Made by a program: the position numbers and the translations under genes. Below are positions 1 through 64,000 of a DNA stretch of 64,000 nucleotides, in pieces. The stretch covers positions 1 through 64,000 of IMG/VR virus record IMGVR_UViG_3300027758_000008; one strand, given 5' to 3'. The stretch is from a virus. The notes beneath the pieces are model-generated. The model saw only the letters and a list, made by a program, of their open reading frames with translations. It had not been told where the DNA came from and did not search any database. The stretch's first letter is position 1, and each line of letters starts with the position of its first letter.

Positions 1-106
1 GTTCAAACGAACGGCTGGCTGATTCATTTGCCTGCTTGACTCTTTGAGCGGCTGATACGGCACCGGTATCGTCAACCTTTACATCAAAAGCGATATCGTT
101 AGCCAT
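1..106 (-). CDS. Tape measure protein, N-terminal fragment (cut by window)
   Basis: This is the first 35 codons of a tape measure protein that continues beyond the left edge. The start ATG at 106 overlaps the end of the GT frameshift reading frame, as in lambda. The residues match the start of the full tape measure protein at 37906-40029. The fragment shows that at least one more tail module lies to the left of the window. Confidence 0.85.
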   Translation of the reverse strand, partial: MANDIAFDVKVDDTGAVSAAQRVKQANESASRSFE

Positions 107-649
107 TATCTAAACCCTTTTCAAACTCTTCTAACTTTTTAGCCATTCTGCCAAGCTGTTTTTTCTCGAACATGCCAGCCATTTCTGGCGGCCTGTTCAT
201 GGCAATGTAAGTAAAAATATCTTTAGGCGAACACTGCCAGTACTCGTTAGGCTTCATACCATAGGCGACGCACTCACGCAGCAGATTAGGCCATAAGTCA
301 CTGAGGTCTACTGCGCTTGTGTCTTTCCCTCGTCTGACTGCTCACCTTCCCACGTTGGACAAAGGGCTGTCAGAATGTCGCTAAATGCACTTGTCACCTT
401 GGCTGTATTATCCAAGCTGTTGAGCGTATCCCAAATATCCATGGGGTCGACATCAACGCCGCCTTTAGCCAAGATAAGACTAACCAGCTTAGAGCCTTTG
501 GCGTAGTCAGGAATCTCACCTTTAAAGATATCGCGAGCCAATAAAAAAGGGCTACCCATTTCGTCGGTGATGTCCTGCGCTAAATCAATAGTCACAGGAA
601 CCTCGACTTTATTCTCACCCCAAGTCAGCTTGATTTTGCGATAGCTCAT
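99..649 (-). CDS. Tail assembly chaperone, -1 frameshift fusion (GT-like)
   Basis: Slippage by -1 at GGGAAAG joins the 113-residue G-like protein to a 74-codon extension, giving about 183 residues that end at a TAA (99-101) inside codons 2-3 of the tape measure gene. The extension contains LWPNLLRECVAYGMKP and a charged helical C-terminus. In lambda the T domain contacts the tail tube subunit and G coats the tape measure. The same frame structure is intact in unit B, which supports selection for it. The frameshift rate is unknown. Confidence 0.78.
308..649 (-). CDS. Tail assembly chaperone, short form (G-like)
   Basis: This 113-residue protein lies between the tail tube gene and the tape measure gene, where lambda-type phages encode gpG. 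It would coat the tape measure protein during tail tube polymerisation in the cytoplasm. Its last codons contain a GGGAAAG slippery heptamer (323-329), and an open -1 frame runs on to the tape-measure start. The unit B protein differs by only two or three residues (LVSLILAKG against LISLILSRG). Family assignment rests on position and the frameshift signal rather than on a motif. Confidence 0.8.
   Translation of the reverse strand: MSYRKIKLTWGENKVEVPVTIDLAQDITDEMGSPFLLARDIFKGEIPDYAKGSKLVSLILAKGGVDVDPMDIWDTLNSLDNTAKVTSAFSDILTALCPTWEGEQSDEGKTQAQ
323..329 (-). other. Programmed -1 frameshift site
   Basis: The minus-strand heptamer GGGAAAG is in the correct phase (G GGA AAG) and is the same heptamer used by lambda G/GT. 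It lies about ten bases before the zero-frame stop, and the -1 frame is open to the tape-measure start. Confidence 0.85.
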
Positions 650-650
650 A

Positions 651-1067
651 TTAAGCCACCGGGTCGGTAAATGTAGCCGCGCCAGTAGATGACATTGAAA
701 GACTGAACTGCATCAATTCACCAACTGAGCCTGAATCTTCAAAGCTGTCTAAGAAGAAATCGCCGCTAATCACTGAGCCGCTTGTTCCTGCGTCGTCAGC
801 AGTACAGGTGAGCACTACAGCGTAAGCCTGTGAGCCTGTTTGCATGGCTGACTTTAGCAGTGAGTTGTTTCGTGTTACACCGCTGCCGGTGAAAGAGATA
901 GATTTCTGAGTCGGCGTTGCATGAGCGTCTGCCCATTCGCCTGAAGTGTCGCCTGAAGTGTCGCCGCGTGAATTTGAGATTGACAGCGATTGTTCCACTA
1001 AAACAACGGCAGTACCGCCAATCGTTCCGGTCCACTCGCGTTTGTGAATACCTGCACCTACTGACAT
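651..1067 (-). CDS. Major tail tube protein
   Basis: This 138-residue protein is rich in Ser, Thr and Gly, as expected of a beta-barrel tail tube subunit that polymerises around the tape measure. It lies directly upstream of the G/GT pair with one base between the reading frames, the usual siphophage order. A short internal duplication (GDTSGDTSG, residues about 35-43) is present in both units. The unit B protein appears identical in residues, with synonymous changes in the DNA. Identification comes from order, size and composition. Confidence 0.8.
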   Translation of the reverse strand: MSVGAGIHKREWTGTIGGTAVVLVEQSLSISNSRGDTSGDTSGEWADAHATPTQKSISFTGSGVTRNNSLLKSAMQTGSQAYAVVLTCTADDAGTSGSVISGDFFLDSFEDSGSVGELMQFSLSMSSTGAATFTDPVA

Positions 1068-1104
1068 GGTTTAATCCTCATGGTTGATTTATAGTCATTC
1101 TAAC

Positions 1105-1140
1105 TGGTCAAACCACTAGACGCAATATTTATGGTATTGT
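1105..1140 (+). promoter_or_regulatory. Palindrome-type promoter P1 (accessory gene)
   Basis: The palindrome TGGTCAAACCA (1105-1115) is followed 30 bases after its first base by a -10-like TATTGT (1135-1140). No TTGACA-like -35 lies 16-18 bases upstream of the -10; the palindrome occupies that place. The same layout recurs at seven other sites in the window. The only gene downstream is the plus-strand ORF at 1161. Confidence 0.7.
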
Positions 1141-1160
1141 GGGGTTTTTGGGAGGGAAAC

Positions 1161-1442
1161 ATGAGCGGAACATTTACATTGGTGTCGGAGCAATTACCGC
1201 CTGAGCATGTGCCATTAATTGGCATCTCATTGGGGCCAAAACTTCACACAGTAATATTTGATGGGTGCAGGTTTATCGACAGAGCTAGCGGTAATGAGTT
1301 TGCCCTAGGCTGCATTATTGCTTGGTATGATATGAGCAAGCACGAAAAAAGCGACTGGCCTATTGTCGCTGGAAGTTTGCACGTTTGCGTAAACGCGCTT
1401 TTCTCAGCATTGGCTAACACTCAACATTCACAGAAAACCTAA
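1161..1442 (+). CDS. Accessory (moron-like) protein, unknown
   Basis: This 93-residue protein lies on the strand opposite the tail genes, with its own promoter (1105-1140) and a GGGAGGG ribosome binding site before ATG 1161. Its 3' end overlaps the tail terminator gene by 29 bases. No motif was recognised; the middle has a short hydrophobic stretch (GCIIAWY). In unit B the promoter is present but the gene is missing. That pattern fits a moron, a gene gained or lost independently of the tail module. Function is unknown; host-directed or superinfection roles are usual for morons but are not shown here. Confidence 0.7.
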   Translation: MSGTFTLVSEQLPPEHVPLIGISLGPKLHTVIFDGCRFIDRASGNEFALGCIIAWYDMSKHEKSDWPIVAGSLHVCVNALFSALANTQHSQKT

Positions 1443-1812
1443 CCATCCAACGGCCTGAGCCTGTTCGCATGGGTCGGCCAACTGATTCGGCGGTGTTGAC
1501 TACTTTCATGGTGCCGCTATCATACGACAGGTTGTTAAATAGGTACGTTTGGCAACTTGTCGCATCATTTACCAGAGTCAGCCAATCATCGGGTAATTCT
1601 GACACGTCACTAAACAGCGTCACTTGAATCAGGTAACGGGCGGTATCTGTGTTTGACTCTCTGCCGGTAGCGTTAACCAAACAGATTGATACGCTATCAT
1701 TAGTAAACGGCAAAGCTGAATCATCCCAAAAAATAGCGTGATGATAGCCAGTAAGCACATTGTCTATTAGTGCAGTGCGGACAACTTCCGCTGGTAACGT
1801 GCTTGCGCTCAT
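1414..1812 (-). CDS. Tail terminator / tail completion protein
   Basis: This 132-residue protein lies between the HK97 gp10-like gene and the tail tube gene, where siphophages encode the protein that caps the finished tail tube. It has alternating beta strands and a hydrophobic run (YLIQVTLFSDVSELP), and the C-terminus ends in a strand. Its start overlaps the preceding stop (ATGA type), which suggests translational coupling. The unit B protein differs at a few residues near the N-terminus. Assignment is by position and size. Confidence 0.65.
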   Translation of the reverse strand: MSASTLPAEVVRTALIDNVLTGYHHAIFWDDSALPFTNDSVSICLVNATGRESNTDTARYLIQVTLFSDVSELPDDWLTLVNDATSCQTYLFNNLSYDSGTMKVVNTAESVGRPMRTGSGRWMVRFSVNVEC

Positions 1813-2219
1813 TTGCTCATTTCCTCTCTAAATACTTCGTTTAGGTTGATGCTTTGCAATCCGTGTTCAATCCAGCGTGATTTTGCGTTAGGGTTTGTTA
1901 GTGCGCCACGCTTACCGGATGCGTCAGGGCCACGCGGAGACCAGTTATCATTGTAGTACAGCCAACCGGCATACGCTGTCGTGTGGTCGCCGCCATAGCT
2001 TAATGTGACAGACCATACACCACCCTCTCGAACAGGTGTGGTCACTTCCTTAGACTGCATCAAGTCGCCCGTATCCATCGGCACAAAGTAGTCAGAAGCT
2101 GTGCCAAGTTTCCACGCAGTCATGTAGCAGGCATCTTTAGCCTTAACCTGTAGCTCTTTGGTCCACGCATCCAGCTTGTTGTTAGCGTCCGTGTATGACT
2201 TACCTGGTTTGAATGGCAT
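1809..2219 (-). CDS. HK97 gp10-like neck protein
   Basis: This 136-residue protein has the neck or minor-capsid pattern FVPMDTGDLMQS followed by YAGWLYYNDNWSPRGPDAS and a C-terminal IEHGLQSINLNEVFREEM. It is likely part of the head-tail connector. It overlaps the neighbouring genes by a few bases, as in a coupled operon. The unit B version is nearly identical. The fold is inferred from order and the MDTGDL region. Confidence 0.65.
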   Translation of the reverse strand: MPFKPGKSYTDANNKLDAWTKELQVKAKDACYMTAWKLGTASDYFVPMDTGDLMQSKEVTTPVREGGVWSVTLSYGGDHTTAYAGWLYYNDNWSPRGPDASGKRGALTNPNAKSRWIEHGLQSINLNEVFREEMSK

Positions 2220-2560
2220 TAGCCGGTCAACAACACATAATCTTTGCCGCCAACTAAAGGTGTAGCGGTTTCCACCTTAACAATCTTCTCAGCGCCTGAC
2301 ACCGGCGTTAAGTCTGCATGTTCGCCCACTGCAATCATATCGCCCTTCTGTGCACTGGCGTATTTGGTCACATAGGTTGTATTGGGCTGAAACTCTTCCT
2401 GTTCGTCATCACGGCGAATAGCGCCACCATCCTTAAACCTAGCGTCAAACGTAACAGGCGCATCCCAGCCGCCACCGTATGGGCTTGACGACGTGTCAAC
2501 AGTGGACTTGCGCCAAATGGTGACAGTCTCTTGTGGGAATTGGCCGATAATTGTGCTCAT
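2219..2560 (-). CDS. Head closure / head-tail stopper
   Basis: This 113-residue, beta-rich protein fits a head closure protein that keeps packaged DNA in the capsid and presents the docking surface for the tail. It lies between the adaptor and gp10-like genes, the usual place for this role. It overlaps both neighbours by a few bases. The unit B homologue changes only a handful of residues, such as D/N in the central FK(D/N)GGAIRRDDE stretch. Confidence 0.6.
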   Translation of the reverse strand: MSTIIGQFPQETVTIWRKSTVDTSSSPYGGGWDAPVTFDARFKDGGAIRRDDEQEEFQPNTTYVTKYASAQKGDMIAVGEHADLTPVSGAEKIVKVETATPLVGGKDYVLLTG

Positions 2561-2916
2561 CCGCGTTGCACCTGTAAAGGATACGCACCACCCTGACCAA
2601 TAGCCGTTAACACACAGACTCCCGCGTCCATACCTTGAAGCAAATCAAGATATTGATTACCGGAGCCTTTGCTTGTGTCGAATGATACCGAGTCACCGGT
2701 AAAGCTAGACTGGCTGGAAAGTTGCCCGCCTGACTGCTGCACAATCATCGCCGCAGCGCCATACATCTTAGCTAATTTAGCTTGTGCGTCACTGTAGCCG
2801 CCTGTCGTGATACATGCGTCCGCTTCGTCCACCACATCAATAATCATTTGAATTGACGCATCTGACAGGCTGTTAGGCACAAAATCCCGAACCTCTGAAA
2901 CTGTTATCGTAGCCAT
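2557..2916 (-). CDS. Head-tail adaptor protein
   Basis: This 119-residue protein starts with an alpha-helical segment (VSEVRDFVPNSLSDASIQMIIDVVDEADACI) typical of gp6-like connector adaptors that bind the portal ring. It is the first of four connector genes in a coupled series. Its ATG lies inside the last codons of a broken small ORF (2904-3002). The unit B copy is nearly identical. No catalytic residues are expected. Confidence 0.62.
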   Translation of the reverse strand: MATITVSEVRDFVPNSLSDASIQMIIDVVDEADACITTGGYSDAQAKLAKMYGAAAMIVQQSGGQLSSQSSFTGDSVSFDTSKGSGNQYLDLLQGMDAGVCVLTAIGQGGAYPLQVQRG

Positions 2917-3002
2917 TGTATTTTCACTCTACCGTTACGCACGTAGCGTACTGTTGTTATGCCCTGGTTACGCAGATATTCGCGCAACGCTTCCCCTTTA
3001 GG
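2904..3002 (-). pseudogene. 3' remnant of a small virion-region gene
   Basis: Directly after the TAA of the SGNH fibre gene the same frame stays open for about 30 codons, ending in NGRVKIQWLR and TAA within the next gene's start. Unit B has the same end (42563-42655) preceded by a different 49-codon ORF and an amber codon. This is best read as the tail of an ancestral small gene whose front was replaced by the fibre swap. A TTG start after AAAGGGGA, or stop-codon readthrough, cannot be excluded. Confidence 0.5.
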
Positions 3003-4598
3003 TTAATTCAACTTTCTGCATATCGGACTATCAAAATAGACTGTAACATCCGTAGCACCCGTATGAGTGCGCAAAACAAACTGTGGTTGAATAGTGGTTT
3101 CGCCCCCTGATAGTGTGGAGACTACCATAGATGTTAGTATTCCTGTTATTTCCTGCCCCGCTGGTATTTCATCGGTGTAGTGATCCTCGTTAACTGTCTC
3201 GAAAATGTCGTTACCAATTTTCACAGTTACATTTGACAGCCCACTGTGACCAGCCACAACTTTAAATCTGCAAAATGCCACATAAACATCGCCAGACACA
3301 CCAGTAATTGATATGTCCTGCCTCATGTTTGTAACCTGCGTTTGCGAGCCAACATTACCGGATATAGTCACCGCCTGAGACTCTGTGCCATCACCGAAAG
3401 CATTAGAAACCTTTGACACTGTTACAGTAGCCCCTGAAACGTTACTGCCAACCGTCCAACTGTCCGCAACATTACCGCTAGTAGAGCCGCCGTCTGTTCC
3501 GGATGTTCCGGTTAATTGCGGATTAACAAAAAGATTATCGGATATTAGACCTTGCTGGTCGTTGGCGTTCTTGGCCGCTTTCAGGATTGCAGCACCTTGA
3601 GCAGAGCCTAAAACAACCGCACCCCACAAACTTAAATGAGTCCCGTCTGTGGTTGTGTCGTCATCCGCTGTAAAGTTTTCACCTGACTCAACATCAATGA
3701 TTACCCCGTCAATATCCAGTCCGCGCAAAGCTGCATTGTATGAACCCCTTAACGCCTTTTGCTCATCGGTCCATGGAAATGTTGCTGAGTCTGACTTCTC
3801 AGGCACGCCGTGGATAACCACAACGACTGCGCCGTAGTAAAATAAATTTCTTACAATCTCTTTAATATTTGAAATGTATTGCTCAACAGTTTCATTGGCG
3901 CTTACATCGTTTGTCCCAGCCTGCAAAGACACAACATCAGCAATGTTTGCGCCTATGGTAGTTATTCTCGCCAATATGTCAGAGGTTGTATCGCCGCCAA
4001 CGCCCTGATTATACCCATCTAGAAACCTTAACTTAGCGCCTACAGCGAGCTGAACGCCGTAGATTCTACTGAATGCCGCCGTGCTTGTTTCGCCCTCAGT
4101 GATAGAGTCCCCGACAAACATAATTGAACTGCCTGCATCCACCGCATTTACTGAGCCTCTGGTTACAGCGTTGCTAAAACTGGTAAAGGATAGGCCGCCC
4201 GTGCTAACAACACTCGCCACACCCCCAACCAACTGCACCTCGTATGGGCCGTCGGAGGCTTGGACTTTGATAGACTCGTCAGCGTCGAATGAATAATTCT
4301 TACCAGCGAAATAGCCCGATGCAGTAACATCTGCGATAGTGTCAGCGGTAAAATACTGATAGGTTCTGTCTGCCAGCTTAACCAAGCAATCACCATCTGA
4401 GCTAACGATAGCCACAAAGCTATTATTAGGACATAGGCAGTTAATTGTCGCGTTACCAGGATTATTAAGCGTTACCGATGACAGGTCAAAATAACCAGCC
4501 TGTGACACGGTGTAGCGGTCATCGTCGGTTACGTATTTGAAATTATTGCCGGTTGTGGAGCGCGGCATTTGCTCTAGGTTTTTCAGATTAAAGGCCAT
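3003..4598 (-). CDS. SGNH-hydrolase virion fibre (shared N-terminal domain)
   Basis: This 531-residue protein has two parts. Residues 1 to about 132 form a domain also found at the N-terminus of the unit B protein at 42805-44325 and, more distantly, in 11030-12490. After it comes an SGNH/GDSL hydrolase with block I GDSITEG, block II GVGGDTT, block III GTNDV and the C-terminal DGTHLS dyad, then a beta-rich tail. Such enzymes can remove acetyl groups from surface sugars; a receptor-processing role is inferred. ATG 4598 shares bases with the upstream TAA (TAATG). In unit B the enzyme half is replaced by a beta-helix. Confidence 0.75.
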   Translation of the reverse strand: MAFNLKNLEQMPRSTTGNNFKYVTDDDRYTVSQAGYFDLSSVTLNNPGNATINCLCPNNSFVAIVSSDGDCLVKLADRTYQYFTADTIADVTASGYFAGKNYSFDADESIKVQASDGPYEVQLVGGVASVVSTGGLSFTSFSNAVTRGSVNAVDAGSSIMFVGDSITEGETSTAAFSRIYGVQLAVGAKLRFLDGYNQGVGGDTTSDILARITTIGANIADVVSLQAGTNDVSANETVEQYISNIKEIVRNLFYYGAVVVVIHGVPEKSDSATFPWTDEQKALRGSYNAALRGLDIDGVIIDVESGENFTADDDTTTDGTHLSLWGAVVLGSAQGAAILKAAKNANDQQGLISDNLFVNPQLTGTSGTDGGSTSGNVADSWTVGSNVSGATVTVSKVSNAFGDGTESQAVTISGNVGSQTQVTNMRQDISITGVSGDVYVAFCRFKVVAGHSGLSNVTVKIGNDIFETVNEDHYTDEIPAGQEITGILTSMVVSTLSGGETTIQPQFVLRTHTGATDVTVYFDSPICRKLN

Positions 4599-5221
4599 TA
4601 CTGCCGCTCCTCCCATTCGAGTTGATAAAGAAATTCACTATCTGTCGTGCCGTTGATATTCGTAAACACCAGCAAGAAAGTATTCCCAGCCGCCACGCCT
4701 GACGCATTACCGCTTGCTGTGTAGCTTGAAGCCGCCCGACTACCGCCGCCCGATGTTGGCACAAGGTAGGACGTGCCTGTGCGCTTGGGTGCAGTTGTGC
4801 TGAATGCGGTTGCAATGCGTTTCTCAATCGTCACACCGCTTGTAGGGTGCGAATCCAAACCGCTAACAGATAGGTCGTTGTTAATCGGTGAAAGTTTGGT
4901 GCTTGTTACATCTGCCCACGAGCCGCCACTGATAGCCTCACTGCCGGTGAACGGGTAAACAATGTATTTGCGCCCACCAGCCCAGCCATTAATCAGGCGC
5001 AACTGTAGTTTTAGCGGGTAAACAGTTGTAAACCGATAGATGAGAATATCAGTATCAGCAATCGCATCTGCGCCGCTACAGTCGTCAAAGAACTTGAACT
5101 GTAAGTTAGCCTCAAAGCTTGATTGCTGATTATCTACAGCAAAGCGCGCAGTGTTTTTGTTTTGCGTGGTCAGCAGAAAGTCTGCCCACGCATTGGGAAT
5201 CAATCTATTCAGAATCGCCAT
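4598..5221 (-). CDS. Virion-associated protein, unknown (207 aa)
   Basis: This protein begins MAILNRLIPNAWADFLL and is rich in Ser, Thr and Gly with predicted beta structure. The preferred ATG at 5221 overlaps the end of the small gene 5205-5375; a longer in-frame start at 5320 would run deep into that gene. It ends in TAATG with the fibre gene, so the two are probably coupled. It is strongly conserved in unit B. Its place between capsid and fibre genes suggests a fibre base or head decoration protein, which is inference. Confidence 0.6.
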   Translation of the reverse strand: MAILNRLIPNAWADFLLTTQNKNTARFAVDNQQSSFEANLQFKFFDDCSGADAIADTDILIYRFTTVYPLKLQLRLINGWAGGRKYIVYPFTGSEAISGGSWADVTSTKLSPINNDLSVSGLDSHPTSGVTIEKRIATAFSTTAPKRTGTSYLVPTSGGGSRAASSYTASGNASGVAAGNTFLLVFTNINGTTDSEFLYQLEWEERQ

Positions 5222-5375
5222 TGTTCGCCACCTTCTTACGTCTCGTGCGCTTAGGCTTTGGTGCTTCTTCTGCCTCTTTAGGATTGAATTTAGCGTCGAT
5301 GATTTTGTAACCCTGAGCACGTAACTCTTTCTTGCGTTCAGGCGTTACAGGGTGAGGCTCGTAAATGACTTTCAT
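5205..5375 (-). CDS. Small conserved phage protein (56 aa)
   Basis: This 56-residue protein begins MKVIYEPHPVTPERKKELRAQG and ends with a very basic run (KPKRTRRKKV) before GDSE. Its end overlaps the next gene by 17 bases. Unit B has a 53-residue version with a three-codon deletion in the acidic linker. The basic tail could bind nucleic acid, but no function is known to me. The divergent promoter P2 lies just upstream. Confidence 0.6.
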   Translation of the reverse strand: MKVIYEPHPVTPERKKELRAQGYKIIDAKFNPKEAEEAPKPKRTRRKKVANNGDSE

Positions 5376-5386
5376 AGCTGTCTCAC

Positions 5387-5422
5387 TGGTTAGACCACTT
5401 GTTACGTACAGTTTACTATAAT
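5387..5422 (+). promoter_or_regulatory. Palindrome-type promoter P2 (cargo cassette)
   Basis: The palindrome TGGTTAGACCA (5387-5397) lies 30 bases, start to start, before a perfect TATAAT (5417-5422), with no -35 hexamer. It drives the plus-strand cassette 5455-6604 against the late operon. The unit B counterpart at 45105-45140 keeps both elements although the genes behind it are mostly different. Confidence 0.75.
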
Positions 5423-5454
5423 GGCTAGAGTTTAGGCAAATTTGGAGATTAACA

Positions 5455-5796
5455 ATGATTGGAAAGGACGTGACTGTGACGATTGGCGACAAGGAGCTTG
5501 ATTTTAATTTAAGCTCAGAGGTTATAGAGCCTATTGAATTTGAGTCGCAAGTAGCACAAGTAGGAAAGGGCTTCTCTTTTAACGCTGAAAGCACCGTCGA
5601 ATTTTCTGGTAGCGCTGAGTTTTCTGGAGTTGTAACCTATGATGACGGCATGGTAATGAAATTAAAAGGAATGAAAAGCACCGGCCCAAATCATTATTTT
5701 TCTTACAACTTCAAATGCGGGAGCATTTCAGTTAAGCGATACATGAAAACCAAATCAAAGCAGCCGCGAACGATTGCTGTTTGGCGTGAAATTTAA
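5455..5796 (+). CDS. Accessory cassette protein 1, unknown
   Basis: This 113-residue protein is the first gene after promoter P2, with a TTTGGAGA ribosome binding site. It reads as mostly beta strands (VTVTIGDKELDFNL, STVEFSGSAEFSGVVTYDDGMVMKLKG) with a basic C-terminus. No homologue is present in unit B and no family was recognised. Its location in a bounded cassette next to the capsid gene makes it a candidate host- or competitor-directed gene. Confidence 0.6.
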   Translation: MIGKDVTVTIGDKELDFNLSSEVIEPIEFESQVAQVGKGFSFNAESTVEFSGSAEFSGVVTYDDGMVMKLKGMKSTGPNHYFSYNFKCGSISVKRYMKTKSKQPRTIAVWREI

Positions 5797-5818
5797 TTAG
5801 GCAAATTTGGAGAAGGGA

Positions 5819-6001
5819 ATGGAAAAGAAGAGAAAAATGTTCAAAAAGAAAAAAATAAACATAAAGGTCGCCGAAGCTCAATCGCGCTACTTTTTTGCAT
5901 TTGCTGTCGCTGACGCGATGTTCAAAAGCGAAGTATGTGCAGAGGCCGTTGCTCAAGGGGCGTTTTTTAGAACACTAGGCTACAAAGTGAGGGTTAAGTG
6001 A
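5819..6001 (+). CDS. Accessory cassette protein 2, basic, unknown
   Basis: This 60-residue protein starts at ATG 5819 after TTTGGAGAAGGG. Its N-terminus is very basic (MEKKRKMFKKKKINIK), followed by a helix and a C-terminus ending LGYKVRVK. The same C-terminal ending occurs in the otherwise different first gene of the unit B cassette (45173-45322), so the two share a 3' module. Its stop overlaps the next start (TGATG). Function is unknown. Confidence 0.6.
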   Translation: MEKKRKMFKKKKINIKVAEAQSRYFFAFAVADAMFKSEVCAEAVAQGAFFRTLGYKVRVK

Positions 6002-6303
6002 TGTTTACATACATAGCAGTAAACGGCGCGGTAGTCGAAAATAATTACGGTGGCGGTTATGGCGGTGAGTGGATAAGCCCAATCGGCGGGAGGGGCGGCT
6101 CGTCCAACTTCGATGATGGGCAAAATCTTAACGGGGGATCGTGGAAGGCAATAGATGTTCCGTACTGGGAAAGGCGCGTCAAGCAGATTGGTAAGGGCAA
6201 GCGGCACTATTTTGCCCTTAATGGCTGGTGGCATTACATTGAGATTGATGACGCTCTACCGCCGCTAGTTAGTTGGTACATTGGGAGGGTAAGTGATGAT
6301 TAA
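6001..6303 (+). CDS. Accessory cassette protein 3 (Gly-rich, KQIGKGKRHYF family)
   Basis: This 100-residue protein has a glycine-rich N-terminal half (GGGYGGEWISPIGGRGGSS) and a C-terminal signature VPYWE-RRVKQIGKGKRHYF, then WHYIEIDDALPPL. The unit B cassette carries a clear homologue (45838-46140) that keeps GG spacing, the basic signature and the LPPL ending but differs in most other residues. It is the only whole gene shared by the two cassettes, which suggests it is a core part of the cargo system. No known family was recognised. Confidence 0.62.
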   Translation: MFTYIAVNGAVVENNYGGGYGGEWISPIGGRGGSSNFDDGQNLNGGSWKAIDVPYWERRVKQIGKGKRHYFALNGWWHYIEIDDALPPLVSWYIGRVSDD

Positions 6304-6604
6304 ATTAAACGCTATAGCAGCCATTGAACAATTCGAGAAATTCTGCGCTAGAGGTAGAGGTCACCTTGTAACAATAAAGAGGCCTGATGGAGAAAGTATC
6401 TGCCATCGCACTAATATTTTTATTATGACATTGAGTTGCAATTACAAAGGGAAGTATTCCGATGGCTCAATTTTTGGAAGGGTTGAATTTAATGCAGACT
6501 CAGAAAAGGGTGAAATAAATAAAATATTGCACGAAACATTCTCTGACATGAATAAAAGGATGAATGAATTTGACACGCCTGAAAAGAAGGATGTGTTCAC
6601 ATAA
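6296..6604 (+). CDS. Accessory cassette protein 4, unknown
   Basis: This 102-residue protein overlaps the preceding gene by a few bases and starts at ATG 6296 (GTGATG context). It begins with a helix (MIKLNAIAAIEQFEKFCARG) followed by beta strands and an acidic-basic helical C-terminus. It has no counterpart in unit B. The bidirectional terminator at 6606-6634 follows its stop at once. Confidence 0.55.
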   Translation: MIKLNAIAAIEQFEKFCARGRGHLVTIKRPDGESICHRTNIFIMTLSCNYKGKYSDGSIFGRVEFNADSEKGEINKILHETFSDMNKRMNEFDTPEKKDVFT

Positions 6605-6605
6605 C

Positions 6606-6634
6606 AAAAAGCCCCGCATAAGCAGGGCTTCTTT
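6606..6634. terminator. Bidirectional terminator between cassette and capsid genes
   Basis: The stem GCCCCGC/GCAGGGC with an ATAA loop is flanked by an A-run on the left and TTCTTT on the right, so it can act on both strands. It separates the plus-strand cassette from the convergent capsid gene and is kept in unit B. Confidence 0.75.
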
Positions 6635-6647
6635 ATCTTAACTAACC

Positions 6648-7607
6648 TTATGACTGGTCGCCAACAGTAAGCACCCCAGCAGTATGCTTGATGTCTGTTG
6701 CGACTTTATCCCAGTTAGTGCCGGTTGCAATTTCCGCATCGGTCGGAGATTTGCCGCCGTTGGTTTCATCCCACGCATAGCCCTTCAAGCCAAGACCAAA
6801 CGTGTAATCAACCTGCATTGTAGTTTCAATGCGCTGGTTGCCGTTAGTGGTCTCGATGTTGCTGATTACGTCGCCTGCATCATGAACTACTGCCGCACCT
6901 TCAACCAGTGAAAGCACTTTGTAGTCAGTGGTCGATACAGTCAGTGCTGGCGCATCGGTAACAACAACCATCTTGCCTAAGATATCCACAACGCGCACGT
7001 TTTGCGCTTGGAACAGCTGAGGCGTGTTAGTCAGGTTCTGACCAACCAAGTTGTGGTAAGTCGCACCATTCATAATCTGACAAACCAGATTGCCTGAGTG
7101 GTCACCAAACAGCGCATGAGCAGCGTTCATTGCTGAGTAGGTGACAGGGGCGGTCGCTGAAACGTCATTGGTAGCCGATGCCTGATTCTCGATAGCTGCA
7201 ACCAGTGCCGCAATAGCGGTGTTTAACTGGTCTTGCATCATAGCTTCAGCAAAGTTACGGCTGGCAACTTCGATACCGCGTGCGGTAGGTTGGCGCAACC
7301 AAGTAAGCTGTGAAGGCTCATAACGAATCGGGCCAAAGCCGCCAGCGATTTTAACGCTTGAGTGCTTCAACTGAGTCAGGTCAGTCGCAGACGCAGAAGA
7401 GTTAGACGCGTAACGGTCAACACGACGCTGCGCAGAGTGAATAGCCGCAAAGAATGATTCTTGCAGGAAGTCACCGTCGAAACCTTCTGTAGTCAAACGG
7501 ATTGCACCGGCAGACGCTTGGTTAAACTTATCAACCATCTGTGCCAGAGTTTCAATTGTGGCAGGCATGATATATTCGTTAAATACCTGCATATCTGATA
7601 AAGCCAT
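6648..7607 (-). CDS. Major capsid protein
   Basis: This 319-residue protein follows the scaffold gene directly, as expected of a coat protein. Conserved-looking parts include the N-terminal helix (FNEYIMPATIETLAQMVDKFNQAS) and the central RYEPSQLTWLRQPTARGIEVASRNF. It would assemble into the procapsid shell with the portal and scaffold. The unit B protein is almost identical except for a short patch near residue 157 (ATAPVTYS against ATDGISYS) and one L/K change. I assign it by order, size and near-invariance, not by a known motif. Confidence 0.82.
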   Translation of the reverse strand: MALSDMQVFNEYIMPATIETLAQMVDKFNQASAGAIRLTTEGFDGDFLQESFFAAIHSAQRRVDRYASNSSASATDLTQLKHSSVKIAGGFGPIRYEPSQLTWLRQPTARGIEVASRNFAEAMMQDQLNTAIAALVAAIENQASATNDVSATAPVTYSAMNAAHALFGDHSGNLVCQIMNGATYHNLVGQNLTNTPQLFQAQNVRVVDILGKMVVVTDAPALTVSTTDYKVLSLVEGAAVVHDAGDVISNIETTNGNQRIETTMQVDYTFGLGLKGYAWDETNGGKSPTDAEIATGTNWDKVATDIKHTAGVLTVGDQS

Positions 7608-7615
7608 AAATCACC

Positions 7616-8326
7616 TCAATTTGGTAAGTTAAATTTACTTGCAAAATAGGCAGCGCGACTATTCTTGTCGCCGCCAATGTCGGCCTTTGAGGTGGCACGG
7701 CCCCCGTTACCTGGCCCATTTAAAAGCCCGCCGCCGGTTGTAACGACAGTGGTTTTTAGTAATGGTGCAAAGCTGGCATCCTGTTTGATTTCCGCTTTGA
7801 ACTCTTCCAAACTCAATGATGTGGCACGGCCTTCATCATCAAGAAAAACTACTTTTCCGGTTTCCGCGTTAACGTCAATCCGGTCGGAGATAAGGCGCTT
7901 AAACGCTCTACCGCCTGTGTCTGTTGCCAATTCTGCCGCGAGGTCAGAAACTAACTCATTTCGTTTACCGGCTTTAATCTGGCCGGTCAATTCGTCGAGC
8001 TTTCCTGTTAACTCATTAATCCGCGATTCGCTGCGGGATTTAAGGTCGTCAATCTGCTCTTGATACTGCTTTTCGATTTCGGCAGCATCACCTTTTGTTC
8101 TTGCCTTCTCCATAGCTTCCGCTTTAGCCTTTTCGATAGCTTCCAGCTTCTGCGCTTCAAACTCACTTAATTGAGTCTGCGCTTGCTTCCACTTGCTGTC
8201 TAAATCGTTCGCGGTCTGCTTAACTTTCAGCATACCCTTATGGCTAAAACCTTCACCGTCCTCCACATATTGCTCTTTTGCGAAATCCGGTAATTCCTCG
8301 TATTGCTCTTTGGTTAGTTCTGACAT
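7616..8326 (-). CDS. Capsid scaffold protein
   Basis: This 236-residue, highly charged, helical protein (residues about 30-130 rich in K, E, Q and A) fits an internal scaffold that shapes the procapsid and then leaves. It lies between portal and major capsid genes. ATG 8326 is preferred over a GTG two codons upstream. The C-terminus (GGRATSKADIGGDKNSRAAYFASKFNLPN) is conserved in unit B and may contact the coat. The helical part could form a coiled coil. Confidence 0.75.
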   Translation of the reverse strand: MSELTKEQYEELPDFAKEQYVEDGEGFSHKGMLKVKQTANDLDSKWKQAQTQLSEFEAQKLEAIEKAKAEAMEKARTKGDAAEIEKQYQEQIDDLKSRSESRINELTGKLDELTGQIKAGKRNELVSDLAAELATDTGGRAFKRLISDRIDVNAETGKVVFLDDEGRATSLSLEEFKAEIKQDASFAPLLKTTVVTTGGGLLNGPGNGGRATSKADIGGDKNSRAAYFASKFNLPN

Positions 8327-8335
8327 TGGCACGGC

Positions 8336-9880
8336 CTATGTTTCTTGAGGCTCCACGGGAGTCTCTTCTTCTGGGATATTTTGTACCGATTGGTTTACGT
8401 TGTCAACTGGTCGGGCCACCGGTGCGTCTGCGGCTTCCATTTCCAATTCTTCAACGATTACGTCTATCTCTTCGCTAGTCCACCCACCTTTCTCAAGTTG
8501 GCGCATGAATTCTTTCTGGCTGATTTCGCGGTCAATGCGCAATTCACGCAACACGCGAACCTCATCGACAGTCAGTCGTGGCGTCGCAAAGTCGCGAGGC
8601 AAGTCAATGGATACTTCGCCACTACTGCCTTCAAACACCATGCAATATTCGATGACGCGAATAAATGCACTTTCGATACTGGTCGCCAATGATTCAAGCA
8701 TAGCATTCTGGTCGCTGGCATTAATGTCTGCCTCAGTCGCTGTCATGGTGTCAACGTCAGACTTAACTGCCCCACCCATCTCTGATATTTCTTTTTTGTT
8801 GTGCTCGAAATACCACTGGAAATCCGACATTTCAGCCGAAGCACTTTTAACGTCTACTGTCACGCCATCGGGGAGATTGTTTACTGAACCTGGACCTGTG
8901 GCGACGTATGCACGGCCATTGTTTGACTGCTTAAATAACTCAGCATCGCCCTCTTTCCACCCTTCAGTGTAGGTGGTAGGCGCTAAGTTACGCTGAGTCT
9001 CTTTGTAAGCAGCAGACACGCGATAGCGGTGCAAGGTCTTTAAGCAGACAGGGTAAATGTAGCCCATGCCGCACGGCAGCTTATGGTCCTTGATTTTCTC
9101 AAGTGACACGAATTCAGCAGGGATATACTTTAATGGTGCGCCACCAACCATCACATAGGAGCGTTCACCCTTCTGCTGTTTCTTGTTGCTGTTGTAAATG
9201 ATTTTCTGCTGGTAGTAATTGCCTTCGTCATCGAGCGCCAGGATCAAGTAAGATTCAATGTCGTCATGACTCATTGTCTCTTCGTCGAATTCCGTGCCGC
9301 GCTCAAGCAATGCGAGAAACGCCAACTGCGTCACGCCGTTACGCTTGCCGAATGCCCAGTTAACCACGTTCTTTCGCGAGTAGACTTTAATCTTTGCGCG
9401 AGGGTTCGCTGCGTCTGATTGCTCTTTGCTAACGTCGGTTAGGTCAACATCACCCAATCCGTTATAGTCAGCAGCCACGACACACCAGTTATCAACCAGT
9501 GAATCCGATGCGGCGACCTCCATCAACTCGTAAATCGAACAGCCGTTGCCGTCAGCATCTTCTTCAAGGTAATCAAGCGGAATGTCTGTTGCCGTATCAT
9601 CTATGCGCATCTTGCCAAGCAGTGAGCGTAGTGTCTTGGCTGGGTAATCATCAAATTCAGCGCCAGCGATAAATTCACGATAGCGGATAATCGCGTCATC
9701 TGTATCAGTGTCAACCTGTGACGGGTGCGGTAGGTAGGTGTAAGTCATGGACTTAACCCTGTCCTCACCTTGCAAACAATCCTCAGCAACTGACATTTGG
9801 AGCGCTGCGAATGGATAGTCTGGGTGAGATTCAATGCTCACCACTACCTTTGTTCTAATGCCATTGCTGATAATGTACAT
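8336..9880 (-). CDS. Portal protein
   Basis: This 514-residue protein has the size and place of a portal: downstream of terminase and minor head genes and upstream of scaffold. It carries long helical wings and an acidic C-terminus (IDVIVEELEMEAADAP). It would form the dodecameric ring through which DNA enters and leaves. It resembles DUF4055-type portals, from memory only. The unit B version has clustered substitutions near residues 315-330 and 440. An orphan operator-like palindrome lies 38 bases upstream of its start. Confidence 0.75.
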   Translation of the reverse strand: MYIISNGIRTKVVVSIESHPDYPFAALQMSVAEDCLQGEDRVKSMTYTYLPHPSQVDTDTDDAIIRYREFIAGAEFDDYPAKTLRSLLGKMRIDDTATDIPLDYLEEDADGNGCSIYELMEVAASDSLVDNWCVVAADYNGLGDVDLTDVSKEQSDAANPRAKIKVYSRKNVVNWAFGKRNGVTQLAFLALLERGTEFDEETMSHDDIESYLILALDDEGNYYQQKIIYNSNKKQQKGERSYVMVGGAPLKYIPAEFVSLEKIKDHKLPCGMGYIYPVCLKTLHRYRVSAAYKETQRNLAPTTYTEGWKEGDAELFKQSNNGRAYVATGPGSVNNLPDGVTVDVKSASAEMSDFQWYFEHNKKEISEMGGAVKSDVDTMTATEADINASDQNAMLESLATSIESAFIRVIEYCMVFEGSSGEVSIDLPRDFATPRLTVDEVRVLRELRIDREISQKEFMRQLEKGGWTSEEIDVIVEELEMEAADAPVARPVDNVNQSVQNIPEEETPVEPQET

Positions 9881-9917
9881 AATTAACCTTTACCTGTTTT
9901 GCTCCAATTTTAGCCAC

Positions 9918-9928
9918 TGGTCTAACCA
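9918..9928. promoter_or_regulatory. Orphan operator-like palindrome
   Basis: TGGTCTAACCA lies in the 49-base gap between the portal and minor head genes. Unlike the other palindromes, no -10-like hexamer stands 30 bases away on either strand. It is kept in unit B (49437-49447). It may be a relic of a lost accessory promoter or a regulator site inside the late operon. Confidence 0.45.
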
Positions 9929-9929
9929 C

Positions 9930-11030
9930 TTACAAGCCCAATCGCTTAAATACTGTCGATTCCTCTTGCTCAAGCTCGTTTAATGTGATTGTGCGGCCTG
10001 TCATATCGGTGAATTTGGATAGCGATAATTTGCCATCGAGAAACAGTTTGGCCCTTGTGGTACCAAGCGATGATTCAACAAACCATCTAGGCTGTCTGCG
10101 TAACCATGCCTCGTGACTGGTGTCACTTCTAACCGTTGTCGGGTCGAATGCGTCTTTGTCACGCTTGCCTCTGTACTTTGGCTTACCATCCGTGCTGGCT
10201 TCTTTCTTCTCGAATGCTTCTTTTGCTGCCGGTCCTGATTTGCCGCCTATGGCAACCTGTTGGCCGGTTAACTCGAATCCTTCTGGACCGTAGATTAGTG
10301 TTGAGCGGCAGTTTGGGTGCAACGGAGGAATCGGTAACTTCGGGTCGTCAGCCTTAAATCGTTTCTTTGAGTTAGTCCGACAAATTAAACTAGTCCTGTT
10401 ATCCCACACGGCGACAAATATCGCCTCCTGATAGTATTTAGGATGCGCAGATACGTTAGCCCGCCTTGCCTGCTGTACGTAATGCGTGAAAGCTGTTCTG
10501 GCCAATGACTCAGCGCGGGTTTTCAGTGTACCGTCAAACTCAGCACGTATATTCTTTAGCACCTGGTTGACTGTCTCGGCGCGTGAATAGCCCTGTCGAA
10601 CCATTGACATAATGCGTTGATTTCTTCCAGCGTTATTGCCAGTAATGAATTCATCCCAGAAACCAGCCTGCTTTGACTGCTCCATGACAATCATTTGCTC
10701 ACCGATGAACGATAGAATCTCATTCTTTGCCGGTGGCGTTAGCTCAGTGTTGCGCAGCATGTAACGCACCTCATACAATGCCGCCTCTTGCATATCCTTG
10801 GTGTAATCTGCCCAGCCTGAATTCAACTCGATAATGCGTTGTATGCGCTTCTCGATAGTCTCAAGCTGCTTTGGTGTGCGTGGCAAGCCGCCGTCGATGA
10901 TGAGCAGCCTGATTAGCCGGTACGTTTCCTCTAACCCTGGATAAACAGACGCGTTGATATACCCTGAATTTAACCTATCAAGGTATACCTCGTGCATTAA
11001 TTGTGCGTCTAGGTTTATTGTGATTGTCAT
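9930..11030 (-). CDS. Minor head protein (SPP1 gp7 / Mu gpF-like)
   Basis: This 366-residue protein carries the gpF-type signature: AVWDNRTSLICRTNSKKRF followed by PPLHPNCRSTLIYG. Such proteins sit inside the head near the portal and help early DNA ejection or capsid assembly. The ATG overlaps the stop of the SGNH gene by one base (ATTAAAG context). In unit B the second motif reads PPLHYFCRS and the gene is coupled directly to the large terminase. The C-terminal 100 residues are basic. Confidence 0.78.
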   Translation of the reverse strand: MTITINLDAQLMHEVYLDRLNSGYINASVYPGLEETYRLIRLLIIDGGLPRTPKQLETIEKRIQRIIELNSGWADYTKDMQEAALYEVRYMLRNTELTPPAKNEILSFIGEQMIVMEQSKQAGFWDEFITGNNAGRNQRIMSMVRQGYSRAETVNQVLKNIRAEFDGTLKTRAESLARTAFTHYVQQARRANVSAHPKYYQEAIFVAVWDNRTSLICRTNSKKRFKADDPKLPIPPLHPNCRSTLIYGPEGFELTGQQVAIGGKSGPAAKEAFEKKEASTDGKPKYRGKRDKDAFDPTTVRSDTSHEAWLRRQPRWFVESSLGTTRAKLFLDGKLSLSKFTDMTGRTITLNELEQEESTVFKRLGL

Positions 11031-12490
11031 TAAAGCCCGTAATGAGTCAGGTTGAACATCTGCGCCTGAGCGATATTAATATCTACATCAAATGTGCCAG
11101 CGTCAGCGCTGATTGCAAATCGCAAGCTTGAGACACCTTCAGGAACTTCAAGCTCAACACTAAGTGTTGTTGCGTCTACGCTTACCGCTGCCTGTCTCAT
11201 CATGTATACGCGGTCAACTGAATTGACGGTAACATCGTATTGCACAAAAACACTAAGCTCACACGAGCCGCTGTTTATGGTATTACTAAACCGCATCACA
11301 CACAGGTATGTGTCGCCCTCGGTAACGTTCCAACGGCTAGAGTTAATAAATAACTGGCTATTAACCCAGTTAACTTGCCATGTGTTACCTATTCCAAGCG
11401 ACGTTTCTGCCAGTGACTGAGTATTTTGATTTCCGTTAGTGGCCCAATTATTCGGCAGCCCTGCGCCGTATGTTCCAGTTGTAAAGCACCCATTCGGATT
11501 CAATATAACACTGTCAATTGTGTAATCGTCTATCCTTGGTAGTGGCGTATAGTACCTATTATTTAGGTAGTCATCTGCCAATTTGTAACCGGCTGTTTGT
11601 TCTGCTGCTGGGTCTGGATGGGTTCCATCCGATGATGCGCCACTAACCCATGCGCCGGTCGATGGGTCGGTTAACTCGTCCCATATGCCGAAGCACTTAA
11701 TTCCTTTCTTCCTAGCTGTTACATAGTCGTATAAGTTAGCCTCAAAAACATACTCGCTACGTGCAGCTGTATCATGCGGAGGAGCCATAATCATAAGAGG
11801 CTCTGAACCTATACCGGAAACATAATCCAAACATGTAGCAATGTTATCCCTATGCTCTATAAGCGTAACGCCTGCCGCATAATCATTGGTCGCCTCCATA
11901 ACAGTTACGAGCGTGCCGTCTATATCGGACAGCCTTGCAATCATCTGGTTTGTGTTATTACCTCCAACGCCAGCATTAGTTTTAAAAACCACTGCGCCGC
12001 CACTGTTTCTAGCGAACCATGTGCCAAAATTATTGATAGCCTCACTGATTGAGTTGCCAAACACGCATAGCTGTTCCTGCCCACTGTTCAGTTTTGTTCT
12101 GACCAAACTAGCAACCCCGCCACTCGACTTAACTTCGTATTCGCCGTCTGCGGCCTGAACCTTGATAGAATCAATTGACGTAAATGAAACGCCTTTGCCC
12201 GAGAAATAACCAGAAGCCGTTACAGTTGCGATTGAATCAGGCGTTGAGTAATTCCAGATTCTAGGCGTTGCGTTATCGCACTTAGCCATTGCGGTAAGGA
12301 TATCGCCGTCAGTGGTGATATATGCCAAGACGCTGCCGTTAGAGCAAACGCAATTGACAGTCGATAATTCTGAACTGAAAGTGTAGCCGGTGAAATAGGT
12401 GTGTTGTGATACTTCTTCGACAGTGTCGTCTGTTACGTATCTAAATTTAACCGCCGAGATTCTGTCAACGTTCAATGCCTGGAATGCCAT
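11030..12490 (-). CDS. Second SGNH-hydrolase fibre, unit A only
   Basis: This 486-residue protein has an N-terminal domain related to that of 3003-4598 (FRYVTDD...VSQ, then TVTASGYFSGKGVSF...SIKVQAADGEYEV). An SGNH-like hydrolase follows, with GNSISE in place of GDS, GVGGNNTNQ, the weak block III ATND and DGTHPDP. Replacement of the usual GDS aspartate by Asn leaves the nucleophile Ser but may alter activity. It sits between large terminase and minor head genes and is absent from unit B, where those genes are fused by an ATGA overlap. It looks like an inserted duplicate fibre gene. Confidence 0.7.
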   Translation of the reverse strand: MAFQALNVDRISAVKFRYVTDDTVEEVSQHTYFTGYTFSSELSTVNCVCSNGSVLAYITTDGDILTAMAKCDNATPRIWNYSTPDSIATVTASGYFSGKGVSFTSIDSIKVQAADGEYEVKSSGGVASLVRTKLNSGQEQLCVFGNSISEAINNFGTWFARNSGGAVVFKTNAGVGGNNTNQMIARLSDIDGTLVTVMEATNDYAAGVTLIEHRDNIATCLDYVSGIGSEPLMIMAPPHDTAARSEYVFEANLYDYVTARKKGIKCFGIWDELTDPSTGAWVSGASSDGTHPDPAAEQTAGYKLADDYLNNRYYTPLPRIDDYTIDSVILNPNGCFTTGTYGAGLPNNWATNGNQNTQSLAETSLGIGNTWQVNWVNSQLFINSSRWNVTEGDTYLCVMRFSNTINSGSCELSVFVQYDVTVNSVDRVYMMRQAAVSVDATTLSVELEVPEGVSSLRFAISADAGTFDVDINIAQAQMFNLTHYGL

Positions 12491-12547
12491 GGTAAAATTC
12501 CTCTTATGCTATTGGTTAAGTTTAAAGCAATTGTCATGGCAAGTAAA

Positions 12548-13786
12548 TTAACCAAACCTCGGTGCGGCTGCTGGTTTTCTGTGCGTCATCAAATGCTCGC
12601 AAGCGTAACGCAGTGAATCAATAAAATGGTTAAACTCATCTACCGGCTTGTTAATCACTTTGCCGTCCTTATCGACCTGCCAGCAGTAGTTATTAAACTC
12701 TACCATAAATTCAACCAAATGCGCATTGACGATTATTTCAAACTCACTGAGGAAGTCTATGCCAGCGTTAATGGAGTCTTTTCCTTTCATTGCGCCACGA
12801 ATGCGGATGCCTTTAGCATCAAGGTAATCGATTGACTTAGGCTCTGAGCTATCAGCCGTCGTCATGTGGCGGTGACAGTTCATTTCCTTCATCTTGCTGG
12901 CAATGGCCGAATTCTGCATACCTTTCTCGTAGAAACCGTCGTACACGTAAATTTTCTTACCCTTGACATCAATGTAAGTCTGGTTAAATGCTGACGGGTC
13001 GTTAGTGTAACCAAAGTCAAGGCCTTGGACACAGTCAAGCCCTTTAACCTCAGATTCTTTAATCAGGCGAGCCGTGGCGTTATTAAACACAAGCCCTTCT
13101 GCTGTACCCCAATTGCCAAGCGCATATATGTTGTAATAGCGCGGATTGGTCTTTTTCTTGTTCTCCATAACCATCTTGTATTCATCGTCAATGAATGCGT
13201 TATCAAGATATGTCGTGTGAAGTGTGAAAACGCCATCTATTGGGTCATCGAAGAATACGCGCTTAATCCAGTGCTGCTCGCTGATAGGATTAAACGTCAG
13301 AATAATTTGCTTGATGTATTTAGTTTCGCCACGCAAACGCAAGTCAAGCTGCTCGAAGTCCTCTTGCGTTAGCTCCGTGGCCTCTTCGCACCATATGCCG
13401 GTAACGCCTTCGATTGACTTTAGTTTTTCAACGTCGTCTAGGCCGCTGAACATTATCTGCGAGCCGTTCTTTTTGTAGGTAATGGTTTTATCAGTCAGGT
13501 TTACGTCAAACTCTTCTGACAAACCCCATCGGCTTATGATGTTGCGTATGAGCGTAAACACAGACCGTTTTATGGTTCGGTCAACTTTACGTATTACGAG
13601 AAAGTTATGCTTGCAGTCTGATTCTTTGAGAAGGCGATAAACGATTTTGCGTGCGACGATATGTGATTTGCCTGACCCTGCGCCACCCCATAGGATTTGG
13701 TAGCGCGACTGGTCAGTGAATGCCGGTACAAACTTAGGTGACTTCTCCTTTACGTGCTTCCTGAATTTGGCTAGGTCTATTACCAC
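12548..13786 (-). CDS. Large terminase subunit, PBSX/SPP1-like (unit A)
   Basis: This 412-residue packaging motor has Walker A GGAGSGKS near residue 33, Walker B IWCEEATE near residue 130, a coupling region ILTFNP, and an RNase H-like nuclease half with LDFGYTNDPSAF and TTADSSEPKSID. It translocates DNA into the procapsid and cuts the concatemer. It overlaps the small terminase gene by seven bases. The last nine residues (KPAAAPRFG) and 26 bases around them are shared with the otherwise unrelated terminase of unit B, marking a module boundary. Confidence 0.88.
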   Translation of the reverse strand: MVIDLAKFRKHVKEKSPKFVPAFTDQSRYQILWGGAGSGKSHIVARKIVYRLLKESDCKHNFLVIRKVDRTIKRSVFTLIRNIISRWGLSEEFDVNLTDKTITYKKNGSQIMFSGLDDVEKLKSIEGVTGIWCEEATELTQEDFEQLDLRLRGETKYIKQIILTFNPISEQHWIKRVFFDDPIDGVFTLHTTYLDNAFIDDEYKMVMENKKKTNPRYYNIYALGNWGTAEGLVFNNATARLIKESEVKGLDCVQGLDFGYTNDPSAFNQTYIDVKGKKIYVYDGFYEKGMQNSAIASKMKEMNCHRHMTTADSSEPKSIDYLDAKGIRIRGAMKGKDSINAGIDFLSEFEIIVNAHLVEFMVEFNNYCWQVDKDGKVINKPVDEFNHFIDSLRYACEHLMTHRKPAAAPRFG

Positions 13787-14217
13787 TCATTTTCACCACT
13801 ATCTATCACGCGTTCGGTTACTTCTTTCTTGTCCGCTAACCCTAAATCACGTGCAATAATATTCGGATTAAGCAGGTCTGCCGATGCGCCCTCAAACTTC
13901 TGAGCGCGGATAATTGACTCTACACGCGTTACGACGTCAGAAAAATCTTCGTCCTTACGCCATGAAAACCACGTCTGTTCGGTTATATCAAGAAATATAC
14001 AAAGCCCCCCAATGGTCATTGCTCGCATCTTTGCCATTGGCTCATGTGAAGCTACACCTTGGAAGAATGAAACCTTATCCTCGTATAACGGGTTTTCTTC
14101 TACCCACTGGAAATATTCTTGGCAAGCTTCCCATAAAGCTTCATGACTAGCGAACAGCTTGTCTCTACCGTGCTTTGTACGTGCTTTCCAGAATTGGTTT
14201 CCTTTCGGGGCTGGCAT
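13780..14217 (-). CDS. Small terminase subunit, P22 gp3-like
   Basis: This 145-residue protein begins MPAPKGNQFWKARTKHGRDKLF, a start typical of P22 gp3-type DNA-packaging proteins. A helix-turn-helix-like part follows (IGGLCIFLDITEQTWFSWRKD). It recognises the pac site and presents DNA to the large subunit. ATG 14217 is preferred over GTG 14226. It is the first gene after the late promoter candidate. Unit B has a different small terminase here. Confidence 0.78.
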   Translation of the reverse strand: MPAPKGNQFWKARTKHGRDKLFASHEALWEACQEYFQWVEENPLYEDKVSFFQGVASHEPMAKMRAMTIGGLCIFLDITEQTWFSWRKDEDFSDVVTRVESIIRAQKFEGASADLLNPNIIARDLGLADKKEVTERVIDSGENEW

Positions 14218-14245
14218 ATCAATCACCGTTAATTAATCAGTCTTA

Positions 14246-14251
14246 AATATA
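14246..14251 (-). promoter_or_regulatory. Candidate late-operon promoter (-10 only)
   Basis: On the minus strand TGTGGTATATTTAAG stands between the terminator and the small terminase start. It gives an extended -10-like TATATT with no -35, because the terminator T-run fills that place. The stretch is identical in unit B at 53174-53179 although the terminase genes differ. An activator-dependent late promoter is a reasonable reading. Confidence 0.45.
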
Positions 14252-14265
14252 CCACATGATAGGAT

Positions 14266-14292
14266 AAAAAAAAGCCCTGCGGATAACAGGGC
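14266..14292 (-). terminator. Rho-independent terminator upstream of terminase genes
   Basis: The stem GCCCTG/CAGGGC with a seven-base loop is followed on the minus strand by eight T. It ends the early minus-strand operon (14.4-17.1 kb) before the late genes. Unit B has the same element at 53194-53220. Confidence 0.8.
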
Positions 14293-14355
14293 AACTGGAG
14301 GGGAAGAAACAAAATGATTTAATCACTCACACCATAGCGGGTTAGTTGTGTGGTG

Positions 14356-14535
14356 TCAATCATTAACCACTAGCGGCTGATAACTAACACCTACCGGTAA
14401 CTGCATAAAATCCAGCTCGTATTCGCTATACATCCATTGTTGAAATGCGTATTCGGCTTCCTGGAGGTTTCGTGCGTCGAATATGTCTACCGAATACTCC
14501 TTACCGCTGATTGTTGTGGATGCGCGGTAGTTCAT
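14356..14535 (-). CDS. Small conserved phage protein (59 aa)
   Basis: This 59-residue protein reads MNYRASTTISGKEYSVDIFDARNLQEAEYAFQQWM and ends PLVVND. Its start overlaps the methyltransferase stop. Unit B has a close homologue (53284-53463) that starts at GTG. It is the last gene of the early operon before the terminator. No function is known to me; the NLQEAE-FQQW helix suggests a small globular protein. Confidence 0.6.
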   Translation of the reverse strand: MNYRASTTISGKEYSVDIFDARNLQEAEYAFQQWMYSEYELDFMQLPVGVSYQPLVVND

Positions 14536-15380
14536 AACAGGCCGCTCTTGAATATGTGAGAAACTACATTAACCGTCCACCCGTTTCCAGAGAGAATTTC
14601 AGCTTGACGCTGGCTTACGCAGTCAAAATAATCGCCTGGAGCGCCAACTATGAGAGCCAATGACCTTTTACCCGGCTTAAAATACCTCCCATTTGCATGG
14701 ATAAAATTCCCATTCCAGCTAGCGTACTGCCTTGCTGTCATAGTTATCCCTTTTGAGCCTCCCTTTGCGATTTTTGAATATTTCTTGGCCTCCTGGAATT
14801 CGCTATTCTTATTCCACCACTCCACCCACCCTTCAGACATTTCAACATAATCAACAATATAGCTTAGAAATGATGATTTATCTTTGTAGAACTTCCCGCC
14901 GTAATCCCAATTGAACCAGTAATACCTAGGTCTTTCACATGGGCTGTAGTCTGACGAATTAATAAAAACAGGCTCAACACCTAATTTATCACTTATAACC
15001 GCAAGGTATTCTTTTTTCATCTTCACGTTTTCAAGCATGAATTTAATGTCAGGATTAACGCTTTTGATGTGATTCAGAATATCAACGTAAACGAAAAACA
15101 ACTTACTGCGTGGGTCGTCAAAGGCCAGCTGCTTGCCTGCAAAGCTAAACCCCTGGCACGGTGAGCCACCAATTAACAAATCAATCGAGGCCCAATCAAT
15201 ATCCCATTCGCGCCACTTGGTAACATCGCCCAGCTGAACCGTGTCAGGATAATTCGCCTGAGTTACTTTAATCGCGTATTTATCCACCTCTGCCGCATAA
15301 TAAACATCTGGCTTAATTCCAATTCTATTCAGCGCAATCTGGCCGCATGATAAGCCGTCAAACAAACTTAATACCTTCAC
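14532..15380 (-). CDS. DNA (cytosine-5-)-methyltransferase
   Basis: This enzyme of about 282 residues has C5-methyltransferase motif I (VLSLFDGLSCGQIAL), motif IV with the catalytic Cys (GGSPCQGFS), motif VI (FMLENVK) and motif VIII-like ERPRYYW. It transfers methyl groups from SAM to cytosine. It is on the short side, with a small target-recognition region. A GTG at 15380 overlaps the upstream TGA and follows GGATGGGGG; ATG 15395 is an alternative start. No restriction endonuclease partner is nearby, so self-protection against host restriction is the likely role. It is absent from unit B. Confidence 0.85.
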   Translation of the reverse strand: MKVLSLFDGLSCGQIALNRIGIKPDVYYAAEVDKYAIKVTQANYPDTVQLGDVTKWREWDIDWASIDLLIGGSPCQGFSFAGKQLAFDDPRSKLFFVYVDILNHIKSVNPDIKFMLENVKMKKEYLAVISDKLGVEPVFINSSDYSPCERPRYYWFNWDYGGKFYKDKSSFLSYIVDYVEMSEGWVEWWNKNSEFQEAKKYSKIAKGGSKGITMTARQYASWNGNFIHANGRYFKPGKRSLALIVGAPGDYFDCVSQRQAEILSGNGWTVNVVSHIFKSGLL

Positions 15381-15547
15381 GACAACAACCCCCATCCAAG
15401 CATAAATAGCCACACAGCCCACCCGAATCCCATCGCAACAACATTACCTTTCGTCTGCTCGATATATTCACCCCATGCAAGTTCAAGCGATGCCCATGCT
15501 ATACCGGCGAATGTGACTACCATGTATGTGTAATAGAATTCGTTCAT
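15377..15547 (-). CDS. Small membrane protein (56 aa)
   Basis: This 56-residue protein has two hydrophobic segments: MVVTFAGIAWASLEL at the N-terminus and the C-terminal AMGFGWAVWLFMLGWGLL, joined by a short charged link (GEYIEQTKG). It overlaps the methyltransferase start. The unit B copy (53631 leftwards) is broken by an amber codon at the Trp after LELA and lacks its own stop. Inner-membrane location is predicted; function is unknown. Confidence 0.6.
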   Translation of the reverse strand: MNEFYYTYMVVTFAGIAWASLELAWGEYIEQTKGNVVAMGFGWAVWLFMLGWGLLS

Positions 15548-15909
15548 TCTGCCTCCTGCATCATTAGGTAGCAAATCATGGCGGCGCGTAACTTATTGCC
15601 ACCATGAATATGCGTCATCCCTTCCCATCTTGAGCATTCAGATGCACCAAGCCCGACGTTAAAATCGTAAAGACAAACCTGCATTAGTGTTGGCCAAATT
15701 TCCTCAATAATAGACCAAGCGTCCTCTGGATGATTGCAATAATCAACACCGTGAGAAATAAGATTTCCATATTTGAACGTCTTATACTCAATGCTTACAG
15801 CACTATCACTAACCGCCGGGCAGCTGCCATCGCCAACAATCCACGTATACGGGCGCAACTCAGCAACCCGCTTATTAATCTCAAAATCTGACATTTGTTC
15901 GTAGTTCAT
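15544..15909 (-). CDS. NinX-like protein (DUF2591)
   Basis: This 121-residue protein has the NinX pattern: MSDFEINKRVAE at the N-terminus, DYCNHPEDAWSIIEE in the middle and GGNKLRAAMICYLMMQEA at the C-terminus. NinX proteins lie in the nin regions of lambdoid and other phages; their role is unknown. The reading frame overlaps both neighbours in the ATGA manner. It is absent from unit B, where a deletion or non-insertion spans the methyltransferase to 16187. Confidence 0.7.
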   Translation of the reverse strand: MNYEQMSDFEINKRVAELRPYTWIVGDGSCPAVSDSAVSIEYKTFKYGNLISHGVDYCNHPEDAWSIIEEIWPTLMQVCLYDFNVGLGASECSRWEGMTHIHGGNKLRAAMICYLMMQEAE

Positions 15910-16187
15910 ACCTCACCCCGCGCTTTTGCTAGCAGTTGCTCAACCTCGTCATGGCTAAAATCCTCCATGCCGTAAGGTTGCGTTAACTTTTCAAGCATCG
16001 CATACATATCCGGTGCCGCTGCTATTAGGTGGGCGTTACAGTGAGACTCTTCGCTTATGTTGCATCCTGTATGGTCTGGGTCAAATCCCCACACTGTCCC
16101 AACAGTACCCGACATTGAATTAATTTCAATTAAGCCTCCTTCGTCATTTACCGTCCACTCGCCTTTCGTAAATTTAGCCTCACTCAT
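15906..16187 (-). CDS. Conserved phage protein (FTKGEW / NAHLIAAAPDM family)
   Basis: This 93-residue protein starts MSEAKFTKGEWTV and contains CNAHLIAAAPDMYAMLEKL, a pattern very common in small early proteins of phages of enteric and related bacteria. The function is not established. ATG 16187 is preferred over an upstream start at 16202, which would extend further into the neighbour. It is absent from unit B. Confidence 0.6.
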   Translation of the reverse strand: MSEAKFTKGEWTVNDEGGLIEINSMSGTVGTVWGFDPDHTGCNISEESHCNAHLIAAAPDMYAMLEKLTQPYGMEDFSHDEVEQLLAKARGEV

Positions 16188-16372
16188 TTCCTCGCACTCC
16201 AACTCTTCTTAGCCTTATGTATCGCCGTAAATGCTTCGATATTATCGTTAACCACGCGATACGCGTATTGCGGGTGACAACCTACCGCATTGGATAGTGA
16301 CAGCACCGTGCGATGTTTACCCGTTTTAGCCTCTGCGATGATTGCAGGTGCTATTGTGCCGTATCGTTTCAT
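16184..16372 (-). CDS. Small HTH-like early protein (62 aa)
   Basis: This 62-residue basic protein contains TVLSLSNAVGCHPQYAYRVVNDNIEAF, which fits a helix-turn-helix. It starts in a TAATG overlap with 16372-16527. The unit B homologue (53628-53816) differs at one residue. DNA binding is inferred from the pattern only. Confidence 0.55.
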   Translation of the reverse strand: MKRYGTIAPAIIAEAKTGKHRTVLSLSNAVGCHPQYAYRVVNDNIEAFTAIHKAKKSWSARK

Positions 16373-16527
16373 TACTCTTCCTCACAGTCCAGTATCTCGG
16401 CGCCGTACCAATAACTGTCAACGTACTGTGCTTTCGCATGTGCCATTGCTTTGGCGTCATCCGCATTATCAGCCTCAACCCACAATTCATCTTCCATCAT
16501 CATTTGTGTTTTTACTAAATATTTCAT
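16372..16527 (-). CDS. Small acidic early protein (51 aa)
   Basis: This 51-residue protein reads MKYLVKTQMMMEDELWVEADNADDAKAMAHAKAQYVDSY and ends CEEE. It overlaps both neighbours by three or four bases. Unit B encodes a near-identical 52-residue version that starts at GTG (53813-53971). The pattern resembles small phage proteins of unknown function with an alternating beta-alpha layout. Confidence 0.55.
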   Translation of the reverse strand: MKYLVKTQMMMEDELWVEADNADDAKAMAHAKAQYVDSYWYGAEILDCEEE

Positions 16528-16688
16528 ACCCTACCCCCATTCTCTGCGTATTTGCGCATAAGTTCTGGATGATTGAAAATCTCAAATGCTACCTTGTGCG
16601 TTTTCAACCCAGTTACCTGCGCGATTTTAATGTAACTCCGTGCGCCGTCTTGTAGTGCGGCGCTCACTTTACGGTAGTGTTTGTTCAT
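16524..16688 (-). CDS. Small HTH-like early protein (54 aa)
   Basis: This 54-residue protein begins MNKHYRKVSAALQDGARSYIKIAQVTGLKTHKVAFEI. The IKIAQVTGLKTHKVAFEI part fits a recognition helix-turn-helix. It overlaps its neighbours in the ATGA manner and is kept in unit B (53968-54132). It could be a small regulator of the operon driven by the palindrome promoter at 17092-17127. Confidence 0.55.
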   Translation of the reverse strand: MNKHYRKVSAALQDGARSYIKIAQVTGLKTHKVAFEIFNHPELMRKYAENGGRV

Positions 16689-17065
16689 ATGAAGTCAGAC
16701 CAATCATAACCAACCGGCATTTCTTCCGACATGACGATATGGCTATAAATTTCATCCATGGCGACTTGGTTAAACTTACGCTCCACCATCCCTGATGTTG
16801 ACTCATCCGCGAACGACTTTTCTACCAACTGACGCGCAAATGTATCATCTTCAATCATCGAGCCGATGACAGTGTAATCAGACACAATATGCGTATTCCC
16901 GCAGTAACGCCAGGTCAGCGTTTTCTGGTCTGCAACGCGCTCTGCCAGCTTCTCGGCGATATACCATAGATTTTCATTGCTGATGCTGTCATAAGTCATT
17001 GGCGTTGATTCTGGCTTGTCTGGTAGCTGTCTGTCGTATGCGGTTTGGTGTTGCTCGAAATTCAT
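16685..17065 (-). CDS. First gene of the palindrome-driven early operon, unknown
   Basis: This protein of about 126 residues starts at ATG 17065 after GGAGG and ends EMPVGYDWSDFI. The unit B homologue (54129-54515) keeps TAYDRQLPD, the YDSISN-NLWYIAE-LAERVAD block and the C-terminus but has a different middle. The mixture of conserved ends and variable centre suggests recombination or fast change of the central part. It is directly downstream of a strong palindrome-type promoter. Confidence 0.6.
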   Translation of the reverse strand: MNFEQHQTAYDRQLPDKPESTPMTYDSISNENLWYIAEKLAERVADQKTLTWRYCGNTHIVSDYTVIGSMIEDDTFARQLVEKSFADESTSGMVERKFNQVAMDEIYSHIVMSEEMPVGYDWSDFI

Positions 17066-17091
17066 CTTCATTTCCTCCATTAGTTTCACCC

Positions 17092-17127
17092 ATTATAACG
17101 GGTTAATTTTGTTTTGTGGTTTGACCA
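17092..17127 (-). promoter_or_regulatory. Palindrome-type promoter P3 (early operon, minus strand)
   Basis: On the minus strand TGGTCAAACCA (17127 to 17117) lies 30 bases, start to start, before a perfect TATAAT (17097 to 17092). It sits between 17129-17329 and the gene starting at 17065, so it drives the minus-strand block down to the terminator at 14266. The same element stands at 54880-54915 in unit B. Confidence 0.75.
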
Positions 17128-17128
17128 G

Positions 17129-17329
17129 TTAGTCTAAGTCTGGAATAACTACAAATCGAACAATATAGCCGTCGCTGCGACTAAACCATTCACCTTCTAC
17201 AACTTCAAAATTTCCATTTGTGACGGTACTTCCTGTCAGTATAAAGTTATCACCGTGGGCATGATGAAAAATATCACCATGCTTTACATCGTCGTCAGGA
17301 CCTAAAACTCTAGCTTTAACTTCCGGCAT
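17129..17329 (-). CDS. Small early protein, unknown (66 aa)
   Basis: This 66-residue protein starts at ATG 17329 in a TGATG overlap with the preceding gene. It reads as a small beta protein (ARVLGPDDDVKHGDIFHHAHGDNFIL) ending FVVIPDLD. Its stop lies two bases from the operator of promoter P3. There is no counterpart at the matching place in unit B. Function is unknown. Confidence 0.5.
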   Translation of the reverse strand: MPEVKARVLGPDDDVKHGDIFHHAHGDNFILTGSTVTNGNFEVVEGEWFSRSDGYIVRFVVIPDLD

Positions 17330-17858
17330 CACTTCACCTCAAACTGTTCTAGATATTCATCTGGGTCAACAACAAACCGACCTTTCATCCATGCGTGATA
17401 AGCCTTAATTGCATCGACCTCAGCCTTGCTGATGGTTGGTTTGCGTTTTCTTAAATCCTCTTTCTTGACAACAAAAATATCGTTATCCTCATTGGCAACA
17501 CACACAATACCACCCCGACCTTCGTAAACAACTTTGACTAAATCTGAACTTCCGACAAGACCAAACACTTCTTCACCCTTCCTACGCTCCACCTCTGCTT
17601 CGAATTCTTCGCGGGTGCAGACTTGGTAAAAGTTGAAGCATGATTCCCAATCGGCAAGCCAACTCACCCACCCTCTGCCATAATCAAAACAGATTACGTC
17701 GCCACCCTCATCAGGCCAAACCCCATCAAAATAATCAACCGCATCACTAACCGTTTTGCGTGGCGACTCCAAACTAACCGCATACTCAGCCAGTACGCGA
17801 ATTGGTCTGTTGATTTAAAGCCCTTTGCTTTCTCGATTAACTCAGTTGGTCGTTTCAT
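17329..17858 (-). pseudogene. Frameshifted early gene (CTREEFEAEVERRKGE family)
   Basis: The unit B homologue (55105-55656) is one 183-residue frame starting MKRPTELIE and containing RKTVSDAV and CTREEFEAEVERRKGE. Here the start ATG 17858 (MKRPTELIEKAKGF) and the conserved body are in different frames; the body is open only from about 17800 with no ATG before it. Loss of one GGCT unit from a GGCTGGCT tandem near 17785 would explain this. Use of a TTG start at 17772 is possible, so a shortened protein may still be made. Confidence 0.55.
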
Positions 17859-18043
17859 TTCTCAAGCTCCTTTAAAAGTGCGTCTGCTTTTACAACCGCT
17901 GCGCTTTCAACCCCTTCATAGTCGCCGTTAGCTAGTAAACCCTGCATAGCCAATCCTGCAAAATACTCGCGCTTGGTTAGACCGTAATGCTGGCCATATC
18001 CACCATCGTCCATTACTGGAATCGCCGGTTCATCTGCTTTCAT
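17855..18043 (-). CDS. Small conserved phage protein (YGLTKREYFAGLAMQGLLA)
   Basis: This 62-residue protein contains YGQHYGLTKREYFAGLAMQGLLANGD, a pattern widespread in early regions of phages of gammaproteobacteria. It overlaps both neighbours in the ATGA manner. Function is unknown. There is no unit B counterpart in the window. Confidence 0.6.
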   Translation of the reverse strand: MKADEPAIPVMDDGGYGQHYGLTKREYFAGLAMQGLLANGDYEGVESAAVVKADALLKELEK

Positions 18044-18183
18044 TTCCCTTCCTCCATTTTCTCTAGCCGAACAGATAGAACCTGCTCGCCGTTTTTGTTT
18101 ACGTATGGCCCGTCTAGCTCAAACGACTTTATGCGTCGCTTGGCTAGGTTGGGGTGTTTTTTGATTAGTTGTGAGAGGGTCAT
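18040..18183 (-). CDS. Small early protein (47 aa), counterpart of a fused C-terminus in unit B
   Basis: This 47-residue protein begins MTLSQLIKKHPNLAKRRIKSFELDGPYVNKNGEQVLSVRLEKMEEGK. Its C-terminal GEQVL-VRLEK-EEGK matches the end of the unit B protein 55653-56009, where it is fused to a DNA-binding domain like that at 18567-18782. The unit A arrangement therefore has the two parts as separate genes, or a rearranged version. Confidence 0.5.
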   Translation of the reverse strand: MTLSQLIKKHPNLAKRRIKSFELDGPYVNKNGEQVLSVRLEKMEEGK

Positions 18184-18528
18184 TTAACACCCCATCGCTT
18201 TCATTGCTTTGTAAGTAATGACCGCCCTATCTCCATTGCTCCAATTCTTACCAACCTCATTGATGAAACAACTTTCAAGAAAATCCCAATCCTCCAGCAA
18301 TGCATCCCATTGCTTTGACTTTCCTTTTAGCTTGCCCATACCTGCTTTCAACTCTGGGATCTCATCAAGCAAAAGTAAGCACCGGTTAAAATCGGCAGGG
18401 TCGTGCGGGTGCGCGTAGCAGCATTCAATATTAATTATTGCGCAGGCCATAAATTTGCTACTCATCCCTACGCGACCATTCACAAGCCAATGTAAAACTT
18501 TTTCTCTAATTTTATTTGTTACTCTCAT
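18184..18528 (-). CDS. Conserved early phage protein (114 aa)
   Basis: This 114-residue protein begins MRVTNKIREKVLHWLVNGRVGMSSKFMACAI and contains HPHDPADFNRCLLLLDEIPELK. The pattern is familiar from early regions of proteobacterial phages but has no known function. It is followed directly by 18040-18183. It has no unit B counterpart in the window. Confidence 0.6.
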   Translation of the reverse strand: MRVTNKIREKVLHWLVNGRVGMSSKFMACAIINIECCYAHPHDPADFNRCLLLLDEIPELKAGMGKLKGKSKQWDALLEDWDFLESCFINEVGKNWSNGDRAVITYKAMKAMGC

Positions 18529-18566
18529 TTCATCTCTTCCTCCTCAGTTAATAATTAAATTATACG

Positions 18567-18782
18567 TCACCGTTTTGTGGTGTCGATGTCGTCTACCGCA
18601 CCAGCATGCAGTTCATCGACAGGTAACCGCCCTTTTGACTTAATCCATACTTGACCGTCTTTGTCGATACAGTCGCCGCGCTTAATCCAGTTGTGCAACT
18701 GCGTTTCCGTTCGACCTGTCGCCTTAGCTGCTGCGTATACGCTGCCGTAAGCTTGTTTGATGTGTTGTGATAGTGGTTTCAT
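18567..18782 (-). CDS. Small Cro-like DNA-binding protein (71 aa)
   Basis: This 71-residue protein contains PLSQHIKQAYGSVYAAAKATGRTETQLHNWIKRGDCIDKDGQVWIKSKGRL, a helix-turn-helix with a beta hairpin like that of small phage regulators. It overlaps the PAPS-reductase-like gene by four bases. A homologous domain is the central part of 55653-56009 in unit B. It is a candidate, among several, for the regulator of the palindrome promoters. Confidence 0.6.
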   Translation of the reverse strand: MKPLSQHIKQAYGSVYAAAKATGRTETQLHNWIKRGDCIDKDGQVWIKSKGRLPVDELHAGAVDDIDTTKR

Positions 18783-19780
18783 AATTCATACCCATTGCAA
18801 CTTTCAGAGCAGCCATCATAAGCAGGCTCCGCCCCTATCATCTTTCTTAAAGACCAAGCATCAAACATTTTTGAATCCCCGATTAACATATCAACTGTTC
18901 TATTTCCTCTGAAAAATCTTCTCTCACCTCCTGGGGCTTTCGTTGTTTTATACTCCTCTTCAAACCACTTGAAAGCCTCAAATCTATCTTCATTCTCTTT
19001 TGCTAATAGGAATAATTTTTTATCCGATTTCTTCCAGCATGTAGCGCAATTCCCTTCGTGCTCCTCAAGCTCCAAAGTAAAAGGCTGAGACTCCCAGAAA
19101 AAATTAACATCCTCTTTCGTCATGGGAAACCAGTCGCACATAGGGAAAACAAGGTTGTATTTATTTAATTTTTCGCTGTACTTATTCAACTTTTTTAGTT
19201 GATTCTCTGTAAGTATTTCAATCTTTGGATTGTCGAACAGATGCCTCATTCTTTCTACACCTGAGTTTCTAAAATGCATATCATCAACACCAACCAAAGA
19301 AAGAATTGACGCAACCTCATTGCTACATGCTCTTTTCTTCTCATCAACCCTGAAGCCAAGCGCTTGTTTTGCATTCGTTAAACCTGAACTCTTCCTATAG
19401 CTCTCTATGACATGTTCTTTTAGTCTGTCTGAGCATTGAGGGTAAGATCTGTTTGGGATTCCATTTTTTCTAACATGGGCATGAAATGGATGATTTGGGT
19501 CTTTGTACTGATTAATCCTGTAAGCATTTTCAAAGTTCGTAACTCTATGCGTATTCCCCTTTCCTTTTGGGTTAACTACAGCCTCAAGCCACACTACATT
19601 CAATCCAAAATGCTTATCGCACCTATCAATAAAACTAAGTGTCTCTTCGTTCTCCATTCCTGTGTTAGCAAAAACGCAAATTTGCTCATCATATTCCGAC
19701 CATTTTGGATCTGTTTTAATTATTATCGCTTGGGCCATGGATGATTTTCCGCTGCTGGTGTTCGTTATTATTACTGACAT
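18779..19780 (-). CDS. PAPS reductase-like / PP-loop ATPase family protein
   Basis: This 333-residue protein has a PP-loop-like start (NTSSGKSSMAQAI), then CVFANTGMENEETLSF and YPQCSDRLKEHVI, the order seen in phage phosphoadenosine phosphosulfate reductase-like proteins. A C-terminal CATCWKKSDK and a final Cys pair may bind metal. Phage members are thought to act in sulfur or nucleotide chemistry, possibly DNA or RNA modification, but the substrate is not known. It lies a few kilobases from the cytosine methyltransferase; both are missing from the unit B part seen. Confidence 0.65.
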   Translation of the reverse strand: MSVIITNTSSGKSSMAQAIIIKTDPKWSEYDEQICVFANTGMENEETLSFIDRCDKHFGLNVVWLEAVVNPKGKGNTHRVTNFENAYRINQYKDPNHPFHAHVRKNGIPNRSYPQCSDRLKEHVIESYRKSSGLTNAKQALGFRVDEKKRACSNEVASILSLVGVDDMHFRNSGVERMRHLFDNPKIEILTENQLKKLNKYSEKLNKYNLVFPMCDWFPMTKEDVNFFWESQPFTLELEEHEGNCATCWKKSDKKLFLLAKENEDRFEAFKWFEEEYKTTKAPGGERRFFRGNRTVDMLIGDSKMFDAWSLRKMIGAEPAYDGCSESCNGYEL

Positions 19781-19806
19781 ATCTTTTCCTACTCAGCGCT
19801 AGCGAC

Positions 19807-19977
19807 CTAAGCCGCACCACCAAAAATATCAACCATATTCTTCATTGCCTCTTTCATTGCGAACTTACTGCATGGCCATGGGGCCGTTGAGCCGTTGCAT
19901 GTTACAACCCAGTAAGCACCAGAATCTTTATATGCAGTAACCTTTACGCCGTTGATTTGTTTTGTGTAAGTTTTCAT
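19807..19977 (-). CDS. Small early protein (56 aa)
   Basis: This 56-residue protein starts at ATG 19977 (MKTYTKQINGVKVTAYKDSGAYWVV) after an AGAGGAGATAAG ribosome binding site. The leader TCATCAACTAGAGGAGATAA is shared with the unrelated gene 56232-56447 in unit B, so the regulatory leader is kept while the gene differs. The C-terminal helix (FAMKEAMKNMVDIFGG) is amphipathic. Function is unknown. Confidence 0.5.
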   Translation of the reverse strand: MKTYTKQINGVKVTAYKDSGAYWVVTCNGSTAPWPCSKFAMKEAMKNMVDIFGGAA

Positions 19978-20003
19978 TTTGCTTATCTCCTCTAGTTGAT
20001 GAT

Positions 20004-20189
20004 TCAAGTATGCCCTAATGAATTTCGTTTGCAAGTACTTTTCGTTATTATTTTATCTGGTCGTACCACTTCACACTCACACCCTGGAAACCGTTCCCGC
20101 AAACTCTGCTCGATGTCGTCGGCATCGGATAGCATGGCGAATTGGTATTTTTTGCCTTTGTAGGTCAGTTTTATTTGGTAGGGTTTCAT
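20004..20189 (-). CDS. Origin-proximal conserved small protein (61 aa)
   Basis: This 61-residue protein reads MKPYQIKLTYKGKKYQFAMLSDADDIEQSLRERFPGCECEVV and then diverges from its unit B homologue (56486-56656). It is the first gene beyond the iteron array in both units, although arrays and primases differ. It could be an accessory replication protein or simply the conserved edge of the exchanged block. Confidence 0.6.
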   Translation of the reverse strand: MKPYQIKLTYKGKKYQFAMLSDADDIEQSLRERFPGCECEVVRPDKIITKSTCKRNSLGHT

Positions 20190-20568
20190 TTTTAGCCTCG
20201 TGTAACAGTTTTATTTGTTTAATATCAATAGTTTACGTCATAAAAACGCCGATTGTAACAGTGTGTAACACCTTCTGTTACAGCTACAAGCCGCGCCACA
20301 TAAGGGATATGGCGTAATCCGTAACAATGTAACAATATATAGATAAAGAGTAACTTTTATTATATATGGCATAATATATAGAAATGGGCTATTTATTATA
20401 TATAGTGTCTATATTTTTGAAAAACTGTTACATCGTTACAAAATGACATAAATAATTGATTTATAAAGTAACAGCAAGCGTAACAAAGCGTAACAAAAAA
20501 CAAAAAGTGTTACGGTATATAAGAAAGCCCGCATATAAGCGGGCCCTTTAAGTGTTACATCGTAACGG
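20190..20568. other. Candidate replication origin A with GTAACA iterons
   Basis: This 379-base stretch between 20004-20189 and the primase gene has no ORF worth calling. It holds about fifteen copies, in both orientations, of a heptamer NGTAACN (for example 20201, 20254, 20264, 20276, 20320, 20328, 20426, 20434, 20467, 20479, 20489, 20508, 20553, 20561), plus an AT-rich core (about 20335-20420). Iterons next to a primase-helicase gene are typical of phage and plasmid origins such as P4. The last copy (20583) lies inside the primase gene. Confidence 0.65.
20521..20546 (-). terminator. Terminator after primase-helicase gene A
   Basis: The stem GCCCGC/GCGGGC with loop ATATAA is followed on the minus strand by TTTCTT. 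It lies within the iteron array, 23 bases beyond the primase stop, and would keep primase transcripts out of most of the origin. Confidence 0.7.
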
Positions 20569-23220
20569 TTACTCAGTAAAAGCGTAACAAGGTAGAACGG
20601 TAAATCTCGTCGGGCTTCCTGCAAATCTAACGACACCTTGGCCTTTTTTTGCGCCATCGATACGCTGCAGAATTCGAGACCAGTTACCTTGCCATGGCGT
20701 GTTATAAAGGCTGTGCTCAATCTCGTTGTGACTGTTACTTATAAGCACGGTGTCTCGCTCAACCTTAACGCCAAACCTTGGCAGTACATCCTTGGCCATA
20801 CCGCTAGTAATCGATGTCGTGTCACTACCAAGCGCAGTGTTAATTAACTCACCAATCGACCTTGTAATAGGACCATTAATTCCATCAATGCGAACTTGGC
20901 GCTGCATGATACGACTTAGGCAATTCTCCTCGTCACTTACCTGCTCAGCCTCTTGCGCCTCATCAAGGTTTAATTGGTCCACTATTGCTCGAGCCTCATC
21001 GATTGAGAATATCTCATCATCTATCAGGGCCCAATAACCAGCCAGAAGCGTTCCAACCTGGTCACCGATACGCTGCGAGCCCATTTTCATAGCTACTGCA
21101 GTGCTGAACGTTTTAGCGTTCTCGCGTATAACTGGAATCATGTGATAGGCTCGGGCCCTGATAGACTTGCAGAAGTCATCGCTTAGCGTGTCCATTACCT
21201 TTGCTTCAAATGCTCTAAACTTCTCTATAGATTCACTTGTCTTTTCTGGTTTATTCAATGATACAACCGTGAACCGAGACTCGTCGGCGGCTTGTTTTAA
21301 ACCCACGTTAATCGAGCCCATCAGAAACATTGACCGCATTCTAAAAGACATGCCGGCTCCATTAGCTGTGCCTTTCATTATCTCAGCGCCACCATCGAAG
21401 CTTGATTGTCTGGCCAGCTCAATAACAGACTGAATGCGCCCCATGGCTTGCTGGTTTTCGCTCTCCGCCTCATCAAACATTACTGGTCTTGCGTCGAATT
21501 GAACCTTTTGCCTTATACCTGCCTCAGTGGTGCCGCCCTGGCAGTAAATCATCATCCGGCCTACTAACTTGTCTATAATGTTTTCTTGCGCCCATGACTT
21601 ACCCGCCCCACGCTGCGCAGTAATCCACAGGTGCGGACGCCACGACAGCGCACCACAGATAGGTGCTAATGCTACCCAGCCCATGGTGAACATGGCGTGC
21701 TCAGGTCTAACCCAGTTAAGCCCTTCGAATATGCCTGCTAACTCTTTCCCGTCGTCACTACTAGCCGGCACCGCGTCGAAACCGTTTTCAAAAGCAGATT
21801 GCCGTGCGTAGATGTAACGCCCTCTGTACTCAGTTAGACCGGTGCGCTGGTTGTCTATCATGAGTCTGTCACCCAAATGCAACACGCTCCTTCCGTCGTC
21901 GTACCAAGCCCCGCGCCCTCTCTGGTTGCTAGGGTCGTACACGCCGGCTTGCTCGCACCACCGGTTTACGGCGTCATAGCATGCGTCCCAGTCTATGCCG
22001 TTCTTGGTGGGGAACATTGACTCCCACCACGTAAGCGGGCTCAACTGTAGCAGATGCTGTTTGCGTAGCGAGCCCAGCGACAGCCTGGTTACCTGTTCGG
22101 TACGCTTTGGCAGGAAGTAGCCATTACCGTCGTTAAACCCTAGCGTGATGAAGTCGAACGTCGCCTCTTCTGGCTCGGGCGCTGCGGTGGCCGGAGCTTT
22201 TTCACGCTCTTGCTTCGGCTTGGTCTCTGCTGGTGGGGTCTCTTGTCGTTGCTGCTTGAGCTCTATCCCCAACTCAGCGGCAGCGGCCTTGAACGCAGCT
22301 GATCGATCGTTTCCATGTTCGTAGTAGCAGAACAGGTCGTAGCTGTTGACGGGGTGCCCGCTTTCGCCGCTGTCTAATGGGTCGCTTGCGTGGTGAATCC
22401 AGCAGGTGTCGTTGTCTAGGATGTGGACGCCAGGTAGTCCTGTCCCGCTATGCGGGCTAAGGTAGCGCCTGCCCTTCTTAGTGTAACCGTATCGCTCTAG
22501 TTGCTGCAGTAACGGGTTAGCACGCTTGTACGCCTCGACCACCTCGTTAGCCTTGTCTCCTCCATTGGAAGCCTTAGTTTTAGCAGGTTTTGGCCTCTGC
22601 TCAGGTTGAGCCCAAGGGCACGCGTCACGTAGCTGAGGCTTGAACGAGTCCCATGCAGTCCAGATAGATATTAGCCACGCCGGCGGTGTTGGCCAATCTC
22701 CCTGTTTTGGTGGCTGCACTATCCATTTGTACGGCTCTTGGGTCTCAGGGTGAATGCTTGGCGGTAGTACGTCGAAACGCTGCTTGCCTTCGCTGCTGGC
22801 TCTTAGCTCGAACACGGTGTAGTGCTTTTTGGGGTTGTCCTCTAGTGGCCAATTCACTTTACAGTAATTAAGCGCCTGGTCGTCTGGCACACGAAACAAC
22901 AGACGCAAACCTTTGCTTGCGCCTTGTATGGTCGGGTATTTATTCAGTTCTTCAAGCGGTATCCCAAACTCGTCCAATATGACCTTGAACGACTCCATGC
23001 AATCTATATCTAGACTGCACATACGAGACTGTCCTAGTTCCAAACCTATGTTATGGTTTGGGTGGCTGGCAAAGTAGTCTGGCGCGTTTCCGTTCAGTGT
23101 GTTGTTGCCCCAGTCCTTTTCGATTGGGAGCTTGCTTCGCTCTTGTAGTGGTATTAGAGCGAATTTGTACTTGTTTGCGTAACGTTCAGCGTACCAACTT
23201 ATCGGTTTAGATGCTGCCAT
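20569..23220 (-). CDS. Primase-polymerase / helicase fusion protein (unit A)
   Basis: This 883-residue replication protein starts at ATG 23220 after GGGAGGT. Residues about 10-170 form an AEP-type prim-pol domain (KFALIPLQERSKLPIEKDWG, then the acidic CSLDIDC). A linker rich in Pro, Lys and Glu follows (about 310-350). The C-terminal half is a helicase-type ATPase with Walker A QRGAGKSWAQ and Walker B-like VMFDEAESEN. It probably opens the adjacent iteron array and primes synthesis, like P4 alpha. It shares no obvious similarity with the unit B primase beyond the general plan. Confidence 0.82.
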   Translation of the reverse strand: MAASKPISWYAERYANKYKFALIPLQERSKLPIEKDWGNNTLNGNAPDYFASHPNHNIGLELGQSRMCSLDIDCMESFKVILDEFGIPLEELNKYPTIQGASKGLRLLFRVPDDQALNYCKVNWPLEDNPKKHYTVFELRASSEGKQRFDVLPPSIHPETQEPYKWIVQPPKQGDWPTPPAWLISIWTAWDSFKPQLRDACPWAQPEQRPKPAKTKASNGGDKANEVVEAYKRANPLLQQLERYGYTKKGRRYLSPHSGTGLPGVHILDNDTCWIHHASDPLDSGESGHPVNSYDLFCYYEHGNDRSAAFKAAAAELGIELKQQRQETPPAETKPKQEREKAPATAAPEPEEATFDFITLGFNDGNGYFLPKRTEQVTRLSLGSLRKQHLLQLSPLTWWESMFPTKNGIDWDACYDAVNRWCEQAGVYDPSNQRGRGAWYDDGRSVLHLGDRLMIDNQRTGLTEYRGRYIYARQSAFENGFDAVPASSDDGKELAGIFEGLNWVRPEHAMFTMGWVALAPICGALSWRPHLWITAQRGAGKSWAQENIIDKLVGRMMIYCQGGTTEAGIRQKVQFDARPVMFDEAESENQQAMGRIQSVIELARQSSFDGGAEIMKGTANGAGMSFRMRSMFLMGSINVGLKQAADESRFTVVSLNKPEKTSESIEKFRAFEAKVMDTLSDDFCKSIRARAYHMIPVIRENAKTFSTAVAMKMGSQRIGDQVGTLLAGYWALIDDEIFSIDEARAIVDQLNLDEAQEAEQVSDEENCLSRIMQRQVRIDGINGPITRSIGELINTALGSDTTSITSGMAKDVLPRFGVKVERDTVLISNSHNEIEHSLYNTPWQGNWSRILQRIDGAKKGQGVVRFAGSPTRFTVLPCYAFTE

Positions 23221-23437
23221 CGAACAGACCTCCCTGCCATGAATCATCAGTCGTGTCTTGAAATTCGTGGATCTGGTATCCGGTTGGTATTTCGCTATGC
23301 TTGATGAATGGTCGATAGCCGTGCCGCTTGTGTTTTACTACATCGCCACACAACTTGCACTGAATGCAGTAATGCTGCGTGCCGTTTTCGAATGTTCGGC
23401 GGGCATATCTCATGCCGCCAATGTGGTTGCATTTCAT
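23207..23437 (-). CDS. Small zinc-binding protein (76 aa)
   Basis: This 76-residue protein has CNHIGG near the start and CIQCKLCG in the middle, giving four Cys/His ligands for a likely zinc ribbon. It overlaps the primase gene by 14 bases in another frame, so the two are coupled. Similar small proteins occur in phage replication operons; the function is unknown. Confidence 0.6.
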   Translation of the reverse strand: MKCNHIGGMRYARRTFENGTQHYCIQCKLCGDVVKHKRHGYRPFIKHSEIPTGYQIHEFQDTTDDSWQGGLFDGSI

Positions 23438-23480
23438 GGTTTACCTCGTAAGGTTGTGGGACGCATCCCGTTGTTAGCGC

Positions 23481-23834
23481 TTATGCGCGGGTTAATAAAT
23501 CTACAGCATCTTGAGGGCTTCGCGCAATACCTGCTATCCCTCCATGTTTGTTTACGTGCTCTATAAATTGAATCTGTTCCTTGCTGGCCCTGCCTTTAGG
23601 GGCCTTTACTTCTATAGCAAAAAACTTCCCTTTATTGGTTATTCCAATCAAATCAGCGGAACCATTGCATAGCCCGCAAGGTATCATTTGTGCGTTTGCT
23701 AGCGTCACTGTTCGGTTGTCCTTGTGTATTACTTGGCCGGTCCAGAATGAGCCTGTTTCATTGCGCCATACGGTGTGACCCAGTTGGCTAATTGCGATCA
23801 TGATGTTGCGCTGTATCTTGGTCTCTAAGTTCAT
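23481..23834 (-). CDS. VRR-NUC domain nuclease
   Basis: This 117-residue protein has the compact VRR-NUC (PD-(D/E)XK) core: GSADLIGI, then FFAIEVKAPKGRASKEQIQFIEHV. The Asp and the E-V-K pair are the expected metal-binding and catalytic residues. Stand-alone VRR-NUC proteins in phages are thought to resolve DNA junctions or branched replication intermediates. Its ATG overlaps the helicase stop. Confidence 0.8.
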   Translation of the reverse strand: MNLETKIQRNIMIAISQLGHTVWRNETGSFWTGQVIHKDNRTVTLANAQMIPCGLCNGSADLIGITNKGKFFAIEVKAPKGRASKEQIQFIEHVNKHGGIAGIARSPQDAVDLLTRA

Positions 23835-25303
23835 AAACTAGCCTCTATTCTCTTAGCTTCTGCGTAGTCTTTTGGTCCAGGCTTCTTGCCTCCTCTGGCC
23901 ATATAAACGTTGACTGCCCACCCACTGGCATTCTTCATGCCGCGCCGCTTGCCAAGCGCTATCAAGTCACGCAATCCGTTTGCCTGCCCCTGCTCCTGTC
24001 GGGCTCGTTTTCGCTCTGCCTGTACCGCTGCCATATCTACTTGCTCTAGCTCGCCCTCAACCTCGTTTAACTTGCGCTCTTTCTTCTCTACCGGAGCTCC
24101 GCACATTGGGCATGCGTCAACACCAGACTTGAACACCGCGTAACACTGCCCGCACTGAGACACATTTACGTCTGGCTCGTCGTCTTTCTTTTTGCGTCTT
24201 TTTGGTTCATCTCCTGATAAAGACCATTCACGTTTTTCACACGGCAAACCATGTTTAACTATACATCCTGCATGGTCAAGTATGACAGCCGGGTTAGGCT
24301 TCTTACGCATAGCCCTGAACACCATCTGCAGGTATCGCGCAACAGACTGTGTAGGCCTAAGCAGTATGCAGCATTCAAGTGTACAGTCTCTGCCCACCTG
24401 CGCGGACAAATCGAAACCCTCTATAACTAGTTCGCAATTACATAAGACCTTGTAGCGACCGTCAGCCAGCCCCATACAGGCATCTTTTATTTCGCCCTCC
24501 GTGCTTGTTCCGTCCACGTGTATAGCCGGCACGCCTGAATCATTGAAAGCTTGTGCAGTTTGCTTGCTGTGCTTAACGTTTACGCAATAACAGACTGTGC
24601 GCAGACCGTTAGCCAATTTTTTCCAGTGACTAACCGCGTCGCCTACAATTGATGGTTTAGACATAGCGCCGGCTAACTGGTCTTTGTTGTAGTCACCGCC
24701 GGCGTTTTTAACGTCTGACAGGTCAGGGCTAACTGGGGTTGTGTAGGCGACGTAATTGGAAAGCCTACGTTGCTTTATAAGCCATGCAGTTGACTTAGCC
24801 TCTATCATTTCGTCAAATAAGTCACCTAGCGCTTTACCGTCAAGACGCTTAGGCGTTCCGGTTAGCCCTATAACCAAAGCGCCATTGTCGCGAGCCCAAT
24901 TAATGACGGTCTCGAACATGTTGCCTTTAGCCAGATGCGCCTCGTCTATAAACATGATTCGAGGCGGTGCCAGTCTCTCAAGCCTGCTGTAAACAGTACC
25001 GATGGTGCCAATCTGGACGGGTAGCTTTGATTGACGACGTCCACTAGTGATTAGGCCGTGTTCAATCTTGGCAGACCAGAAAGACTTATCGGTCTGACGT
25101 AGCAGGTTCTTTCTGTGAACCAAAAACCAAACGCTTGTATGCGGGTTTTTAGCTTGTGCCTCTTGCGTGATGTAGCCTGCAACCACGGTTTTCCCGAATG
25201 CTGGGCTGGCCACGCCCAAAACAGATTTACACCCTTTGGCCACTGCCGCGCGTAAGTTGTGCACGAATTCAGCCTGGTCCTCATATAGCTGGAATTGGCT
25301 CAT
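23831..25303 (-). CDS. SF2 DEAH helicase with zinc finger (unit A)
   Basis: This 490-residue helicase has motif I ASPAFGKTVVAGY, motif II IDEAHLAKG, motif III-like GLTGTPKR and a C-terminal helicase half with VFRAMRKKP. A four-cysteine finger (CGQC, then CPMC) near residue 390 and a basic C-terminus follow. It would remodel forks or recombination intermediates. Its ATG overlaps the stop of the 57-residue HTH gene by four bases, so regulator and helicase are co-transcribed. Confidence 0.85.
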   Translation of the reverse strand: MSQFQLYEDQAEFVHNLRAAVAKGCKSVLGVASPAFGKTVVAGYITQEAQAKNPHTSVWFLVHRKNLLRQTDKSFWSAKIEHGLITSGRRQSKLPVQIGTIGTVYSRLERLAPPRIMFIDEAHLAKGNMFETVINWARDNGALVIGLTGTPKRLDGKALGDLFDEMIEAKSTAWLIKQRRLSNYVAYTTPVSPDLSDVKNAGGDYNKDQLAGAMSKPSIVGDAVSHWKKLANGLRTVCYCVNVKHSKQTAQAFNDSGVPAIHVDGTSTEGEIKDACMGLADGRYKVLCNCELVIEGFDLSAQVGRDCTLECCILLRPTQSVARYLQMVFRAMRKKPNPAVILDHAGCIVKHGLPCEKREWSLSGDEPKRRKKKDDEPDVNVSQCGQCYAVFKSGVDACPMCGAPVEKKERKLNEVEGELEQVDMAAVQAERKRARQEQGQANGLRDLIALGKRRGMKNASGWAVNVYMARGGKKPGPKDYAEAKRIEASL

Positions 25304-25473
25304 TGGTTGGCCTCCAGGTAGTCAGACAGCTTTTTTACTGTGACGTAACTAGGGTTAGGCGCCTTGCCTGTTTTCACTGCAGATATAAACTGCCGCGTCA
25401 TTCCTACAGACTTGGCAACAGCGCTTATATTGCGGTCACTTAGTCTCTGTTTTATTTCATCTAGTGTAAGCAT
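25300..25473 (-). CDS. Cro-like HTH regulator (57 aa)
   Basis: This 57-residue protein reads MLTLDEIKQRLSDRNISAVA, then KSVGMTRQFISAVKTGKAPN, a clear Xre-type helix-turn-helix with little else. It is the first gene of the minus-strand replication operon and faces the divergent exonuclease gene. Position and size match Cro. Unit B has an unrelated-looking YdaS/Cro-type gene in the same place (59500-59739), so the two phages probably differ in early control. No partner repressor was found. Confidence 0.75.
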   Translation of the reverse strand: MLTLDEIKQRLSDRNISAVAKSVGMTRQFISAVKTGKAPNPSYVTVKKLSDYLEANQ

Positions 25474-25498
25474 TGTTTAACCTTTTTGTTATTAGGTG

Positions 25499-25527
25499 TT
25501 GACACAATAAACCATAAAGCATAGGAT
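25499..25527 (+). promoter_or_regulatory. Sigma-70-like promoter for the recombination operon
   Basis: A perfect TTGACA (25499-25504) and TAGGAT (25522-25527) with 17-base spacing face the exonuclease gene at 25577. This ordinary promoter contrasts with the palindrome-type promoters used further along the same strand. Confidence 0.7.
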
Positions 25528-25535
25528 TACAACCA

Positions 25536-25552
25536 CTGGCTGACTTAGCCAG
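25536..25552. repeat. Inverted repeat, candidate operator
   Basis: CTGGCT and AGCCAG flank a five-base centre in the leader between the promoter and the exonuclease start. It is perfect over six bases per arm. It could be the binding site of the 57-residue HTH protein or a leader hairpin. Confidence 0.45.
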
Positions 25553-25576
25553 CAACAACCAAACGGGCTACAGAAC

Positions 25577-26434
25577 ATGATAGACGTTATTGATTACACC
25601 CAGCATGAGGGTGAACTGCCAGCAACATGCGCAGTTATTAACATGCCAAACAGTGCTTATCACACTCACCCGTCAATAAGCAAAAGCGGGTTAGATTTGA
25701 TAAACCGCAGTATCGCCCACTATGAGTACCGCACGCCGTTTGAACTTACGCGGCACATGGAGATAGGCACCGCAATACACGCCGCGCTTTTCGAGCACGA
25801 GCGATACAAGTCTGAGTATATTCTTTTGCCTAACGTGAAAGACCGACGAGCTAGCGAGTACAAGCAGGCTGTGAAAGCCGCAGGCACTAGCGAGTTGGTT
25901 TTAGTTGGTCATGAGTCAGACAAGGTAAACGGCATGTACCAAAGCGTTAGCCTAAACAAAGAAGCTATGAAGCTTCTAAGCGAAGGATACCCTGAGCTGT
26001 CAGTGTTTGCCGTATGTCAAGCAACCGGATTGCATCTTCGCTGCCGTTTCGACTTCCTAACGCGCGGCGGAGTCGCTGTTGACCTAAAGAAAACGCAAGA
26101 CGTTCGCTATGACAAGTTCCAGCGCTCTATAGGGTCTTACCGTTATCACGTACAGGATGCGTTTTACATGTATGTAGCGGCACTTGCCGGAATCAACGTG
26201 AAAGAGTTCAAGTTTTTGGCAGTAGAAGAGCAACCGCCGCACTCCAACAAACTATACACGCTTGATGATGAAGCTAAAGCAGTGGGTCGCCGTGAATTTA
26301 ACAGGGACTTAACCGCATACGCTGAATTCAAGAAAGCCGGCGGAATTCCTGCAGGTCTTGTTCAGGAATCAGAGTTAATGAGCCTGCCAGTATGGGCGTT
26401 AGACGACGAAGCAGACGCGGAGTATCAACTATGA
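25577..26434 (+). CDS. RecE-like / PD-(D/E)XK exonuclease
   Basis: This 285-residue protein has the layout of phage PD-(D/E)XK exonucleases (DUF3799/RecE-like): HPSISKSGLDLINRS near residue 33, MEIGTAIHAALFE near 62, and the nuclease core CRFDFLTRGGVAVDLKKTQD near 170. It would chew 5' ends to give single strands for annealing. It is the first gene of the plus-strand recombination operon, and its stop overlaps the next start (ATGA). Confidence 0.78.
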   Translation: MIDVIDYTQHEGELPATCAVINMPNSAYHTHPSISKSGLDLINRSIAHYEYRTPFELTRHMEIGTAIHAALFEHERYKSEYILLPNVKDRRASEYKQAVKAAGTSELVLVGHESDKVNGMYQSVSLNKEAMKLLSEGYPELSVFAVCQATGLHLRCRFDFLTRGGVAVDLKKTQDVRYDKFQRSIGSYRYHVQDAFYMYVAALAGINVKEFKFLAVEEQPPHSNKLYTLDDEAKAVGRREFNRDLTAYAEFKKAGGIPAGLVQESELMSLPVWALDDEADAEYQL

Positions 26435-27009
26435 ATGATTTAAGTTTCACTATTAAACCAAAGTCTGACCAGTTAAACGCAGATGACCTTATAGCTGGAC
26501 CTATCACGGTTACCGTTCAGGATGTTGTTGTTTATGAGTCCCCAGACCAGCCTGTTAGTGTTGTTATAGGTAACGGCTATCATCCTTACAAGCCTTGTAA
26601 ATCTATGCGGCGATTGATGATAGCAGTGTGGGGTAAGCACGACAGCGACTGGATTGGTCAGAGTATGACGCTGTTTAACGATCCGTCTGTTACCTGGGCG
26701 GGCGCTGCAGTGGGCGGAATTCGCATCAGCCACATGACTGGCTTAACCAAGCCTTTCAGCGTTGCGCTGACTGCTACGCGAGGCAAACGCAAGCCTTACA
26801 CTGTGGAGCCGTTACAGTTGCCGGCGTACCCTGCTGAGTCGTTCAACAAGAACAAATCGCAATGGGCGCAATTGATTGGTGAAGGCAAGTACACACCACA
26901 GCAAATCATTCAAGGTTGCCAGCAGAAGGGTTTGTTAACCGAAGAAATGAAAACAGAAATTTTAAACATGGCTCAACCGGAGCCGCAAACAGATGATGAG
27001 GATATGTAA
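26431..27009 (+). CDS. Conserved recombination-cassette protein (192 aa)
   Basis: This 192-residue protein starts at ATG 26431 and contains KPCKSMRRLMIAVWGKHDSDW and VTWAGAAVGGIRISHMTGL, conserved in a family seen next to phage exonucleases and SSB-like genes. The position suggests a single-strand annealing or exonuclease partner, but I do not know a demonstrated function. A C-terminal acidic tail (EPQTDDEDM) resembles tails that bind partner proteins. Confidence 0.6.
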   Translation: MNDLSFTIKPKSDQLNADDLIAGPITVTVQDVVVYESPDQPVSVVIGNGYHPYKPCKSMRRLMIAVWGKHDSDWIGQSMTLFNDPSVTWAGAAVGGIRISHMTGLTKPFSVALTATRGKRKPYTVEPLQLPAYPAESFNKNKSQWAQLIGEGKYTPQQIIQGCQQKGLLTEEMKTEILNMAQPEPQTDDEDM

Positions 27010-27011
27010 TC

Positions 27012-27320
27012 ATGGCTAAACGATTAGTAGTTAAAACAGGCGAGTACACAAACCAGCAAGGTGAGACAAAGGGCGAATACACTAAAATTGGTGTAATTTT
27101 AAATAACCAAAACGGCGACTTTATTTTGATGGACCCGACCATCAATTTAGCTGGCGTGCTACTTAAACAGAATGCTCTAGCCGCCAAGCAAGGTAAGCAG
27201 CAAAGCGACTCTGTTATGGTCAGCGTATTCGAGGACCAACCTCAACAAAACGCACCGCAGCAACAGCCGCAAGGTGGATACCAGCAACAACCCAGCCCTA
27301 GCGGTGGCGCTCCGTTCTAA
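27012..27320 (+). CDS. SSB-like single-strand DNA-binding protein
   Basis: This 102-residue protein has an N-terminal beta barrel-like part (RLVVKTGEYTNQQGETKGEYTKIGVIL) and a Gln/Pro-rich tail (QQNAPQQQPQGGYQQQPSPSGGAPF), the build of SSB proteins, although the tail is not acidic. It follows the exonuclease and its partner by two bases. A role in protecting single strands during recombination-dependent replication is inferred. Confidence 0.6.
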   Translation: MAKRLVVKTGEYTNQQGETKGEYTKIGVILNNQNGDFILMDPTINLAGVLLKQNALAAKQGKQQSDSVMVSVFEDQPQQNAPQQQPQGGYQQQPSPSGGAPF

Positions 27321-27353
27321 TAAGGCAAGCCGGCTCAACAGGGCCGGCTCCAC

Positions 27354-27389
27354 TGGTCAAACCACCTTGGCGCGTAGAGATGGTATATT
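27354..27389 (+). promoter_or_regulatory. Palindrome-type promoter P4 (pentapeptide operon)
   Basis: TGGTCAAACCA (27354-27364) lies 30 bases, start to start, before TATATT (27384-27389), preceded by ATGG as at P1. No -35 is present. A start of transcription near 27396 would leave a short leader with GGAGGGGG before ATG 27412. Confidence 0.75.
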
Positions 27390-27411
27390 GTAGGAAATGG
27401 AGGGGGATAAA

Positions 27412-28119
27412 ATGATTGAAATAAAAAACAGATTTACAGGGGGAATTATCCACAGTGGTGATTTCCAAAGCGTTAAAGAATGTTTGCTTGATGCTATTAA
27501 AAATGACGCAAACCTACGGGGCGCAAACCTACGGGGCGCAGACCTACGGTACGCAAACCTAGAGGACGCAAACCTACGGGGCGCAGACCTACGGTACGCA
27601 AACCTAGAGGACGCAAACCTACTGGGCGCAAACCTACTGGACGCAGACCTAGGGGACGCAGACCTACGGTACGCAGACCTACTGGGCGCAAACCTACGGT
27701 ACGCAGACCTAGGGGACGCAGACCTAGGGGGCGCAAACCTAGGGGGCGCAAACCTAGGGGACGCAGACCTAGGGGGCGCAAACCTAGGGGGCGCAAACCT
27801 ACGGTACGCAAACCTACGGGGCGCAGACCTACGGTACGCAAACCTAGGGGACGCAGACCTACGTTGGTGTGCTGGCAATAAATGCGAAATCAAATCACTA
27901 TGGTTTAGTGATGTATACCCAATAACCTATACATCGGAATATATGCAAATTGGCTGTGAGCGTCACAAAATTGCCGATTGGTGGGAATTTGACGACAAGC
28001 GCATTTTAAAAATGGATGGTAAAACTGCATTGAAGTTTTGGCGGGAAAATAAAGATTTGATTAAGCAGATTGTTGACGCCAATCCAGCCAAGCCTACAGG
28101 CAAGGAGTCTGACAAATGA
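27412..28119 (+). CDS. Pentapeptide-repeat protein
   Basis: This 235-residue protein has a 30-residue N-terminal part, 24 consecutive pentapeptides of the A(N/D)L(R/G/L/E)(G/D/Y) type (about residues 33-152), and a C-terminal domain (GNKCEIKSLWFSD to FWRENKDLIKQIV). The repeats should form a right-handed quadrilateral helix like that of Qnr and MfpA, which mimic DNA and bind gyrase. Whether this one does is unknown. ATG 27412 is chosen because of GGAGGGGG; ATG 27397 would be nearly leaderless. Confidence 0.82.
   Translation: MIEIKNRFTGGIIHSGDFQSVKECLLDAIKNDANLRGANLRGADLRYANLEDANLRGADLRYANLEDANLLGANLLDADLGDADLRYADLLGANLRYADLGDADLGGANLGGANLGDADLGGANLGGANLRYANLRGADLRYANLGDADLRWCAGNKCEIKSLWFSDVYPITYTSEYMQIGCERHKIADWWEFDDKRILKMDGKTALKFWRENKDLIKQIVDANPAKPTGKESDK
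27510..27866 (+). repeat. Tandem 15-base repeats inside the pentapeptide gene
   Basis: About 24 units of a 15-base sequence (GC-A-AACCTA or GC-A-GACCTA followed by CGG/GGG/GAG/CTG and GGC/GAC/TAC) follow one another. Ala is always GCA and Leu always CTA, so synonymous variation is almost absent. This points to recent expansion or gene conversion. Changes in unit number would keep the frame. Confidence 0.85.
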
Positions 28120-28436
28120 CAAAACAACAACTACTAGCGCTGTTGCGTGAGGCGCTATCTGACTGTATTTGCAAGGGTATAAGCATTAACGAGTATATCA
28201 AAGAGGTAGAGCGCACAAACCACGTAGGTGATTTGGAGTTGCCGGCGCTTTCATCTGACACCCAATGCGAACATGAATATGTCGTTAGATATGACCACGG
28301 CACATGCAAAAAGTGCGGGTGGATATTTACTGACGGCGGCTGGGGAACTGCTAAACGCATGTGGTTTAAAAGCCTTGATGATGCAAAGTTCTATAAGCAG
28401 CATGGTCGACTACCACAACCACCGGAGGGAGTATGA
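28116..28436 (+). CDS. Small zinc-ribbon-like protein (106 aa)
   Basis: This 106-residue protein overlaps the preceding gene in the ATGA manner. The middle has CEHEYVVRYDHGTCKKCGW, giving Cys/His ligands for a likely zinc site. The N-terminal half is helical (LLALLREALSDCICKGISINEYIKEV). Function is unknown; it belongs to the operon behind promoter P4. Confidence 0.5.
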   Translation: MTKQQLLALLREALSDCICKGISINEYIKEVERTNHVGDLELPALSSDTQCEHEYVVRYDHGTCKKCGWIFTDGGWGTAKRMWFKSLDDAKFYKQHGRLPQPPEGV

Positions 28437-28723
28437 GTGAGTTAAAGCAAATGTTAAGTCTTCAATTAAGACTGGCGAGAAAGTCGGGGGCGAATGCTAT
28501 GGCTGATTTACTTGGCAACTCGAAAAGAGAAATCGAGCGGCTAGAATCACAGGTTAGGCAAATGTCAGAGTTATGCTTGACGGTTGAGGAAGTAAATTCA
28601 ATCAAAGCCGATGCTGTGCGTGAGGCTGCTAAAGAAATTAACTGGACTGCACTTACAAAGCCGCAGCAGGCAAAGGACGCGCTTGTTTATCTGGCGAACA
28701 AATTGGAGAAGGGCGAGTTATGA
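28433..28723 (+). CDS. Small coiled-coil protein (96 aa)
   Basis: This 96-residue, almost entirely helical protein (KREIERLESQVRQMSELCLTVEEV) could form a coiled coil of about 40 residues. It overlaps its neighbours by four bases. The N-terminal MSELKQMLSLQLRLARKSGANAMADLL resembles a segment of the coiled-coil protein at 29980-30603 (LKRMLKLQAQLHKKQGAESLGVLF), so the two may be related. Confidence 0.55.
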   Translation: MSELKQMLSLQLRLARKSGANAMADLLGNSKREIERLESQVRQMSELCLTVEEVNSIKADAVREAAKEINWTALTKPQQAKDALVYLANKLEKGEL

Positions 28724-29016
28724 AAACCTGCGAATACCTGCGAAAGCGGATGCTGAATGAGTTGGTAACAATTCATGGCCCTAATTGCTGCGAGTACGCT
28801 GACATTGATGATGTAATCGAATTCATCCTCAGCCGCGACAAAGACCTTGCTGTATCTGTTTCTGAGTTCGTAAGCGCAACAGGAAGTAAAATCAAGGCCG
28901 CCGAGAAGTTAGGATGCAGCCGAAACACGATTTTGCGCTATGAAGATGACACAGATTGCAAATACCACCACGTTTACAATGGCCGATTGTTTACGGCTAA
29001 GGGTAGCGCGCAGTGA
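28720..29016 (+). CDS. NinH-like HTH protein
   Basis: This 98-residue protein ends in a Fis-type helix-turn-helix (KIKAAEKLGCSRNTILRYEDD) followed by YHHVYNGRLF. That matches the C-terminal plan of lambda NinH (ARRL-C-R-TVRKY and HAIVNGVL). A 50-residue N-terminal helical part is extra. DNA binding is likely, and a regulatory role in this operon or on the palindrome promoters is possible but not shown. Confidence 0.6.
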   Translation: MKTCEYLRKRMLNELVTIHGPNCCEYADIDDVIEFILSRDKDLAVSVSEFVSATGSKIKAAEKLGCSRNTILRYEDDTDCKYHHVYNGRLFTAKGSAQ

Positions 29017-29192
29017 GTCAGGGTGTCTTATTCGGATACAGTGAAACATATTACGAGATACACGCGTATCTAATTGATGTCTGCTCGTATTCTAACGAGG
29101 CTGCACATGATTACATTTTAGAGGCTTGCCCGCATGTGCTGGCGCATGATTTTGTGCCAGCGCCCGTTACAAGTTTGGAGTATGAAGAATGA
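29013..29192 (+). CDS. Small early protein (59 aa)
   Basis: This 59-residue ORF starts at GTG 29013, overlapping the previous stop (GTGA). It reads MSQGVLFGYSETYYEIHAYLIDVCSYSNEAAHDYILEACPHVLAHDF. It is acidic and helical. Its stop overlaps the next ATG. No family was recognised; tight coupling on both sides is the main evidence that it is real. Confidence 0.5.
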   Translation: MSQGVLFGYSETYYEIHAYLIDVCSYSNEAAHDYILEACPHVLAHDFVPAPVTSLEYEE

Positions 29193-29374
29193 CCAAAAAC
29201 ACAGGCAAAGCATCGTCGCCAGGATACCGAAAAGTCGCGACAATATACTGCCCAATCTACGGCTACGAGATAGAGCGCACTATTTGCGAGCACGACGATG
29301 TTTGGCTTGTTGACGTTTGGGGCGTTCCGTATCGGTGGGAGTGGGTGAAATCAGTGAAGGTGTATTGGCGATGA
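29189..29374 (+). CDS. Small early protein (61 aa)
   Basis: This 61-residue protein has GYRKVATIYCPIYGYEIERTICEHDDVWLVDVWG, a small beta-type fold with two Cys and many aromatics. It overlaps both neighbours in the ATGA manner. Function is unknown. Confidence 0.5.
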   Translation: MTKNTGKASSPGYRKVATIYCPIYGYEIERTICEHDDVWLVDVWGVPYRWEWVKSVKVYWR

Positions 29375-29640
29375 ATATGGAGCCGTTTAATTTTTGCATA
29401 CAATGGATGGTGTACGATTATTTGCCAACCCTGAAAACCGGAGACTTCCTACCTGGTCAACTTTGCATGCCCGATAGGATAGGCGTTGAGCGAAAGACGT
29501 ATCGAGAAGTGTTACGCGTTCTGGATTTCCATGGAGTTATAAGTGTCAAGCATGGCAAACCCACAAAGTTCATAAGCCTTAACAAGCCTGGACTGCTGTA
29601 CGTCATGGAGCGTAAAGGCTTAACTGGTCAAACCACATAA
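29371..29640 (+). CDS. Winged-helix DNA-binding protein (89 aa)
   Basis: This 89-residue protein starts at ATG 29371. It has LKTGDFLPGQLCMPDRIGVERKTYREVLRVLDFHGVISVKHGKPTKFI, close to the GntR-type winged helix (L-PG, then recognition helix and wing with G-V). Its last codons overlap the palindrome of promoter P5, so a protein bound there would sit at the end of this gene. It is a plausible candidate for the palindrome-binding regulator, but no direct link is visible. Confidence 0.6.
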   Translation: MNMEPFNFCIQWMVYDYLPTLKTGDFLPGQLCMPDRIGVERKTYREVLRVLDFHGVISVKHGKPTKFISLNKPGLLYVMERKGLTGQTT

Positions 29641-29660
29641 TCGAAAAATGGTGGTATATT
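29625..29660 (+). promoter_or_regulatory. Palindrome-type promoter P5
   Basis: TGGTCAAACCA (29625-29635) lies 30 bases, start to start, before TATATT (29655-29660), preceded by GTGG. It begins inside the last codons of the winged-helix gene and drives 29709-30725. Confidence 0.75.
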
Positions 29661-29708
29661 AACCACACTAACAACACCGCAGCAGTATCGCGGATAACGG
29701 AGATACTC

Positions 29709-29885
29709 ATGCGTAGAAGAAATATAGAGGCACCTTTTGTACAAATTAGCAAGAATGCTAAGATTTTTGAGTGCGGCATTTTGGTCGCTATTGTTCTTAC
29801 TGTTTTTGCCTTTGCTGTTTGCTCTGTCGGGCCAATGATTATTGGTGATTCACTACCGGAAGCAACCAAGGCAATCACAGAATAG
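29709..29885 (+). CDS. Small single-span membrane protein (58 aa)
   Basis: This 58-residue protein has a basic N-terminus (MRRRNIEAPFVQISKNAKIF) and one hydrophobic segment (CGILVAIVLTVFAFAVCSVGPMIIG), then a short acidic end. It probably inserts in the inner membrane with the N-terminus inside. It is the first gene after promoter P5. Single-span proteins of this kind can act in superinfection exclusion, which is inference only. Confidence 0.55.
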   Translation: MRRRNIEAPFVQISKNAKIFECGILVAIVLTVFAFAVCSVGPMIIGDSLPEATKAITE

Positions 29886-29979
29886 TTTCAACGCCACCGG
29901 CAGTCACGCATAATTTAACTGTTAGCGCAGTCGCGATGTGTGGCTACCTCAAACCGGTGGCTCCATTTTTGGAGGGAAT

Positions 29980-30603
29980 ATGATTCACAGCGTAGAAGAC
30001 AAAACACAAAAAGAACTTGTCGAGATTGTCAAGATTCAGATGGAGGAATACGAGAAGTTATTAAAGACTGAAAAGCAAACCGGAGCAATGCTGAACGAAG
30101 CGCTGGAGGCTCTCAAAGCAGCAGAGCGTGAGCGGGATGATTTGGAGAAACGACTATCAATTTACGAAAGTAAGGATAATCAATATGCGAATAAATTAAA
30201 AAGAATGCTGAAACTGCAAGCGCAGCTACACAAAAAGCAAGGGGCCGAGTCTCTTGGAGTGTTATTTGATAGCGCATTGTCAGAGATTGAAGCGTTAGAA
30301 AAGCGCGAAAAAGCAGTAGATATAGAACGGTATGTATTATCTTACTGCCTAAATTTCATTAAAGATTTCGCAACCCATGATTCTGAGAGCAAAGACGCTG
30401 CTTTTTTACGACTGAAAAACACTATTAATGACAGCCATGTCAGAGCTAATGAGCTCTTAAACAAATTCGCCATTGAGCAGCAGATTAAAGGAGCAAAAGC
30501 AGCAGGAAGCAAGTTAATTCAAAGTCATGAAGGACAAAAGAAGCAATGGTTTGATGAAGTCTTTATTGGTCAACTACGCCAACAACTAAACGGGGGTGAG
30601 TGA
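29980..30603 (+). CDS. Coiled-coil protein, unknown (207 aa)
   Basis: This 207-residue protein starts at ATG 29980 after TGGAGGGAAT. Residues about 10-70 (VEIVKIQMEEYEKLLKTEKQTG...ERERDDLEKRLSIYE) form a long coiled coil, and the rest is mainly helical. A segment LKRMLKLQAQLHKKQGAESLGVLF resembles part of 28433-28723. The 94 bases upstream hold no gene. Function is unknown. Confidence 0.55.
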   Translation: MIHSVEDKTQKELVEIVKIQMEEYEKLLKTEKQTGAMLNEALEALKAAERERDDLEKRLSIYESKDNQYANKLKRMLKLQAQLHKKQGAESLGVLFDSALSEIEALEKREKAVDIERYVLSYCLNFIKDFATHDSESKDAAFLRLKNTINDSHVRANELLNKFAIEQQIKGAKAAGSKLIQSHEGQKKQWFDEVFIGQLRQQLNGGE

Positions 30604-30725
30604 TGATTCTAACACGCTGGCTAAACGGCTGGACAATCGAAAACATAGCAGCAAAGCACGGCATACGCGTTGAAACTGTTGTGGCTTATTTGCGGGTTCG
30701 TAGTGGGGAGTGGGTGAGCCGGTAA
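30603..30725 (+). CDS. Very small HTH-like protein (40 aa)
   Basis: This 40-residue protein reads MILTRWLNGWTIENIAAKHG, then IRVETVVAYLRVRSGEWVSR. The WTIENIAAKHGIRVETVVAYLR part fits a helix-turn-helix. Its ATG overlaps the preceding stop. It is the last plus-strand gene of the unit, and its stop lies in the hairpin shared with the convergent lysis operon. Confidence 0.5.
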   Translation: MILTRWLNGWTIENIAAKHGIRVETVVAYLRVRSGEWVSR

Positions 30726-30735
30726 TTTAACCGGC
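30718..30735. terminator. Hairpin between convergent operons
   Basis: The stem GCCGGT/ACCGGC with loop AATTTA contains the stop codons of both converging genes. Only short T or A runs flank it, so termination may be modest. Confidence 0.5.
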
Positions 30736-31167
30736 TTTACCACCAAACTTACCCATAGCCTTTTCAACGATAGCGCCCATGTACGGGGCTGAGAAGTAAA
30801 ACGCCAATATCAGCATCATGGCCCCGTTCATCTGTTCAGCATAACCACCAATGACAGTTGCGCTTGCTCGCCATTGCTCAGGCTGTGAAGCCCATACAGC
30901 AACCAAATTCATTACCATGCTAAATACATACATAAACAGCCACACAAACGTAATCATGACCGCAAGAAGCCGCCTTGCTAGGTTTTGTCCGCTAGTGTTA
31001 GCCATCCAGTCTATTATCATCTTTCTGGCTTCTGCGCGCTCTGTGGCTGCGTCTGCCGCCTTCTCTTCGTCAGTATAGAATAGCGCGTCGCCTGCATCTC
31101 GAATCATCGAGACGCCTTCTTTTACGACATCAGATGAACCAAACAATCTACCCCAGAAACTAGCCAT
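30727..31167 (-). CDS. Holin (3-TM, GTA-holin type)
   Basis: This 146-residue protein has an N-terminal amphipathic part (MASFWGRLFGSSDVVKEGVSMIRDAGDALFYTDEEKAA), then three hydrophobic stretches: RRLLAVMITFVWLFMYVFSMVMNLVAVWA, which may span twice, and GAMMLILAFYFSAPYMGAIV. The plan and the DALFYTDEEKA start match three-span phage holins. It would permeabilise the inner membrane at the end of the cycle. Its ATG overlaps the stop of the DUF5675 gene. Confidence 0.75.
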   Translation of the reverse strand: MASFWGRLFGSSDVVKEGVSMIRDAGDALFYTDEEKAADAATERAEARKMIIDWMANTSGQNLARRLLAVMITFVWLFMYVFSMVMNLVAVWASQPEQWRASATVIGGYAEQMNGAMMLILAFYFSAPYMGAIVEKAMGKFGGKAG

Positions 31168-31559
31168 TAGCTTGCAATCTCCAAAACAAAACTATCTTCA
31201 CCATACCACTGTAAAAGTAATTCGCAAGCTTTCAGTGAATCCACCGCGACAGGTTCGCTGGTCATTGGTCCGCCTTTAATGTCTAGGCATGGGGCGACGC
31301 AGCCCAGCAGGTGCTTGAGTAGTGACGCGGGGTGAATCTCAATATTGGTACGAGGGTCAGTTTCTTCGTTGCGGAATTTGTACCAGTGATGCTTGCCGGT
31401 GTGGTCACGGTCAACGATGTACTGACCTTCTGGGATGCAGGATTTGCCGATTTGGTTATTACGCCAGGGTAGCTCCAATGTGTAGATTAGCTGGCCGTCT
31501 GGTAGATACCATTCGCCAGCCGTATAGTGTTTGTGGTAGTTACGTTTAATTGCTGCCAT
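31167..31559 (-). CDS. DUF5675 protein, candidate lysis enzyme
   Basis: This 130-residue protein has IPEGQYIVDRDHTGKHHWYKF, then TNIEIHPASLLKHLLGCVAPCLDI. The IH...GC spacing resembles the catalytic His and Cys of L,D-transpeptidase-like enzymes. No classical endolysin (lysozyme, amidase or transglycosylase) was found in the whole of unit A, and this gene sits between the holin and a coiled-coil membrane protein. It is therefore the best candidate for the muralytic enzyme, but activity is not shown. Confidence 0.6.
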   Translation of the reverse strand: MAAIKRNYHKHYTAGEWYLPDGQLIYTLELPWRNNQIGKSCIPEGQYIVDRDHTGKHHWYKFRNEETDPRTNIEIHPASLLKHLLGCVAPCLDIKGGPMTSEPVAVDSLKACELLLQWYGEDSFVLEIAS

Positions 31560-31887
31560 AGTTCAACAAGGCGACTATAACAGCCGCCACCCCAGTACCA
31601 CCAAGCAATGCAGCGGTTACAACCTTCCATATCAGCCCGCGCACACCGTCAACAACAGGCTTCATTGCTGCGATAGTTTCACTATGCACATCTAGCTTGT
31701 TTTTAACAGATGATAACTCAGCGCTAACCGTGTCGTGTTTCGACGCGTATACAGCAAATTGCGTTGCCTGATTATTCATAGCATCAGTGAGCCTATCTAA
31801 AGAAGTGAGCACTTTCGTAGTGCCTTCCTCTAGTGAAGATATGCGGTATTGGTGGTCGTTAACGGTCTTTTGTAATTCTTCGCTCAT
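31546..31887 (-). CDS. Coiled-coil single-span membrane protein (XhlA-like)
   Basis: This 113-residue protein has heptads over residues about 5-80 (LQKTVNDHQYRISSLEEGTTKVLTSLDRLTDAM) and one C-terminal membrane segment (VVTAALLGGTGVAAVIVALLNYG). This plan is that of haemolysin XhlA-like or accessory holin proteins in lysis cassettes. It overlaps the DUF5675 gene by 14 bases. A role in lysis is inferred from the neighbours. Confidence 0.6.
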   Translation of the reverse strand: MSEELQKTVNDHQYRISSLEEGTTKVLTSLDRLTDAMNNQATQFAVYASKHDTVSAELSSVKNKLDVHSETIAAMKPVVDGVRGLIWKVVTAALLGGTGVAAVIVALLNYGSN

Positions 31888-31910
31888 GGGATTTCAACTG
31901 TTTAAGCAAT

Positions 31911-32285
31911 TTAATTAATAAAAGGCCGGAAACTGCTACCAGTGCGCAACCGATGCACAATATTACTGACAGCACTTAGACCTCCGTTGACTATTATAGT
32001 TAATTCAAAGGATAACAGAATTAAACTAAAGTTTAACGGCCAGTCATATAACACGGGGAAAACATCATAACCGGCTAGTAAAAATAGATAAAATGCGCCC
32101 AAAATAAACTGCATTGACGCATATATGGTCGTGATTTTACTAGGTATTTCGGAGCAAATAAAGATAGTCAGCGTTGTTGTTAGTAACAACGCTGTATAGT
32201 AAGCGGAAAATGAAGCATCATAAAAAATAAATTGTACTGCATAAACCAAAATATAAGATGCAAGTATTACCTTGCAATCGTTCAT
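31911..32285 (-). CDS. Multi-span membrane protein (124 aa)
   Basis: This 124-residue protein has four hydrophobic segments (VILASYILVYAVQFIFY, YTALLLTTTLTIFIC, TIYASMQFILGAFYLFLLAGY, FSLILLSFELTIIV) and a basic C-terminus (HRLRTGSSFRPF). It could be a second holin or antiholin or a membrane accessory protein of the lysis region. No family was recognised. Confidence 0.55.
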   Translation of the reverse strand: MNDCKVILASYILVYAVQFIFYDASFSAYYTALLLTTTLTIFICSEIPSKITTIYASMQFILGAFYLFLLAGYDVFPVLYDWPLNFSLILLSFELTIIVNGGLSAVSNIVHRLRTGSSFRPFIN

Positions 32286-32377
32286 TTCTTAGGTGGCTTC
32301 CGGTTTGTCTTGCTTGTGTCGCGAGGTTTCTTCCTGCCTACTGGCATCGCGCTGCGACCTTCTGTTTTGGTGCTCAT
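32282..32377 (-). CDS. Very small basic protein (31 aa)
   Basis: This 31-residue ORF reads MSTKTEGRSAMPVGRKKPRDTSKTNRKPPKK and overlaps the next ATG by four bases. One third of its residues are Lys or Arg. It lies between the fibre and the membrane protein genes. A real product is likely from the coupling but not certain. Confidence 0.4.
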   Translation of the reverse strand: MSTKTEGRSAMPVGRKKPRDTSKTNRKPPKK

Positions 32378-32387
32378 AACTCAATCC

Positions 32388-34220
32388 TCAACTTTGGCTA
32401 AAATACCAACCGCTCAACGCGATTCGAATATTGCTAGTAGATGCTGGTATGTTCGACGTACCAACCTCTAATCCGTTTGTGCTAGGGTCATTTTGTCTAA
32501 ACTCTATATAGCTGGAGCCAGGAATAACCGAAGCGCTCAAAAACATAGTATCATCAAACGTTACATTTTGTACAACACCAAGACTACAGGCGAAATCATA
32601 AAATGATATTCCTGCTGCACCGGCTGTTTTCGACGTAAACGGAAGTGATGCTATTCTGAAATTGCCTGACGCTGTGGTAAACGCATTGGTGTCAAATCTT
32701 ACTGTCATAGCAAAATACACCATGTCGCCTATTTTTCTATACGTACCTTCCTGAATGAGATAGGTGGGCGAGAAGTCGCCAGGTGTCGCAAATGTTACAG
32801 TTGGTGTAAACGTCCCGCTGGTTGGCGTGAAATTTCCGGCACGGATAGTTTGCTCAACGCCCTTTGATGAAACAGACAGCCCCATGTTTTTCGCAATTGT
32901 CTGAGCCATGTTTTTATGACCGGCAGGTGTGGGGTGTGCGCCATCAGATAAAAACCCGTACGTATCGCGAAGCTCAGATATGCTTAACAATGAGCCGTCA
33001 CTGCTTAATAGGTCCGGCAATGGGATATAAACAGCGCCAGCGACCTCGCTTGCCATCTGCCTTAATTCCTGTCTAATCCATGTTGACGAGTCGTAACCCC
33101 AGTTTGTATCAATAACATAAAGCTTTGTTTTGTTGCTCTTGACCTGTGTGACAAGGTAGTCAAGCTTGCTTGCTACTGTCACTTTCTCACCGGCGCTAGA
33201 ATCCCTGTCGTTGTACCCTAATGCAAAAATAAGCGTCTCAGATGTACAGGCATCGTCAAAAACACTGTTATCCGTATGAAGAATTTTGCGGCCAGGGTCA
33301 GAAAAATTGTTAACGACGAAATCATCAAACGCATTCAGATATTGGATACCTGTGATTTCAACGGTTCCCGACACCACCTCAATTCGAATGTCAGAAGTAC
33401 CGTCACCACTGTCCACCATTGCGACCAGTGGAGATATGGCCGAACCATCCTCTGTGGCATTACTGTCTACTGTTTGTTGTACAGTGCCGCCACCATTGTT
33501 CGAGATAGTAAACGTACCGCCGCCGCTAAATGCGCGATAAAAAACCCTGAATTGAGTTGTTTCAAATGGAACATTGAAATCAAGATAATCTCCAGGTGTA
33601 GAGCTATACCGAGAAAACCCATTGATAACAGTCGTAGCGTCACCAAGGTTTTTAAAATTCCATGAACCGCTAGTTGTCACTGAGTGGTAGTCGTTGTATG
33701 TACCCTCGGCATTGGTGGCAACACCCCTGGAACTGATAAATCCTATGCTTTCTGAGCCGTTTTCCAGCAAAAGCAACTTGCGCAGCACTGCCGCATAACT
33801 GTCCGAATATACGTCTGGACAGTTCGAACCCCAACTTATGGAGTCACCCAAAATACTAACAGATCGTCCAGACCATTTATCAGTAATAGTGGATTTAACG
33901 CCGCTCAACATGTCGCCCTGCGGCTCACGCGTGTCCACGTACTTGAATTTTTCAGTAATTGATATATAGCTATCAATGCTATTCACACTAAGCCGGTACT
34001 CTCCAGGCTCAACGTAAACGACCACCTGACCATTCGAGTTGGTCGTTTTTGATGTAGCGCCGTTGGTGTAGAATTCATCGTCATACATTATGGCAACTAC
34101 ACCCGATTCTCTGTGGTACATCGAGCAAACCGCACCGGTTACAACCTGTTTTCCGCTAGACTGAGCCGATGCTGTGTCTCGCTCTAGCGCTGTTATCGTA
34201 TGGGGTACAAGTGCCATCAT
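32388..34220 (-). CDS. Tail fibre with SGNH hydrolase domain
   Basis: This 610-residue protein has an N-terminal beta domain (about 1-95), an SGNH hydrolase with block I GDSISWGS, block III-like LGYND and the dyad DGAHPTPAGH (about residue 400), and a C-terminal beta-rich part with repeats of TPTSGTFTPTVTF. It lies after the tail hub gene, where receptor-binding fibres are usual. It is the third SGNH protein of unit A. Deacetylation of surface sugars during adsorption is inferred. ATG 34220 and ATG 34217 are both possible. Confidence 0.75.
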   Translation of the reverse strand: MMALVPHTITALERDTASAQSSGKQVVTGAVCSMYHRESGVVAIMYDDEFYTNGATSKTTNSNGQVVVYVEPGEYRLSVNSIDSYISITEKFKYVDTREPQGDMLSGVKSTITDKWSGRSVSILGDSISWGSNCPDVYSDSYAAVLRKLLLLENGSESIGFISSRGVATNAEGTYNDYHSVTTSGSWNFKNLGDATTVINGFSRYSSTPGDYLDFNVPFETTQFRVFYRAFSGGGTFTISNNGGGTVQQTVDSNATEDGSAISPLVAMVDSGDGTSDIRIEVVSGTVEITGIQYLNAFDDFVVNNFSDPGRKILHTDNSVFDDACTSETLIFALGYNDRDSSAGEKVTVASKLDYLVTQVKSNKTKLYVIDTNWGYDSSTWIRQELRQMASEVAGAVYIPLPDLLSSDGSLLSISELRDTYGFLSDGAHPTPAGHKNMAQTIAKNMGLSVSSKGVEQTIRAGNFTPTSGTFTPTVTFATPGDFSPTYLIQEGTYRKIGDMVYFAMTVRFDTNAFTTASGNFRIASLPFTSKTAGAAGISFYDFACSLGVVQNVTFDDTMFLSASVIPGSSYIEFRQNDPSTNGLEVGTSNIPASTSNIRIALSGWYFSQS

Positions 34221-34225
34221 TTCAC

Positions 34226-36436
34226 CTATGGGTTGTCAGCACCAAGTACAGTGCCTGTGTTGATCCAAGTAATAGTATATCCGTTTCTCTCGATGGCCGC
34301 ACCTGCCGCACCACCTGAGCCGCCACCAGTCTGACCAAGGTCGCCGCCTGCAAACCCTGTAGCGGTAAATATGCCGCCAGCGCCATCATCGGCAGTCGCT
34401 ATACCTCCAGCGCCGCCAGTCGTGTTGTCGCCATTCTGTGCAGGGGTAATGTCGATGGCATTAACAGGCGGCGATACAAAGCTGCCTGTAGCGCCTAGGC
34501 CGTTAGTATATCCCGCACCGCCGCCACCAGCGCCAAATGCCGATACACCGCCACTCGATGCGCTTTGACCATTAGCGCCCCCGCCGCCCCCGCCAATAGT
34601 GCCTGAGTTGTCAATCTGCACATTGGTTTCAAGGTATAAGGCTATACCGCCAGCTTCCGGCGTGCCGCCAAGGTTCGCGCCATTACCGCCTTTACCAACA
34701 ATAAGCCCCCTGACATCAAGTATTGGGTCATTATTGAAGTAGCTAAAATCACCCGTTGACACGGCGGGCTGTGTGTTATCACTGCTACCAGCGACGCAGA
34801 AGCCATCAAAAATAATCCTAACCTGTGTGTCTGCATCATAGCTTGACGGCGGGTATTGGTCGTCAAATACATCGCGAAGCGTCCGCGCAGTACCACCCGC
34901 ATCTTTCAACTGGTCAATCTCACTGGATAGTTGAACTACAAGCACGCCCTCGTCAACGCCTTCGTCCTGTGATAGCTCTTGGCCGTATGAGTGCTCAAGA
35001 CAAGTGTAACTGAAATTATCCGACTCCTGCGCCGACATAACCTCAACAGGTAAGTCAATACGGGCGTTTGTGTTATCCACAATCGTCCTAGTGTTAACGT
35101 AAGCATTACCAGCGGTCCATACGTCGGTGTCTTTCGAATCCAACTGGAACGATATTTCGATGGGTGCTTTCGAGTATCTGCGGCCCCATCGCGCGGCCAG
35201 CAGGATAGCAGCCGCTTTGTTATCATTGTTAATCCAGCGACAGTTAATCGTTTTGATTTTCTGTGAGCCATAATTCGATACGCTATCAGGGTCGATGCGT
35301 ACATATCCCTGTTGATAGTTGGTTATCTCGTCAAGGTCTTTGGCGTAGTCATATATGCCAAAATTCACAATGACAGTACTAACCCGCATATCAAGCTTAT
35401 CCTGCCACGACACGGTATCAGCAAGCAGCTCACCCTCGTCTGTCCATGTAGGCACGGATGATGAGAAATCTTTAATCGCGACAAATGATATTTCTGCCAG
35501 CCGCTCATCCCAATACAGGCGATGCGGCGCTTCCATGCCTAATTCTTTCAGTAGGGTTTTAATACCTACCGGCTCAGTTAGCAGCGTGTAGTAGTTGCCA
35601 GGAAGGTACGCGCTACGCTCTGCCGCCCACTTCGACGTTGGAATGTAGGAAGAATCAAGACCCGCACCGGTAACAAGTAGCAGGTATAAGATATTGTCAA
35701 CAGTATCTTGAATCTCGACGCATTCCTGCACGGTGTCATCTGCGCTATGCGCGTCGGCCACGGTGTTATATTGCGCTCTAACTACCGTCAGTGTGTCACT
35801 GCCACTGGTGCGCGTGTAGGTCATTATCTCGTCATTAATGCGGATGATGCCACTAGTGCCGTGATTAGCATCGCCTGCGCCCGTAGGTGACAAGGTAATG
35901 CTGGTTGCAGCATCAGTAATATCAGCGCTTAGATAGCCGGTTGATTTTGGTGGATACTGCGCACGGTCATTGTCAGCGAATTTAAGCGGGTCGCGGCCTG
36001 TGATAGACACGCCTGAAGCGGTTTTCTTGAACGAGTCCAGCAGGTAATGGCGAGCCTGAAATGCGTTAGTGTCAAAAGTGAATTTATCGTCTAGGTATCC
36101 AGAGTATACCCGCATAGGAAAACCCTGATAATACGGATATGTAGCCCTCCATAGAGGCCAAAAATCTACAGGGTTTCCAGGTGTTGAAAGCTCGGTCTCG
36201 TCATTGTGGTCGCGAATGTTTACCGTTACTCGGCCACGGATGCCGATGCCGCCTTCTGGGTCAATCGATGTTGCACCGAACGACGGAGTACCCGCAACAA
36301 ATGGCGCAGCATCAAGACCAGGAGGAACAGGCGAGCGGTCAAGGCAAAAGCGAAATGTCGTGCCGTCACAGTCAATCTCCACATAGTAAAATGGGCGCTT
36401 TACTGCTTCTTTTTTCGCGTTGTTATACAGAGCCAT
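34226..36436 (-). CDS. Tail hub / receptor-binding protein with poly-Gly domain
   Basis: This 736-residue protein has an N-terminal tail-hub-like region (VEIDCDGTTFRFCLDRSPVPPG and VNIRDHNDETEL). A central part contains a turn-rich insertion (YLSADITDAATSITLSPTGAG). The C-terminal 160 residues carry glycine runs (GGGGGGANG, GAGGGGAGY, GGAGGIATADDGAGG, GGGSGGAAGAA). Such runs resemble the glycine-rich motifs of T-even gp38-type adhesins, which form poly-Gly sandwiches and bind receptors. The gene overlaps the next upstream frame by 14 bases. Receptor binding is inferred. Confidence 0.7.
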   Translation of the reverse strand: MALYNNAKKEAVKRPFYYVEIDCDGTTFRFCLDRSPVPPGLDAAPFVAGTPSFGATSIDPEGGIGIRGRVTVNIRDHNDETELSTPGNPVDFWPLWRATYPYYQGFPMRVYSGYLDDKFTFDTNAFQARHYLLDSFKKTASGVSITGRDPLKFADNDRAQYPPKSTGYLSADITDAATSITLSPTGAGDANHGTSGIIRINDEIMTYTRTSGSDTLTVVRAQYNTVADAHSADDTVQECVEIQDTVDNILYLLLVTGAGLDSSYIPTSKWAAERSAYLPGNYYTLLTEPVGIKTLLKELGMEAPHRLYWDERLAEISFVAIKDFSSSVPTWTDEGELLADTVSWQDKLDMRVSTVIVNFGIYDYAKDLDEITNYQQGYVRIDPDSVSNYGSQKIKTINCRWINNDNKAAAILLAARWGRRYSKAPIEISFQLDSKDTDVWTAGNAYVNTRTIVDNTNARIDLPVEVMSAQESDNFSYTCLEHSYGQELSQDEGVDEGVLVVQLSSEIDQLKDAGGTARTLRDVFDDQYPPSSYDADTQVRIIFDGFCVAGSSDNTQPAVSTGDFSYFNNDPILDVRGLIVGKGGNGANLGGTPEAGGIALYLETNVQIDNSGTIGGGGGGANGQSASSGGVSAFGAGGGGAGYTNGLGATGSFVSPPVNAIDITPAQNGDNTTGGAGGIATADDGAGGIFTATGFAGGDLGQTGGGSGGAAGAAIERNGYTITWINTGTVLGADNP

Positions 36437-37772
36437 GACCGGTCTGACTCCAGTTAATTGACATTAAGTTGCGGGTTCCGCTGAACTGTAACGATATGTC
36501 ACCGCCAGTCATGCACAATCCGACCTCGTTAGGGTATTCCAGCAAGTTCCACGCAATGAAATAAAGATATTCTTTCGAAACCTCTTTAAAGTCTAAGAAA
36601 TAATTCTGTATCCAAGTTCTATCTACGTTATCCAGTGACACGCTATTGCTAAACCCCTTACGGATAATGCTGCGAGACGTGAACTCGCCGCCGTCAGTCA
36701 TGTTGTTACGGTATACCGTATTGTCAGCCATGGTAATAGGCGTATGCCCGCTAAAGAATGGGCGCTGCAATTGCAGAGCGATGCCTGCTGAGATATAACC
36801 TATACCTACCGAACCTGTGCCGCTGCACACGATTTTTATCCTGCGAGCCGACACCGTGCCGCCAGTGTAGTGAAACATGAGCGGTGTGTTGTCAGTCGGG
36901 TTTTTACCTGTGGTTAATGGCGTGAATGAACCTGTCGTTCCAGCTGACCACTCAGCGCCAACAGAAAACAGTGACGTTCCCAGTGTATGAGCGCCTACGC
37001 ATATTGTGTCAATATCAACGTTAGCGGGTAATGTAATGGTAATCTCTGCGCCGCCTGTGAATGTCCATTTTTTGTATGTGTTTGGCACTAACGCATAAGC
37101 ACCATTGGTGCCGGTTGTCACTGACACGCTATCGTAATTTAGCAGCAGGTTGTCATACAATATCCGCGCATGGTTAAGCGGGAAAGGTGGCGTTGTGGCT
37201 GTGCCGCTCGTAGCTGTTATCGCTGTCGGAGAAGTTATTGCCGCTGCTGACTGTGGCGTTTTTGCTGTCGGGGCAGAAATGGATGCGCCTGAAACAGATG
37301 ACAAAGCAGAAGGCGACGAAATGCCCGCTAGTGCCTCGGCGCTCCACGCCACAGGGGATGATATAGAGGCGGCAGAAGCTGCGCTATAAGATGTTGGCGA
37401 TGTAATACCAGCAGCCGATACAGACGAATAGTAAGCAGGACCGCTAATGGACGCAGTAGAGACTGGAGAATGAGCGCTTGGTAGTCCAATCGACGCATCA
37501 GCAATTCCGCTAAATAGCAATGGTGCAGATATAGACGCAATTGACACAGCAGTGCTTGCCGACGGCGCAGTTACGGATGATTCGCTGACAGCCGAATATG
37601 ACACAGGCGTAGATATGCTACCGGCAGACACAGCGGATAGCGCATCAGGGTCGGTTATGCTCGCCCCGCTAACAGCAGTTACAGCAAAGGGTGAGTCAAT
37701 AGGCCAAGCCGGTGACGGCGTTAGCGCTCCCTTGTTTGATGTAACGCTAAAGTCTGTAGGTAGCGCAGTCAT
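36423..37772 (-). CDS. Minor tail protein with Ser/Ala/Pro repeats
   Basis: This 449-residue protein starts at ATG 37772 after AAGGAG. Residues about 20-180 consist of a dozen degenerate repeats of roughly 14 residues (such as SAVSAGSISTPVSY and SAASAASISSPVAW). From residue 200 it is a compact beta-rich domain ending in NWSQTGHGSV. Its place after the tape measure gene fits a distal tail or tail tip protein. The repeat part may be an extended spacer. Confidence 0.65.
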   Translation of the reverse strand: MTALPTDFSVTSNKGALTPSPAWPIDSPFAVTAVSGASITDPDALSAVSAGSISTPVSYSAVSESSVTAPSASTAVSIASISAPLLFSGIADASIGLPSAHSPVSTASISGPAYYSSVSAAGITSPTSYSAASAASISSPVAWSAEALAGISSPSALSSVSGASISAPTAKTPQSAAAITSPTAITATSGTATTPPFPLNHARILYDNLLLNYDSVSVTTGTNGAYALVPNTYKKWTFTGGAEITITLPANVDIDTICVGAHTLGTSLFSVGAEWSAGTTGSFTPLTTGKNPTDNTPLMFHYTGGTVSARRIKIVCSGTGSVGIGYISAGIALQLQRPFFSGHTPITMADNTVYRNNMTDGGEFTSRSIIRKGFSNSVSLDNVDRTWIQNYFLDFKEVSKEYLYFIAWNLLEYPNEVGLCMTGGDISLQFSGTRNLMSINWSQTGHGSV

Positions 37773-37781
37773 TACGGCTCC

Positions 37782-37904
37782 TTATGGCGCGTCGATTGGT
37801 GCTGGCGTTACTGGTGTTGCGGCGCTAGGCGGTGATACTGTGCCTTCACTAACCGGAGTGTTTGCGCTAGGCGCTGGAATTGTTGCCTCGTTTTCAGGTG
37901 TCAT
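37782..37904 (-). CDS. Short Pro/Ala-rich peptide gene (40 aa)
   Basis: This 40-residue ORF reads MTPENEATIPAPSANTPVSE, then GTVSPPSAATPVTPAPIDAP. It lies between the tape measure stop and the repeat protein. Its composition resembles the repeats of 36423-37772, so it may have arisen from the same unit. The next gene's ribosome binding site overlaps its stop (TAAGGAG), which favours real translation. Confidence 0.5.
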   Translation of the reverse strand: MTPENEATIPAPSANTPVSEGTVSPPSAATPVTPAPIDAP

Positions 37905-37905
37905 G

Positions 37906-40029
37906 TTAACCCCCTATAAAGTTAAAGTCATACCCATCACCCGCAAGGGCTTTGAGCAGGTCATACACTTGCTGCCCTGATACCATATCAGAAGGGTTTA
38001 AGCCGCGAATATCAAATGTGCGGTTTGGTGCTTGAGCGCCAGCAGATGTCGTAGTCGTATTTGTTGCAACCTGTCCGCCTGAGTATGATTGCCCAGTGCC
38101 TGCGCTTCCGTAACTGGTGGACATAATACCCTTAACCTGAGCGAAACTTGCAACAGACTGTGCAGCAGCAAGCGGTATATTCCATGGGTATGGTGTTGCG
38201 GCCATGGTTTTAGACACGGCGGCATAGCCATCAACAACGGCTTGAGATACAGCAGCAGCCTTGCCAATCTCAAACATCTTACGGCTTTCGGTGTTCATCA
38301 GGCTTGATAGGTTGCCGAACATGCTAGAAAGCATAGATAGTTTTGCTTGCTTTTCCTGTTCAGCCAGTAGTAACCTTGCCCTTTTACCTTTCTCCTCGAG
38401 GCTTGTTTTCTGTCCCTCGAAATTATTTATCGCGTTAAGCTCTGCAAGTCTAAGGTTATCAAGAAGTGCCGCTTTTTCCTCGCCACTCAATACTTCAGAC
38501 TCTTTTATCCTTGCTGCCTCATCTTGAATTTGCAAAACTCTCGCATCCGCTTGAGTTTTTAGTGAGGCGATCCTTTTTGCCTCAGAGTTTCGTTGAGCTT
38601 CTTCAAGCTCAGTCATTGCGCCAGTTTCAACGGCTACCCTGTTGCGCGTGGCGGCGTTAAGTAGCTCTGACTCTACAGCTACGCTTGATGTTAATATCTG
38701 AACTCTGCGTCTTGCGGACTCTCTAGCAGCATCTATTCTATCTTGCTGTTCGTCTGTAACTCCGCCCGTCTTTCCTTGAGCCGTATCAAGCTCAGCGCGA
38801 AGCTGCACAAGCTCCCTGCGCAATTCGGCTACAGATGCTTGGTACTCTTTGTTTTTGACTGCGCGACGGCCTGTTTGATTTGAGCCTACCGATGTCGCTC
38901 TTGCAAGCGCCTCTTCGGTGGCTATTTGCGCCTCCTTCTCTGCAATTAGCTCTTTTATCTTAGCTATGCTTTTATCTTTCTCCCTTCCTTCTTCTGCCTC
39001 TACTTGCGCCAAAAATTCAAGTTGATTGGATGTAAGCTTTGCGTTTTCTTGAAGCTCTTTAAGCTTGTCAACTAAGTCTTTTGTTGAGTCAGACGAGTCC
39101 ATCATGCTAGGCACAAAAGCCATAGCTAAAGACGCACCGATACCCACAATCGCACCCACCAATGGGGCGCCCAACACGATACCCAAGTCAGCGGCTTGTT
39201 GTGAGAATGCGAGAAGCGGTGAAGTGCCTGCCTGAACTTGTCCGACGAATTGCTGTATTTGAATGCCGGCTTGGCCTGAGTTTTTGCTTAACTTAACAAA
39301 TCTGCCAGACATAACATCGGCGCTATCAGACATCCTTGCCATTGCTGTATTTACAGCGGTAACATTCGCTCTCGCCGAATTGGCTTGTTCAGCGTAGCGC
39401 TTTAATGCCGCTGTCGCCTCCACAAGCTCATTGCCATTCTTATCAATGACGCGGTTGTTGTCATCAACAGTATTTCCTAGGCTTATTTGTCTTGATATAG
39501 CATTAGCTAGAGTGCTATTTGCTTGCGATAGCTTGTCGTTTAACTGGTCAGCGCCCTCTCCTAAAAGTGAGTAGCCGCCAGCCGCCTCGCTTAGTGAGTC
39601 GGCTAGATTTGTTGCGACCGTGGTTTGCGTAGCAATGACAGTAGATGCCTTCTGAGACCTTCCGGTCAAAGAGTCCATCATTGCAGCCATTTTTTCAGAT
39701 CTATCTGAGGCGTTATTAAAAGCAAGCTTTAATGATGCCAGCTCATTGGTAAGGCCTTTTGCCTTAACTCCGTAAGCGGTTAAAACGTTCCCGTTTTCAT
39801 CAATTGACCTGCCAGCCAAAACCTGTTCGGCAGCAAACTCAGCCAAAGCATAACTTGCAGCATTGTATGACTCGCGTATTTTGTAAAAAGCAAGCGAGCT
39901 TTGTTTTGCAGATTTGTCTATCTGTTCAAACGAACGGCTGGCTGATTCATTTGCCTGCTTGACTCTTTGAGCGGCTGATACGGCACCGGTATCGTCAACC
40001 TTTACATCAAAAGCGATATCGTTAGCCAT
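37906..40029 (-). CDS. Tape measure protein
   Basis: This 707-residue protein sets tail length and may pass into the cell with the DNA. It has helical coiled-coil regions (about 1-220 and 310-560), a central hydrophobic segment (LGIVLGAPLVGAIVGIGASLAMAFVP, about 285-310) and a C-terminal part rich in Gly, Ser and Thr. The start overlaps the GT frame in the lambda manner. At about 0.15 nm per residue it would match a tail near 0.1 micrometre. Its first 35 codons recur at 1-106. Confidence 0.85.
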   Translation of the reverse strand: MANDIAFDVKVDDTGAVSAAQRVKQANESASRSFEQIDKSAKQSSLAFYKIRESYNAASYALAEFAAEQVLAGRSIDENGNVLTAYGVKAKGLTNELASLKLAFNNASDRSEKMAAMMDSLTGRSQKASTVIATQTTVATNLADSLSEAAGGYSLLGEGADQLNDKLSQANSTLANAISRQISLGNTVDDNNRVIDKNGNELVEATAALKRYAEQANSARANVTAVNTAMARMSDSADVMSGRFVKLSKNSGQAGIQIQQFVGQVQAGTSPLLAFSQQAADLGIVLGAPLVGAIVGIGASLAMAFVPSMMDSSDSTKDLVDKLKELQENAKLTSNQLEFLAQVEAEEGREKDKSIAKIKELIAEKEAQIATEEALARATSVGSNQTGRRAVKNKEYQASVAELRRELVQLRAELDTAQGKTGGVTDEQQDRIDAARESARRRVQILTSSVAVESELLNAATRNRVAVETGAMTELEEAQRNSEAKRIASLKTQADARVLQIQDEAARIKESEVLSGEEKAALLDNLRLAELNAINNFEGQKTSLEEKGKRARLLLAEQEKQAKLSMLSSMFGNLSSLMNTESRKMFEIGKAAAVSQAVVDGYAAVSKTMAATPYPWNIPLAAAQSVASFAQVKGIMSTSYGSAGTGQSYSGGQVATNTTTTSAGAQAPNRTFDIRGLNPSDMVSGQQVYDLLKALAGDGYDFNFIGG

Positions 40030-40572
40030 TATCTAAACCCTTTTCAAACTTTTCTAACTGTTCAGCCATTCTGCCGAGCTGTTTTTTCTCGAACATACCG
40101 GCCATTTCTGGCGGCCTATTCATGGCAATGTAAGTAAAAATATCTTTAGGCGAACACTGCCAGTACTCGTTAGGTTTCATGCCGTAGGCGACGCACTCAC
40201 GCAGCAGATTAGGCCATAAGTCGCTAAGGTCTACTGCGCTTGTGTCTTTCCCTCGTCTGACTGCTCACCTTCCCATGTTGGACAAAGTGCTGTCAGAATG
40301 TCGCTGAATGCGCTTGTCACCTTGGCTGTATTATCCAGGCTGTTGAGCGTATCCCAAATATCCATAGGGTCAACATCAACACCGCCTCTAGATAAGATGA
40401 GACTAATCAGCTTTGAGCCTTTGGCATAATCAGGAATTTCACCCTTGAAGATATCGCGAGCCAATAAGAAGGGGCTGCCCATTTCGTCGGTGATGTCCTG
40501 TGCTAAATCAATAGTCACAGGAACCTCGACTTTATTTTCACCCCAAGTCAGCTTGATTTTGCGATAGCTCAT
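40022..40572 (-). CDS. Tail assembly chaperone, -1 frameshift fusion (unit B)
   Basis: As in unit A, a -1 slip at GGGAAAG leads into an open frame that ends at TAA 40022-40024 inside the tape measure start, giving about 183 residues. The extension differs from unit A in only a few codons (for example FEKGL is kept while the LEEF region has changes). Retention of the second frame between two diverged copies is good evidence that the fusion is made. Confidence 0.78.
40231..40572 (-). CDS. Tail assembly chaperone, short form (unit B)
   Basis: This is the unit B copy of the G-like chaperone, 113 residues, differing by V/I and AK/SR substitutions from the unit A protein. The DNA has more changes than the protein, mostly at third positions. 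The slippery heptamer at 40246-40252 is intact. Confidence 0.8.
   Translation of the reverse strand: MSYRKIKLTWGENKVEVPVTIDLAQDITDEMGSPFLLARDIFKGEIPDYAKGSKLISLILSRGGVDVDPMDIWDTLNSLDNTAKVTSAFSDILTALCPTWEGEQSDEGKTQAQ
40246..40252 (-). other. Programmed -1 frameshift site (unit B)
   Basis: Minus-strand GGGAAAG in the phase G GGA AAG, identical to the unit A site at 323-329 and to lambda. Confidence 0.85.
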
Positions 40573-40573
40573 A

Positions 40574-40990
40574 TTAAGCCACCGGATCGGTAAATGTGGC
40601 CGCGCCAGTAGATGACATTGAAAGACTAAACTGCATCAATTCACCAACTGAGCCTGAATCCTCAAAGCTATCTAAGAAGAAATCGCCACTAATCACTGAG
40701 CCGCTTGTGCCTGCGTCATCGGCAGTACAAGTAAGCACTACAGCGTAAGCCTGTGAGCCTGTTTGCATGGCAGATTTCAACAGTGAGTTGTTGCGTGTTA
40801 CACCGCTACCGGTGAAAGAAATTGATTTCTGAGTTGGCGTTGCATGGGCGTCTGCCCATTCACCGGAAGTGTCGCCGGAAGTGTCGCCGCGTGAATTTGA
40901 GATTGAAAGCGATTGCTCCACTAAAACAACGGCAGTACCGCCAATTGTTCCGGTCCACTCGCGTTTGTGAATACCTGCACCTACTGACAT
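40574..40990 (-). CDS. Major tail tube protein (unit B)
   Basis: This 138-residue protein matches the unit A tail tube protein residue for residue as far as I can compare, while the DNA carries about two dozen synonymous changes. This is a clear sign of strong purifying selection. The internal GDTSGDTSG duplication is kept. Confidence 0.8.
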   Translation of the reverse strand: MSVGAGIHKREWTGTIGGTAVVLVEQSLSISNSRGDTSGDTSGEWADAHATPTQKSISFTGSGVTRNNSLLKSAMQTGSQAYAVVLTCTADDAGTSGSVISGDFFLDSFEDSGSVGELMQFSLSMSSTGAATFTDPVA

Positions 40991-41027
40991 GGTTTAATCC
41001 TCATGGTTGATTTATAGTCATTCTAAC

Positions 41028-41063
41028 TGGTCAAACCACTAGACGCAATATTTATGGTATTGT
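41028..41063 (+). promoter_or_regulatory. Palindrome-type promoter P1' without a gene
   Basis: TGGTCAAACCA (41028-41038) and TATTGT (41058-41063) are identical to P1 of unit A. The accessory gene that follows P1 in unit A is missing: after TGTGGGG the sequence passes directly into the 3' end of the tail terminator gene. Confidence 0.7.
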
Positions 41064-41072
41064 GGGGCCGGG

Positions 41073-41471
41073 TCAACACTCAACATTCACAGAAAACCTA
41101 ACCATCCAACGGCCTGAGCCTGTGCGCATGGGTCGGCCAACTGATTCGGCGGTGTTGACTACTTTCATGGTGCCGCTATCATACGACAGGTTGTTAAATA
41201 GGTACGTTTGGCAACTTGTCGCATCGTTTACCAAGGTCAGCCAGTCATCGGGTAATTCTGACACATCACTAAATAGTGTTACTTGAATCAGGTATCGAGC
41301 GGTATCGGTGTTTGATTCTCTGCCGGTAGCGTTAACCAGACAGATTGACACGCTATCATTAGTAAACGGCAGTGCTGAGTCATCCCAGAAAACAGCATGG
41401 TGATAGCCAGTGAGCACATTGTCGATTAGTGTAGTACGAATAACTTCCGCTGGTAACGTGCTTGCGCTCAT
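41073..41471 (-). CDS. Tail terminator / tail completion protein (unit B)
   Basis: This 132-residue copy of 1414-1812 has V/I, A/T and I/V changes near residues 10-30. Because the overlapping accessory gene is missing here, its 3' end is free of a second reading frame. The role is the same as inferred for unit A. Confidence 0.65.
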   Translation of the reverse strand: MSASTLPAEVIRTTLIDNVLTGYHHAVFWDDSALPFTNDSVSICLVNATGRESNTDTARYLIQVTLFSDVSELPDDWLTLVNDATSCQTYLFNNLSYDSGTMKVVNTAESVGRPMRTGSGRWMVRFSVNVEC

Positions 41472-41878
41472 TTGCTCATTTCCTCTCTAAATACTTCGCT
41501 TAGGTTTATGCTCTGCAATCCATGTTCAATCCAGCGTGATTTTGCGTTAGGGTTTGTTAGTGCTCCACGCTTACCGGATGCGTCAGGGCCACGCGGAGAC
41601 CAGTTGTCATTGTAGTACAACCAACCGGCATAGGCTGTCGTATGGTCGCCGCCATAGCTTAATGTGACAGACCATGTGCCACCCTCTCGAACAGGCGTGG
41701 TCACTTCCTTCGACTGTAGCAAGTCGCCCGTATCCATCGGCACAAAGTAATCAGAAGCCGTGCCAAGTCGCCATGCGGTCATGTAACAGGCATCTTTTGC
41801 CTTAACCTGTAGATCTTTGGTCCATGCGTCCAGCTTGTTGTTTGCGTCCGTGTATGACTTTCCTGGTTTAAATGGCAT
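41468..41878 (-). CDS. HK97 gp10-like neck protein (unit B)
   Basis: This 136-residue copy of 1809-2219 has a few substitutions (E/D, K/R, M/L, V/T, N/S). It overlaps both neighbours as in unit A. A head-tail connector role is inferred from order. Confidence 0.65.
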   Translation of the reverse strand: MPFKPGKSYTDANNKLDAWTKDLQVKAKDACYMTAWRLGTASDYFVPMDTGDLLQSKEVTTPVREGGTWSVTLSYGGDHTTAYAGWLYYNDNWSPRGPDASGKRGALTNPNAKSRWIEHGLQSINLSEVFREEMSK

Positions 41879-42219
41879 TAGCCGGTCAACAACACATAAT
41901 CTTTACCGCCAACTAAAGGCGAGGCGGTTTCCACCTTGACGATTTTCTCAGCGCCTGACACTGGCGTTAAATCGGCATGTTCGCCCACCGCAATCATATC
42001 ACCCTTCTGCGCGCTGGCGTATTTTGTCACATAGGTTGTATTGGGCTGGAATTCTTCCTGCTCGTCATCACGGCGAATAGCGCCACCATTCTTGAACCTA
42101 GCGTCAAACGTAACAGGCGCATCCCAGCCGCCACCGTATGGTGACGATGATGTATCAACAGTGGACTTGCGCCATATAGTCACAGTCTCTTGTGGGAATT
42201 GGCCGATAATGGTGCTCAT
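41878..42219 (-). CDS. Head closure / head-tail stopper (unit B)
   Basis: This 113-residue copy of 2219-2560 has D/N and T/S changes only. It lies in the same coupled connector series as in unit A. Confidence 0.6.
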   Translation of the reverse strand: MSTIIGQFPQETVTIWRKSTVDTSSSPYGGGWDAPVTFDARFKNGGAIRRDDEQEEFQPNTTYVTKYASAQKGDMIAVGEHADLTPVSGAEKIVKVETASPLVGGKDYVLLTG

Positions 42220-42575
42220 CCGCGCTGCACCTGTAAAGGATACGTGCCACCCTGACCAATAGCGGTCAGCACACAGGCTCCCGCGTCCATACCTTGAAGC
42301 AAATCAAGATATTGATTGCCGGAGCCTTTGCTTGTGTCGAATGATACCGAATCGCCGGTAAAGCTAGACTGGCTTGAAAGCTGCCCGCCTGACTGCTGCA
42401 CAATCATCGCCGCAACGCCGTACATCTTAGCCAATTTAGCCTGAGCGTCACTGTAGCCGCCTGTGGTAATACATGCGTCTGCTTCGTCAACCACATCAAT
42501 AATCATTTGAATTGATGCGTCTGACAGGCTGTTAGGTACAAAATCCCGCACCTCTGAAACTGTTATCGTAGCCAT
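42216..42575 (-). CDS. Head-tail adaptor protein (unit B)
   Basis: This 119-residue copy of 2557-2916 differs at a few residues (A/V, V/A, A/T). Its start lies within the end of the amber-split ORF 42563-42805. Confidence 0.62.
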   Translation of the reverse strand: MATITVSEVRDFVPNSLSDASIQMIIDVVDEADACITTGGYSDAQAKLAKMYGVAAMIVQQSGGQLSSQSSFTGDSVSFDTSKGSGNQYLDLLQGMDAGACVLTAIGQGGTYPLQVQRG

Positions 42576-42805
42576 TGTATTTTCACTCTACCGTTACGCA
42601 CGTAGCGTATTGTTGTTATGCCCTGGTCACGCAGATATTTGCGCAACGCTTTAGCCTACTCCAGTGTAACCTGTTTATCCAGCCCGTGAATAGTCACCTC
42701 ATTCATGGGCCAGAAATACGAAAGCACCGTAAAACATTCGTATGTCATTTCGTCCGGCGTACTGCCTATCTCACCGAACCGGTATGGTTCGATAAGGGAC
42801 TGCAT
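42563..42805 (-). pseudogene. Small virion-region gene interrupted by an amber codon
   Basis: An ORF starts at ATG 42805 (TAATG overlap with the beta-helix fibre). It encodes 49 residues (MQSLIEPYRFGEIGSTPDEM to QVTLE), meets TAG at 42656-42658, and stays open for another 30 codons (AKALRKYLRDQGITTIRYV to QWLR). Read through, VTLE-X-AKALRKYLRDQGI looks like one continuous helix, so TAG probably replaced a sense codon such as GAG or CAG. Only the last part survives in unit A (2904-3002). A 49-residue product or readthrough are alternatives. Confidence 0.55.
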
Positions 42806-44325
42806 TATTTAAAGATAATCCCTTCTGGGTCAGGCGTATTGGCTGTTAAGTTGAACCCACCAGTTGAGCCTGTTGCAACAATCACTGAACCATCGAAACA
42901 CCTGATAGGCTGACCACCTGTTGAGCTTGCAGTGCCGTTCTTGAAGTTAAGTCTAGATGCCGTACAAGACACAGCAACAGTGTTGCCTGTAGTAGTAGCA
43001 TTGACACTCTGAGCATTAACATCTGAGCCTCTATTTACAACGATAGGTGTAGCACCAGACGCTGAGTAACCAGTGCAGTCTGCCGTTTCCATCTCGACAC
43101 ACGACGAAGTAATATCAACAGCCCTTACCGTAGAAGCGCCTGCTGAGAAGTCAGCAGCATAAGCGTTAACCTTAGAGCTAAACTTAACATCCATACAGTT
43201 TACGGTTGCACCTGAGCAGTTCATCCCGTCGGCGTTCAGTGTTGATGCGTTATCAACCAGCACGTTAGTACCTAGACCGCCTGAGAAGTCAGCGCTTGTC
43301 GCTGTGACCGTTGAGCCGCCACCTATAGCAAGGTTGTACTCCCCGCATCCTGTAGCGCTGCAATCTCTCACGTTAGCAACAGATCCGTTACCAGCCCTTA
43401 TTCCGCGAGTTCCAGCTCCATCCCAGATGCTTCCCCTTGCATAAGCAAAGCCGTTGACTAAGTAAAGCCCCCGGCCAGTTGCGTTTTTGACTCCTGCTCC
43501 TTGCAGTACTACAACCTTTCCGCCCCAAGCGGCCATTACGCCGTGCTGCTTGGCACTATCAGCAGAGCCTGACGTGTCCATATTGAACAATACGCCAATA
43601 TTCGGCAGTTGTCCGCCATTGACCGCCAAGAATGCCGGAGTTGAGTTGTAATCCAGATTGGTGATATTCGTCGCTGCTAGTGCGCTGCGCTGAATAGTCA
43701 CCTCCGCGTCATCAGACGTAATGGTGCACCCTGACAGGTTGATACCATCTACAATAACCTGCTCTGCCATAACAAAACCAGAAAGCAAGTTTATTGTTAC
43801 TTTTGGATTAGACGGGGTTAGCCCTTTTCCTAGTGACAGGTAGAACGCTTGCGCCTCGTTAATGGTTGAGAAGTTCCCGCCAGTGCCAACCGTCCATGTA
43901 ACATCTGAAGTTATTCCGGCTGCTGGTGATGAAACAACACTTGCCACACCCCCAACCAACTGCACCTCATAGGGGCCGTCGGAGGCTTGGACTTTGATTG
44001 ACTCGTCAGCGTCGAATGAATAATTCTTACCAGCGAAATAGCCCGATGCAGTAACATCTGCGATAGTGTCAGCGGTAAAATACTGATAGGTTCTGTCTGC
44101 CAACTTAACCAAGCAATCACCATCTGAGCTAACGATAGCCACAAAGCTATTATTAGGACATAGGCAGTTAATTGTCGCGTTACCAGGATTGTTAAGCGTT
44201 ACCGATGACAGGTCAAAATAACCAGCCTGTGACACGGTATAGCGGTCATCGTCGGTTACATACTTAAAGTTATTGCCGGTCTTGGAGCGCGGCATTTGCT
44301 CTAGGTTTTTCAGATTAAAGGCCAT
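42805..44325 (-). CDS. Virion fibre/spike with beta-helix domain
   Basis: This 506-residue protein shares residues 1 to about 132 with the unit A SGNH fibre (3003-4598), differing there by one or two residues. From SPAAGITSD it continues instead into a right-handed beta-helix-like part with short repeated strands (such as NVRDCSATGCGEYNLAIGGG and NADGMNCSGATVNCMDV). Such domains occur in tailspikes that bind or cut surface polysaccharide. The clean change after the shared domain shows swapping of the receptor-facing half on a common virion anchor. No catalytic residues could be assigned. Confidence 0.72.
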   Translation of the reverse strand: MAFNLKNLEQMPRSKTGNNFKYVTDDDRYTVSQAGYFDLSSVTLNNPGNATINCLCPNNSFVAIVSSDGDCLVKLADRTYQYFTADTIADVTASGYFAGKNYSFDADESIKVQASDGPYEVQLVGGVASVVSSPAAGITSDVTWTVGTGGNFSTINEAQAFYLSLGKGLTPSNPKVTINLLSGFVMAEQVIVDGINLSGCTITSDDAEVTIQRSALAATNITNLDYNSTPAFLAVNGGQLPNIGVLFNMDTSGSADSAKQHGVMAAWGGKVVVLQGAGVKNATGRGLYLVNGFAYARGSIWDGAGTRGIRAGNGSVANVRDCSATGCGEYNLAIGGGSTVTATSADFSGGLGTNVLVDNASTLNADGMNCSGATVNCMDVKFSSKVNAYAADFSAGASTVRAVDITSSCVEMETADCTGYSASGATPIVVNRGSDVNAQSVNATTTGNTVAVSCTASRLNFKNGTASSTGGQPIRCFDGSVIVATGSTGGFNLTANTPDPEGIIFK

Positions 44326-44948
44326 TACTGCCGCTCCTCCCATTCGAGTTGATAAAGAAATTCGCTATCTGTTGTGCCGTTGATATTCGTAAATACCAAC
44401 AGGAAAGTATTACCAGCGGCTACACCGGACGCGTTACCACTTGCTGTATAGCTTGATGATGCCCGACTACCGCCACCCGATGTTGGAACAAGGTAAGATG
44501 TACCTGTGCGCTTGGGTGCAGTTGTGCTGAATGATGTTGCAATGCGCTTTTCAATCGTCACGCCGCTTGTGGGATGCGAAGCCAAACCGCTAACAGACAG
44601 GTCGTTGTTAATTGGTGAAAGCTTGGTGCTTGTCACGTCTGCCCACGAGCCGCCGCTAATAGTCTCACTGCCGGTGAACGGGTAAACAATGTATTTGCGA
44701 CCACCAGCCCACCCGTTAATTAGGCGCAACTGTAGTTTTAGCGGGTAAACAGTTGTAAACCGATAGATGAGAATATCAGTATCAGCAATCGCATCAGCGC
44801 CGCTGCAGTCGTCAAAGAATTTGAACTGCAAGTTAGCTTCAAAGCTTGATTGCTGATTATCTACAGCAAAGCGCGCAGTGTTTTTGTTTTGCGTGGTCAG
44901 CAGAAAGTCTGCCCACGCATTGGGAATCAATCTATTCAGAATCGCCAT
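44325..44948 (-). CDS. Virion-associated protein, unknown (unit B)
   Basis: This 207-residue copy of 4598-5221 has few substitutions (A/T, D/A, A/S). Start at ATG 44948 (MAILNRLIP). Its position next to two different fibre types in the two units, while itself constant, supports a role as the platform on which the fibre sits. Confidence 0.6.
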   Translation of the reverse strand: MAILNRLIPNAWADFLLTTQNKNTARFAVDNQQSSFEANLQFKFFDDCSGADAIADTDILIYRFTTVYPLKLQLRLINGWAGGRKYIVYPFTGSETISGGSWADVTSTKLSPINNDLSVSGLASHPTSGVTIEKRIATSFSTTAPKRTGTSYLVPTSGGGSRASSSYTASGNASGVAAGNTFLLVFTNINGTTDSEFLYQLEWEERQ

Positions 44949-45093
44949 TGCTCGCCACCTTCTTACGTCTCGTGCGTTTAGGCTTTGGCGCTTCTTCTGG
45001 CTTGAATTTAGCGTCGATGATTTTGTAACCCTGAGCACGCAATTCTTTTTTGCGTTCAGTCGTTACAGGGTGAGGCTCGTAAATGACTTTCAT
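44932..45093 (-). CDS. Small conserved phage protein (53 aa, unit B)
   Basis: This is the unit B copy of 5205-5375, three residues shorter in the acidic linker (FKPEEAPKPKRTRRKKV). It overlaps the next gene by 17 bases. The basic C-terminus is kept. Confidence 0.6.
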   Translation of the reverse strand: MKVIYEPHPVTTERKKELRAQGYKIIDAKFKPEEAPKPKRTRRKKVASNGDSE

Positions 45094-45104
45094 AGCTGTC
45101 TCAC

Positions 45105-45140
45105 TGGTTAGACCACTTGTTACGTACAGTTTACTATAAT
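45105..45140 (+). promoter_or_regulatory. Palindrome-type promoter P2' (cargo cassette B)
   Basis: TGGTTAGACCA (45105-45115) lies 30 bases, start to start, before a perfect TATAAT (45135-45140), identical to P2 of unit A, and is followed by the same leader with GGCAAATTTGGAGA before a different first gene. Confidence 0.75.
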
Positions 45141-45172
45141 GGCTAGAGTTTAGGCAAATTTGGAGAAGGGGA

Positions 45173-45322
45173 ATGATTGAATCAATAGAGCATGCAAGGC
45201 TATTGTACAGAAATGAATACCGCCTTTGCGCTGAAGTTCTCAGGCTGCCAATTAAGCGTTGCGAGAAAAGAGCACAGGCGGCTTACTTCAAGGCGCTAGG
45301 CTACAAAGTGAGGGTTAAGTGA
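45173..45322 (+). CDS. Cassette B protein 1 (49 aa)
   Basis: This 49-residue protein reads MIESIEHARLLYRNEYRLCAEVL and ends AAYFKALGYKVRVK. The last eight residues equal those of cassette A protein 2 (5819-6001). The ribosome binding site TTTGGAGAAGGGG is shared with that gene as well, so the two genes occupy equivalent places with different middles. The stop overlaps the next ATG. Function is unknown. Confidence 0.55.
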   Translation: MIESIEHARLLYRNEYRLCAEVLRLPIKRCEKRAQAAYFKALGYKVRVK

Positions 45323-45684
45323 TGAATACGCTAACATTAAGGTCATACGAGTGTACTTTAGATATTCAACGCGAGCAGGGCGTGACGCTGGATGCATTTT
45401 CCCACTCTAGTGTGCTAATCGACCCTCATCGCTACCACCTTGAATTTGAAACAGAGGATACAGAAAGATTTGAACTTGGGGAGAAGTGGGATGTTGCCAT
45501 TATTGAATATCGCGACCTTAAAGCATCAAACCCGGCGCTAGCTATTAACGAAGCGCAGAGGTTTGTTTATTCTGGAGCAACATACCACGGAACATTTATC
45601 GTTCAACATAAGTGGGAGCACGGAGTTGAAATGGTTTGCGAAGGTGAGCTTATAGGTGTGATGGAGGGCATTGGTGATGAGTGA
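45322..45684 (+). CDS. Cassette B protein 2, unknown (120 aa)
   Basis: This 120-residue, acidic, beta-rich protein (LTLRSYECTLDIQREQGVTLDAFSHSSVLIDPHRYHLEFETED, then EMVCEGELIGVMEGIGDE) has no counterpart in unit A. It overlaps the next gene by eight bases. No family was recognised. Confidence 0.55.
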   Translation: MNTLTLRSYECTLDIQREQGVTLDAFSHSSVLIDPHRYHLEFETEDTERFELGEKWDVAIIEYRDLKASNPALAINEAQRFVYSGATYHGTFIVQHKWEHGVEMVCEGELIGVMEGIGDE

Positions 45685-45838
45685 AGAAGATTACGAATAC
45701 ATATTCCGTGATAGGCACGAATCAAGCATTCCGTATATTGACGCGGGGGATTTGGATGATATACGCATTGACGGTAGTTTTTCACTTGGTGAGCTTGAGC
45801 GGCTTGTGTGGGCATTAAAGGATAGGGAGGGCAAGTGA
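45677..45838 (+). CDS. Cassette B protein 3 (53 aa)
   Basis: This 53-residue acidic protein reads MSEEDYEYIFRDRHESSIPY, then IDAGDLDDIRIDGSFSLGEL, ending in a basic helix. It overlaps both neighbours, its stop sharing bases with the next start (TGATG). It has no unit A counterpart. A strongly acidic small protein in such a cassette could be an inhibitor, but nothing shows this. Confidence 0.5.
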   Translation: MSEEDYEYIFRDRHESSIPYIDAGDLDDIRIDGSFSLGELERLVWALKDREGK

Positions 45839-46140
45839 TGATTAAAGAAACAGCAGTAAACGGCCCGTCATTTGTAAGTCGCTGCGGTGGCGGTCATGGC
45901 GGTGCGTGGATAAGCACAAGCGGCGGGAGCGCTGGATCATCTAGCTTTGGCATCAAAAGCCTTGAAGTTGACACGCGGAAGGGGGTAAGCGTTCCGTACT
46001 GGGAAAAGCGCGTCAAGCAGATTGGAAAAGGTAAGCGGCATTATTTTTATATTGACAAAATGTGGCACTACATTGAGCTTGATGAAGTCTTGCCGCCACT
46101 TATTCATTACAATGTCAGAATAACAAAAAGCCCCGCGTAA
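45838..46140 (+). CDS. Cassette B protein 4 (Gly-rich, KQIGKGKRHYF family)
   Basis: This 100-residue protein is homologous to 6001-6303: it keeps GGGHGGAWIS, the signature VPYWE-KRVKQIGKGKRHYF, WHYIELDEVLPPL, and the approximate glycine pattern, but many other residues differ. It is much more diverged than the flanking virion genes. Its stop codon lies in the loop of the terminator hairpin. Function is unknown. Confidence 0.62.
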   Translation: MIKETAVNGPSFVSRCGGGHGGAWISTSGGSAGSSSFGIKSLEVDTRKGVSVPYWEKRVKQIGKGKRHYFYIDKMWHYIELDEVLPPLIHYNVRITKSPA

Positions 46141-46153
46141 GCAGGGCTTCTTT
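46125..46153. terminator. Bidirectional terminator (unit B)
   Basis: GCCCCGC/GCAGGGC stem with flanking A and TTCTTT runs, the counterpart of 6606-6634. It also contains the last codons of cassette B protein 4. Confidence 0.75.
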
Positions 46154-46166
46154 ATCTTAGCTAACC

Positions 46167-47126
46167 TTATGACTGGTCGCCAACAGTAAGCACACCAGCA
46201 GTATGCTTGATGTCTGTTGCGACTTTATCCCAGTTAGTGCCGGTTGCAATTTCCGCATCAGTCGGAGACTTACCTCCGTTGGTTTCATCCCAAGCGTAAC
46301 CTTTCAAGCCAAGACCAAACGTGTAATCAACCTGCATTGTAGTTTCAATGCGTTGGTTGCCGTTAGTGGTCTCGATGTTGCTGATTACGTCGCCTGCATC
46401 GTGAACTACTGCCGCACCTTCAACCAGTGAAAGCACTTTGTAGTCAGTGGTCGATACAGTCAGCGCTGGCGCATCGGTAACAACAACCATCTTGCCTAAA
46501 ATGTCCACAACGCGCACGTTTTGCGCTTGGAACAGCTGAGGCGTGTTAGTCAGGTTCTGACCAACTAGGTTGTGGTAAGTCGCACCGTTCATAATCTGGC
46601 AAACCAGATTGCCTGAGTGGTCGCCGAACTTAGCATGAGCAGCGTTCATTGCTGAGTAGCTAATGCCATCAGTAGCTGAAACGTCATTGGTAGCCGATGC
46701 CTGATTCTCGATAGCTGCAACCAGTGCCGCAATAGCGGTGTTTAACTGGTCCTGCATCATAGCTTCAGCAAAGTTACGGCTGGCAACTTCGATACCGCGT
46801 GCGGTAGGTTGGCGCAACCATGTAAGTTGTGAAGGCTCATATCGAATCGGGCCAAAGCCACCAGCGATTTTAACGCTTGAGTGCTTCAGTTGGGTCAGGT
46901 CGGTCGCAGACGCAGAAGAGTTAGACGCGTAACGGTCAACACGACGCTGCGCAGAGTGAATAGCCGCAAAGAATGATTCTTGCAGGAAGTCACCGTCAAA
47001 GCCTTCTGTAGTCAAACGGATTGCACCGGCAGACGCTTGGTTAAACTTGTCAACCATTTGTGCCAGAGTTTCAATTGTGGCAGGCATGATGTATTCATTA
47101 AATACCTGCATATCTGATAAAGCCAT
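46167..47126 (-). CDS. Major capsid protein (unit B)
   Basis: This 319-residue copy of 6648-7607 is identical except for a short surface-like patch (DGISYSAMNAAHAKFG against APVTYSAMNAAHALFG). The clustered change suggests local recombination or selection at an exposed loop. Confidence 0.82.
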   Translation of the reverse strand: MALSDMQVFNEYIMPATIETLAQMVDKFNQASAGAIRLTTEGFDGDFLQESFFAAIHSAQRRVDRYASNSSASATDLTQLKHSSVKIAGGFGPIRYEPSQLTWLRQPTARGIEVASRNFAEAMMQDQLNTAIAALVAAIENQASATNDVSATDGISYSAMNAAHAKFGDHSGNLVCQIMNGATYHNLVGQNLTNTPQLFQAQNVRVVDILGKMVVVTDAPALTVSTTDYKVLSLVEGAAVVHDAGDVISNIETTNGNQRIETTMQVDYTFGLGLKGYAWDETNGGKSPTDAEIATGTNWDKVATDIKHTAGVLTVGDQS

Positions 47127-47134
47127 AAATCACC

Positions 47135-47845
47135 TCAATTTGGTAAGTTAAATTTACTTGCAAAATAGGCAGCACGACTATTCTTGTCGCCGCCAATGTC
47201 GGCCTTTGAGGTGGCACGGCCCCCGTTACCTGGCCCATTTAAAAGCCCGCCGCCGGTTGTAACGACAGTGGTTTTCAGCAATGGTGCAAAGCTGGCATCC
47301 TGTTTGATTTCCGCTTTGAACTCGTCCAAACTCAATGATGTGGCACGGCCCTCATCATCAAGAAAAACTACCTTTCCGGTTTCCGCGTTAACGTCAATCC
47401 GGTCGGAGATAAGGCGCTTAAACGCTCTACCACCTGTATCTGTTGCTAATTCTGCCGCAAGGTCAGAAACTAACTCATTTCGTTTACCGGCTTTAATTTG
47501 GCCGGTCAATTCGTCGAGCTTTCCTGTTAACTCATTAATCCGCGATTCGCTGCGGGATTTAAGGTCATCAATCTGCTCCTGATACTGCTTTTCAATTTCG
47601 GCAGCATCGCCTTTTGTTCTCGCCTTCTCCATAGCTTCTGCTTTAGCCTTTTCGATGGCTTCAAGTTTCTGCGCTTCAAACTCACTTAACTGGGTTTGCG
47701 CTTGCTTCCACTTGCTGTCTAAATCGTTCGCGGTTTGCTTAACTTTAAGCATCCCCTTATGGCTAAAACCTTCACCGTCTTCCACATATTGCTCTTTTGC
47801 GAAATCCGGTAATTCCTCGTATTGCTCTTTGGTTAGTTCTGACAT
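47135..47845 (-). CDS. Capsid scaffold protein (unit B)
   Basis: This 236-residue copy of 7616-8326 has almost no residue changes (one E/D near residue 180). It keeps the long charged helical centre and the conserved C-terminus. Confidence 0.75.
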   Translation of the reverse strand: MSELTKEQYEELPDFAKEQYVEDGEGFSHKGMLKVKQTANDLDSKWKQAQTQLSEFEAQKLEAIEKAKAEAMEKARTKGDAAEIEKQYQEQIDDLKSRSESRINELTGKLDELTGQIKAGKRNELVSDLAAELATDTGGRAFKRLISDRIDVNAETGKVVFLDDEGRATSLSLDEFKAEIKQDASFAPLLKTTVVTTGGGLLNGPGNGGRATSKADIGGDKNSRAAYFASKFNLPN

Positions 47846-47854
47846 TGGCACGGC

Positions 47855-49399
47855 CTATGTTTCTTGAGGCTCCACGGGAGTCTCTTCTTCTTGGATATTT
47901 TGTACCGATTGGTTTACGTTGTCAACTGGTCGGGCCACCGGTGCATCTGCCACCTCCATTTCCAGCTCTTCGACAATTACGTCAATCTCTTCACTAGTCC
48001 AGCCGCCTTTCTCAAGTTGGCGCATGAATTCTTTCTGGCTGATTTCGCGGTCAATACGCAATTCACGCAGCACCCGAACCTCATCAACAGTTAATCGTGG
48101 TGTTGCAAAGTCGCGAGGCAGGTCAATGGATACCTCACCGCTCTTACCCTCAAACACCATGCAATATTCAATAACGCGAATAAACGCACTTTCGATGCTG
48201 GTCGATAATGATTCAAGCATGGCATTCTGGTCGCTGGCATTAATGTCTGCCTCAGTCGCCGTCATGGTGCCAACGTCTGACTTAACAGCCCCACCCATCT
48301 CTGATATTTCTTTTTTGTTGTGCTCGAAATACCACTGGAAATCTGACATTTCAGCCGACGCGCTTTTAACGTCTACTGTTACACCTTCAGGCAGGTTATT
48401 TACTGAGCCTGGACCTGTGGCTACGTATGCGCGACCGTTGTTAGCCTCTTTGAATATCTTGCCGTCACCCTCTTTCCACCCTTCAGTGTAGGTGGTAGGT
48501 GCTAAGTTGCGTTGAGTCTCTTTGTACGCAGCAGACACACGATAACGGTGCAATGTTTTTAGGCAGACAGGGTAAATATAACCCATGCCGCACGGTAGCT
48601 TGTGGTCTTTGATTTTCTCAAGTGATACGAATTCAGCAGGTATGTACTTTAGCGGAGCGCCGCCAACCATCACATAGGAGCGCTCACCTTTCTGCTGCTT
48701 CTTATTGCTGTTGTAAATGATTTTCTGCTGGTAGTAATTGCCTTCGTCATCGAGCGCCAGGATCAAGTAAGATTCAATGTCGTCATGACTCATTGTCTCT
48801 TCGTCGAATTCTGTGCCGCGCTCAAGTAATGCAAGAAACGTTAACTGCGACACGCCGTTGCGTTTACCAAATGCCCAGTTAACCACATTTTTTCGAGAGT
48901 AAACTTTAATCTTTGCGCGCGGGTTCGCTGCGTCTGATTGCTCTTTGCTAACGTCGGTCAAGTCAACATCACCTAAGCCGTTATAGTCAGCAGCCACGAC
49001 GCACCAGTTATCAACCAGTGAATCAGAAGCCGCTACTTCCATTAACTCGTAAATAGAACAGCCGTTGCCGTCAGCATCTTCTTCAAGGTAGTCAAGCGGT
49101 ATTTTTGTCGCAGTATCATCTATACGCATCTTGCCAAGTAGTGAGCGCAACGTTTTGGCTGGGTAATCATCAAACTCAGCACCAGCGATGAATTCACGAT
49201 AGCGGATAATCGCGTCATCTGTTTCGGTGTCAACCTGTGACGGGTGCGGCAGGTAAGTGTAGGTCATCGACTTAACCCTATCCTCACCTTGCAAACAATC
49301 CTCAGCAACTGACATTTGGAGCGCTGCGAATGGATAGTCTGGATGAGACTCAATACTCACCACTACCTTTGTTCTAATGCCATTGCTGATAATGTACAT
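47855..49399 (-). CDS. Portal protein (unit B)
   Basis: This 514-residue copy of 8336-9880 has substitutions grouped in a few places: DTD/ETE near 78, VTQLAF/VSQLTF near 185, and ELFKQS/KIFKEA near 320. The rest of the protein is unchanged. The gene has to work with two unrelated terminase types, since unit A uses a PBSX-like and unit B a Terminase_6-like motor. Confidence 0.75.
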   Translation of the reverse strand: MYIISNGIRTKVVVSIESHPDYPFAALQMSVAEDCLQGEDRVKSMTYTYLPHPSQVDTETDDAIIRYREFIAGAEFDDYPAKTLRSLLGKMRIDDTATKIPLDYLEEDADGNGCSIYELMEVAASDSLVDNWCVVAADYNGLGDVDLTDVSKEQSDAANPRAKIKVYSRKNVVNWAFGKRNGVSQLTFLALLERGTEFDEETMSHDDIESYLILALDDEGNYYQQKIIYNSNKKQQKGERSYVMVGGAPLKYIPAEFVSLEKIKDHKLPCGMGYIYPVCLKTLHRYRVSAAYKETQRNLAPTTYTEGWKEGDGKIFKEANNGRAYVATGPGSVNNLPEGVTVDVKSASAEMSDFQWYFEHNKKEISEMGGAVKSDVGTMTATEADINASDQNAMLESLSTSIESAFIRVIEYCMVFEGKSGEVSIDLPRDFATPRLTVDEVRVLRELRIDREISQKEFMRQLEKGGWTSEEIDVIVEELEMEVADAPVARPVDNVNQSVQNIQEEETPVEPQET

Positions 49400-49436
49400 A
49401 ATTAACCTTTACTCGTTTTGCTCCAATTTTAGCCAC

Positions 49437-49447
49437 TGGTCTAACCA
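49437..49447. promoter_or_regulatory. Orphan operator-like palindrome (unit B)
   Basis: TGGTCTAACCA between portal and minor head genes, identical to 9918-9928 and likewise without a -10 box at the expected distance. Confidence 0.45.
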
Positions 49448-49448
49448 C

Positions 49449-50549
49449 TTACAAGCCCAATCGCTTAAATACTGTCGATTCCTCTTGCTCAAGCTCGTTT
49501 AATGTGATTGTGCGTCCTGTCATATCCGTGAATTTGGATAGCGATAATTTACCGTCAAGAAACAATTTAGCCCTTGTGGTGCCAAGCGATGATTCAACAA
49601 ACCATCTAGGCTGTCTGCGCAACCATGCCTCGTGGCTGGTATCGCTTCTAACTGTTGTCGGGTCGAATGCGTCTTTGTCGCGCTTGCCTCGATACTTGGG
49701 TTTGCCATCTGTGCGGGCTTCTTTCTTCTCAAACGCCTCTTTTGCTGCCGGTCCTGATTTACCGCCTATGGCAACCTGCTGACCTGTTAGCTCGAATCCT
49801 TCGGGCCCATAGATTAGTGTGCTACGACAAAAATAGTGGAGAGGAGGAACCGGTAACTTCGGGTCATCAGCCTTAAACCGTTTTTTAGAATTGTTGCGAC
49901 ATATCAAACTAGTCCGATTATCCCACACAGCAACGAATATCGCTTCCTGATAGTACTTAGGGTGCGCAGATACATTGGCTCGTCTCGCCTGTTGTACGTA
50001 ATGCGTGAAGGCTGTTCTGGCTAATGACTCAGCGCGGGTTTTCAGTGTGCCGTCAAACTCAGCGCGGATATTCTTTATCACCTGATTAACTGTCTCGGCG
50101 CGTGAATAGCCCTGTCGAACCATTGACATAATGCGCTGATTGCGTCCGGCGTTATTACCAGTGATGAATTCATCCCAGAAGCCAGCCTGCTTTGACTGCT
50201 CCATGACAATCATTTGCTCGCCGATAAACGATAGGATTTCATTTCTCGCCGGTGGCGTTAGCTCAGTATTGCGAAGCATGTAACGCACTTCATACAATGC
50301 CGCCTCTTGCATATCCTTGGTGTAATCGGCCCAGCCTGAGTTCAATTCGATGATGCGTTGTATGCGCTTCTCGATAGTCTCAAGCTGTTTTGGCGTGCGT
50401 GGTAAGCCGCCGTCAAGAATAAGCAGCCTGATTAACCGGTACGTTTCCTCTAACCCTGGATACACAGACGCGTTGATATACCCTGAATTTAACCTATCAA
50501 GGTATACCTCGTGCATTAATTGTGCGTCTAGGTTTATTGTGATTGTCAT
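49449..50549 (-). CDS. Minor head protein (SPP1 gp7 / Mu gpF-like, unit B)
   Basis: This 366-residue copy of 9930-11030 has the second gpF motif as PPLHYFCRSTLIYG instead of PPLHPNCRS, and CRNNSKK instead of CRTNSKK. Its ATG overlaps the large terminase stop (ATGA), because the SGNH fibre gene found here in unit A is absent. Confidence 0.78.
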   Translation of the reverse strand: MTITINLDAQLMHEVYLDRLNSGYINASVYPGLEETYRLIRLLILDGGLPRTPKQLETIEKRIQRIIELNSGWADYTKDMQEAALYEVRYMLRNTELTPPARNEILSFIGEQMIVMEQSKQAGFWDEFITGNNAGRNQRIMSMVRQGYSRAETVNQVIKNIRAEFDGTLKTRAESLARTAFTHYVQQARRANVSAHPKYYQEAIFVAVWDNRTSLICRNNSKKRFKADDPKLPVPPLHYFCRSTLIYGPEGFELTGQQVAIGGKSGPAAKEAFEKKEARTDGKPKYRGKRDKDAFDPTTVRSDTSHEAWLRRQPRWFVESSLGTTRAKLFLDGKLSLSKFTDMTGRTITLNELEQEESTVFKRLGL

Positions 50550-51928
50550 CCAAACCTCGGTGCGGCTGCTGGTTTATTATAGTTTATTATCATATCTTGG
50601 ACAGCATCCATCATAGGGTCTATTTGGTCATCATGCTTGCCGTTAGGGAATAGTGAATGCTCACGGATAAACTCAGGTAAGAATTGCGAATCTCTAGGAA
50701 GAAATACGCGCCCAGACTCTATTACCGGAGCAGCGTCATACGCTCTAGTAATTTTATCTCTGTTCCTTTGTATATCGCCAACTAGCATTCTTTTTTGCCT
50801 CATCTGCTGGATAAGCCCTGTTCCGCTTGCTTTGTCCTCTATCTTCATTCTTCTTAGGTTACCATTTTTATTAGATGAATGCTTCATCCAAAACATTTCT
50901 GCCATCTGCAATAATTGCGGTGCTTCCCATTTACCTCTAAGTTGGTCTATAAGATAAATGCCGCCTTCCGATTTACCCCAGCACTGAAAAACAGAATAGT
51001 CGTTTTCTTCGCCTGTCTTTTGGGCGGTATCCGCATAAATCATTCTATATTCAAACTCAGGCTCTTTGTCGTAAAACCTCCACCAATCATCCTTAAATAT
51101 GCCGCCTCCAATAGGGCTAGGCTCCTGCATCATCTGCCCTGAAAACATGTAAGTGTTGGATGCTCTAAGCCTGTGCAAATCTTCAGTGACAAATTGTCCA
51201 TCCCAAAACGTTTTGTCGCTTTCGTCAAGCGCAGGTATCTTAATATGTTCCCAATCTTCGCCGTTTCCGCCATTTAGCAAGAAGCCGCTCAAGTCGTCCT
51301 CATGCAACCTTTGCATGATAACAATGATTGGTGTGTCTGGTGAGTTCTTACGGCTCTCCATGGTGGTGCTAAACCAATCGATGACATTCTGCCTCATAGT
51401 ATCACTGTTAGCTTCACCAGCCTTGTGTGGGTCATCTATGATTATTGCTCCGCCAAAGTAATCGCGCATCTTCCCAGCGCCATACCCCGTAATTGTGCCT
51501 TCTGCGCCAGTAGCGTAGACAATGCCGCCATCTGACGTTCTGAATTCATCCTTGGCTCTTGAGTCGTTCTGCATCATCACATGCGGGAATATCTCGGCGT
51601 ATTTCTCGTGCTGCATTATTGCGCGTGTTGCATACGCGTTTGCTGTAGCAAGTCGCTTTGAGTACGACGCGTGAATAAACTCAGAATCAGGGAAGTTACC
51701 CATGCACCATGCCATAAAATTAATCACAGCTAACTCTGTTTTACCTGAGCGTGGCGGCACGTTTATTATAAGTCTCTTTATTTGCCCAGTAACGATACGC
51801 TCAAGTGCATTGCATATTATGTCTTGGTGCCAATTATGCTTTAGGTCAGCGCCTTTTCTTGCGCTGAATAGCGTGCGGGTAAACATGAGTAAATCTGTGC
51901 GGTTATCAGCTATCTCATTCGGCGTCAT
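50546..51928 (-). CDS. Large terminase subunit, Terminase_6-like (unit B)
   Basis: This 460-residue packaging motor has Walker A INVPPRSGKTELA near residue 60, Walker B GAIIIDDPHK near 175, the coupling motif IVIMQRLHEDDLSG, and a C-terminal nuclease half (MIYADTAQKTGEENDYSVF, then KIEDKASGTGLIQQM). It is of a different type from the unit A terminase but ends in the same nine residues, KPAAAPRFG. It overlaps the HNH gene by 14 bases. Confidence 0.88.
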   Translation of the reverse strand: MTPNEIADNRTDLLMFTRTLFSARKGADLKHNWHQDIICNALERIVTGQIKRLIINVPPRSGKTELAVINFMAWCMGNFPDSEFIHASYSKRLATANAYATRAIMQHEKYAEIFPHVMMQNDSRAKDEFRTSDGGIVYATGAEGTITGYGAGKMRDYFGGAIIIDDPHKAGEANSDTMRQNVIDWFSTTMESRKNSPDTPIIVIMQRLHEDDLSGFLLNGGNGEDWEHIKIPALDESDKTFWDGQFVTEDLHRLRASNTYMFSGQMMQEPSPIGGGIFKDDWWRFYDKEPEFEYRMIYADTAQKTGEENDYSVFQCWGKSEGGIYLIDQLRGKWEAPQLLQMAEMFWMKHSSNKNGNLRRMKIEDKASGTGLIQQMRQKRMLVGDIQRNRDKITRAYDAAPVIESGRVFLPRDSQFLPEFIREHSLFPNGKHDDQIDPMMDAVQDMIINYNKPAAAPRFG

Positions 51929-52625
51929 ACTTTGCGCCCTTACTTAAGTTGTCTTTAGCCCATAATGGCTGTAGATTATCTAAAGCGTTTATAACTTTTG
52001 GATCTGTTTCACCCTCTGAAATAAAGACAGATACGGGCTTTATATGGTCAATATGCCATTCTCCGTGATTTTTCCAGCTCATCCCCTCAGTGAACTTTGA
52101 TTCCATGTTTGCTCTCAACTCATCTTTTGAGTATCCAAGCTCTAATTCTGTTTTGGTTTTCTTCTTTCTGCCAGTTATTAGAATTATTCTTGCAAGAAGT
52201 TTTCTGCACAATATGTAAGGCTTGTTGTCTGGGTTTGCATTGAATTTTCTAGAGTATCTTCTAGATATAGACCTCCTTTTCTCAGGATTGTCACTAGCCC
52301 ATTTAGCCGCGTACTCTATCTTTTTTTGTTTCGCATTTTGATATTCTTTTTGTCTGCAACCTGGATTGTCCCTTCTCCATTTTGCCGCCCTTTCTATTGC
52401 TGCCTGTTTGTTTTCTTGGTAGTACTTCTTTGACTTCTCTCTGTATTCAGGGTCTCTTTCCAGCGCCCTTTTGTATAAAACATCATAACCTATCTCTGCC
52501 GCCTTTTTGTTGTTATACGAGTTCCTGCAAGACTTGCAGTGCGACATTTTGCCTGATTTTTTTGATTTGCAATTATGGAAGTCATCGAGTGACTTGATGG
52601 TTTTACATTTTGTGCATTGTTTCAT
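51915..52625 (-). CDS. HNH endonuclease between the terminase genes
   Basis: This 236-residue protein starts with a zinc finger (CTKCKTIKSLDDFHNCKSKKSGKMSHCKSCRNSYNNKKAAEI). A basic middle follows, then the HNH core WHIDHIKPVSVF...NALDNLQPLWAKDNLSKG. The Cys pairs bind zinc, and the H-D-H and N residues fit the beta-beta-metal nuclease site. Free-standing HNH genes next to terminase genes may be homing endonucleases or packaging cofactors. It is absent from unit A. Its leader has a candidate RNA structure. Confidence 0.82.
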   Translation of the reverse strand: MKQCTKCKTIKSLDDFHNCKSKKSGKMSHCKSCRNSYNNKKAAEIGYDVLYKRALERDPEYREKSKKYYQENKQAAIERAAKWRRDNPGCRQKEYQNAKQKKIEYAAKWASDNPEKRRSISRRYSRKFNANPDNKPYILCRKLLARIILITGRKKKTKTELELGYSKDELRANMESKFTEGMSWKNHGEWHIDHIKPVSVFISEGETDPKVINALDNLQPLWAKDNLSKGAKYDAE

Positions 52626-52717
52626 GTGACACCTCTGCTAAAGGTTAGCTTGAAGGGATTGCGGCAACCACTAGCAAGGTGGATTTCGTCTGGCCGGACT
52701 AGCCGCAACTTTGATTA
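52626..52717 (-). ncRNA. Candidate structured leader of the HNH gene
   Basis: The 95-base gap between the small terminase stop and the HNH start can fold as RNA. An outer stem GUUGCGGC/GCCGCAAU (52702-52709 with 52658-52665) encloses two small hairpins (GUC/GAC and CCAC/GUGG, 52668-52682). A further hairpin GCUAA/UUAGC lies just before the AGAGGUG ribosome binding site. Loop CUUGCUA could pair with UAGCA downstream. This is a by-eye fold; no known RNA family was recognised. Confidence 0.35.
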
Positions 52718-52720
52718 TAC

Positions 52721-53143
52721 TTACTTGTGTTTATTTCTCAATGCTTCAAGCACAGCTTGGCTGTTGTCTTTTGGTGACATAGTACCATCGGATGATTTGT
52801 GGTCGATTTCCTGCTTGGCTGAATGGTGCTTGCTTGCCATGCGCTCAGCAGCCCACTTGTAAGCATCCATCATCACTTTTGCAGCTTGCGGCTCAATCAT
52901 GCCGCCTTCAATCATTTCAGCGATATCAATCATACGGTCAGCGTGAGCAAAACCAGCAGCTTCTCTCGCACTTGCGTATTGTGCCCAAAACTCAGGCTTT
53001 CCAACTATCCAGCGGCACACAGTAGACGTAGACGGCTTTGATTCTATACGGCAGTACTCGCGCAATGATTTACCGCCAGCGATATGCTCACATATCTCTT
53101 TCGCTATTTCATCTGAGTAAATTGTAGGTCTGCCACCGGCCAT
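52721..53143 (-). CDS. Small terminase subunit, Sf6-like
   Basis: This 140-residue protein begins MAGGRPTIYSDEIAKEICEHIAGGKSLREYCR and contains STSTVCRWIVGKPEFWAQYASAREA, a helix-turn-helix plus helical hairpin as in Sf6 gp1-type small terminases. It recognises pac DNA for the Terminase_6-like motor. It replaces the P22 gp3-like protein found at the same place in unit A, behind the same promoter and terminator. Confidence 0.78.
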   Translation of the reverse strand: MAGGRPTIYSDEIAKEICEHIAGGKSLREYCRIESKPSTSTVCRWIVGKPEFWAQYASAREAAGFAHADRMIDIAEMIEGGMIEPQAAKVMMDAYKWAAERMASKHHSAKQEIDHKSSDGTMSPKDNSQAVLEALRNKHK

Positions 53144-53173
53144 ATAATCAACACCGTTAATTAGTCAGCCTTA

Positions 53174-53179
53174 AATATA
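53174..53179 (-). promoter_or_regulatory. Candidate late-operon promoter (unit B)
   Basis: Minus-strand TGTGGTATATTTAAG identical to unit A (14246-14251), again between a terminator and the small terminase gene and without a -35. Confidence 0.45.
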
Positions 53180-53193
53180 CCACATGATAGGAT

Positions 53194-53220
53194 AAAAAAA
53201 AGCCCTGCGGATAACAGGGC
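53194..53220 (-). terminator. Rho-independent terminator upstream of terminase genes (unit B)
   Basis: GCCCTG/CAGGGC stem with eight following T on the minus strand, identical to 14266-14292. Confidence 0.8.
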
Positions 53221-53283
53221 AACTGGAGGGGAAGAAACAAAATGATTTACTCACTAACACCATAGCGGGTTAGTTGTGTGGTG

Positions 53284-53463
53284 TCAATCATTAACCACTA
53301 ACGGCTGATAACTAACACCTACCGGCAACTGCATAAAGTCCAGTTCATATTCGCTATACATCCATTGTTGAAATGCGTGCTCGGCTTCTTGGAGATTGCG
53401 TGCGTCGTATATGTCGCACGAGTACTCCTTGCCGCTGATTGTTGTAGATGCGCGGTAGTTCAC
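53284..53463 (-). CDS. Small conserved phage protein (59 aa, unit B)
   Basis: This copy of 14356-14535 has C/V, Y/F and H/Y changes. It starts at GTG 53463 after GGGTTGGGGGG. Its frame is also open upstream into the membrane-protein remnant with no stop between them, so in this unit the two coding regions are joined in frame. The ATG of unit A has become GTG. Confidence 0.55.
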   Translation of the reverse strand: MNYRASTTISGKEYSCDIYDARNLQEAEHAFQQWMYSEYELDFMQLPVGVSYQPLVVND

Positions 53464-53631
53464 GACAACAACCCCCCAACCCAGCATAAACAGCCACACA
53501 GCCCACCCGAAACACGTCGCCGCAACATTACCTTTCGTCTGCTCGATATACTCACCCTATGCAAGCTCAAGCGATGCCCAGGCTATACCGGCGAATGTGA
53601 CTACCATGTATGTGTAATAGAATTCGTTCAT
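53461..53631 (-). pseudogene. Membrane protein gene broken by an amber codon
   Basis: This is the unit B copy of 15377-15547. The codon after LELA is TAG (53557-53559) where unit A has TGG. Downstream the frame continues GEYIEQTKGNVAATCFGWAVWLFMLGWGVVVV and runs without a stop into 53284-53463. Methyltransferase, NinX-like and FTKGEW-type genes that neighbour it in unit A are absent here. Confidence 0.65.
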
Positions 53632-53816
53632 TTCCTCGCCCTCCAACTCTTCTTAGCTTTATGTATCGCTGTAAACGCTTCGATATTGTCGTTTACCACA
53701 CGATACGCGTATTGTGGGTGACAGCCTACCGCATTCGATAATGACAGCACCGTGCGATGTTTACCCGTTTTCGCCTCTGCGATGATTGCAGGGGCTATTG
53801 TGCCGTATCGTTTCAT
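53628..53816 (-). CDS. Small HTH-like early protein (62 aa, unit B)
   Basis: This copy of 16184-16372 differs at one residue (SWRARK against SWSARK). It overlaps the start of the broken membrane protein gene and marks the right edge of the segment missing in unit B. Confidence 0.55.
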   Translation of the reverse strand: MKRYGTIAPAIIAEAKTGKHRTVLSLSNAVGCHPQYAYRVVNDNIEAFTAIHKAKKSWRARK

Positions 53817-53971
53817 TCCTCTTCCTCACAGTCCAGTATCTCTGCGTCGTACCAATAACTGTCAACGTACTGTGCTTCCGCATGTGCCATTGCTTTTGCG
53901 TCATCCGCATTATCAGCCTCAACCCACAATTCATCTTCCATCATCATTTGTGTTTTTACTAAATATTTCAC
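53813..53971 (-). CDS. Small acidic early protein (52 aa, unit B)
   Basis: This copy of 16372-16527 starts at GTG 53971 and ends CEEEE with one extra Glu because the stop is shifted by three bases. Few other changes (K/E, G/D). Confidence 0.55.
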   Translation of the reverse strand: MKYLVKTQMMMEDELWVEADNADDAKAMAHAEAQYVDSYWYDAEILDCEEEE

Positions 53972-54132
53972 ACCCTACCCCCATTCTCTGCGTATTTGCG
54001 CATAAGTTCCGGATGATTGAAAATCTCAAATGCTACCTTGTGCGTTTTCAATCCCGTTACCTGCGCGATTTTAATGTAGCTACGTGCGCCGTCTTGTAGT
54101 GCGGCGCTCACTTTGCGGTAGTGTTTGTTCAT
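53968..54132 (-). CDS. Small HTH-like early protein (54 aa, unit B)
   Basis: This copy of 16524-16688 is almost unchanged at residue level, with synonymous changes in the DNA. It overlaps both neighbours. Confidence 0.55.
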   Translation of the reverse strand: MNKHYRKVSAALQDGARSYIKIAQVTGLKTHKVAFEIFNHPELMRKYAENGGRV

Positions 54133-54515
54133 AGAAAGTCTGACCAATCATAACCAACCGGCATTTCTTCAGACGTAACGATATGATTATAAATCTCGTC
54201 TTTCGCCAACTTGTCGAATAGCTCTTGATTCAACTGCCCGATATCAGTGCCAGCCATTGATATTGCAATCAGCCTGCGCATTTCTTCCGACTCGCACATA
54301 GAGCCAATAACGGTTCCTCGTGACACGATGTGAGTGTTATTGCAGTATCTCCACTCCATCGATTTACCATCTGCAACGCGCTCTGCCAGCCTCTCGGCGA
54401 TATACCATAGGTTATCATTGCTGATACTGTCATAAGTCAGTAGCGTTGCTTCTGGCTCGTCTGGTAACTGTCTGTCGTATGCGGTTTGCAAGTTTGTGAA
54501 TTTTAAGCCGGTCAT
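54129..54515 (-). CDS. Early protein with conserved ends, unknown (unit B)
   Basis: This 128-residue homologue of 16685-17065 begins MTGLKFTNLQTAYDRQLPDEPEA and ends EEMPVGYDWSDFL. The middle (about residues 65-100) differs strongly from unit A. Here it is not the first gene of the operon; the CPCC protein gene precedes it. Confidence 0.6.
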   Translation of the reverse strand: MTGLKFTNLQTAYDRQLPDEPEATLLTYDSISNDNLWYIAERLAERVADGKSMEWRYCNNTHIVSRGTVIGSMCESEEMRRLIAISMAGTDIGQLNQELFDKLAKDEIYNHIVTSEEMPVGYDWSDFL

Positions 54516-54517
54516 AA

Positions 54518-54853
54518 TTAAAGCCACCTCTTTTCGCCGTTGGTGAAGTGAATGCAAACTTCCTTCCCTTCCTTCATCCAGCGCATAAAATTAAATTCAT
54601 CTTCCAGCAAATCTGTGCCGGAGTACATTGGCGACTCTGTAGCATCGCTATCATCGCATTCGTACCACCTTTCGCCACAGCATGGACAATAGCCACTTTT
54701 TCCGCCTTCAAAATCCCCAACAAGGAATAGCAACTTTTCATTAGCTTCATGCGACGAGTTAGCCTCAATAATAACGTGACGAGTAATGCCGTCATCCTCG
54801 TCAAAATCAAAGTGACCGCCGCTGTTGTTTTGCGTAAAAGTATAAAACGCCAT
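54518..54853 (-). CDS. CPCC zinc-knuckle early protein (111 aa)
   Basis: This 111-residue protein starts at ATG 54853 and contains HVIIEANSSHEANEKLLFLVG followed by GYCPCCGERWYEC, a probable zinc site. The C-terminus (FMRWMKEGKEVCIHFTNGEKRW) is a short beta-type ending. It lies directly behind promoter P3' and is extra relative to unit A. It resembles small phage proteins of the DUF7296 type, from memory. Confidence 0.55.
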   Translation of the reverse strand: MAFYTFTQNNSGGHFDFDEDDGITRHVIIEANSSHEANEKLLFLVGDFEGGKSGYCPCCGERWYECDDSDATESPMYSGTDLLEDEFNFMRWMKEGKEVCIHFTNGEKRWL

Positions 54854-54879
54854 TTTCATCCCCTCCATTAGTTTCACCC

Positions 54880-54915
54880 ATTATAACGGGTTAATTTTGT
54901 TTTGTGGTTTGACCA
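54880..54915 (-). promoter_or_regulatory. Palindrome-type promoter P3' (unit B)
   Basis: Minus-strand TGGTCAAACCA (54915 to 54905) lies 30 bases, start to start, before a perfect TATAAT (54885 to 54880). Surrounding bases are nearly identical to P3 of unit A, but the genes on both sides differ. Confidence 0.75.
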
Positions 54916-54916
54916 G

Positions 54917-55105
54917 TTAGTCGTCGCACCAAGCCTCGACATCTTCCCATTCGCCGTCTTGAATATCCCCTTTACTCATTATGTTGCCAACAATATCTGT
55001 ACCAAAGTCTTCTAGGTCATTTTGAAACTCGTCGAATTCCTCCTCTGTCATATCTACCACTTTTGAGTACCTGATTATTTCTGTCGCCGTAATTCTTACT
55101 TTCAT
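54917..55105 (-). CDS. Small acidic early protein (62 aa)
   Basis: This 62-residue protein begins MKVRITATEIIRYSKVVDMTEEEFDEFQNDLEDFG and ends EDVEAWCDD. The first strand and helix plus a high Asp/Glu content are typical of small phage early proteins. Its stop lies two bases from the P3' operator. No unit A homologue was seen. Confidence 0.5.
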   Translation of the reverse strand: MKVRITATEIIRYSKVVDMTEEEFDEFQNDLEDFGTDIVGNIMSKGDIQDGEWEDVEAWCDD

Positions 55106-55656
55106 CACTTCACCTCGTAGTTTTCAAGAATGTAAAATGGCGATGCATCTTCGCTAACAGCCTTATTCCAAGCCTCAGCCTTGCTGATGGATGGTTTGCG
55201 TTTCTTCCATGTTGCGCTTGAGCCAGACTTGCTTACACGCTCCCACTCAAAACCGTTGGCATCGGTTATAATGTACGGCAAACCCTCGCTGACATCTTCG
55301 TGCGGGTCTTTTTCACCCTTCCTCCGCTCTACCTCTGCTTCGAATTCTTCGCGGGTGCAGACCGTATCACTTACTTTAACTCTGGTTAGCGCAAAATTAT
55401 AACCAGTCCAAGATACGTATTTACAATCTTCTGCTCGACTTGGCCATTCGAATTTAAAAGCTTCAACCGCATCGCTCACCGTTTTGCGTGGTTGTGTGGC
55501 AGCGTTATAGCCAGTCGATTTTTCGTTAACCGATACTGGCTGAATTCTGGATTCTATGTAATTAATCCAGTCATAAATTTTTTCTGCATCACCGTGATTC
55601 AATTTAATTTCTGGAAAAGTATCTAGCATTTCGATTAACTCAGTTGGTCTTTTCAT
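55105..55656 (-). CDS. Early protein (CTREEFEAEVERRKGE family, intact)
   Basis: This 183-residue protein begins MKRPTELIEMLDTFPEIKLNHG and contains QPRKTVSDAVEAF, a conserved CTREEFEAEVERRKGE and the C-terminal KKRKPSISKAE. It is the intact relative of the frameshifted unit A gene at 17329-17858. The conserved middle is shared while the ends vary. Function is unknown. Confidence 0.6.
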   Translation of the reverse strand: MKRPTELIEMLDTFPEIKLNHGDAEKIYDWINYIESRIQPVSVNEKSTGYNAATQPRKTVSDAVEAFKFEWPSRAEDCKYVSWTGYNFALTRVKVSDTVCTREEFEAEVERRKGEKDPHEDVSEGLPYIITDANGFEWERVSKSGSSATWKKRKPSISKAEAWNKAVSEDASPFYILENYEVK

Positions 55657-56009
55657 TTCCCTTCCTCCAATTTCTCTAACCGAACAGCTAAAACCTGCTC
55701 GCCGTTTACAGGCAACCGCCCTTTTGACTTAATCCATACCTGGCCGTCTTTGTCGATTAATGCGCCTGCTTTAATCCAGCGGCGTAGTTGCGTGTCAGCT
55801 ATACCAGTTTCTTTTACTGCGCGGTATACGCTGCCGTAGGTTTGTTTGATGTGTTGTGATAGTGGTGCAAGTGAGCAACCTCTAACTCTTGTCAACTCAT
55901 AGTCAACCTCCACTATCACCTCATCTTCAATTAACGGGCAAGGTCCATTTAACGCAGCCTCAGCGCAGGCAACCATTAATGCCCAATCTTTTAAACATTG
56001 ATCATTCAT
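55653..56009 (-). CDS. Three-part early protein with Cro-like domain
   Basis: This 118-residue protein joins an N-terminal acidic part (MNDQCLKDWALMVACAEAAL), a Cro-like domain (PLSQHIKQTYGSVYRAVKETGIADTQLRRWIKAGALIDKDGQVW) and a C-terminus GEQVLAVRLEKLEEGK. In unit A the second and third parts belong to separate genes, 18567-18782 and 18040-18183. Either a deletion fused them here, removing the 114-residue gene between, or an insertion split them there. Confidence 0.6.
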   Translation of the reverse strand: MNDQCLKDWALMVACAEAALNGPCPLIEDEVIVEVDYELTRVRGCSLAPLSQHIKQTYGSVYRAVKETGIADTQLRRWIKAGALIDKDGQVWIKSKGRLPVNGEQVLAVRLEKLEEGK

Positions 56010-56215
56010 GCTTCATCCACCACAAATTGAATATTTGCCCACTGCAATACATATGTGTCTATTTCTTCACCATGGCTGCTGCAGCTAAATCCGCTGCCAT
56101 CATAAGTGACAACTTCATACCCGTGTTCAGACCATAGCGGACAATAAGCAAGTATTGTCGAGTACTTCGGGATAGGGTGAACCCCATCGTTTTTGTGCCA
56201 TTGTATTTTGTACAT
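56006..56215 (-). CDS. Small early protein (69 aa)
   Basis: This 69-residue protein reads MYKIQWHKNDGVHPIPKYSTILAYCPLWSEHGYEVV and so on. It is beta-rich with many aromatics. The type recurs in early phage regions, but the function is unknown. It overlaps the next gene by four bases. A terminator-like hairpin lies upstream. Confidence 0.5.
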   Translation of the reverse strand: MYKIQWHKNDGVHPIPKYSTILAYCPLWSEHGYEVVTYDGSGFSCSSHGEEIDTYVLQWANIQFVVDEA

Positions 56216-56243
56216 AAAATAAAACTGCAGCTTATTGGGCTGC
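56216..56243 (-). terminator. Terminator-like hairpin overlapping a gene end
   Basis: On the minus strand CTGCAG repeats seven to nine bases apart can pair (stem of six), followed by TTTTATTTT. The stop of 56232-56447 lies in the loop. It would partly separate that gene from the operon below. Confidence 0.45.
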
Positions 56244-56447
56244 AGCCATCCAATCCTGGGTTAGGTTTAAATTTTCAACTGAAACATCGTTAAAGGTTCT
56301 AAAACATTTTCCAGCAACGTACCAGCGTAACTGAGGGTTGCACTTACGGCCTTTTGCTTTATAGCCAGTCTTTACCACTTTAAAAGCGCGCTTACCTTTA
56401 GGCGTTAAATCTGCAGTTGTGTTGATTACGATAGCTGGCATCTTCAT
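56232..56447 (-). CDS. Small basic early protein (71 aa)
   Basis: This 71-residue basic protein reads MKMPAIVINTTADLTPKGKRAFKVVKTGYKAKG. It has its own sigma-70-like promoter (56475-56502), and its leader matches that of the unrelated gene 19807-19977 in unit A. Function is unknown; a single-copy nucleic-acid-binding role is possible from the charge. Confidence 0.55.
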   Translation of the reverse strand: MKMPAIVINTTADLTPKGKRAFKVVKTGYKAKGRKCNPQLRWYVAGKCFRTFNDVSVENLNLTQDWMAAAQ

Positions 56448-56474
56448 TTATTATCTCCTCTAGTTGATGATTCA

Positions 56475-56502
56475 ATTATACCTACTCATTTTTGTTTGTC
56501 TA
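56475..56502 (-). promoter_or_regulatory. Sigma-70-like promoter
   Basis: On the minus strand TAGACA (56502 to 56497) and a perfect TATAAT (56480 to 56475) are 16 bases apart. It overlaps the 3' end of 56486-56656 and faces 56232-56447. Confidence 0.65.
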
Positions 56503-56656
56503 CACTTTTTTGTGTTTTATTCTCTGGCCGTACCACTTCACACTCACACCCCGGAAACCGCTCCTGCAAACTCTGCTCGATGTCGTCGGCATCGGATAGC
56601 ATGGCGAATTGGTATTGCTTGCCTTTGTAGGTGAGTTTTATTTGGTAGGGTTTCAC
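56486..56656 (-). CDS. Origin-proximal conserved small protein (56 aa, unit B)
   Basis: This homologue of 20004-20189 starts at GTG 56656 (overlapping the upstream TGA) and keeps MKPYQIKLTYKGKQYQFAML and SDADDIEQSLQERFPGCECEVV. It then diverges. In both units it is the nearest or second-nearest conserved gene to the iteron array. Confidence 0.55.
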   Translation of the reverse strand: MKPYQIKLTYKGKQYQFAMLSDADDIEQSLQERFPGCECEVVRPENKTQKSVDKQK

Positions 56657-56904
56657 TCAATACGACCCACATACAGCTTCCCGTCAACAACTTTTGTTTT
56701 GAATTTATAGCCAATATCGCTGGCTATTTTGCTTAGATTCATTCTAAATCTTGATACTGGCCTATCGCCAATATTTACAATTTTTAAATCATCAACTTTC
56801 ATATCTTCAACTTGCGACTTAACAAAGTTTCTGTAATTCATGCTTTCCATTTTTCCAAAAAAATCTGTGGCTTTCATATATAAATCTCTAGTTGTTAAAT
56901 TCAT
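56653..56904 (-). CDS. Origin-adjacent protein, unknown (83 aa)
   Basis: This 83-residue protein begins MNLTTRDLYMKATDFFGKMESMNYRNFVKSQVEDM and ends KVVDGKLYVGRIE. It is basic and mixed helix-strand. It lies directly beside the ACTATCTC iteron array and has no unit A counterpart, so it might be an origin-binding partner specific for this array. This is inferred from place only. Confidence 0.5.
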   Translation of the reverse strand: MNLTTRDLYMKATDFFGKMESMNYRNFVKSQVEDMKVDDLKIVNIGDRPVSRFRMNLSKIASDIGYKFKTKVVDGKLYVGRIE

Positions 56905-57235
56905 ATTTATTATTTCAAATAATACCTAATCCATCAACAATATTATGAAATAGTAAGAGTTAGTTTTTTAACCACTATCTCTTAACTATAATAAACTCTT
57001 TATAATACATATACTTATAACTACTATAATAAGACATAGTGACATAGTAGAGATAGTTATAGATATATTTTAGTAGTAGTAAAAGTAGTGTATAAGTGAT
57101 TTTCTATCTCTTTTAGTAGTGTTATTTTTATATGTATCTTAGGAAAATCCACTATCTCTACTATCTCTTCTAAGTCTATGATTTCATTAAACTTTAAGAC
57201 ATAGTGGCTTTCACTATCTCACTATCTCTTAAATG
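56905..57235. other. Candidate replication origin B with ACTATCTC iterons
   Basis: This 331-base, very AT-rich stretch holds no gene. It contains at least seven copies of ACTATCTC or close forms in both orientations (56974, inverted near 57051, 57103, 57151, 57160, 57213, 57221). GACATAGTG-type words (near 57033, 57041 and 57198) are also repeated. It occupies the same place relative to the primase gene as the GTAACA array of unit A, but the iterons are unrelated. It is likely the origin used by the adjacent primase-helicase. Confidence 0.65.
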
Positions 57236-57257
57236 AAAAAAGGCGCTAATGCGCCTT
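57236..57257 (-). terminator. Terminator containing the primase stop codon
   Basis: The minus-strand stem GGCGC/GCGCC is followed by TTTTTT. The TAG stop of the primase gene lies in the loop, so gene end and terminator are merged. Confidence 0.75.
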
Positions 57258-59498
57258 AATTCGATATTTCACAGTTTTTCGCCGGTTCCTGTTTTCTGAT
57301 TCATACTCATAATTTTCTACCAGTCCTTTTTCGGTTAATGCCTCCAGAACGCTTCTGACCTCCTCTTTTTTGTGCGGCCTGCAGCGGTTAAATATAACAC
57401 CCTGAGTTTCACCGTCAGCGCTGTTTTGTAGTATGTCTTGAATTTTTACGGCGATAGAATCGTTTGGCGACTCGTCTTTAGTAATGTTAGAAAGCGCCAG
57501 TCGCATTTTACGCTCGCAATCAGACTTAGCTAATGCGTAAGCCCATTCTACGTGTTCAAGCGTTCTAACGCCTTCGCTGATAGATAAAACGAAGCTGACC
57601 TTTGCGCATAGCTCATAGCCACGTCTAGGGATAGCTTCCAATCCGCTGTCTTTCGCATCCTCTGCCATTTGCCAGAACTCGTCTATTATTTCATCAAGCC
57701 TGTCTGCAGCATCATCCATTGTGCTAATTGGCTTTTTGTCTGCGTAGTTTTCTATGCGCGTTCCACCCAACACGTCAAACTCGCCTAATGCGAACAGCTG
57801 GCTTAATTGCGCTGCCAAGTGCGCTGGTAGTTCTTTTTGCGTGCGTTTTCGGTTTGGTTTCGGATTGGTCTCAGGTTCGTCAAATATCATTGCGCGTGAT
57901 AAAAACCCGTTAGTGGCTGTCTCAAAGTCAATCAGGCTATTAAAGGTGACGGGCGTTGTGTAGCCTATAACAGAAAGAAACGGAGCCTCGATGCCGCTTG
58001 AAATATTATTAAGTGCGCGTTGTATCTGTGGAACCCTCCTGGCGCATACGCCGCTTGAATCCTCATTTTCTTCTATGCGCTTTTCACATGATGACAATTC
58101 ATTTTGTAGCTCTACGCGTAACGCCTCCTTTACGTCTCCACTAACGGGAAGGAATGAATCTGCTTTGCTGTAGCCACTCATAATTAAGCCGATAACACCC
58201 TCAAGGTATGACGCGTTGCGGCTGTTCATTATCTTACGCAGTACCAGTCCCATCTCGTCGATGCTATAGAAAGCGGCCTGGTGTCGAGTAAGGTTTCTTA
58301 CTATTTCTTGTTCCGACTTAATGGCGCCATGCATCGCATCAATTAAACCTGCTGCGCGTAAACAGTCAGCGAAGCATTGCTGTATATGCTCTTTGCCAGT
58401 GGAGGAGCCAGCAACGCAGAAGCTAATAAGATTTGCGGTCATACCGTCGCGCTCGTCGATGTATTTTAGGCCAGCTATATTGCCAACCGCCTGAAGCGCT
58501 GCAGCAACTGCCAGGTTTTCGCGCTTGTAACGTGAGCTATCGTTTATCCATTTTGCAATCTCTCCCACAAGACCAGGCGGGCGCTTCAAGTCAACCATTG
58601 GATTAGAACCGGTTGGCTGCTCGTCGTATTCAAAGGTCACTGGCTGTTTGTATCCGCCCTCTTCTGCGTAATGAATAAGCGTGCCCATTTGAACTGGGTT
58701 ACTGCATTTACCAAAGCTGTGCCAGTGGCGCTGTATGACATCAAAGCCAGGGTACTTTTCGCCTCGACTGCTCCATGTATCGAATATGTCGATACCATCA
58801 CCGTTAAATGTGTGATGGATAGCCATGCCGCATCGTATCCAGGTATCGTAGTCAGTGTCTGGTGAAATGTAAGACAGGATATCCGAACACTGTTGCTGTG
58901 TCATATCAATAACGCCACGGGGGGTGTGGGCGCGATATGTGTCTGGTTTCTTTAGTAGCTGCAGCAAACCGGCAGGAGGATCTGAAATGTCTGACGCGCT
59001 ACCATGCAGGACTTCATACTCCATGCCGCTTTTATGTAACGAAGATGGACCAACTACATACCCGCTACTTTTAAAATCAATACCTCTGTATTTCTCATGA
59101 TGCTGCTTTAGTGCGGCGCCACTGCCATTTTTAAAGTAAAGGTGCATGGAGCCATTCCCGCTACCTGTAGCAACTACTAGTCCGGATTCACTTAACAAGT
59201 CGCAGTCAAGGTCGTGACAAAGCTTCACAAACGAGTCCACACCGCCATTCCTTGCATCAACATCTATTACTAGTAAACCAGATACCAGAACACCGTAACC
59301 GGTAGAAAAGTGGCCCATTTCCTCCATGGTTTCTAATTGCTCGTCTGACCAATCTGGGGTGTGCTGCCAATTGCTATTGCATGGGTGCTTTCCTATAGCC
59401 TCACATTCTTGGTCTCCACAAGCGCACTTGCCATTAATAATTTGGTGCAAGCCAAATACCTTGTAGCCTTCTTCCACGAAGTCGTAATGATTAGCCAT
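57246..59498 (-). CDS. Primase-polymerase / helicase fusion protein (unit B)
   Basis: This 750-residue protein has an N-terminal prim-pol domain (YKVFGLHQIINGKCACGDQECEAIGKHPC, then GLLVIDVDARNGG). A PriCT-like segment follows (DILSYISPDTDYDTWIRCGMAIHH to HWHSFGKCSNP, residues about 205-265). The C-terminal DUF3987-type ATPase has Walker A VAGSSTGKEHIQQ and FYSIDEMG. It probably initiates replication at the neighbouring ACTATCTC array. It differs throughout from the unit A enzyme. Confidence 0.82.
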   Translation of the reverse strand: MANHYDFVEEGYKVFGLHQIINGKCACGDQECEAIGKHPCNSNWQHTPDWSDEQLETMEEMGHFSTGYGVLVSGLLVIDVDARNGGVDSFVKLCHDLDCDLLSESGLVVATGSGNGSMHLYFKNGSGAALKQHHEKYRGIDFKSSGYVVGPSSLHKSGMEYEVLHGSASDISDPPAGLLQLLKKPDTYRAHTPRGVIDMTQQQCSDILSYISPDTDYDTWIRCGMAIHHTFNGDGIDIFDTWSSRGEKYPGFDVIQRHWHSFGKCSNPVQMGTLIHYAEEGGYKQPVTFEYDEQPTGSNPMVDLKRPPGLVGEIAKWINDSSRYKRENLAVAAALQAVGNIAGLKYIDERDGMTANLISFCVAGSSTGKEHIQQCFADCLRAAGLIDAMHGAIKSEQEIVRNLTRHQAAFYSIDEMGLVLRKIMNSRNASYLEGVIGLIMSGYSKADSFLPVSGDVKEALRVELQNELSSCEKRIEENEDSSGVCARRVPQIQRALNNISSGIEAPFLSVIGYTTPVTFNSLIDFETATNGFLSRAMIFDEPETNPKPNRKRTQKELPAHLAAQLSQLFALGEFDVLGGTRIENYADKKPISTMDDAADRLDEIIDEFWQMAEDAKDSGLEAIPRRGYELCAKVSFVLSISEGVRTLEHVEWAYALAKSDCERKMRLALSNITKDESPNDSIAVKIQDILQNSADGETQGVIFNRCRPHKKEEVRSVLEALTEKGLVENYEYESENRNRRKTVKYRIKAH

Positions 59499-59499
59499 G

Positions 59500-59739
59500 T
59501 TATTGCTCCACCCAAGTTAACACGTCTGGCCGCAACTCCTCTTTTTTGAAGTAGCCTTTTGTCAGCCTTTCAACTTCTATAGCCATGGTCGCTGGTATCC
59601 TCCCTCTTTTTTCCCAATACTGCACAGCTTGTCTTGTTACGTTAAGCTGCTCAGCAAGCCTGGCCTTACTTCCTACCCATTCTATGAGCCGGTTAAGCTC
59701 AACCCTTTGCTGTATCTCTATATGTTTAGCTGATTTCAT
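59500..59739 (-). CDS. YdaS/Cro-like regulator
   Basis: This 79-residue protein starts at ATG 59739 (MKSAKHIEIQQRVELNRLIEW). The HTH follows: VGSKARLAEQLNVTRQAVQYWEKRGRIPATMAIEVERLT. The pattern is that of YdaS/Cro-type regulators. It is the first gene of the leftward replication operon and is followed by one base and the primase start. A longer start at 59796 would overlap the divergent promoter and is less likely. Confidence 0.75.
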   Translation of the reverse strand: MKSAKHIEIQQRVELNRLIEWVGSKARLAEQLNVTRQAVQYWEKRGRIPATMAIEVERLTKGYFKKEELRPDVLTWVEQ

Positions 59740-59841
59740 ATTTTTACCTGATGTTTTACATTTTATTTTACAAAGTGTTTGACAAGCATAATTCAATAGT
59801 TCTATGATTACAACCGTTGAAGAGAGAAAGAGGAGGATATT
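59740..59841. promoter_or_regulatory. Divergent early control region B
   Basis: Rightward, TTGACA (59779-59784) and TATGAT (59803-59808) with 18-base spacing face the Sak4-like gene. Leftward, TTGTCA and AT-rich -10-like sequences face the regulator gene. Two TTTTACA direct repeats eleven bases apart (near 59755-59772) are candidate operator parts for the YdaS/Cro-like protein. No TGGTYWRACCA palindrome is present. Confidence 0.6.
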
Positions 59842-60606
59842 ATGTCTTTACTATCAACAGTGTCTAAACCAAAAAACCGGCCTGTCATAGCCACTTTTCT
59901 AGGTGACTCGGGCCTTGGCAAAACATCAACCGCCGCAACATTCCCAAAGCCAATTGTTATTCGTGCTGAGGATGGACTGCAGGCAATCCCAGAAGCGCAT
60001 CGCCCTGATGCATTCCCAACATTAACCAAAGTCGACGACTTATGGGAGCAATTGACAGCGCTAGTTAAAGAGGAGCACAACTATAAAACATTGGTTGTTG
60101 ATTCTGTTACTGCGTTAGAGCGTTTATTTATTCAGCATGTCATTGAAAGTGACCCAAAACAGCCTCGATCAATCAACCAGGCATTAGGCGGATACGGTGC
60201 GGGGCTTGCAGCAGTGGCAGCCATGCATCAGCGTGTGCGAAAAGCGTGTGGTGTCCTAAATGAGCGCAAAGGTATGCATGTTGTATTTATCGGCCATGCC
60301 GACACAGAAACGATTGAGCTGCCAGACCAGGACGCTTACACGCGGTATAGCTTGCGCCTTGGTAAGAAGTCAGTAGCGCCTTATGTTGATGATTCTGACA
60401 TTGTAGGCTTCATTAAGCTAACCACATTCACTACAGGCGATGGTGAGCGCAAAAAGGCAATTTCTGACGGAAGCCGTCAGCTTGTTTGTTATGCGACTGC
60501 CGCAAACGTATCAAAAAACCGCTTTGGCATTACGGATGATATTCCTGTTGAGCTAGGCAAAAACCCATTAGTTAACTTTGTTCCATCATTAAAAGAAGGT
60601 AAATAA
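59842..60606 (+). CDS. Sak4-like RecA-fold ATPase
   Basis: This 254-residue protein has Walker A FLGDSGLGKTSTAATF near residue 20 and Walker B-like TLVVDSVTALERL near residue 80, then GYGAGLAAVAAMHQRVRKAC and VVFIGHADTETIELPD. This is the plan of Sak4-type single-strand annealing or recombination proteins, reduced RecA folds in phages. It leads an operon with an SSB-like protein and a YqaJ exonuclease, its usual partners. The leader has AGGAGGATATT before ATG. Confidence 0.8.
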   Translation: MSLLSTVSKPKNRPVIATFLGDSGLGKTSTAATFPKPIVIRAEDGLQAIPEAHRPDAFPTLTKVDDLWEQLTALVKEEHNYKTLVVDSVTALERLFIQHVIESDPKQPRSINQALGGYGAGLAAVAAMHQRVRKACGVLNERKGMHVVFIGHADTETIELPDQDAYTRYSLRLGKKSVAPYVDDSDIVGFIKLTTFTTGDGERKKAISDGSRQLVCYATAANVSKNRFGITDDIPVELGKNPLVNFVPSLKEGK

Positions 60607-60608
60607 TT

Positions 60609-61130
60609 ATGTCATTTTGGAATCTATCAGATAACAGCGAAAACCTGCAAAACAACAACGGAACATTCGACGCTGGCGGCGGCGAAATGGAGCCAATCCC
60701 AAAAGACACGCAAGTAAAGGCGGCGTGTGAAGAAGCTAAGTGGGATTCATACGAAGGTGATGAATACATCAATCTTAAATGGACGGTCCTGGCGCCAGCG
60801 GAATATAAAAACCGCAAAATCTTTCAGAAAGTGCGCGTTATGGATTCTGACACCAAAAAAGCGGACAAGGCAAAGCGTATGCTTGCTGCGATTGCCGCCA
60901 ATGCTGGTGGCGGGTTATTGAAAGTTGAAGGCAAGCCGACCGATATGGACCTGCAAAAGAACCTAGCAATGAAGCCCATGGCGCTAACACTGCAGGTGTG
61001 GGAGATTGAAAAATCAGACGGCACGGGCAAGGCAAGTGGAAATTGGGTGCAGCAAGTGGCGCCATTAAAAACGCAAGCGCCAGTTGAAGAGGCGCAGAAA
61101 GGTAGCGTAGACCCAGATTTGGGCTGGTAA
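60609..61130 (+). CDS. SSB-like protein (DUF669 type)
   Basis: This 173-residue protein starts MSFWNLSDNSENLQNNNGTFDAGGGEMEPIPKDTQVKA and has YINLKWTVLAPAEYKNRKIFQKVRV, an OB-like part. It ends in the acidic SVDPDLGW. DUF669-type proteins of this plan accompany Sak4 and exonuclease genes and bind single-stranded DNA. It is two bases from the Sak4-like gene. Confidence 0.7.
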   Translation: MSFWNLSDNSENLQNNNGTFDAGGGEMEPIPKDTQVKAACEEAKWDSYEGDEYINLKWTVLAPAEYKNRKIFQKVRVMDSDTKKADKAKRMLAAIAANAGGGLLKVEGKPTDMDLQKNLAMKPMALTLQVWEIEKSDGTGKASGNWVQQVAPLKTQAPVEEAQKGSVDPDLGW

Positions 61131-61168
61131 TTTTAATGGGCGGTTCGCCGCCCTATATAGGAGGATTT

Positions 61169-62008
61169 ATGGAGCAACGTACAAACGAATGGTTTCAGGC
61201 TCGTAAAGGCCGCATTACTGGAAGCGTAGTAGGTGCTATTTTAGGGTTGGCGCCTTATATGACGCGTGATGATGTTATGCGTCAAATGGTGCGTGAATAC
61301 CACAATCAGGAGCGTGAGTTTAAAGGCAATGCCGCGACGCAGTGGGGCACGGCAATGGAGGAAACGGCAAAGGCTGATTTTGAAATAACGTGCGGGCACG
61401 ATGTAGAAGATGCGCCGTTTGTCCAGTGGGATGAAGATTGGCTTGGCGCATCACCGGATGGCTACGTTGGTGACAATGAGTTGCTAGAAATAAAATGCCC
61501 GTATGGTTTACGCAATCAATATCCGACCATCTTTAAGAGCATTGATGAGCAGCCGCATTACTATGCTCAAATTCAAATTCAACTGCTTGTTACGGATCGC
61601 ATAGGGTGTTATTTCTGGCAATGGTCACCGCACGGAAATCAATCTGAATACGTTCCGTTTGATCCGCTATGGATTGATGAAAACCTTCCAAGGTTGCGCG
61701 AGTTTTACGCGGAATACTTAAACGAGCGCGAGCACAACGCGTGGAAATACATTACAGGCGGCGAAGTAGCAAAGCGCTACCAATTGGCAAAGGCTGCGCT
61801 TGAAGTGGCTAAAGTCGAAATGGAAGAAGCAAAAGAAGCACTGATAGCTGCCACCAATAACGAAGGTGGGAAGATTGGCGACTTAACTATTACGCGAGTA
61901 AAGAAGAAAGGTGCCGTATCTTATCAGAAGGCACTTAAAGAGTTGGCGCCAGATGCTGACCTAGAAGTTTATCGTGGTAAAGATAGCGAGTATTGGAGGA
62001 TTAGTTAA
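61169..62008 (+). CDS. YqaJ-like exonuclease
   Basis: This 279-residue nuclease starts at ATG 61169 after AGGAGGATTT. It has the YqaJ/lambda-exo core: RKGRITGSVVGAILGLAPY near residue 15, QWGTAMEETAKADFE near 60, LGASPDGYVGDNELLEIKCPYG near 100, and HYYAQIQIQLLV. The Asp and E-I-K residues are the PD-(D/E)XK site. It makes single strands for the Sak4-type annealing system. Confidence 0.85.
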   Translation: MEQRTNEWFQARKGRITGSVVGAILGLAPYMTRDDVMRQMVREYHNQEREFKGNAATQWGTAMEETAKADFEITCGHDVEDAPFVQWDEDWLGASPDGYVGDNELLEIKCPYGLRNQYPTIFKSIDEQPHYYAQIQIQLLVTDRIGCYFWQWSPHGNQSEYVPFDPLWIDENLPRLREFYAEYLNEREHNAWKYITGGEVAKRYQLAKAALEVAKVEMEEAKEALIAATNNEGGKIGDLTITRVKKKGAVSYQKALKELAPDADLEVYRGKDSEYWRIS

Positions 62009-62009
62009 T

Positions 62010-63839
62010 ATGCCATTGCGCGACTACCAACAGGAATCTCTAGATAAAGCGATCGATTGGCTAAAAACGTCTTTTGAGCCTGGAGTTCTAGACCTAGCAA
62101 CTGGAGCAGGGAAAAGCCATATAGTCGCGGCATTGGCAGAATGGGCAAGCAAAGCAAGCGGTAAAAAGGTGCTTTGCTTGGCCCCTTCCAAAGAGCTAAT
62201 AGAGCAGAACAGAGAGAAGTTTTTAGCAACTGGAAATCCTGCCAGTATATTTAGTGGCAGTGCTGGTAGAAAATGTCTAAAACATAATGTTGTGTTTGCG
62301 ACTGAAAAAACCGTGCTGAACGAAATAAACAAATTCTGTGGAAAGTTTGGGTTGATAATTATTGATGAATGCCACCGGATAACGCCGACAATTAAACAGA
62401 TAATTTCACACATAAAAAAACAGAATAACAAGGTGCGCGTTTTAGGGTTAACAGCCACGCCTTACAGGTTAGGCACTGGCTACATTTACCAATACGGGGA
62501 GGACGGGGCGCCAGTTGCTGAAAGCGAAACGCGGGAGCCATATTTTAACAAGTTAATATTCCGAGTTCCTGCGCAACTTTTAATTGACAGAGGCTACCTG
62601 ACGCAGCCGCACGCCGACCCTGACGTTATTGACCATTACGATACGACGGCGTTAGAGCGAAATTCCACCGGAGCATTCACTGCAGCAAGCCAGGAAAAAG
62701 CATACGAAGGTAAGGGTCGGTTAACATCTAAAATAGTTGCCGATATAGTTGAGAAATCTCGCTATAGAATGGGCGTGATTGTTTTCGTGTCGAGCGAAGC
62801 GCACGGGAAAGAAGTAATGGAGTCACTTCCAAAAGAAAACAGCCGCATGCTAACTGGAAAGGTTAGCAAAAAAGAGCGTGAGAGACATATTGCAGATTTC
62901 AAGGCGCAAAAGTTCAAATACTTCGTCAATATCCAGGTATTAACAACCGGATTTGACGCGCCGCATATCGACGTAGTGGCCTTACTAAGACGCACCGAGT
63001 CCGTAAGTCTACTGCAGCAAATGATTGGCCGTGGATTGCGATTGCACGACCATAAAAAAGATTGCTTGGTTTTGGATTATGCAGAGAATATTGAAAATCA
63101 TTGCCCAGATGGTGATTTGTTTAACCCAGATATAAAAGTTTCCGGAGGAACAGGCGATGGCGAGCCTGCAGAGATAATCTGCCCAAGCTGCGGAACTGCA
63201 AATTTATTTAAGTTGCGCCCAAATGATGAAGGGTTTGAATTTGACGAAAACGGGTATCTGATAGATCTTGAAGGTAATCGTATAATGACAGATGAAGACC
63301 AGCCTATGCCAGCACACTGGGGACGCCGGTGCTTTGGTCAATCAATAATTAGAGGAATAAGCGACAGGTGCGAATACAGATGGTCGCACAAGTTGTGCGA
63401 AGATTGCGGCCATGAGAATGACATAGCCGCTAGGGTTTGTGAGCAATGCAAAGGTGAATTGGTGGACCCAAATGAGAAGCTAAAAATTGAGTTCGCCAGG
63501 ATAAAAAAAGACCCATACACCCCAACTATTGACCGTGTTTTGTCATGGAATGTTAGGCTAACAAAGAGCATGAAAGGCAATGAAGTTATACGAGTGACTT
63601 ATGTCACTGAATGCCGTACGTTTGAAATGTTCTACAGCCTGAATATGCGTTATGAATGGGTTCCATTTTGCAGGGCCACACTGGGAAGAATTGTTGAATC
63701 TGAGCAAGATTACATCGAAGCGCATTGGGCTGGTGAAGCGGTAATGCCAGAAAACATAAAAGCATATCGTGAAAATAAAAAATCACGATTTTACAGAATA
63801 GAGGGATATAACTATGAAGATACCGAAGTGGCTGCCTAG
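62010..63839 (+). CDS. SF2 DEAD/DEAH-like helicase (unit B)
   Basis: This 609-residue helicase starts at ATG 62010, one base after the exonuclease stop. It has motif I LATGAGKSHIVAALA, motif II IIDECHRI, motif III LGLTATPYR, and motif VI QMIGRGLRLHDHKKD. Cys pairs (CPSCGTANLF and CEDCGHENDIAARVCEQC) form zinc fingers in the C-terminal third. It fills the role of the 490-residue helicase of unit A but is on the other strand and in the other operon. Confidence 0.85.
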   Translation: MPLRDYQQESLDKAIDWLKTSFEPGVLDLATGAGKSHIVAALAEWASKASGKKVLCLAPSKELIEQNREKFLATGNPASIFSGSAGRKCLKHNVVFATEKTVLNEINKFCGKFGLIIIDECHRITPTIKQIISHIKKQNNKVRVLGLTATPYRLGTGYIYQYGEDGAPVAESETREPYFNKLIFRVPAQLLIDRGYLTQPHADPDVIDHYDTTALERNSTGAFTAASQEKAYEGKGRLTSKIVADIVEKSRYRMGVIVFVSSEAHGKEVMESLPKENSRMLTGKVSKKERERHIADFKAQKFKYFVNIQVLTTGFDAPHIDVVALLRRTESVSLLQQMIGRGLRLHDHKKDCLVLDYAENIENHCPDGDLFNPDIKVSGGTGDGEPAEIICPSCGTANLFKLRPNDEGFEFDENGYLIDLEGNRIMTDEDQPMPAHWGRRCFGQSIIRGISDRCEYRWSHKLCEDCGHENDIAARVCEQCKGELVDPNEKLKIEFARIKKDPYTPTIDRVLSWNVRLTKSMKGNEVIRVTYVTECRTFEMFYSLNMRYEWVPFCRATLGRIVESEQDYIEAHWAGEAVMPENIKAYRENKKSRFYRIEGYNYEDTEVAA

Positions 63840-64000
63840 TTACGGCGACATGGAATTTAGGGGCAAATGCCCATTAGAAAGCGCTGAGCAGATAACGCTA
63901 TTTAATATTATCAGAAAGCGTTACCCACAAGCTATCCATCCGAGAAATGAAGGAAAGAGAACGCACAACCAAGTTAAGCGTCAAAAAGCGGAAGGTATGA
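63814..64000 (+). CDS. VRR-NUC-like nuclease, cut by window end
   Basis: The visible 62 codons read MKIPKWLPSYGDMEFRGKCP, then LESAEQITLFNIIRKRYPQ, AIHPRNEGKRT and VKRQKAEGM. An early Glu-Gln helix, RNEGKR and KAEGM are typical of the start of phage VRR-NUC nucleases. The gene overlaps the helicase end by 26 bases with a GAGGGA ribosome binding site. The catalytic part lies beyond the window. Confidence 0.65.
   Translation, partial: MKIPKWLPSYGDMEFRGKCPLESAEQITLFNIIRKRYPQAIHPRNEGKRTHNQVKRQKAEGM

What the first reader, a model, noticed from the sequence alone, without database searches (positions are those of the whole stretch)
1105..54915. A dispersed phage promoter family: palindrome TGGTYWRACCA exactly 30 bases before a -10 box
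Eight sites share one layout: + strand 1105, 5387, 27354, 29625, 41028 and 45105; - strand 17127 and 54915. The palindrome TGGTCAAACCA or TGGTTAGACCA starts exactly 30 bases before TATAAT, TATATT or TATTGT. No -35 hexamer is present; the place is filled by the palindrome, centred near -37. Nearly all transcripts behind these sites are accessory or small early genes, on both strands and inside late regions. Three pairs keep the element while the genes behind it change. Mu C and Mor show that a dyad can replace the -35 as an activator site. Here a phage-coded or host regulator may switch a scattered accessory regulon on or off. I know of no description of this motif. Candidate binders visible are the winged-helix protein 29371-29640, the NinH-like 28720-29016 and the Cro-like 18567-18782; none is demonstrated.
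Basis: partly seen in the sequence, partly recalled or inferred. Interest (0 to 1): 0.85.

Follow-up and report, generated by a model that had tools for sequence, protein, structure and literature searches.

The report
Mobile FadR-type promoters in marine phages
Several viruses of marine bacteria carry the same short promoter, built on a DNA palindrome of the kind bound by the fatty-acid regulator FadR and its relatives, in front of many small interchangeable genes, which suggests that a FadR-like protein switches these genes.

Summary
The window lies in a 73,523-base virus record joining two related phage genomes, each with six palindromes at matching places. All 12 read ACTGGTYWRACCAC; 10 have TANNNT exactly 30 bases after the palindrome start (shuffles: mean 0.015). 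The unit TGGTYNRACCAC-N18/19-TATANT occurs in other phages, up to seven sites per record; 13 of 13 places not used to fetch their contigs also have a -10 at offset 30 or 31. Copies from different phages share a near-identical block from the palindrome towards the ribosome-binding site between unlike flanks: an exchangeable promoter cassette. Copy a encodes an 89-residue protein whose six best matches among solved structures are FadR, and its gene ends inside one site. I propose sigma-70 promoters with a degenerate -35 (ACCACW) overlapped by a FadR-type operator, read by host FadR (or a relative) or the phage mimic, and probably activated. Promoter function is a strong inference from sequence. 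The binder, the direction of control and the host are unproven; host chromosomes show no such regulon, and geometry differs by 1-2 bases from fabA/fabB.

The parts
1103..1140 (+). Class A site: ACTGGTCAAACCAC, N18, -10 TATTGT; gene 1131-1442 behind it
5385..5422 (+). Class B site: ACTGGTTAGACCAC, N18, -10 TATAAT; small genes 5455-6604 behind it
9916..9953 (+).
17092..17129 (-). Class D site: ACTGGTCAAACCAC, N18, -10 TATAAT; gene 16685-17089 behind it
27352..27389 (+). Class E site: ACTGGTCAAACCAC, N18, -10 TATATT; pentapeptide-repeat gene 27397-28119 behind it
29623..29660 (+). Class F site: ACTGGTCAAACCAC, N18, -10 TATATT; overlaps the 3' end of the FadR-like gene
29371..29640 (+). 89-residue FadR-like DNA-binding domain without effector domain (found in copy a and record G002)
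41026..41063 (+). Class A site of copy b; no gene behind it (next + strand ORF 4.1 kb away)
45103..45140 (+). Class B site of copy b; different small genes behind it (45173-46140)
49435..49472 (+). Class C palindrome of copy b; no TANNNT at offset 30
54880..54917 (-). Class D site of copy b; different gene behind it (54518-54877)

Best explanation
Each site is a sigma-70 promoter cassette of about 56 bases running from a FadR-type operator (ACTGGTYNRACCAC, centred near -37) through a -10 (TATANT) to the ribosome-binding site. The promoter-proximal operator arm supplies a degenerate -35 (ACCACW) with a 17- or 18-base spacer, which would account for both the C after ACCA and the two observed -10 distances (inference). 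A dimer of a FadR-subfamily GntR protein, most likely the host's FadR, binds the operator. Because the -35 is poor and the -10 good, it probably helps RNA polymerase (activation, inferred), as FadR does at fabA and fabB. Copy a also encodes a stand-alone FadR-like DNA-binding domain that could compete with or replace host FadR at these sites (inferred). The cassette is kept while the small genes around it are exchanged. Shown here: the motif, its fixed register, its spread, cassette conservation, and FadR-like operator and protein sequence. Not shown: transcription starts, binding, direction of control, host.
For: Far above shuffles. In 11 other records, sites not used to fetch their contig: 13 of 15 strand-readings, 13 of 13 places (in 5 of the 11 records), have TANNNT at offset 30 or 31; two are shared by descent between G057 and G052, so about 11 are independent. 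28 of 31 non-redundant sites (of 96 collected) have TANNNT at their best offset (many had been fetched by their -10). In unlike phages the spacing piles up at N18 and N19. Cassette block 100% alike to +36 with left flanks at 30-36% in classes D (4 copies) and E (6 copies). TGGTNNNACCA with a 3-base centre is the FadR-subfamily operator core (PMC4494728, passages), and GTGTGGTCAGACCACAC is a predicted operator of a FadR-subfamily regulator (PMC2018728, passages), with the same GACCAC arm. The base before TGGT is C in 71 and G in 4 of 75 readings, as at E. coli fadB, fadL (C) and fadE (G), not T as at pdhR. Protein 29371-29640: six best PDB matches all FadR, E 8.6e-6 to 1.2e-5; alignment score with a host FadR 106 against at most 41 for 200 shuffles. 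FadR in 26 of 26 Pseudoalteromonas genomes searched; the window phage's tail protein matches 28 phage records, 16 of them Pseudoalteromonas.
Against: No transcript or binding data. The operator-to-(-10) distance is 30 or 31 in phages but 32 at E. coli fabA and fabB and at the one Pseudoalteromonas fabA that I could read (these -10s are my assignment by eye). A review says that FadR as an activator binds upstream of the -35 (PMC9329746, passages); here the operator overlaps it. Host chromosomes hardly use the unit: 10 hits for the N18 form in genome contigs, of which 8 of the 9 besides L142 lie inside ORFs of 100 aa or more and only L142 looks promoter-like; 1 of 394 genomes of that order, the same L142, for N18/N19. 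ACTGGTYNRACCA is rarer than the reversed control in 10 Pseudoalteromonas genomes, 19 against 44, so no host regulon of this form was seen. The phage FadR-like protein changes 3 of 7 FadR DNA-contact residues (Arg35, Thr44, Thr46, by my alignment), scores below Pfam's GntR cut-off (20.8 of 27 bits), and GntR hits occur in only 4 of 33 site-bearing records, two of them weak. 0 of 16 isolated relatives carry a promoter-like site (3 of 16 have a bare palindrome). The single-sequence fold failed (pLDDT 40.5).
Confidence: 0.5

Rival explanations
1. Same promoters, but the binder is an unknown phage-coded activator (Mor/C- or MotA-like) unrelated to FadR.
For: Host chromosomes hardly use the unit, so it is a phage trait. 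Activator-dependent early or middle promoters are known in T4 and Mu (recalled).
Against: No shared regulator was seen: in iterative profile searches over 11 larger records, the printed families (top 40, three or more records) common to the window phage and G052 were a head-morphogenesis protein, the major head protein and three without an assigned regulatory role. Families shared by only two records were not printed, and a fast-evolving small protein could escape.
Confidence: 0.22
2. The palindrome is a repressor operator overlapping weak sigma-70 promoters: FadR or another GntR protein keeps accessory genes off until it is released, for example by acyl-CoA.
For: The operator covers the -35; FadR represses fad genes (PMC9329746, passages); the -10s are good and classes A, E and F have TGG before them.
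Against: The -35 position is occupied by the palindrome arm (true by construction for sites collected by the palindrome), whereas exact TTGACA promoters stand ahead of the genes at 25577 and 59842 of the same phages; a repressed promoter could have kept a good -35.
Confidence: 0.2
3. The palindrome is mainly a recombination site for exchanging gene cassettes.
For: The conserved block begins at the palindrome in classes D and E and the flanks are unlike.
Against: It does not explain the -10 at fixed register in unlike phages, or the right boundary near the ribosome-binding site; no site-specific recombinase was among the families listed for the proteins scanned (lists capped).
Confidence: 0.05
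4. Chance or duplication: the repeats reflect only shared ancestry of two joined genomes.
For: The two copies are homologous, so pairs are not independent.
Against: Copy a alone has 5 full sites against 0.005 expected; unlike spacer sequences share the same register.
Confidence: 0.01

Closest known systems
FadR-activated promoters fabA and fabB of gammaproteobacteria (FadR, GntR family)
   Same: Operator of the FadR type a little upstream of a -10, with a weak -35.
   Different: Phage operators are closer to TGGTNNNACCA than fabA/fabB (TGATCGGACTT); -10 at 30 or 31 rather than 32 bases; several copies per genome; phage accessory genes behind.
Operators of other FadR-subfamily GntR regulators (for example the predicted MSMEG_0596 operator GTGTGGTCAGACCACAC, PMC2018728)
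   Same: Same core, including the GTGGTC/GACCAC arms.
   Different: Actinobacterial prediction without a stated promoter register in the passages seen.
T4-type mobile regulatory cassettes (promoter early plus stem-loop, PeSL; recalled, not found in the library)
   Same: A promoter block that stays while the accessory genes around it are exchanged.
   Different: The block starts with a FadR-type operator; the left flank is not conserved.
Phage Mu Mor/C and T4 MotA activated promoters (recalled)
   Same: An activator site stands in for the -35 of a sigma-70 promoter.
   Different: Different site sequences; no shared phage-coded activator was found here.
FadR protein (DNA-binding domain)
   Same: Protein 29371-29640 keeps the wing HGKPTK and 4 of 7 DNA-contact residues.
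   Different: 89 residues, no acyl-CoA-binding domain, Arg35 replaced by Leu.

Membership tests
FadR-type operator | TGGT-N3-ACCA core (FadR-subfamily spacing) | tested here: met
   12 of 12 palindromes in the record; consensus in PMC4494728 (passages)
FadR-type operator | C or G before TGGT (FadR), not T (PdhR) | tested here: met
   12 of 12 C in the record; C 71, G 4 of 75 readings in all records; E. coli fadB and fadL C, fadE G, pdhR T
FadR-type operator | Symmetric outer bases of the FadR consensus (ACCAG; recalled) | tested here: not met
   All 12 sites of the record are ACCAC; E. coli fadE read on its other strand also has GACCACTT, as has a predicted FadR-subfamily operator
FadR-activated promoter (fabA/fabB type) | Same distance from operator to -10 | tested here: not met
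   30 or 31 in phages against 32 in E. coli and one Pseudoalteromonas (-10s assigned by eye)
FadR-activated promoter | Host has FadR | tested here: inconclusive
   26 of 26 Pseudoalteromonas genomes searched, but the host is not proven
FadR-activated promoter | FadR binds, acyl-CoA releases | not testable with these tools
   needs gel shift or reporter
GntR/FadR protein (29371-29640) | GntR winged-helix domain over Pfam cut-off | tested here: not met
   20.8 bits, cut-off 27; yet the six best PDB matches are FadR
GntR/FadR protein (29371-29640) | C-terminal acyl-CoA-binding domain | tested here: not met
   the reading frame ends after 89 residues
T4-type mobile promoter cassette | Promoter conserved, neighbouring genes exchanged | tested here: met
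T4-type mobile promoter cassette | Adjacent conserved stem-loop | tested here: inconclusive
   60-base left flank not conserved; folding not run
Mu Mor/C promoter | Phage codes a Mor/C protein | tested here: inconclusive
   not among the 25 of 42 Pfam families shown for 45 small proteins of the window

The most novel reading that the evidence does not exclude
A widespread group of marine phages has wired its accessory genes to the host's fatty-acid sensor FadR through a mobile promoter cassette, so that these genes follow the host's lipid state, and at least one phage carries a ligand-blind FadR mimic to take over that control during infection.
Probability: 0.3. Interest if true: 0.85.

Novelty: new variant of a known kind. 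Interest (0 to 1): 0.62.

Why it matters
It would give a sequence handle on how marine phages express small interchangeable genes of unknown function: one promoter class, recognisable by eye, across unlike phages. If FadR is the binder, it would be a direct link between host lipid metabolism and phage accessory gene expression, testable with standard FadR gel shifts and E. coli fadR strains.

Tried and rejected
A shared phage-coded regulator: iterative profile searches over 11 larger records (queries up to 400 aa from two of them, output limited to the top 40 families and to those in three or more records) and Pfam/PHROG scans of 49 of 61 G052 ORFs of 40-400 aa and of 45 chosen window proteins (only the first 25 of 50, 42, 113 and 50 families shown) gave no common regulator. 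A GntR search over 33 site-bearing records hit 4: the window record, G002 (two hits), and two weak partial hits in longer frames. A host regulon of the same form was not seen. PdhR-type operator: rejected on the base before TGGT. Known isolates: 0 of 16 promoter-like; the class D block had one short chance match in the phage collection. RNA families: none in the window at gathering thresholds; the Pseudoalteromonas prydzensis site has only sub-threshold Rfam matches. Fold of the 89-residue protein from one sequence: pLDDT 40.5, not used further. Papers with 'FadR' and phage: the one of the listing that I opened matched the author name Fadrosh. The spacing scan also has a peak at N15 (15 matches); most of these are near-identical copies of one sequence and were set aside by eye, as were repeated coding-like matches at N18. 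In one search, 59 matches of C-TGGTYNRACCA-N19-TATANT outside the window's family have C 23, T 17, G 11, A 8 after ACCA; by eye, from about 40 bases downstream, I took only C matches as promoter-like; one G sequence found in four contigs (L216, L222, L225, L238) was not examined further.
Full report
What is in the record. The window is bases 1-64000 of a 73,523-base virus record. Self-comparison shows two related phages one after the other, offset about 39.9 kb. Record G002 (IMGVR 3300027790_000027) contains the wrap from base 39923 back to base 1 at 100% over 400 bases, so copy a is a circular or circularly permuted genome of about 39.9 kb, and the a-to-b junction in this record is either an assembly join or a natural concatemer; I cannot tell which. 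The phages have portal, major head, terminase and tail families of tailed phages. No integrase was among the families listed in the scans I ran, but not every protein was scanned and some lists are capped. The tail protein 34226-36436 matches 28 phage records, 16 named Pseudoalteromonas; the host is probably of that kind but is not proven.

The sites. Exact search gives eight full sites in the window as stated; the record has twelve palindromes in six homologous pairs. All twelve read ACTGGTYWRACCAC; ten have TANNNT at offset 30. Class C (9918, 49437) has none there. In 200 dinucleotide shuffles the full unit appears 0.015 times on average against 10 observed, and 0.005 against 5 for copy a alone.

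Other phages. A scan of the viral contigs with ACTGGTYWRACCAC-N18-TAT gave 68 stretches; one with ACTGGTYNRACCAC, N13-23 and TATANT gave 93. Outside the window's family the matches pile up at N18 (18) and N19 (19); N15 has 15, mostly copies of one sequence, and every other spacing has 1 to 4. Whole records were then searched: 26 of 34 carry TGGTYNRACCAC-N16-21-TANNNT and 0 of 34 the reversed control; most had been chosen because of a match, so only extra sites are informative. G052 (36,983 bases) has seven places. After removing near-duplicates 31 of 96 collected sites remain; 28 of 31 have TANNNT at the best offset, the exceptions being class C and two single-site contigs (L134, L085). In that set the C after ACCA and the A/G-C before TGGT were required by the search; in the wider set, with only the C after ACCA required, the base before TGGT is C in 71 and G in 4 of 75 readings. 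Of these 75 readings, 49 have a called ORF start 20-85 bases from the palindrome centre on the same strand, and 18 lie inside a called ORF (the ORF caller is crude).

Cassette behaviour. Copies with like left flanks were dropped first. In class D (4 kept of 6) the block from two bases before the palindrome to base +54 is 100% alike, while the 60-base left flank is 30% and the stretch +70 to +118 26% alike; class E (6 of 6) 100% to +36, then 95% to +54, flanks 36% and 37%; class F (4 of 4) 98%, then 55%, flanks 28% and 31% (alignments). In copy b the class A promoter has no gene behind it. In G018 the class B palindrome carries a substitution.

Why asymmetric, and why two spacings (inference). 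With a 17-base spacer to the -10 of the N18 sites, or 18 for N19, the -35 hexamer falls on ACCACW, which keeps A and C of TTGACA at positions 4-5. The operator-to-(-35) register is then constant and only the ordinary 17/18 variation of sigma-70 spacers remains. Among 59 matches of C-TGGTYNRACCA-N19-TATANT outside the family, the next base was C 23, T 17, G 11, A 8, and by eye I took only C matches as promoter-like. Exact TTGACA promoters stand ahead of the genes at 25577 (exonuclease VIII family) and 59842, so the palindrome promoters look like a separate class.

What could bind. TGGT-N3-ACCA is the operator core of FadR-subfamily GntR regulators (PMC4494728, passages). PMC2018728 (passages) lists GTGTGGTCAGACCACAC as a predicted operator of the FadR-subfamily regulator MSMEG_0596, which has the GACCAC arm of the phage sites. 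E. coli sites taken from the genome: fadB atcTGGTACGACCAgat, fadL agcTGGTCCGACCTata, fadE aagTGGTCAGACCTcct (its other strand ends GACCACTT), pdhR aatTGGTAAGACCAatt. The phage sites follow the fad genes, not pdhR. The window protein 29371-29640 matches FadR structures first. Of the seven FadR DNA-contact residues listed in PMC4259882 (passages), my alignment keeps Arg45, Thr47, Arg49 and His65 and changes Arg35, Thr44 and Thr46. Among viral contigs the scan found one further copy, in G002 (it reaches close relatives only). G002 also has a second GntR-like ORF, in a part of that record without TGGTYNRACCAC sites. So this phage protein is not the common binder; host FadR, present in 26 of 26 Pseudoalteromonas genomes searched (the one translated, L301, has the same wing and recognition-helix sequence as the FadR chains), is the simplest common factor.

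Against. Distances at fabA and fabB are 32, not 30 or 31 (-10 assigned by eye), and a review states that FadR as an activator binds upstream of the -35 (PMC9329746, passages). Host genomes lack promoters of this form: of 10 genome-contig hits for N18 only Pseudoalteromonas prydzensis looks promoter-like, and 8 of the other 9 lie inside ORFs of 100 aa or more; 1 of 394 genomes of its order, the same one, has the N18/N19 form; its own genome has 1 site against 3 control matches for a looser pattern. The palindrome is below one reversed control in ten genomes, 19 against 44. No isolate tested carries a promoter-like site (0 of 16). No binding or transcript data exist.

Literature. Seen as passages: PMC4494728, PMC4259882, PMC4537474, PMC9329746, PMC2018728; PMC3460868 and PMC10580990 were searched for terms only, the former without a hit. 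PMC4537474 (passages) reports that Shewanella FadR binds fabA, that fabA is activated by FadR in a reporter, and that long-chain acyl-CoA releases it. Searches for TGGTCAGACCA, phage-coded FadR/GntR, mobile regulatory cassettes, Pseudoalteromonas phage promoters, phage moron promoters and FadR with phage genomes showed no description of these promoters in the listings; most subscription papers are not in that library.

Verdict. Real, non-random and wider than reported. My estimates: promoter reading about 0.93; FadR-family binder about 0.6; activation rather than repression about 0.6; the combined statement 0.5, counting FadR-subfamily relatives of FadR.

Noticed in passing
window 39923/39924: The record joins two related phage genomes; G002 shows copy a closing on itself (39923 to 1) at 100% over 400 bases, so this is a chimera or concatemer.
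   Followed up: yes
L142 2966-4020 (Pseudoalteromonas prydzensis): The one promoter-like chromosomal copy lies before a terminator-like hairpin (by eye) and a NYN-domain gene, next to what looks like an IS110-type transposase (recalled, not searched): possible small RNA or mobile defence gene.
   Followed up: partly
window 3003-4616 and 11030-12490: Two GDSL lipase/acylhydrolase domains in copy a; of interest if accessory genes really answer to fatty acids.
   Followed up: partly
window 27397-28119: Pentapeptide-repeat protein directly behind the class E promoter, with internal DNA repeats; length differs between phages (240 aa here, 235 in G002, 150 in G023).
   Followed up: partly
window 18779-19780: Phosphoadenosine phosphosulfate reductase-like gene.
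   Followed up: no
G052 (L251/L252): One protein of this phage matches ribosome modulation factor (PF04957, E 3.2e-7).
   Followed up: no
G018 16420 (-): Class B promoter with a one-base change in the palindrome (TGGTTAGCCCAC) but unchanged spacer and -10: a natural variant for testing.
   Followed up: no
G002 59252-59410: A second GntR-like winged-helix ORF (28.8 bits, over the cut-off) in a part of the record without TGGTYNRACCAC sites.
   Followed up: partly
10 Pseudoalteromonas genomes: ACTGGTYNRACCA is rarer than its reversed control (19 against 44), as if avoided; only one control was used.
   Followed up: no

What the first reader, a model, noticed from the sequence alone, without database searches (positions are those of the whole stretch)
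5387..6634. Promoter-to-terminator cargo slot beside the major capsid gene
In unit A the slot holds four plus-strand genes (5455-6604). In unit B the same slot (45105-46153) holds four mostly different ones. Promoter, leader, terminator and flanking virion genes are conserved. The cargo runs against the late operon and has its own switch. This is the structure of an exchangeable accessory locus like the moron or anti-defence hotspots of other phages. It may carry host-takeover, exclusion or counter-defence functions.
Basis: partly seen in the sequence, partly recalled or inferred. Interest (0 to 1): 0.75.

Follow-up and report, generated by a model that had tools for sequence, protein, structure and literature searches.

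The report
Dispersed phage accessory-gene regulon with shared switch
The gene slot next to the capsid gene is one of several swappable slots in a family of environmental phages, all headed by the same promoter, whose binding site also sits inside the phage's late (virion-gene) promoters, suggesting one regulator turns accessory genes on while holding virion genes off.

Summary
At 5387-6634 (A) and 45105-46153 (B) a conserved promoter, leader and hairpin bracket short plus-strand orphan genes running against the late operon. A third allele (C, L061) has the same promoter and last gene. Cargo is mosaic: one gene is shared (about 50-66% identity, purifying selection), others are allele-specific. 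In most of about 40 capsid relatives the site is empty, so it is a true insertion. Correction: the terminator is a hairpin that most empty-site relatives also carry behind the capsid gene.

The larger finding is the promoter. Its 15-bp near-palindrome ACTGGTNNNACCACT replaces the -35 box, 17-18 nt before a -10, and recurs at the variable cargo blocks of A, B and C and in about 30 other viral contigs; two distant phages have 12-13 operator loci, with antisense cargo punctuating the late operon. The operator also forms the spacer of TTGnnn-17-TAnnnT promoters facing portal, scaffold and tail genes. I infer a dual switch (cargo on, late off). The operator matches the published FadR consensus AACTGGTCNGACCAGTT, and no regulator-like phage protein is shared by all carriers, so a host FadR-type regulator is possible but unproven. 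Cargo function is unknown.

The parts
5385..5399 (+). Operator ACTGGTTAGACCACT of slot 1, unit A, in the -35 position (class II)
   Evidence: identical in unit B, one mismatch in C
5417..5422 (+). -10 hexamer TATAAT, 17 nt after the operator
   Evidence: a -10 at 17-18 nt at 64 of 100 unique oriented operator sites vs 3.5 expected
5432..5448 (+). Leader repeat TTAGGCAAATTTGGAGA, copy 1 (before A1)
5455..5796 (+). Cargo gene A1, 113 aa, private to allele A, no known relative
5797..5813 (+). Leader repeat, copy 2 (before A2): likely footprint of insertion of A1
5819..6001 (+). Cargo gene A2, 60 aa; last codons shared with B1 and C1
6001..6303 (+). Cargo gene A3, 100 aa, orthologue of B4 and C4, under purifying selection
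6296..6604 (+). Cargo gene A4, 102 aa, private to allele A
6606..6634 (.). Hairpin with T-rich tails on both strands: 3' hairpin of the capsid gene that also ends the cargo stretch
6648..7607 (-). Major capsid gene (phrog_247), flank of the slot
5205..5375 (-). 56-aa gene, other flank; a homologue or other small gene directly follows the capsid gene in most relatives
45103..45117 (+). Operator of slot 1, unit B
45173..45322 (+). Cargo gene B1, 49 aa (shares C-terminal codons with A2)
45322..45684 (+). Cargo gene B2, 120 aa, private to allele B
45677..45838 (+). Cargo gene B3, 53 aa, orthologue in allele C (83% identity)
45838..46140 (+). Cargo gene B4, 100 aa, orthologue of A3; its last codons run into the hairpin
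46125..46153 (.). Capsid 3' hairpin, unit B
1103..1117 (.). Operator of slot 2, unit A: class II promoter for + cargo and class I (spacer) promoter TTGCGT-17-TAGAAT for the - strand 138-aa late gene
1161..1442 (+). Antisense cargo gene of slot 2 (93 aa); absent in B, one of five genes in C; dN/dS about 0.16 vs C
41026..41040 (.). Operator of slot 2, unit B: promoter kept, cargo absent
9916..9930 (-). Operator inside the 17-nt spacer of TTGTAA-17-TAAAAT upstream of the portal gene (class I)
49435..49449 (-). Same class I portal site, unit B
17115..17129 (-). Class II operator-promoter, slot 4; 72-nt conserved island between A and B
54903..54917 (-). Class II operator-promoter, slot 4, unit B
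27352..27366 (+). Class II operator-promoter, slot 5 (heads the pentapeptide-repeat gene 27397-28119 in A); 56-nt island
29623..29637 (+). Class II operator-promoter, slot 6; 50-nt island; overlaps the 3' end of a GntR-like gene (29317-29640)

Best explanation
The slot is one of several exchangeable accessory-gene slots that form a phage regulon. Shown by sequence: each slot opens with an operator-promoter in which a 15-bp near-palindrome takes the place of the -35 box, 17-18 nt before a -10; homology between units A and B stops just behind that promoter and unrelated small genes follow; the same operator also lies inside the 17-bp spacer of promoter-like sequences facing late genes, sometimes with one operator serving both directions. 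Inferred: one DNA-binding protein occupies the operator, recruits RNA polymerase to the accessory promoters and blocks it at the late promoters, so accessory genes run before the late genes and stop when the protein is lost or inactivated. Inferred: new cargo arrives by recombination between conserved islands (promoter-leader, coupled gene starts). Possible but unproven: the binder is a host GntR regulator of the FadR type. Plausible but unproven: the cargo are early host-directed or counter-defence proteins; A3/B4/C4 is the conserved one.
For: Operator: CTGGTNNNACCA 13 times in the record, 0 in the reversed control; ACTGGTNNNACCA absent from 14 records of capsid or tape-measure relatives. Of 100 unique oriented operator sites, 64 have a -10 at 17-18 nt (random positions: mean 3.5, max 12 in 2000 draws) and 20 are class I (mean 0.95, max 5); counts include units related by descent. 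Eight distinct operators face cargo one way and a late-type promoter the other. A/B homology ends 2-39 nt behind the -10 at all five sites (0 of 200,000 draws); at three the promoter is an island of 50-72 nt in divergent DNA. Cargo coding: dN/dS 0.16-0.40. G007 and G030 have antisense cargo blocks between late genes, most headed by the operator. Slots 4-6 lie outside the virion-gene operon. FadR consensus AACTGGTCNGACCAGTT (PMC3626644); family consensus TNGTNNNACNA (PMC2230225). No convincing non-structural DNA-binding protein is shared by A, B and G007 or by all carriers.
Against: No expression or binding data. Several class II promoters have an extended -10 (TGn), so a repressor could also act there. 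At slot 1 there is no class I promoter on the other strand. GntR-like matches occur in A, D and (weakly) C and G014, and G007 has an HTH gene behind an operator, so a phage-encoded regulator is possible. Several Vibrio and Pseudoalteromonas phages lack the motif, and the host is unknown.
Confidence: 0.6

Rival explanations
1. Independent moron: slot 1 is a stand-alone moron, or small set of morons, with its own constitutive promoter; the other sites are unrelated to it.
For: Insertion between adjacent late genes, own promoter, orphan cargo, empty in relatives.
Against: The same operator-promoter heads the other variable blocks with fixed spacing, and no cassette-owned terminator is seen.
Confidence: 0.12
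2. Common repressor: the operator-binding protein only represses, silencing both cargo and late promoters (for example in a carrier state); extended -10 motifs let cargo promoters work without a -35.
For: Several class II sites have TGn before the -10; class I geometry is classical for repression.
Against: Strict 17-18 nt operator spacing and the missing -35 are unexplained by simple repression; no integrase was found.
Confidence: 0.25
3. Phage-encoded regulator (a variant of the best explanation that differs only in the binder): a small, fast-diverging phage HTH protein, for example the GntR-like 29317-29640 in A, the Cro-like 18567-18782, or the HTH gene G007:4706-5080, binds the operator.
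For: GntR-like hits in A and D; HTH gene directly behind an operator in G007.
Against: None of these is detectably conserved across carriers whose operators are the same.
Confidence: 0.35

Closest known systems
Phage morons (own-promoter accessory genes in late operons, e.g. P22 pid, PMC3573128)
   Same: Small orphan genes inserted between adjacent late genes, with their own promoter, absent in relatives.
   Different: Here several slots share one operator-promoter, the terminator is the capsid gene's own hairpin, and the operator also sits in late promoters.
PeSL mobile regulatory cassettes of T4-like phages (Arbiol et al. 2010; Comeau et al. 2014, both cited in PMC4503421)
   Same: Conserved regulatory islands between shuffled accessory genes, proposed to mediate recombination.
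   Different: PeSLs are early promoter plus stem-loop in T4-like phages; here no joined stem-loop is seen, but a palindromic operator at -35 and a second placement in late promoters.
Early anti-defence regulons of archaeal viruses (PMC11065993)
   Same: Diverse unrelated accessory genes united by one conserved regulatory sequence.
   Different: Archaeal TATA/BRE promoters with a proposed viral wHTH repressor; here bacterial -10 promoters, many cargo blocks antisense in the late operon, no shared viral regulator found.
FadR-regulated bacterial promoters
   Same: Operator matches the published consensus AACTGGTCNGACCAGTT (PMC3626644); FadR is known (own knowledge, not tested here) to activate fabA/fabB from near -40 and to repress fad genes.
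   Different: These are phage promoters; binding by FadR is untested and the host is unknown.

Membership tests
Moron / accessory insertion | Inserted between genes that are adjacent in relatives | tested here: met
   Most capsid relatives have the 56-aa homologue or another small gene directly behind the capsid gene
Moron / accessory insertion | Own promoter | tested here: met
   Conserved -10 plus operator, (sequence only, no transcript data)
Moron / accessory insertion | Own terminator | tested here: not met
   A hairpin is present behind the capsid gene in most empty-site relatives; slots 2 and 3 overlap the converging late gene instead
Moron / accessory insertion | Expressed from the prophage or independently of the lytic programme | not testable with these tools
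   No transcriptome; no integrase found
PeSL cassette | Promoter joined to a stem-loop between shuffled genes | tested here: inconclusive
   No stem-loop was evident by eye in the 50-72 nt promoter islands, but they were not folded
Shared-promoter accessory regulon | Same regulatory sequence upstream of several unrelated accessory genes in one genome | tested here: met
Shared-promoter accessory regulon | At least one member shown to be an anti-defence protein | not tested
   Slot 1 cargo are orphans; a DNA methyltransferase-like protein lies in one G007 block
FadR-controlled promoter | Operator matches the FadR consensus | tested here: met
   TGGTNNNACCA core; some carriers have ACTGGTCNGACCA vs PMC3626644 and PMC2230225
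FadR-controlled promoter | FadR binds it | not testable with these tools
   Host unknown; no binding data

The most novel reading that the evidence does not exclude
A widespread group of environmental phages has put its dispersed, swappable accessory genes and its late virion promoters under one host metabolic regulator of the FadR type, used as an activator at the former and a repressor at the latter, so that the host cell's metabolic state helps time the switch from host takeover to virion production.
Probability: 0.25. Interest if true: 0.9.

Novelty: new variant of a known kind. Interest (0 to 1): 0.72.

Why it matters
It gives a simple DNA signature (ACTGGTNNNACCAC, 17-18 nt, TAnnnT) that points to accessory genes across many phage contigs with otherwise different genes, as was done for anti-defence genes in archaeal viruses (PMC11065993), and it makes testable how phages time accessory genes against virion genes. 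If a host regulator is the binder, it would link phage gene timing directly to host metabolism.

Tried and rejected
AlphaFold of the A3/B4/C4 family gave mean pLDDT 35 and was not used. The standard sigma-70 scan missed the slot promoter because it has no -35. Cro-like HTH genes at the divergent early junction were considered as the binder and rejected: they look unrelated between A and B while the operators are identical. The GntR-like gene of A was set aside because no match was found in B, G007 or most carriers. HutC/DasR-type operators (TGGT-N4-ACCA, own knowledge) were rejected for wrong spacing. Searches for cultured phages carrying the regulon found none among 14 named records (one single match in Salmonella phage Jersey). 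Prophage interpretation: no integrase detected in five records. PADLOC: no hit for slot 1 or slot 2 cargo. Paper searches for phage promoters tied to FadR found nothing relevant.

Full report
1. The slot. Between the 56-aa gene (5205-5375, minus) and the capsid gene (6648-7607, minus) lie four plus-strand ORFs of 113, 60, 100 and 102 aa; in unit B, 49, 120, 53 and 100 aa. Promoter and hairpin copies are far beyond chance. A scan of IMG/VR with the promoter finds five contigs: three identical to A, one identical to B, and one new allele C (L061). Scans with the shared cargo gene, the conserved RBS junction and the 207-residue neighbour gene give the same five contigs. C has the same promoter and leader, a private first gene ending in the shared C-terminal codons, a private gene with one predicted hydrophobic segment, orthologues of B3 and B4, and the hairpin; its capsid region has no detectable match to the capsid of A and B and an HNH-like gene follows the hairpin. 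Shared slot 1 genes have dN/dS 0.20-0.40, and the slot 2 gene 0.16, so they are real genes. They diverge far more than the flanks (capsid dS 0.21, A3/B4 dS 0.82).

2. Empty site. In most of the roughly 40 other capsid relatives a homologue of the 56-aa gene, or another small gene, starts within about 10-100 nt of the capsid stop; L038 instead shows an HNH-like gene. Most of them have a hairpin in that gap (predicted folding). So the slot is an insertion next to a pre-existing hairpin, which now also closes the cargo stretch. This corrects the promoter-to-terminator description.

3. The operator-promoter. Upstream of TATAAT there is no -35 box but ACTGGTTAGACCACT, ending 17 nt before the -10. 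The motif recurs. In A, B and C it heads blocks where the genomes differ: slot 2 (A one gene, B none, C five genes), slot 3 (C only, at a gene junction that is closed in A and B), slots 4, 5 and 6. In A versus B homology ends 2-39 nt behind the -10 at all five sites, and at three sites the promoter alone is conserved. A2, B1 and C1 share a 29-nt junction, and A1 sits between two copies of the leader, which suggests recombination at short conserved islands (inference).

4. Spread. Two pattern scans of IMG/VR found about 30 further contigs; most have several sites and almost none the reversed control. G007 (43 kb) and G030 (45 kb) have 13 and 12 operator loci and antisense blocks of small genes between terminase, portal, scaffold and tail genes, most of them headed by the operator. 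Some G007 cargo is recognisable: a DNA methyltransferase-like protein (phrog_757), a small regulator, a weak Nmad5-like match. Capsid, terminase and tape-measure relatives among named phages lack the motif (one single match in Salmonella phage Jersey).

5. Second placement. At the portal gene of A, B and C the operator lies in the spacer of TTGTAA-17-TAAAAT; at slot 2 the same operator serves the cargo one way and TTGCGT-17-TAGAAT towards a 138-aa late gene the other way; in G007 it is the spacer of promoters for scaffold and tail genes. Thirteen distinct class I and 54 distinct class II promoters were counted; both exceed random positions, with the caveat that related units are not independent. 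Ten cases (eight distinct) share one operator in both directions.

6. Mechanism. Fixed operator spacing and no -35 argue for activation at class II; an operator in the spacer argues for repression at class I. I commit to a dual regulator that runs accessory genes while late genes are held off (0.6, whoever encodes it). A common repressor remains possible (0.25). Slots 4-6 lie outside the virion-gene operon, which fits early timing, but there are no expression data.

7. Who binds. The half-sites equal the published FadR consensus AACTGGTCNGACCAGTT (PMC3626644) and the GntR/FadR family core TNGTNNNACNA (PMC2230225). Apart from likely chance matches of short or antisense ORFs and helicases of a generic kind, only structural proteins are shared by A, B and G007, and no DNA-binding protein is common to all carriers. 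This favours a host protein, but small diverged phage proteins can be missed; GntR-like matches exist in A, D and weakly in C and G014.

8. Function. All slot 1 cargo tested are orphans. Orphan, exchangeable, own-promoter genes are typical of counter-host or counter-defence cargo (general knowledge), but nothing here shows it. Known relatives in concept: morons (PMC3573128), PeSLs of T4-like phages (as cited in PMC4503421), and archaeal anti-defence regulons (PMC11065993).

Noticed in passing
window 39923/39924: The A-to-B join may be an assembly product: contig G005 (L057) closes A onto itself with 2,160 nt exact, so A looks like a complete genome of 39,923 nt followed by part of B.
   Followed up: partly
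window 29317-29640: GntR-like winged-helix ORF whose last codons (GLTGQTT) are encoded by the operator itself; in B an unrelated gene ends in the same residues.
   Followed up: partly
window 25300-25473 and 59500-59796: Cro-like HTH genes at the divergent early junction look unrelated between A and B.
   Followed up: partly
L061 1753-2271: HNH-like gene between the hairpin and an unrelated capsid gene in allele C; L038 also has an HNH-like gene at this site. Assigned by eye, no family search run.
   Followed up: no
window 18567-18782: Small HTH-like genes with a swappable N-terminal part and a shared C-terminal part across A, B, C, F15 and H10.
   Followed up: no
window 20057-20068: A further operator copy inside a conserved 61-aa gene, next to TAAAAT on the minus strand, without a clear -35; purpose unknown.
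   Followed up: no
window 27397-28119: Pentapeptide-repeat gene headed by the slot 5 promoter in A, unrelated genes there in B.
   Followed up: no
G002 40100-67220 (L075, L076): This contig follows A and then switches, near a short conserved island at A 29188-29225, to a third related unit (D): natural recombinant or assembly switch.
   Followed up: no
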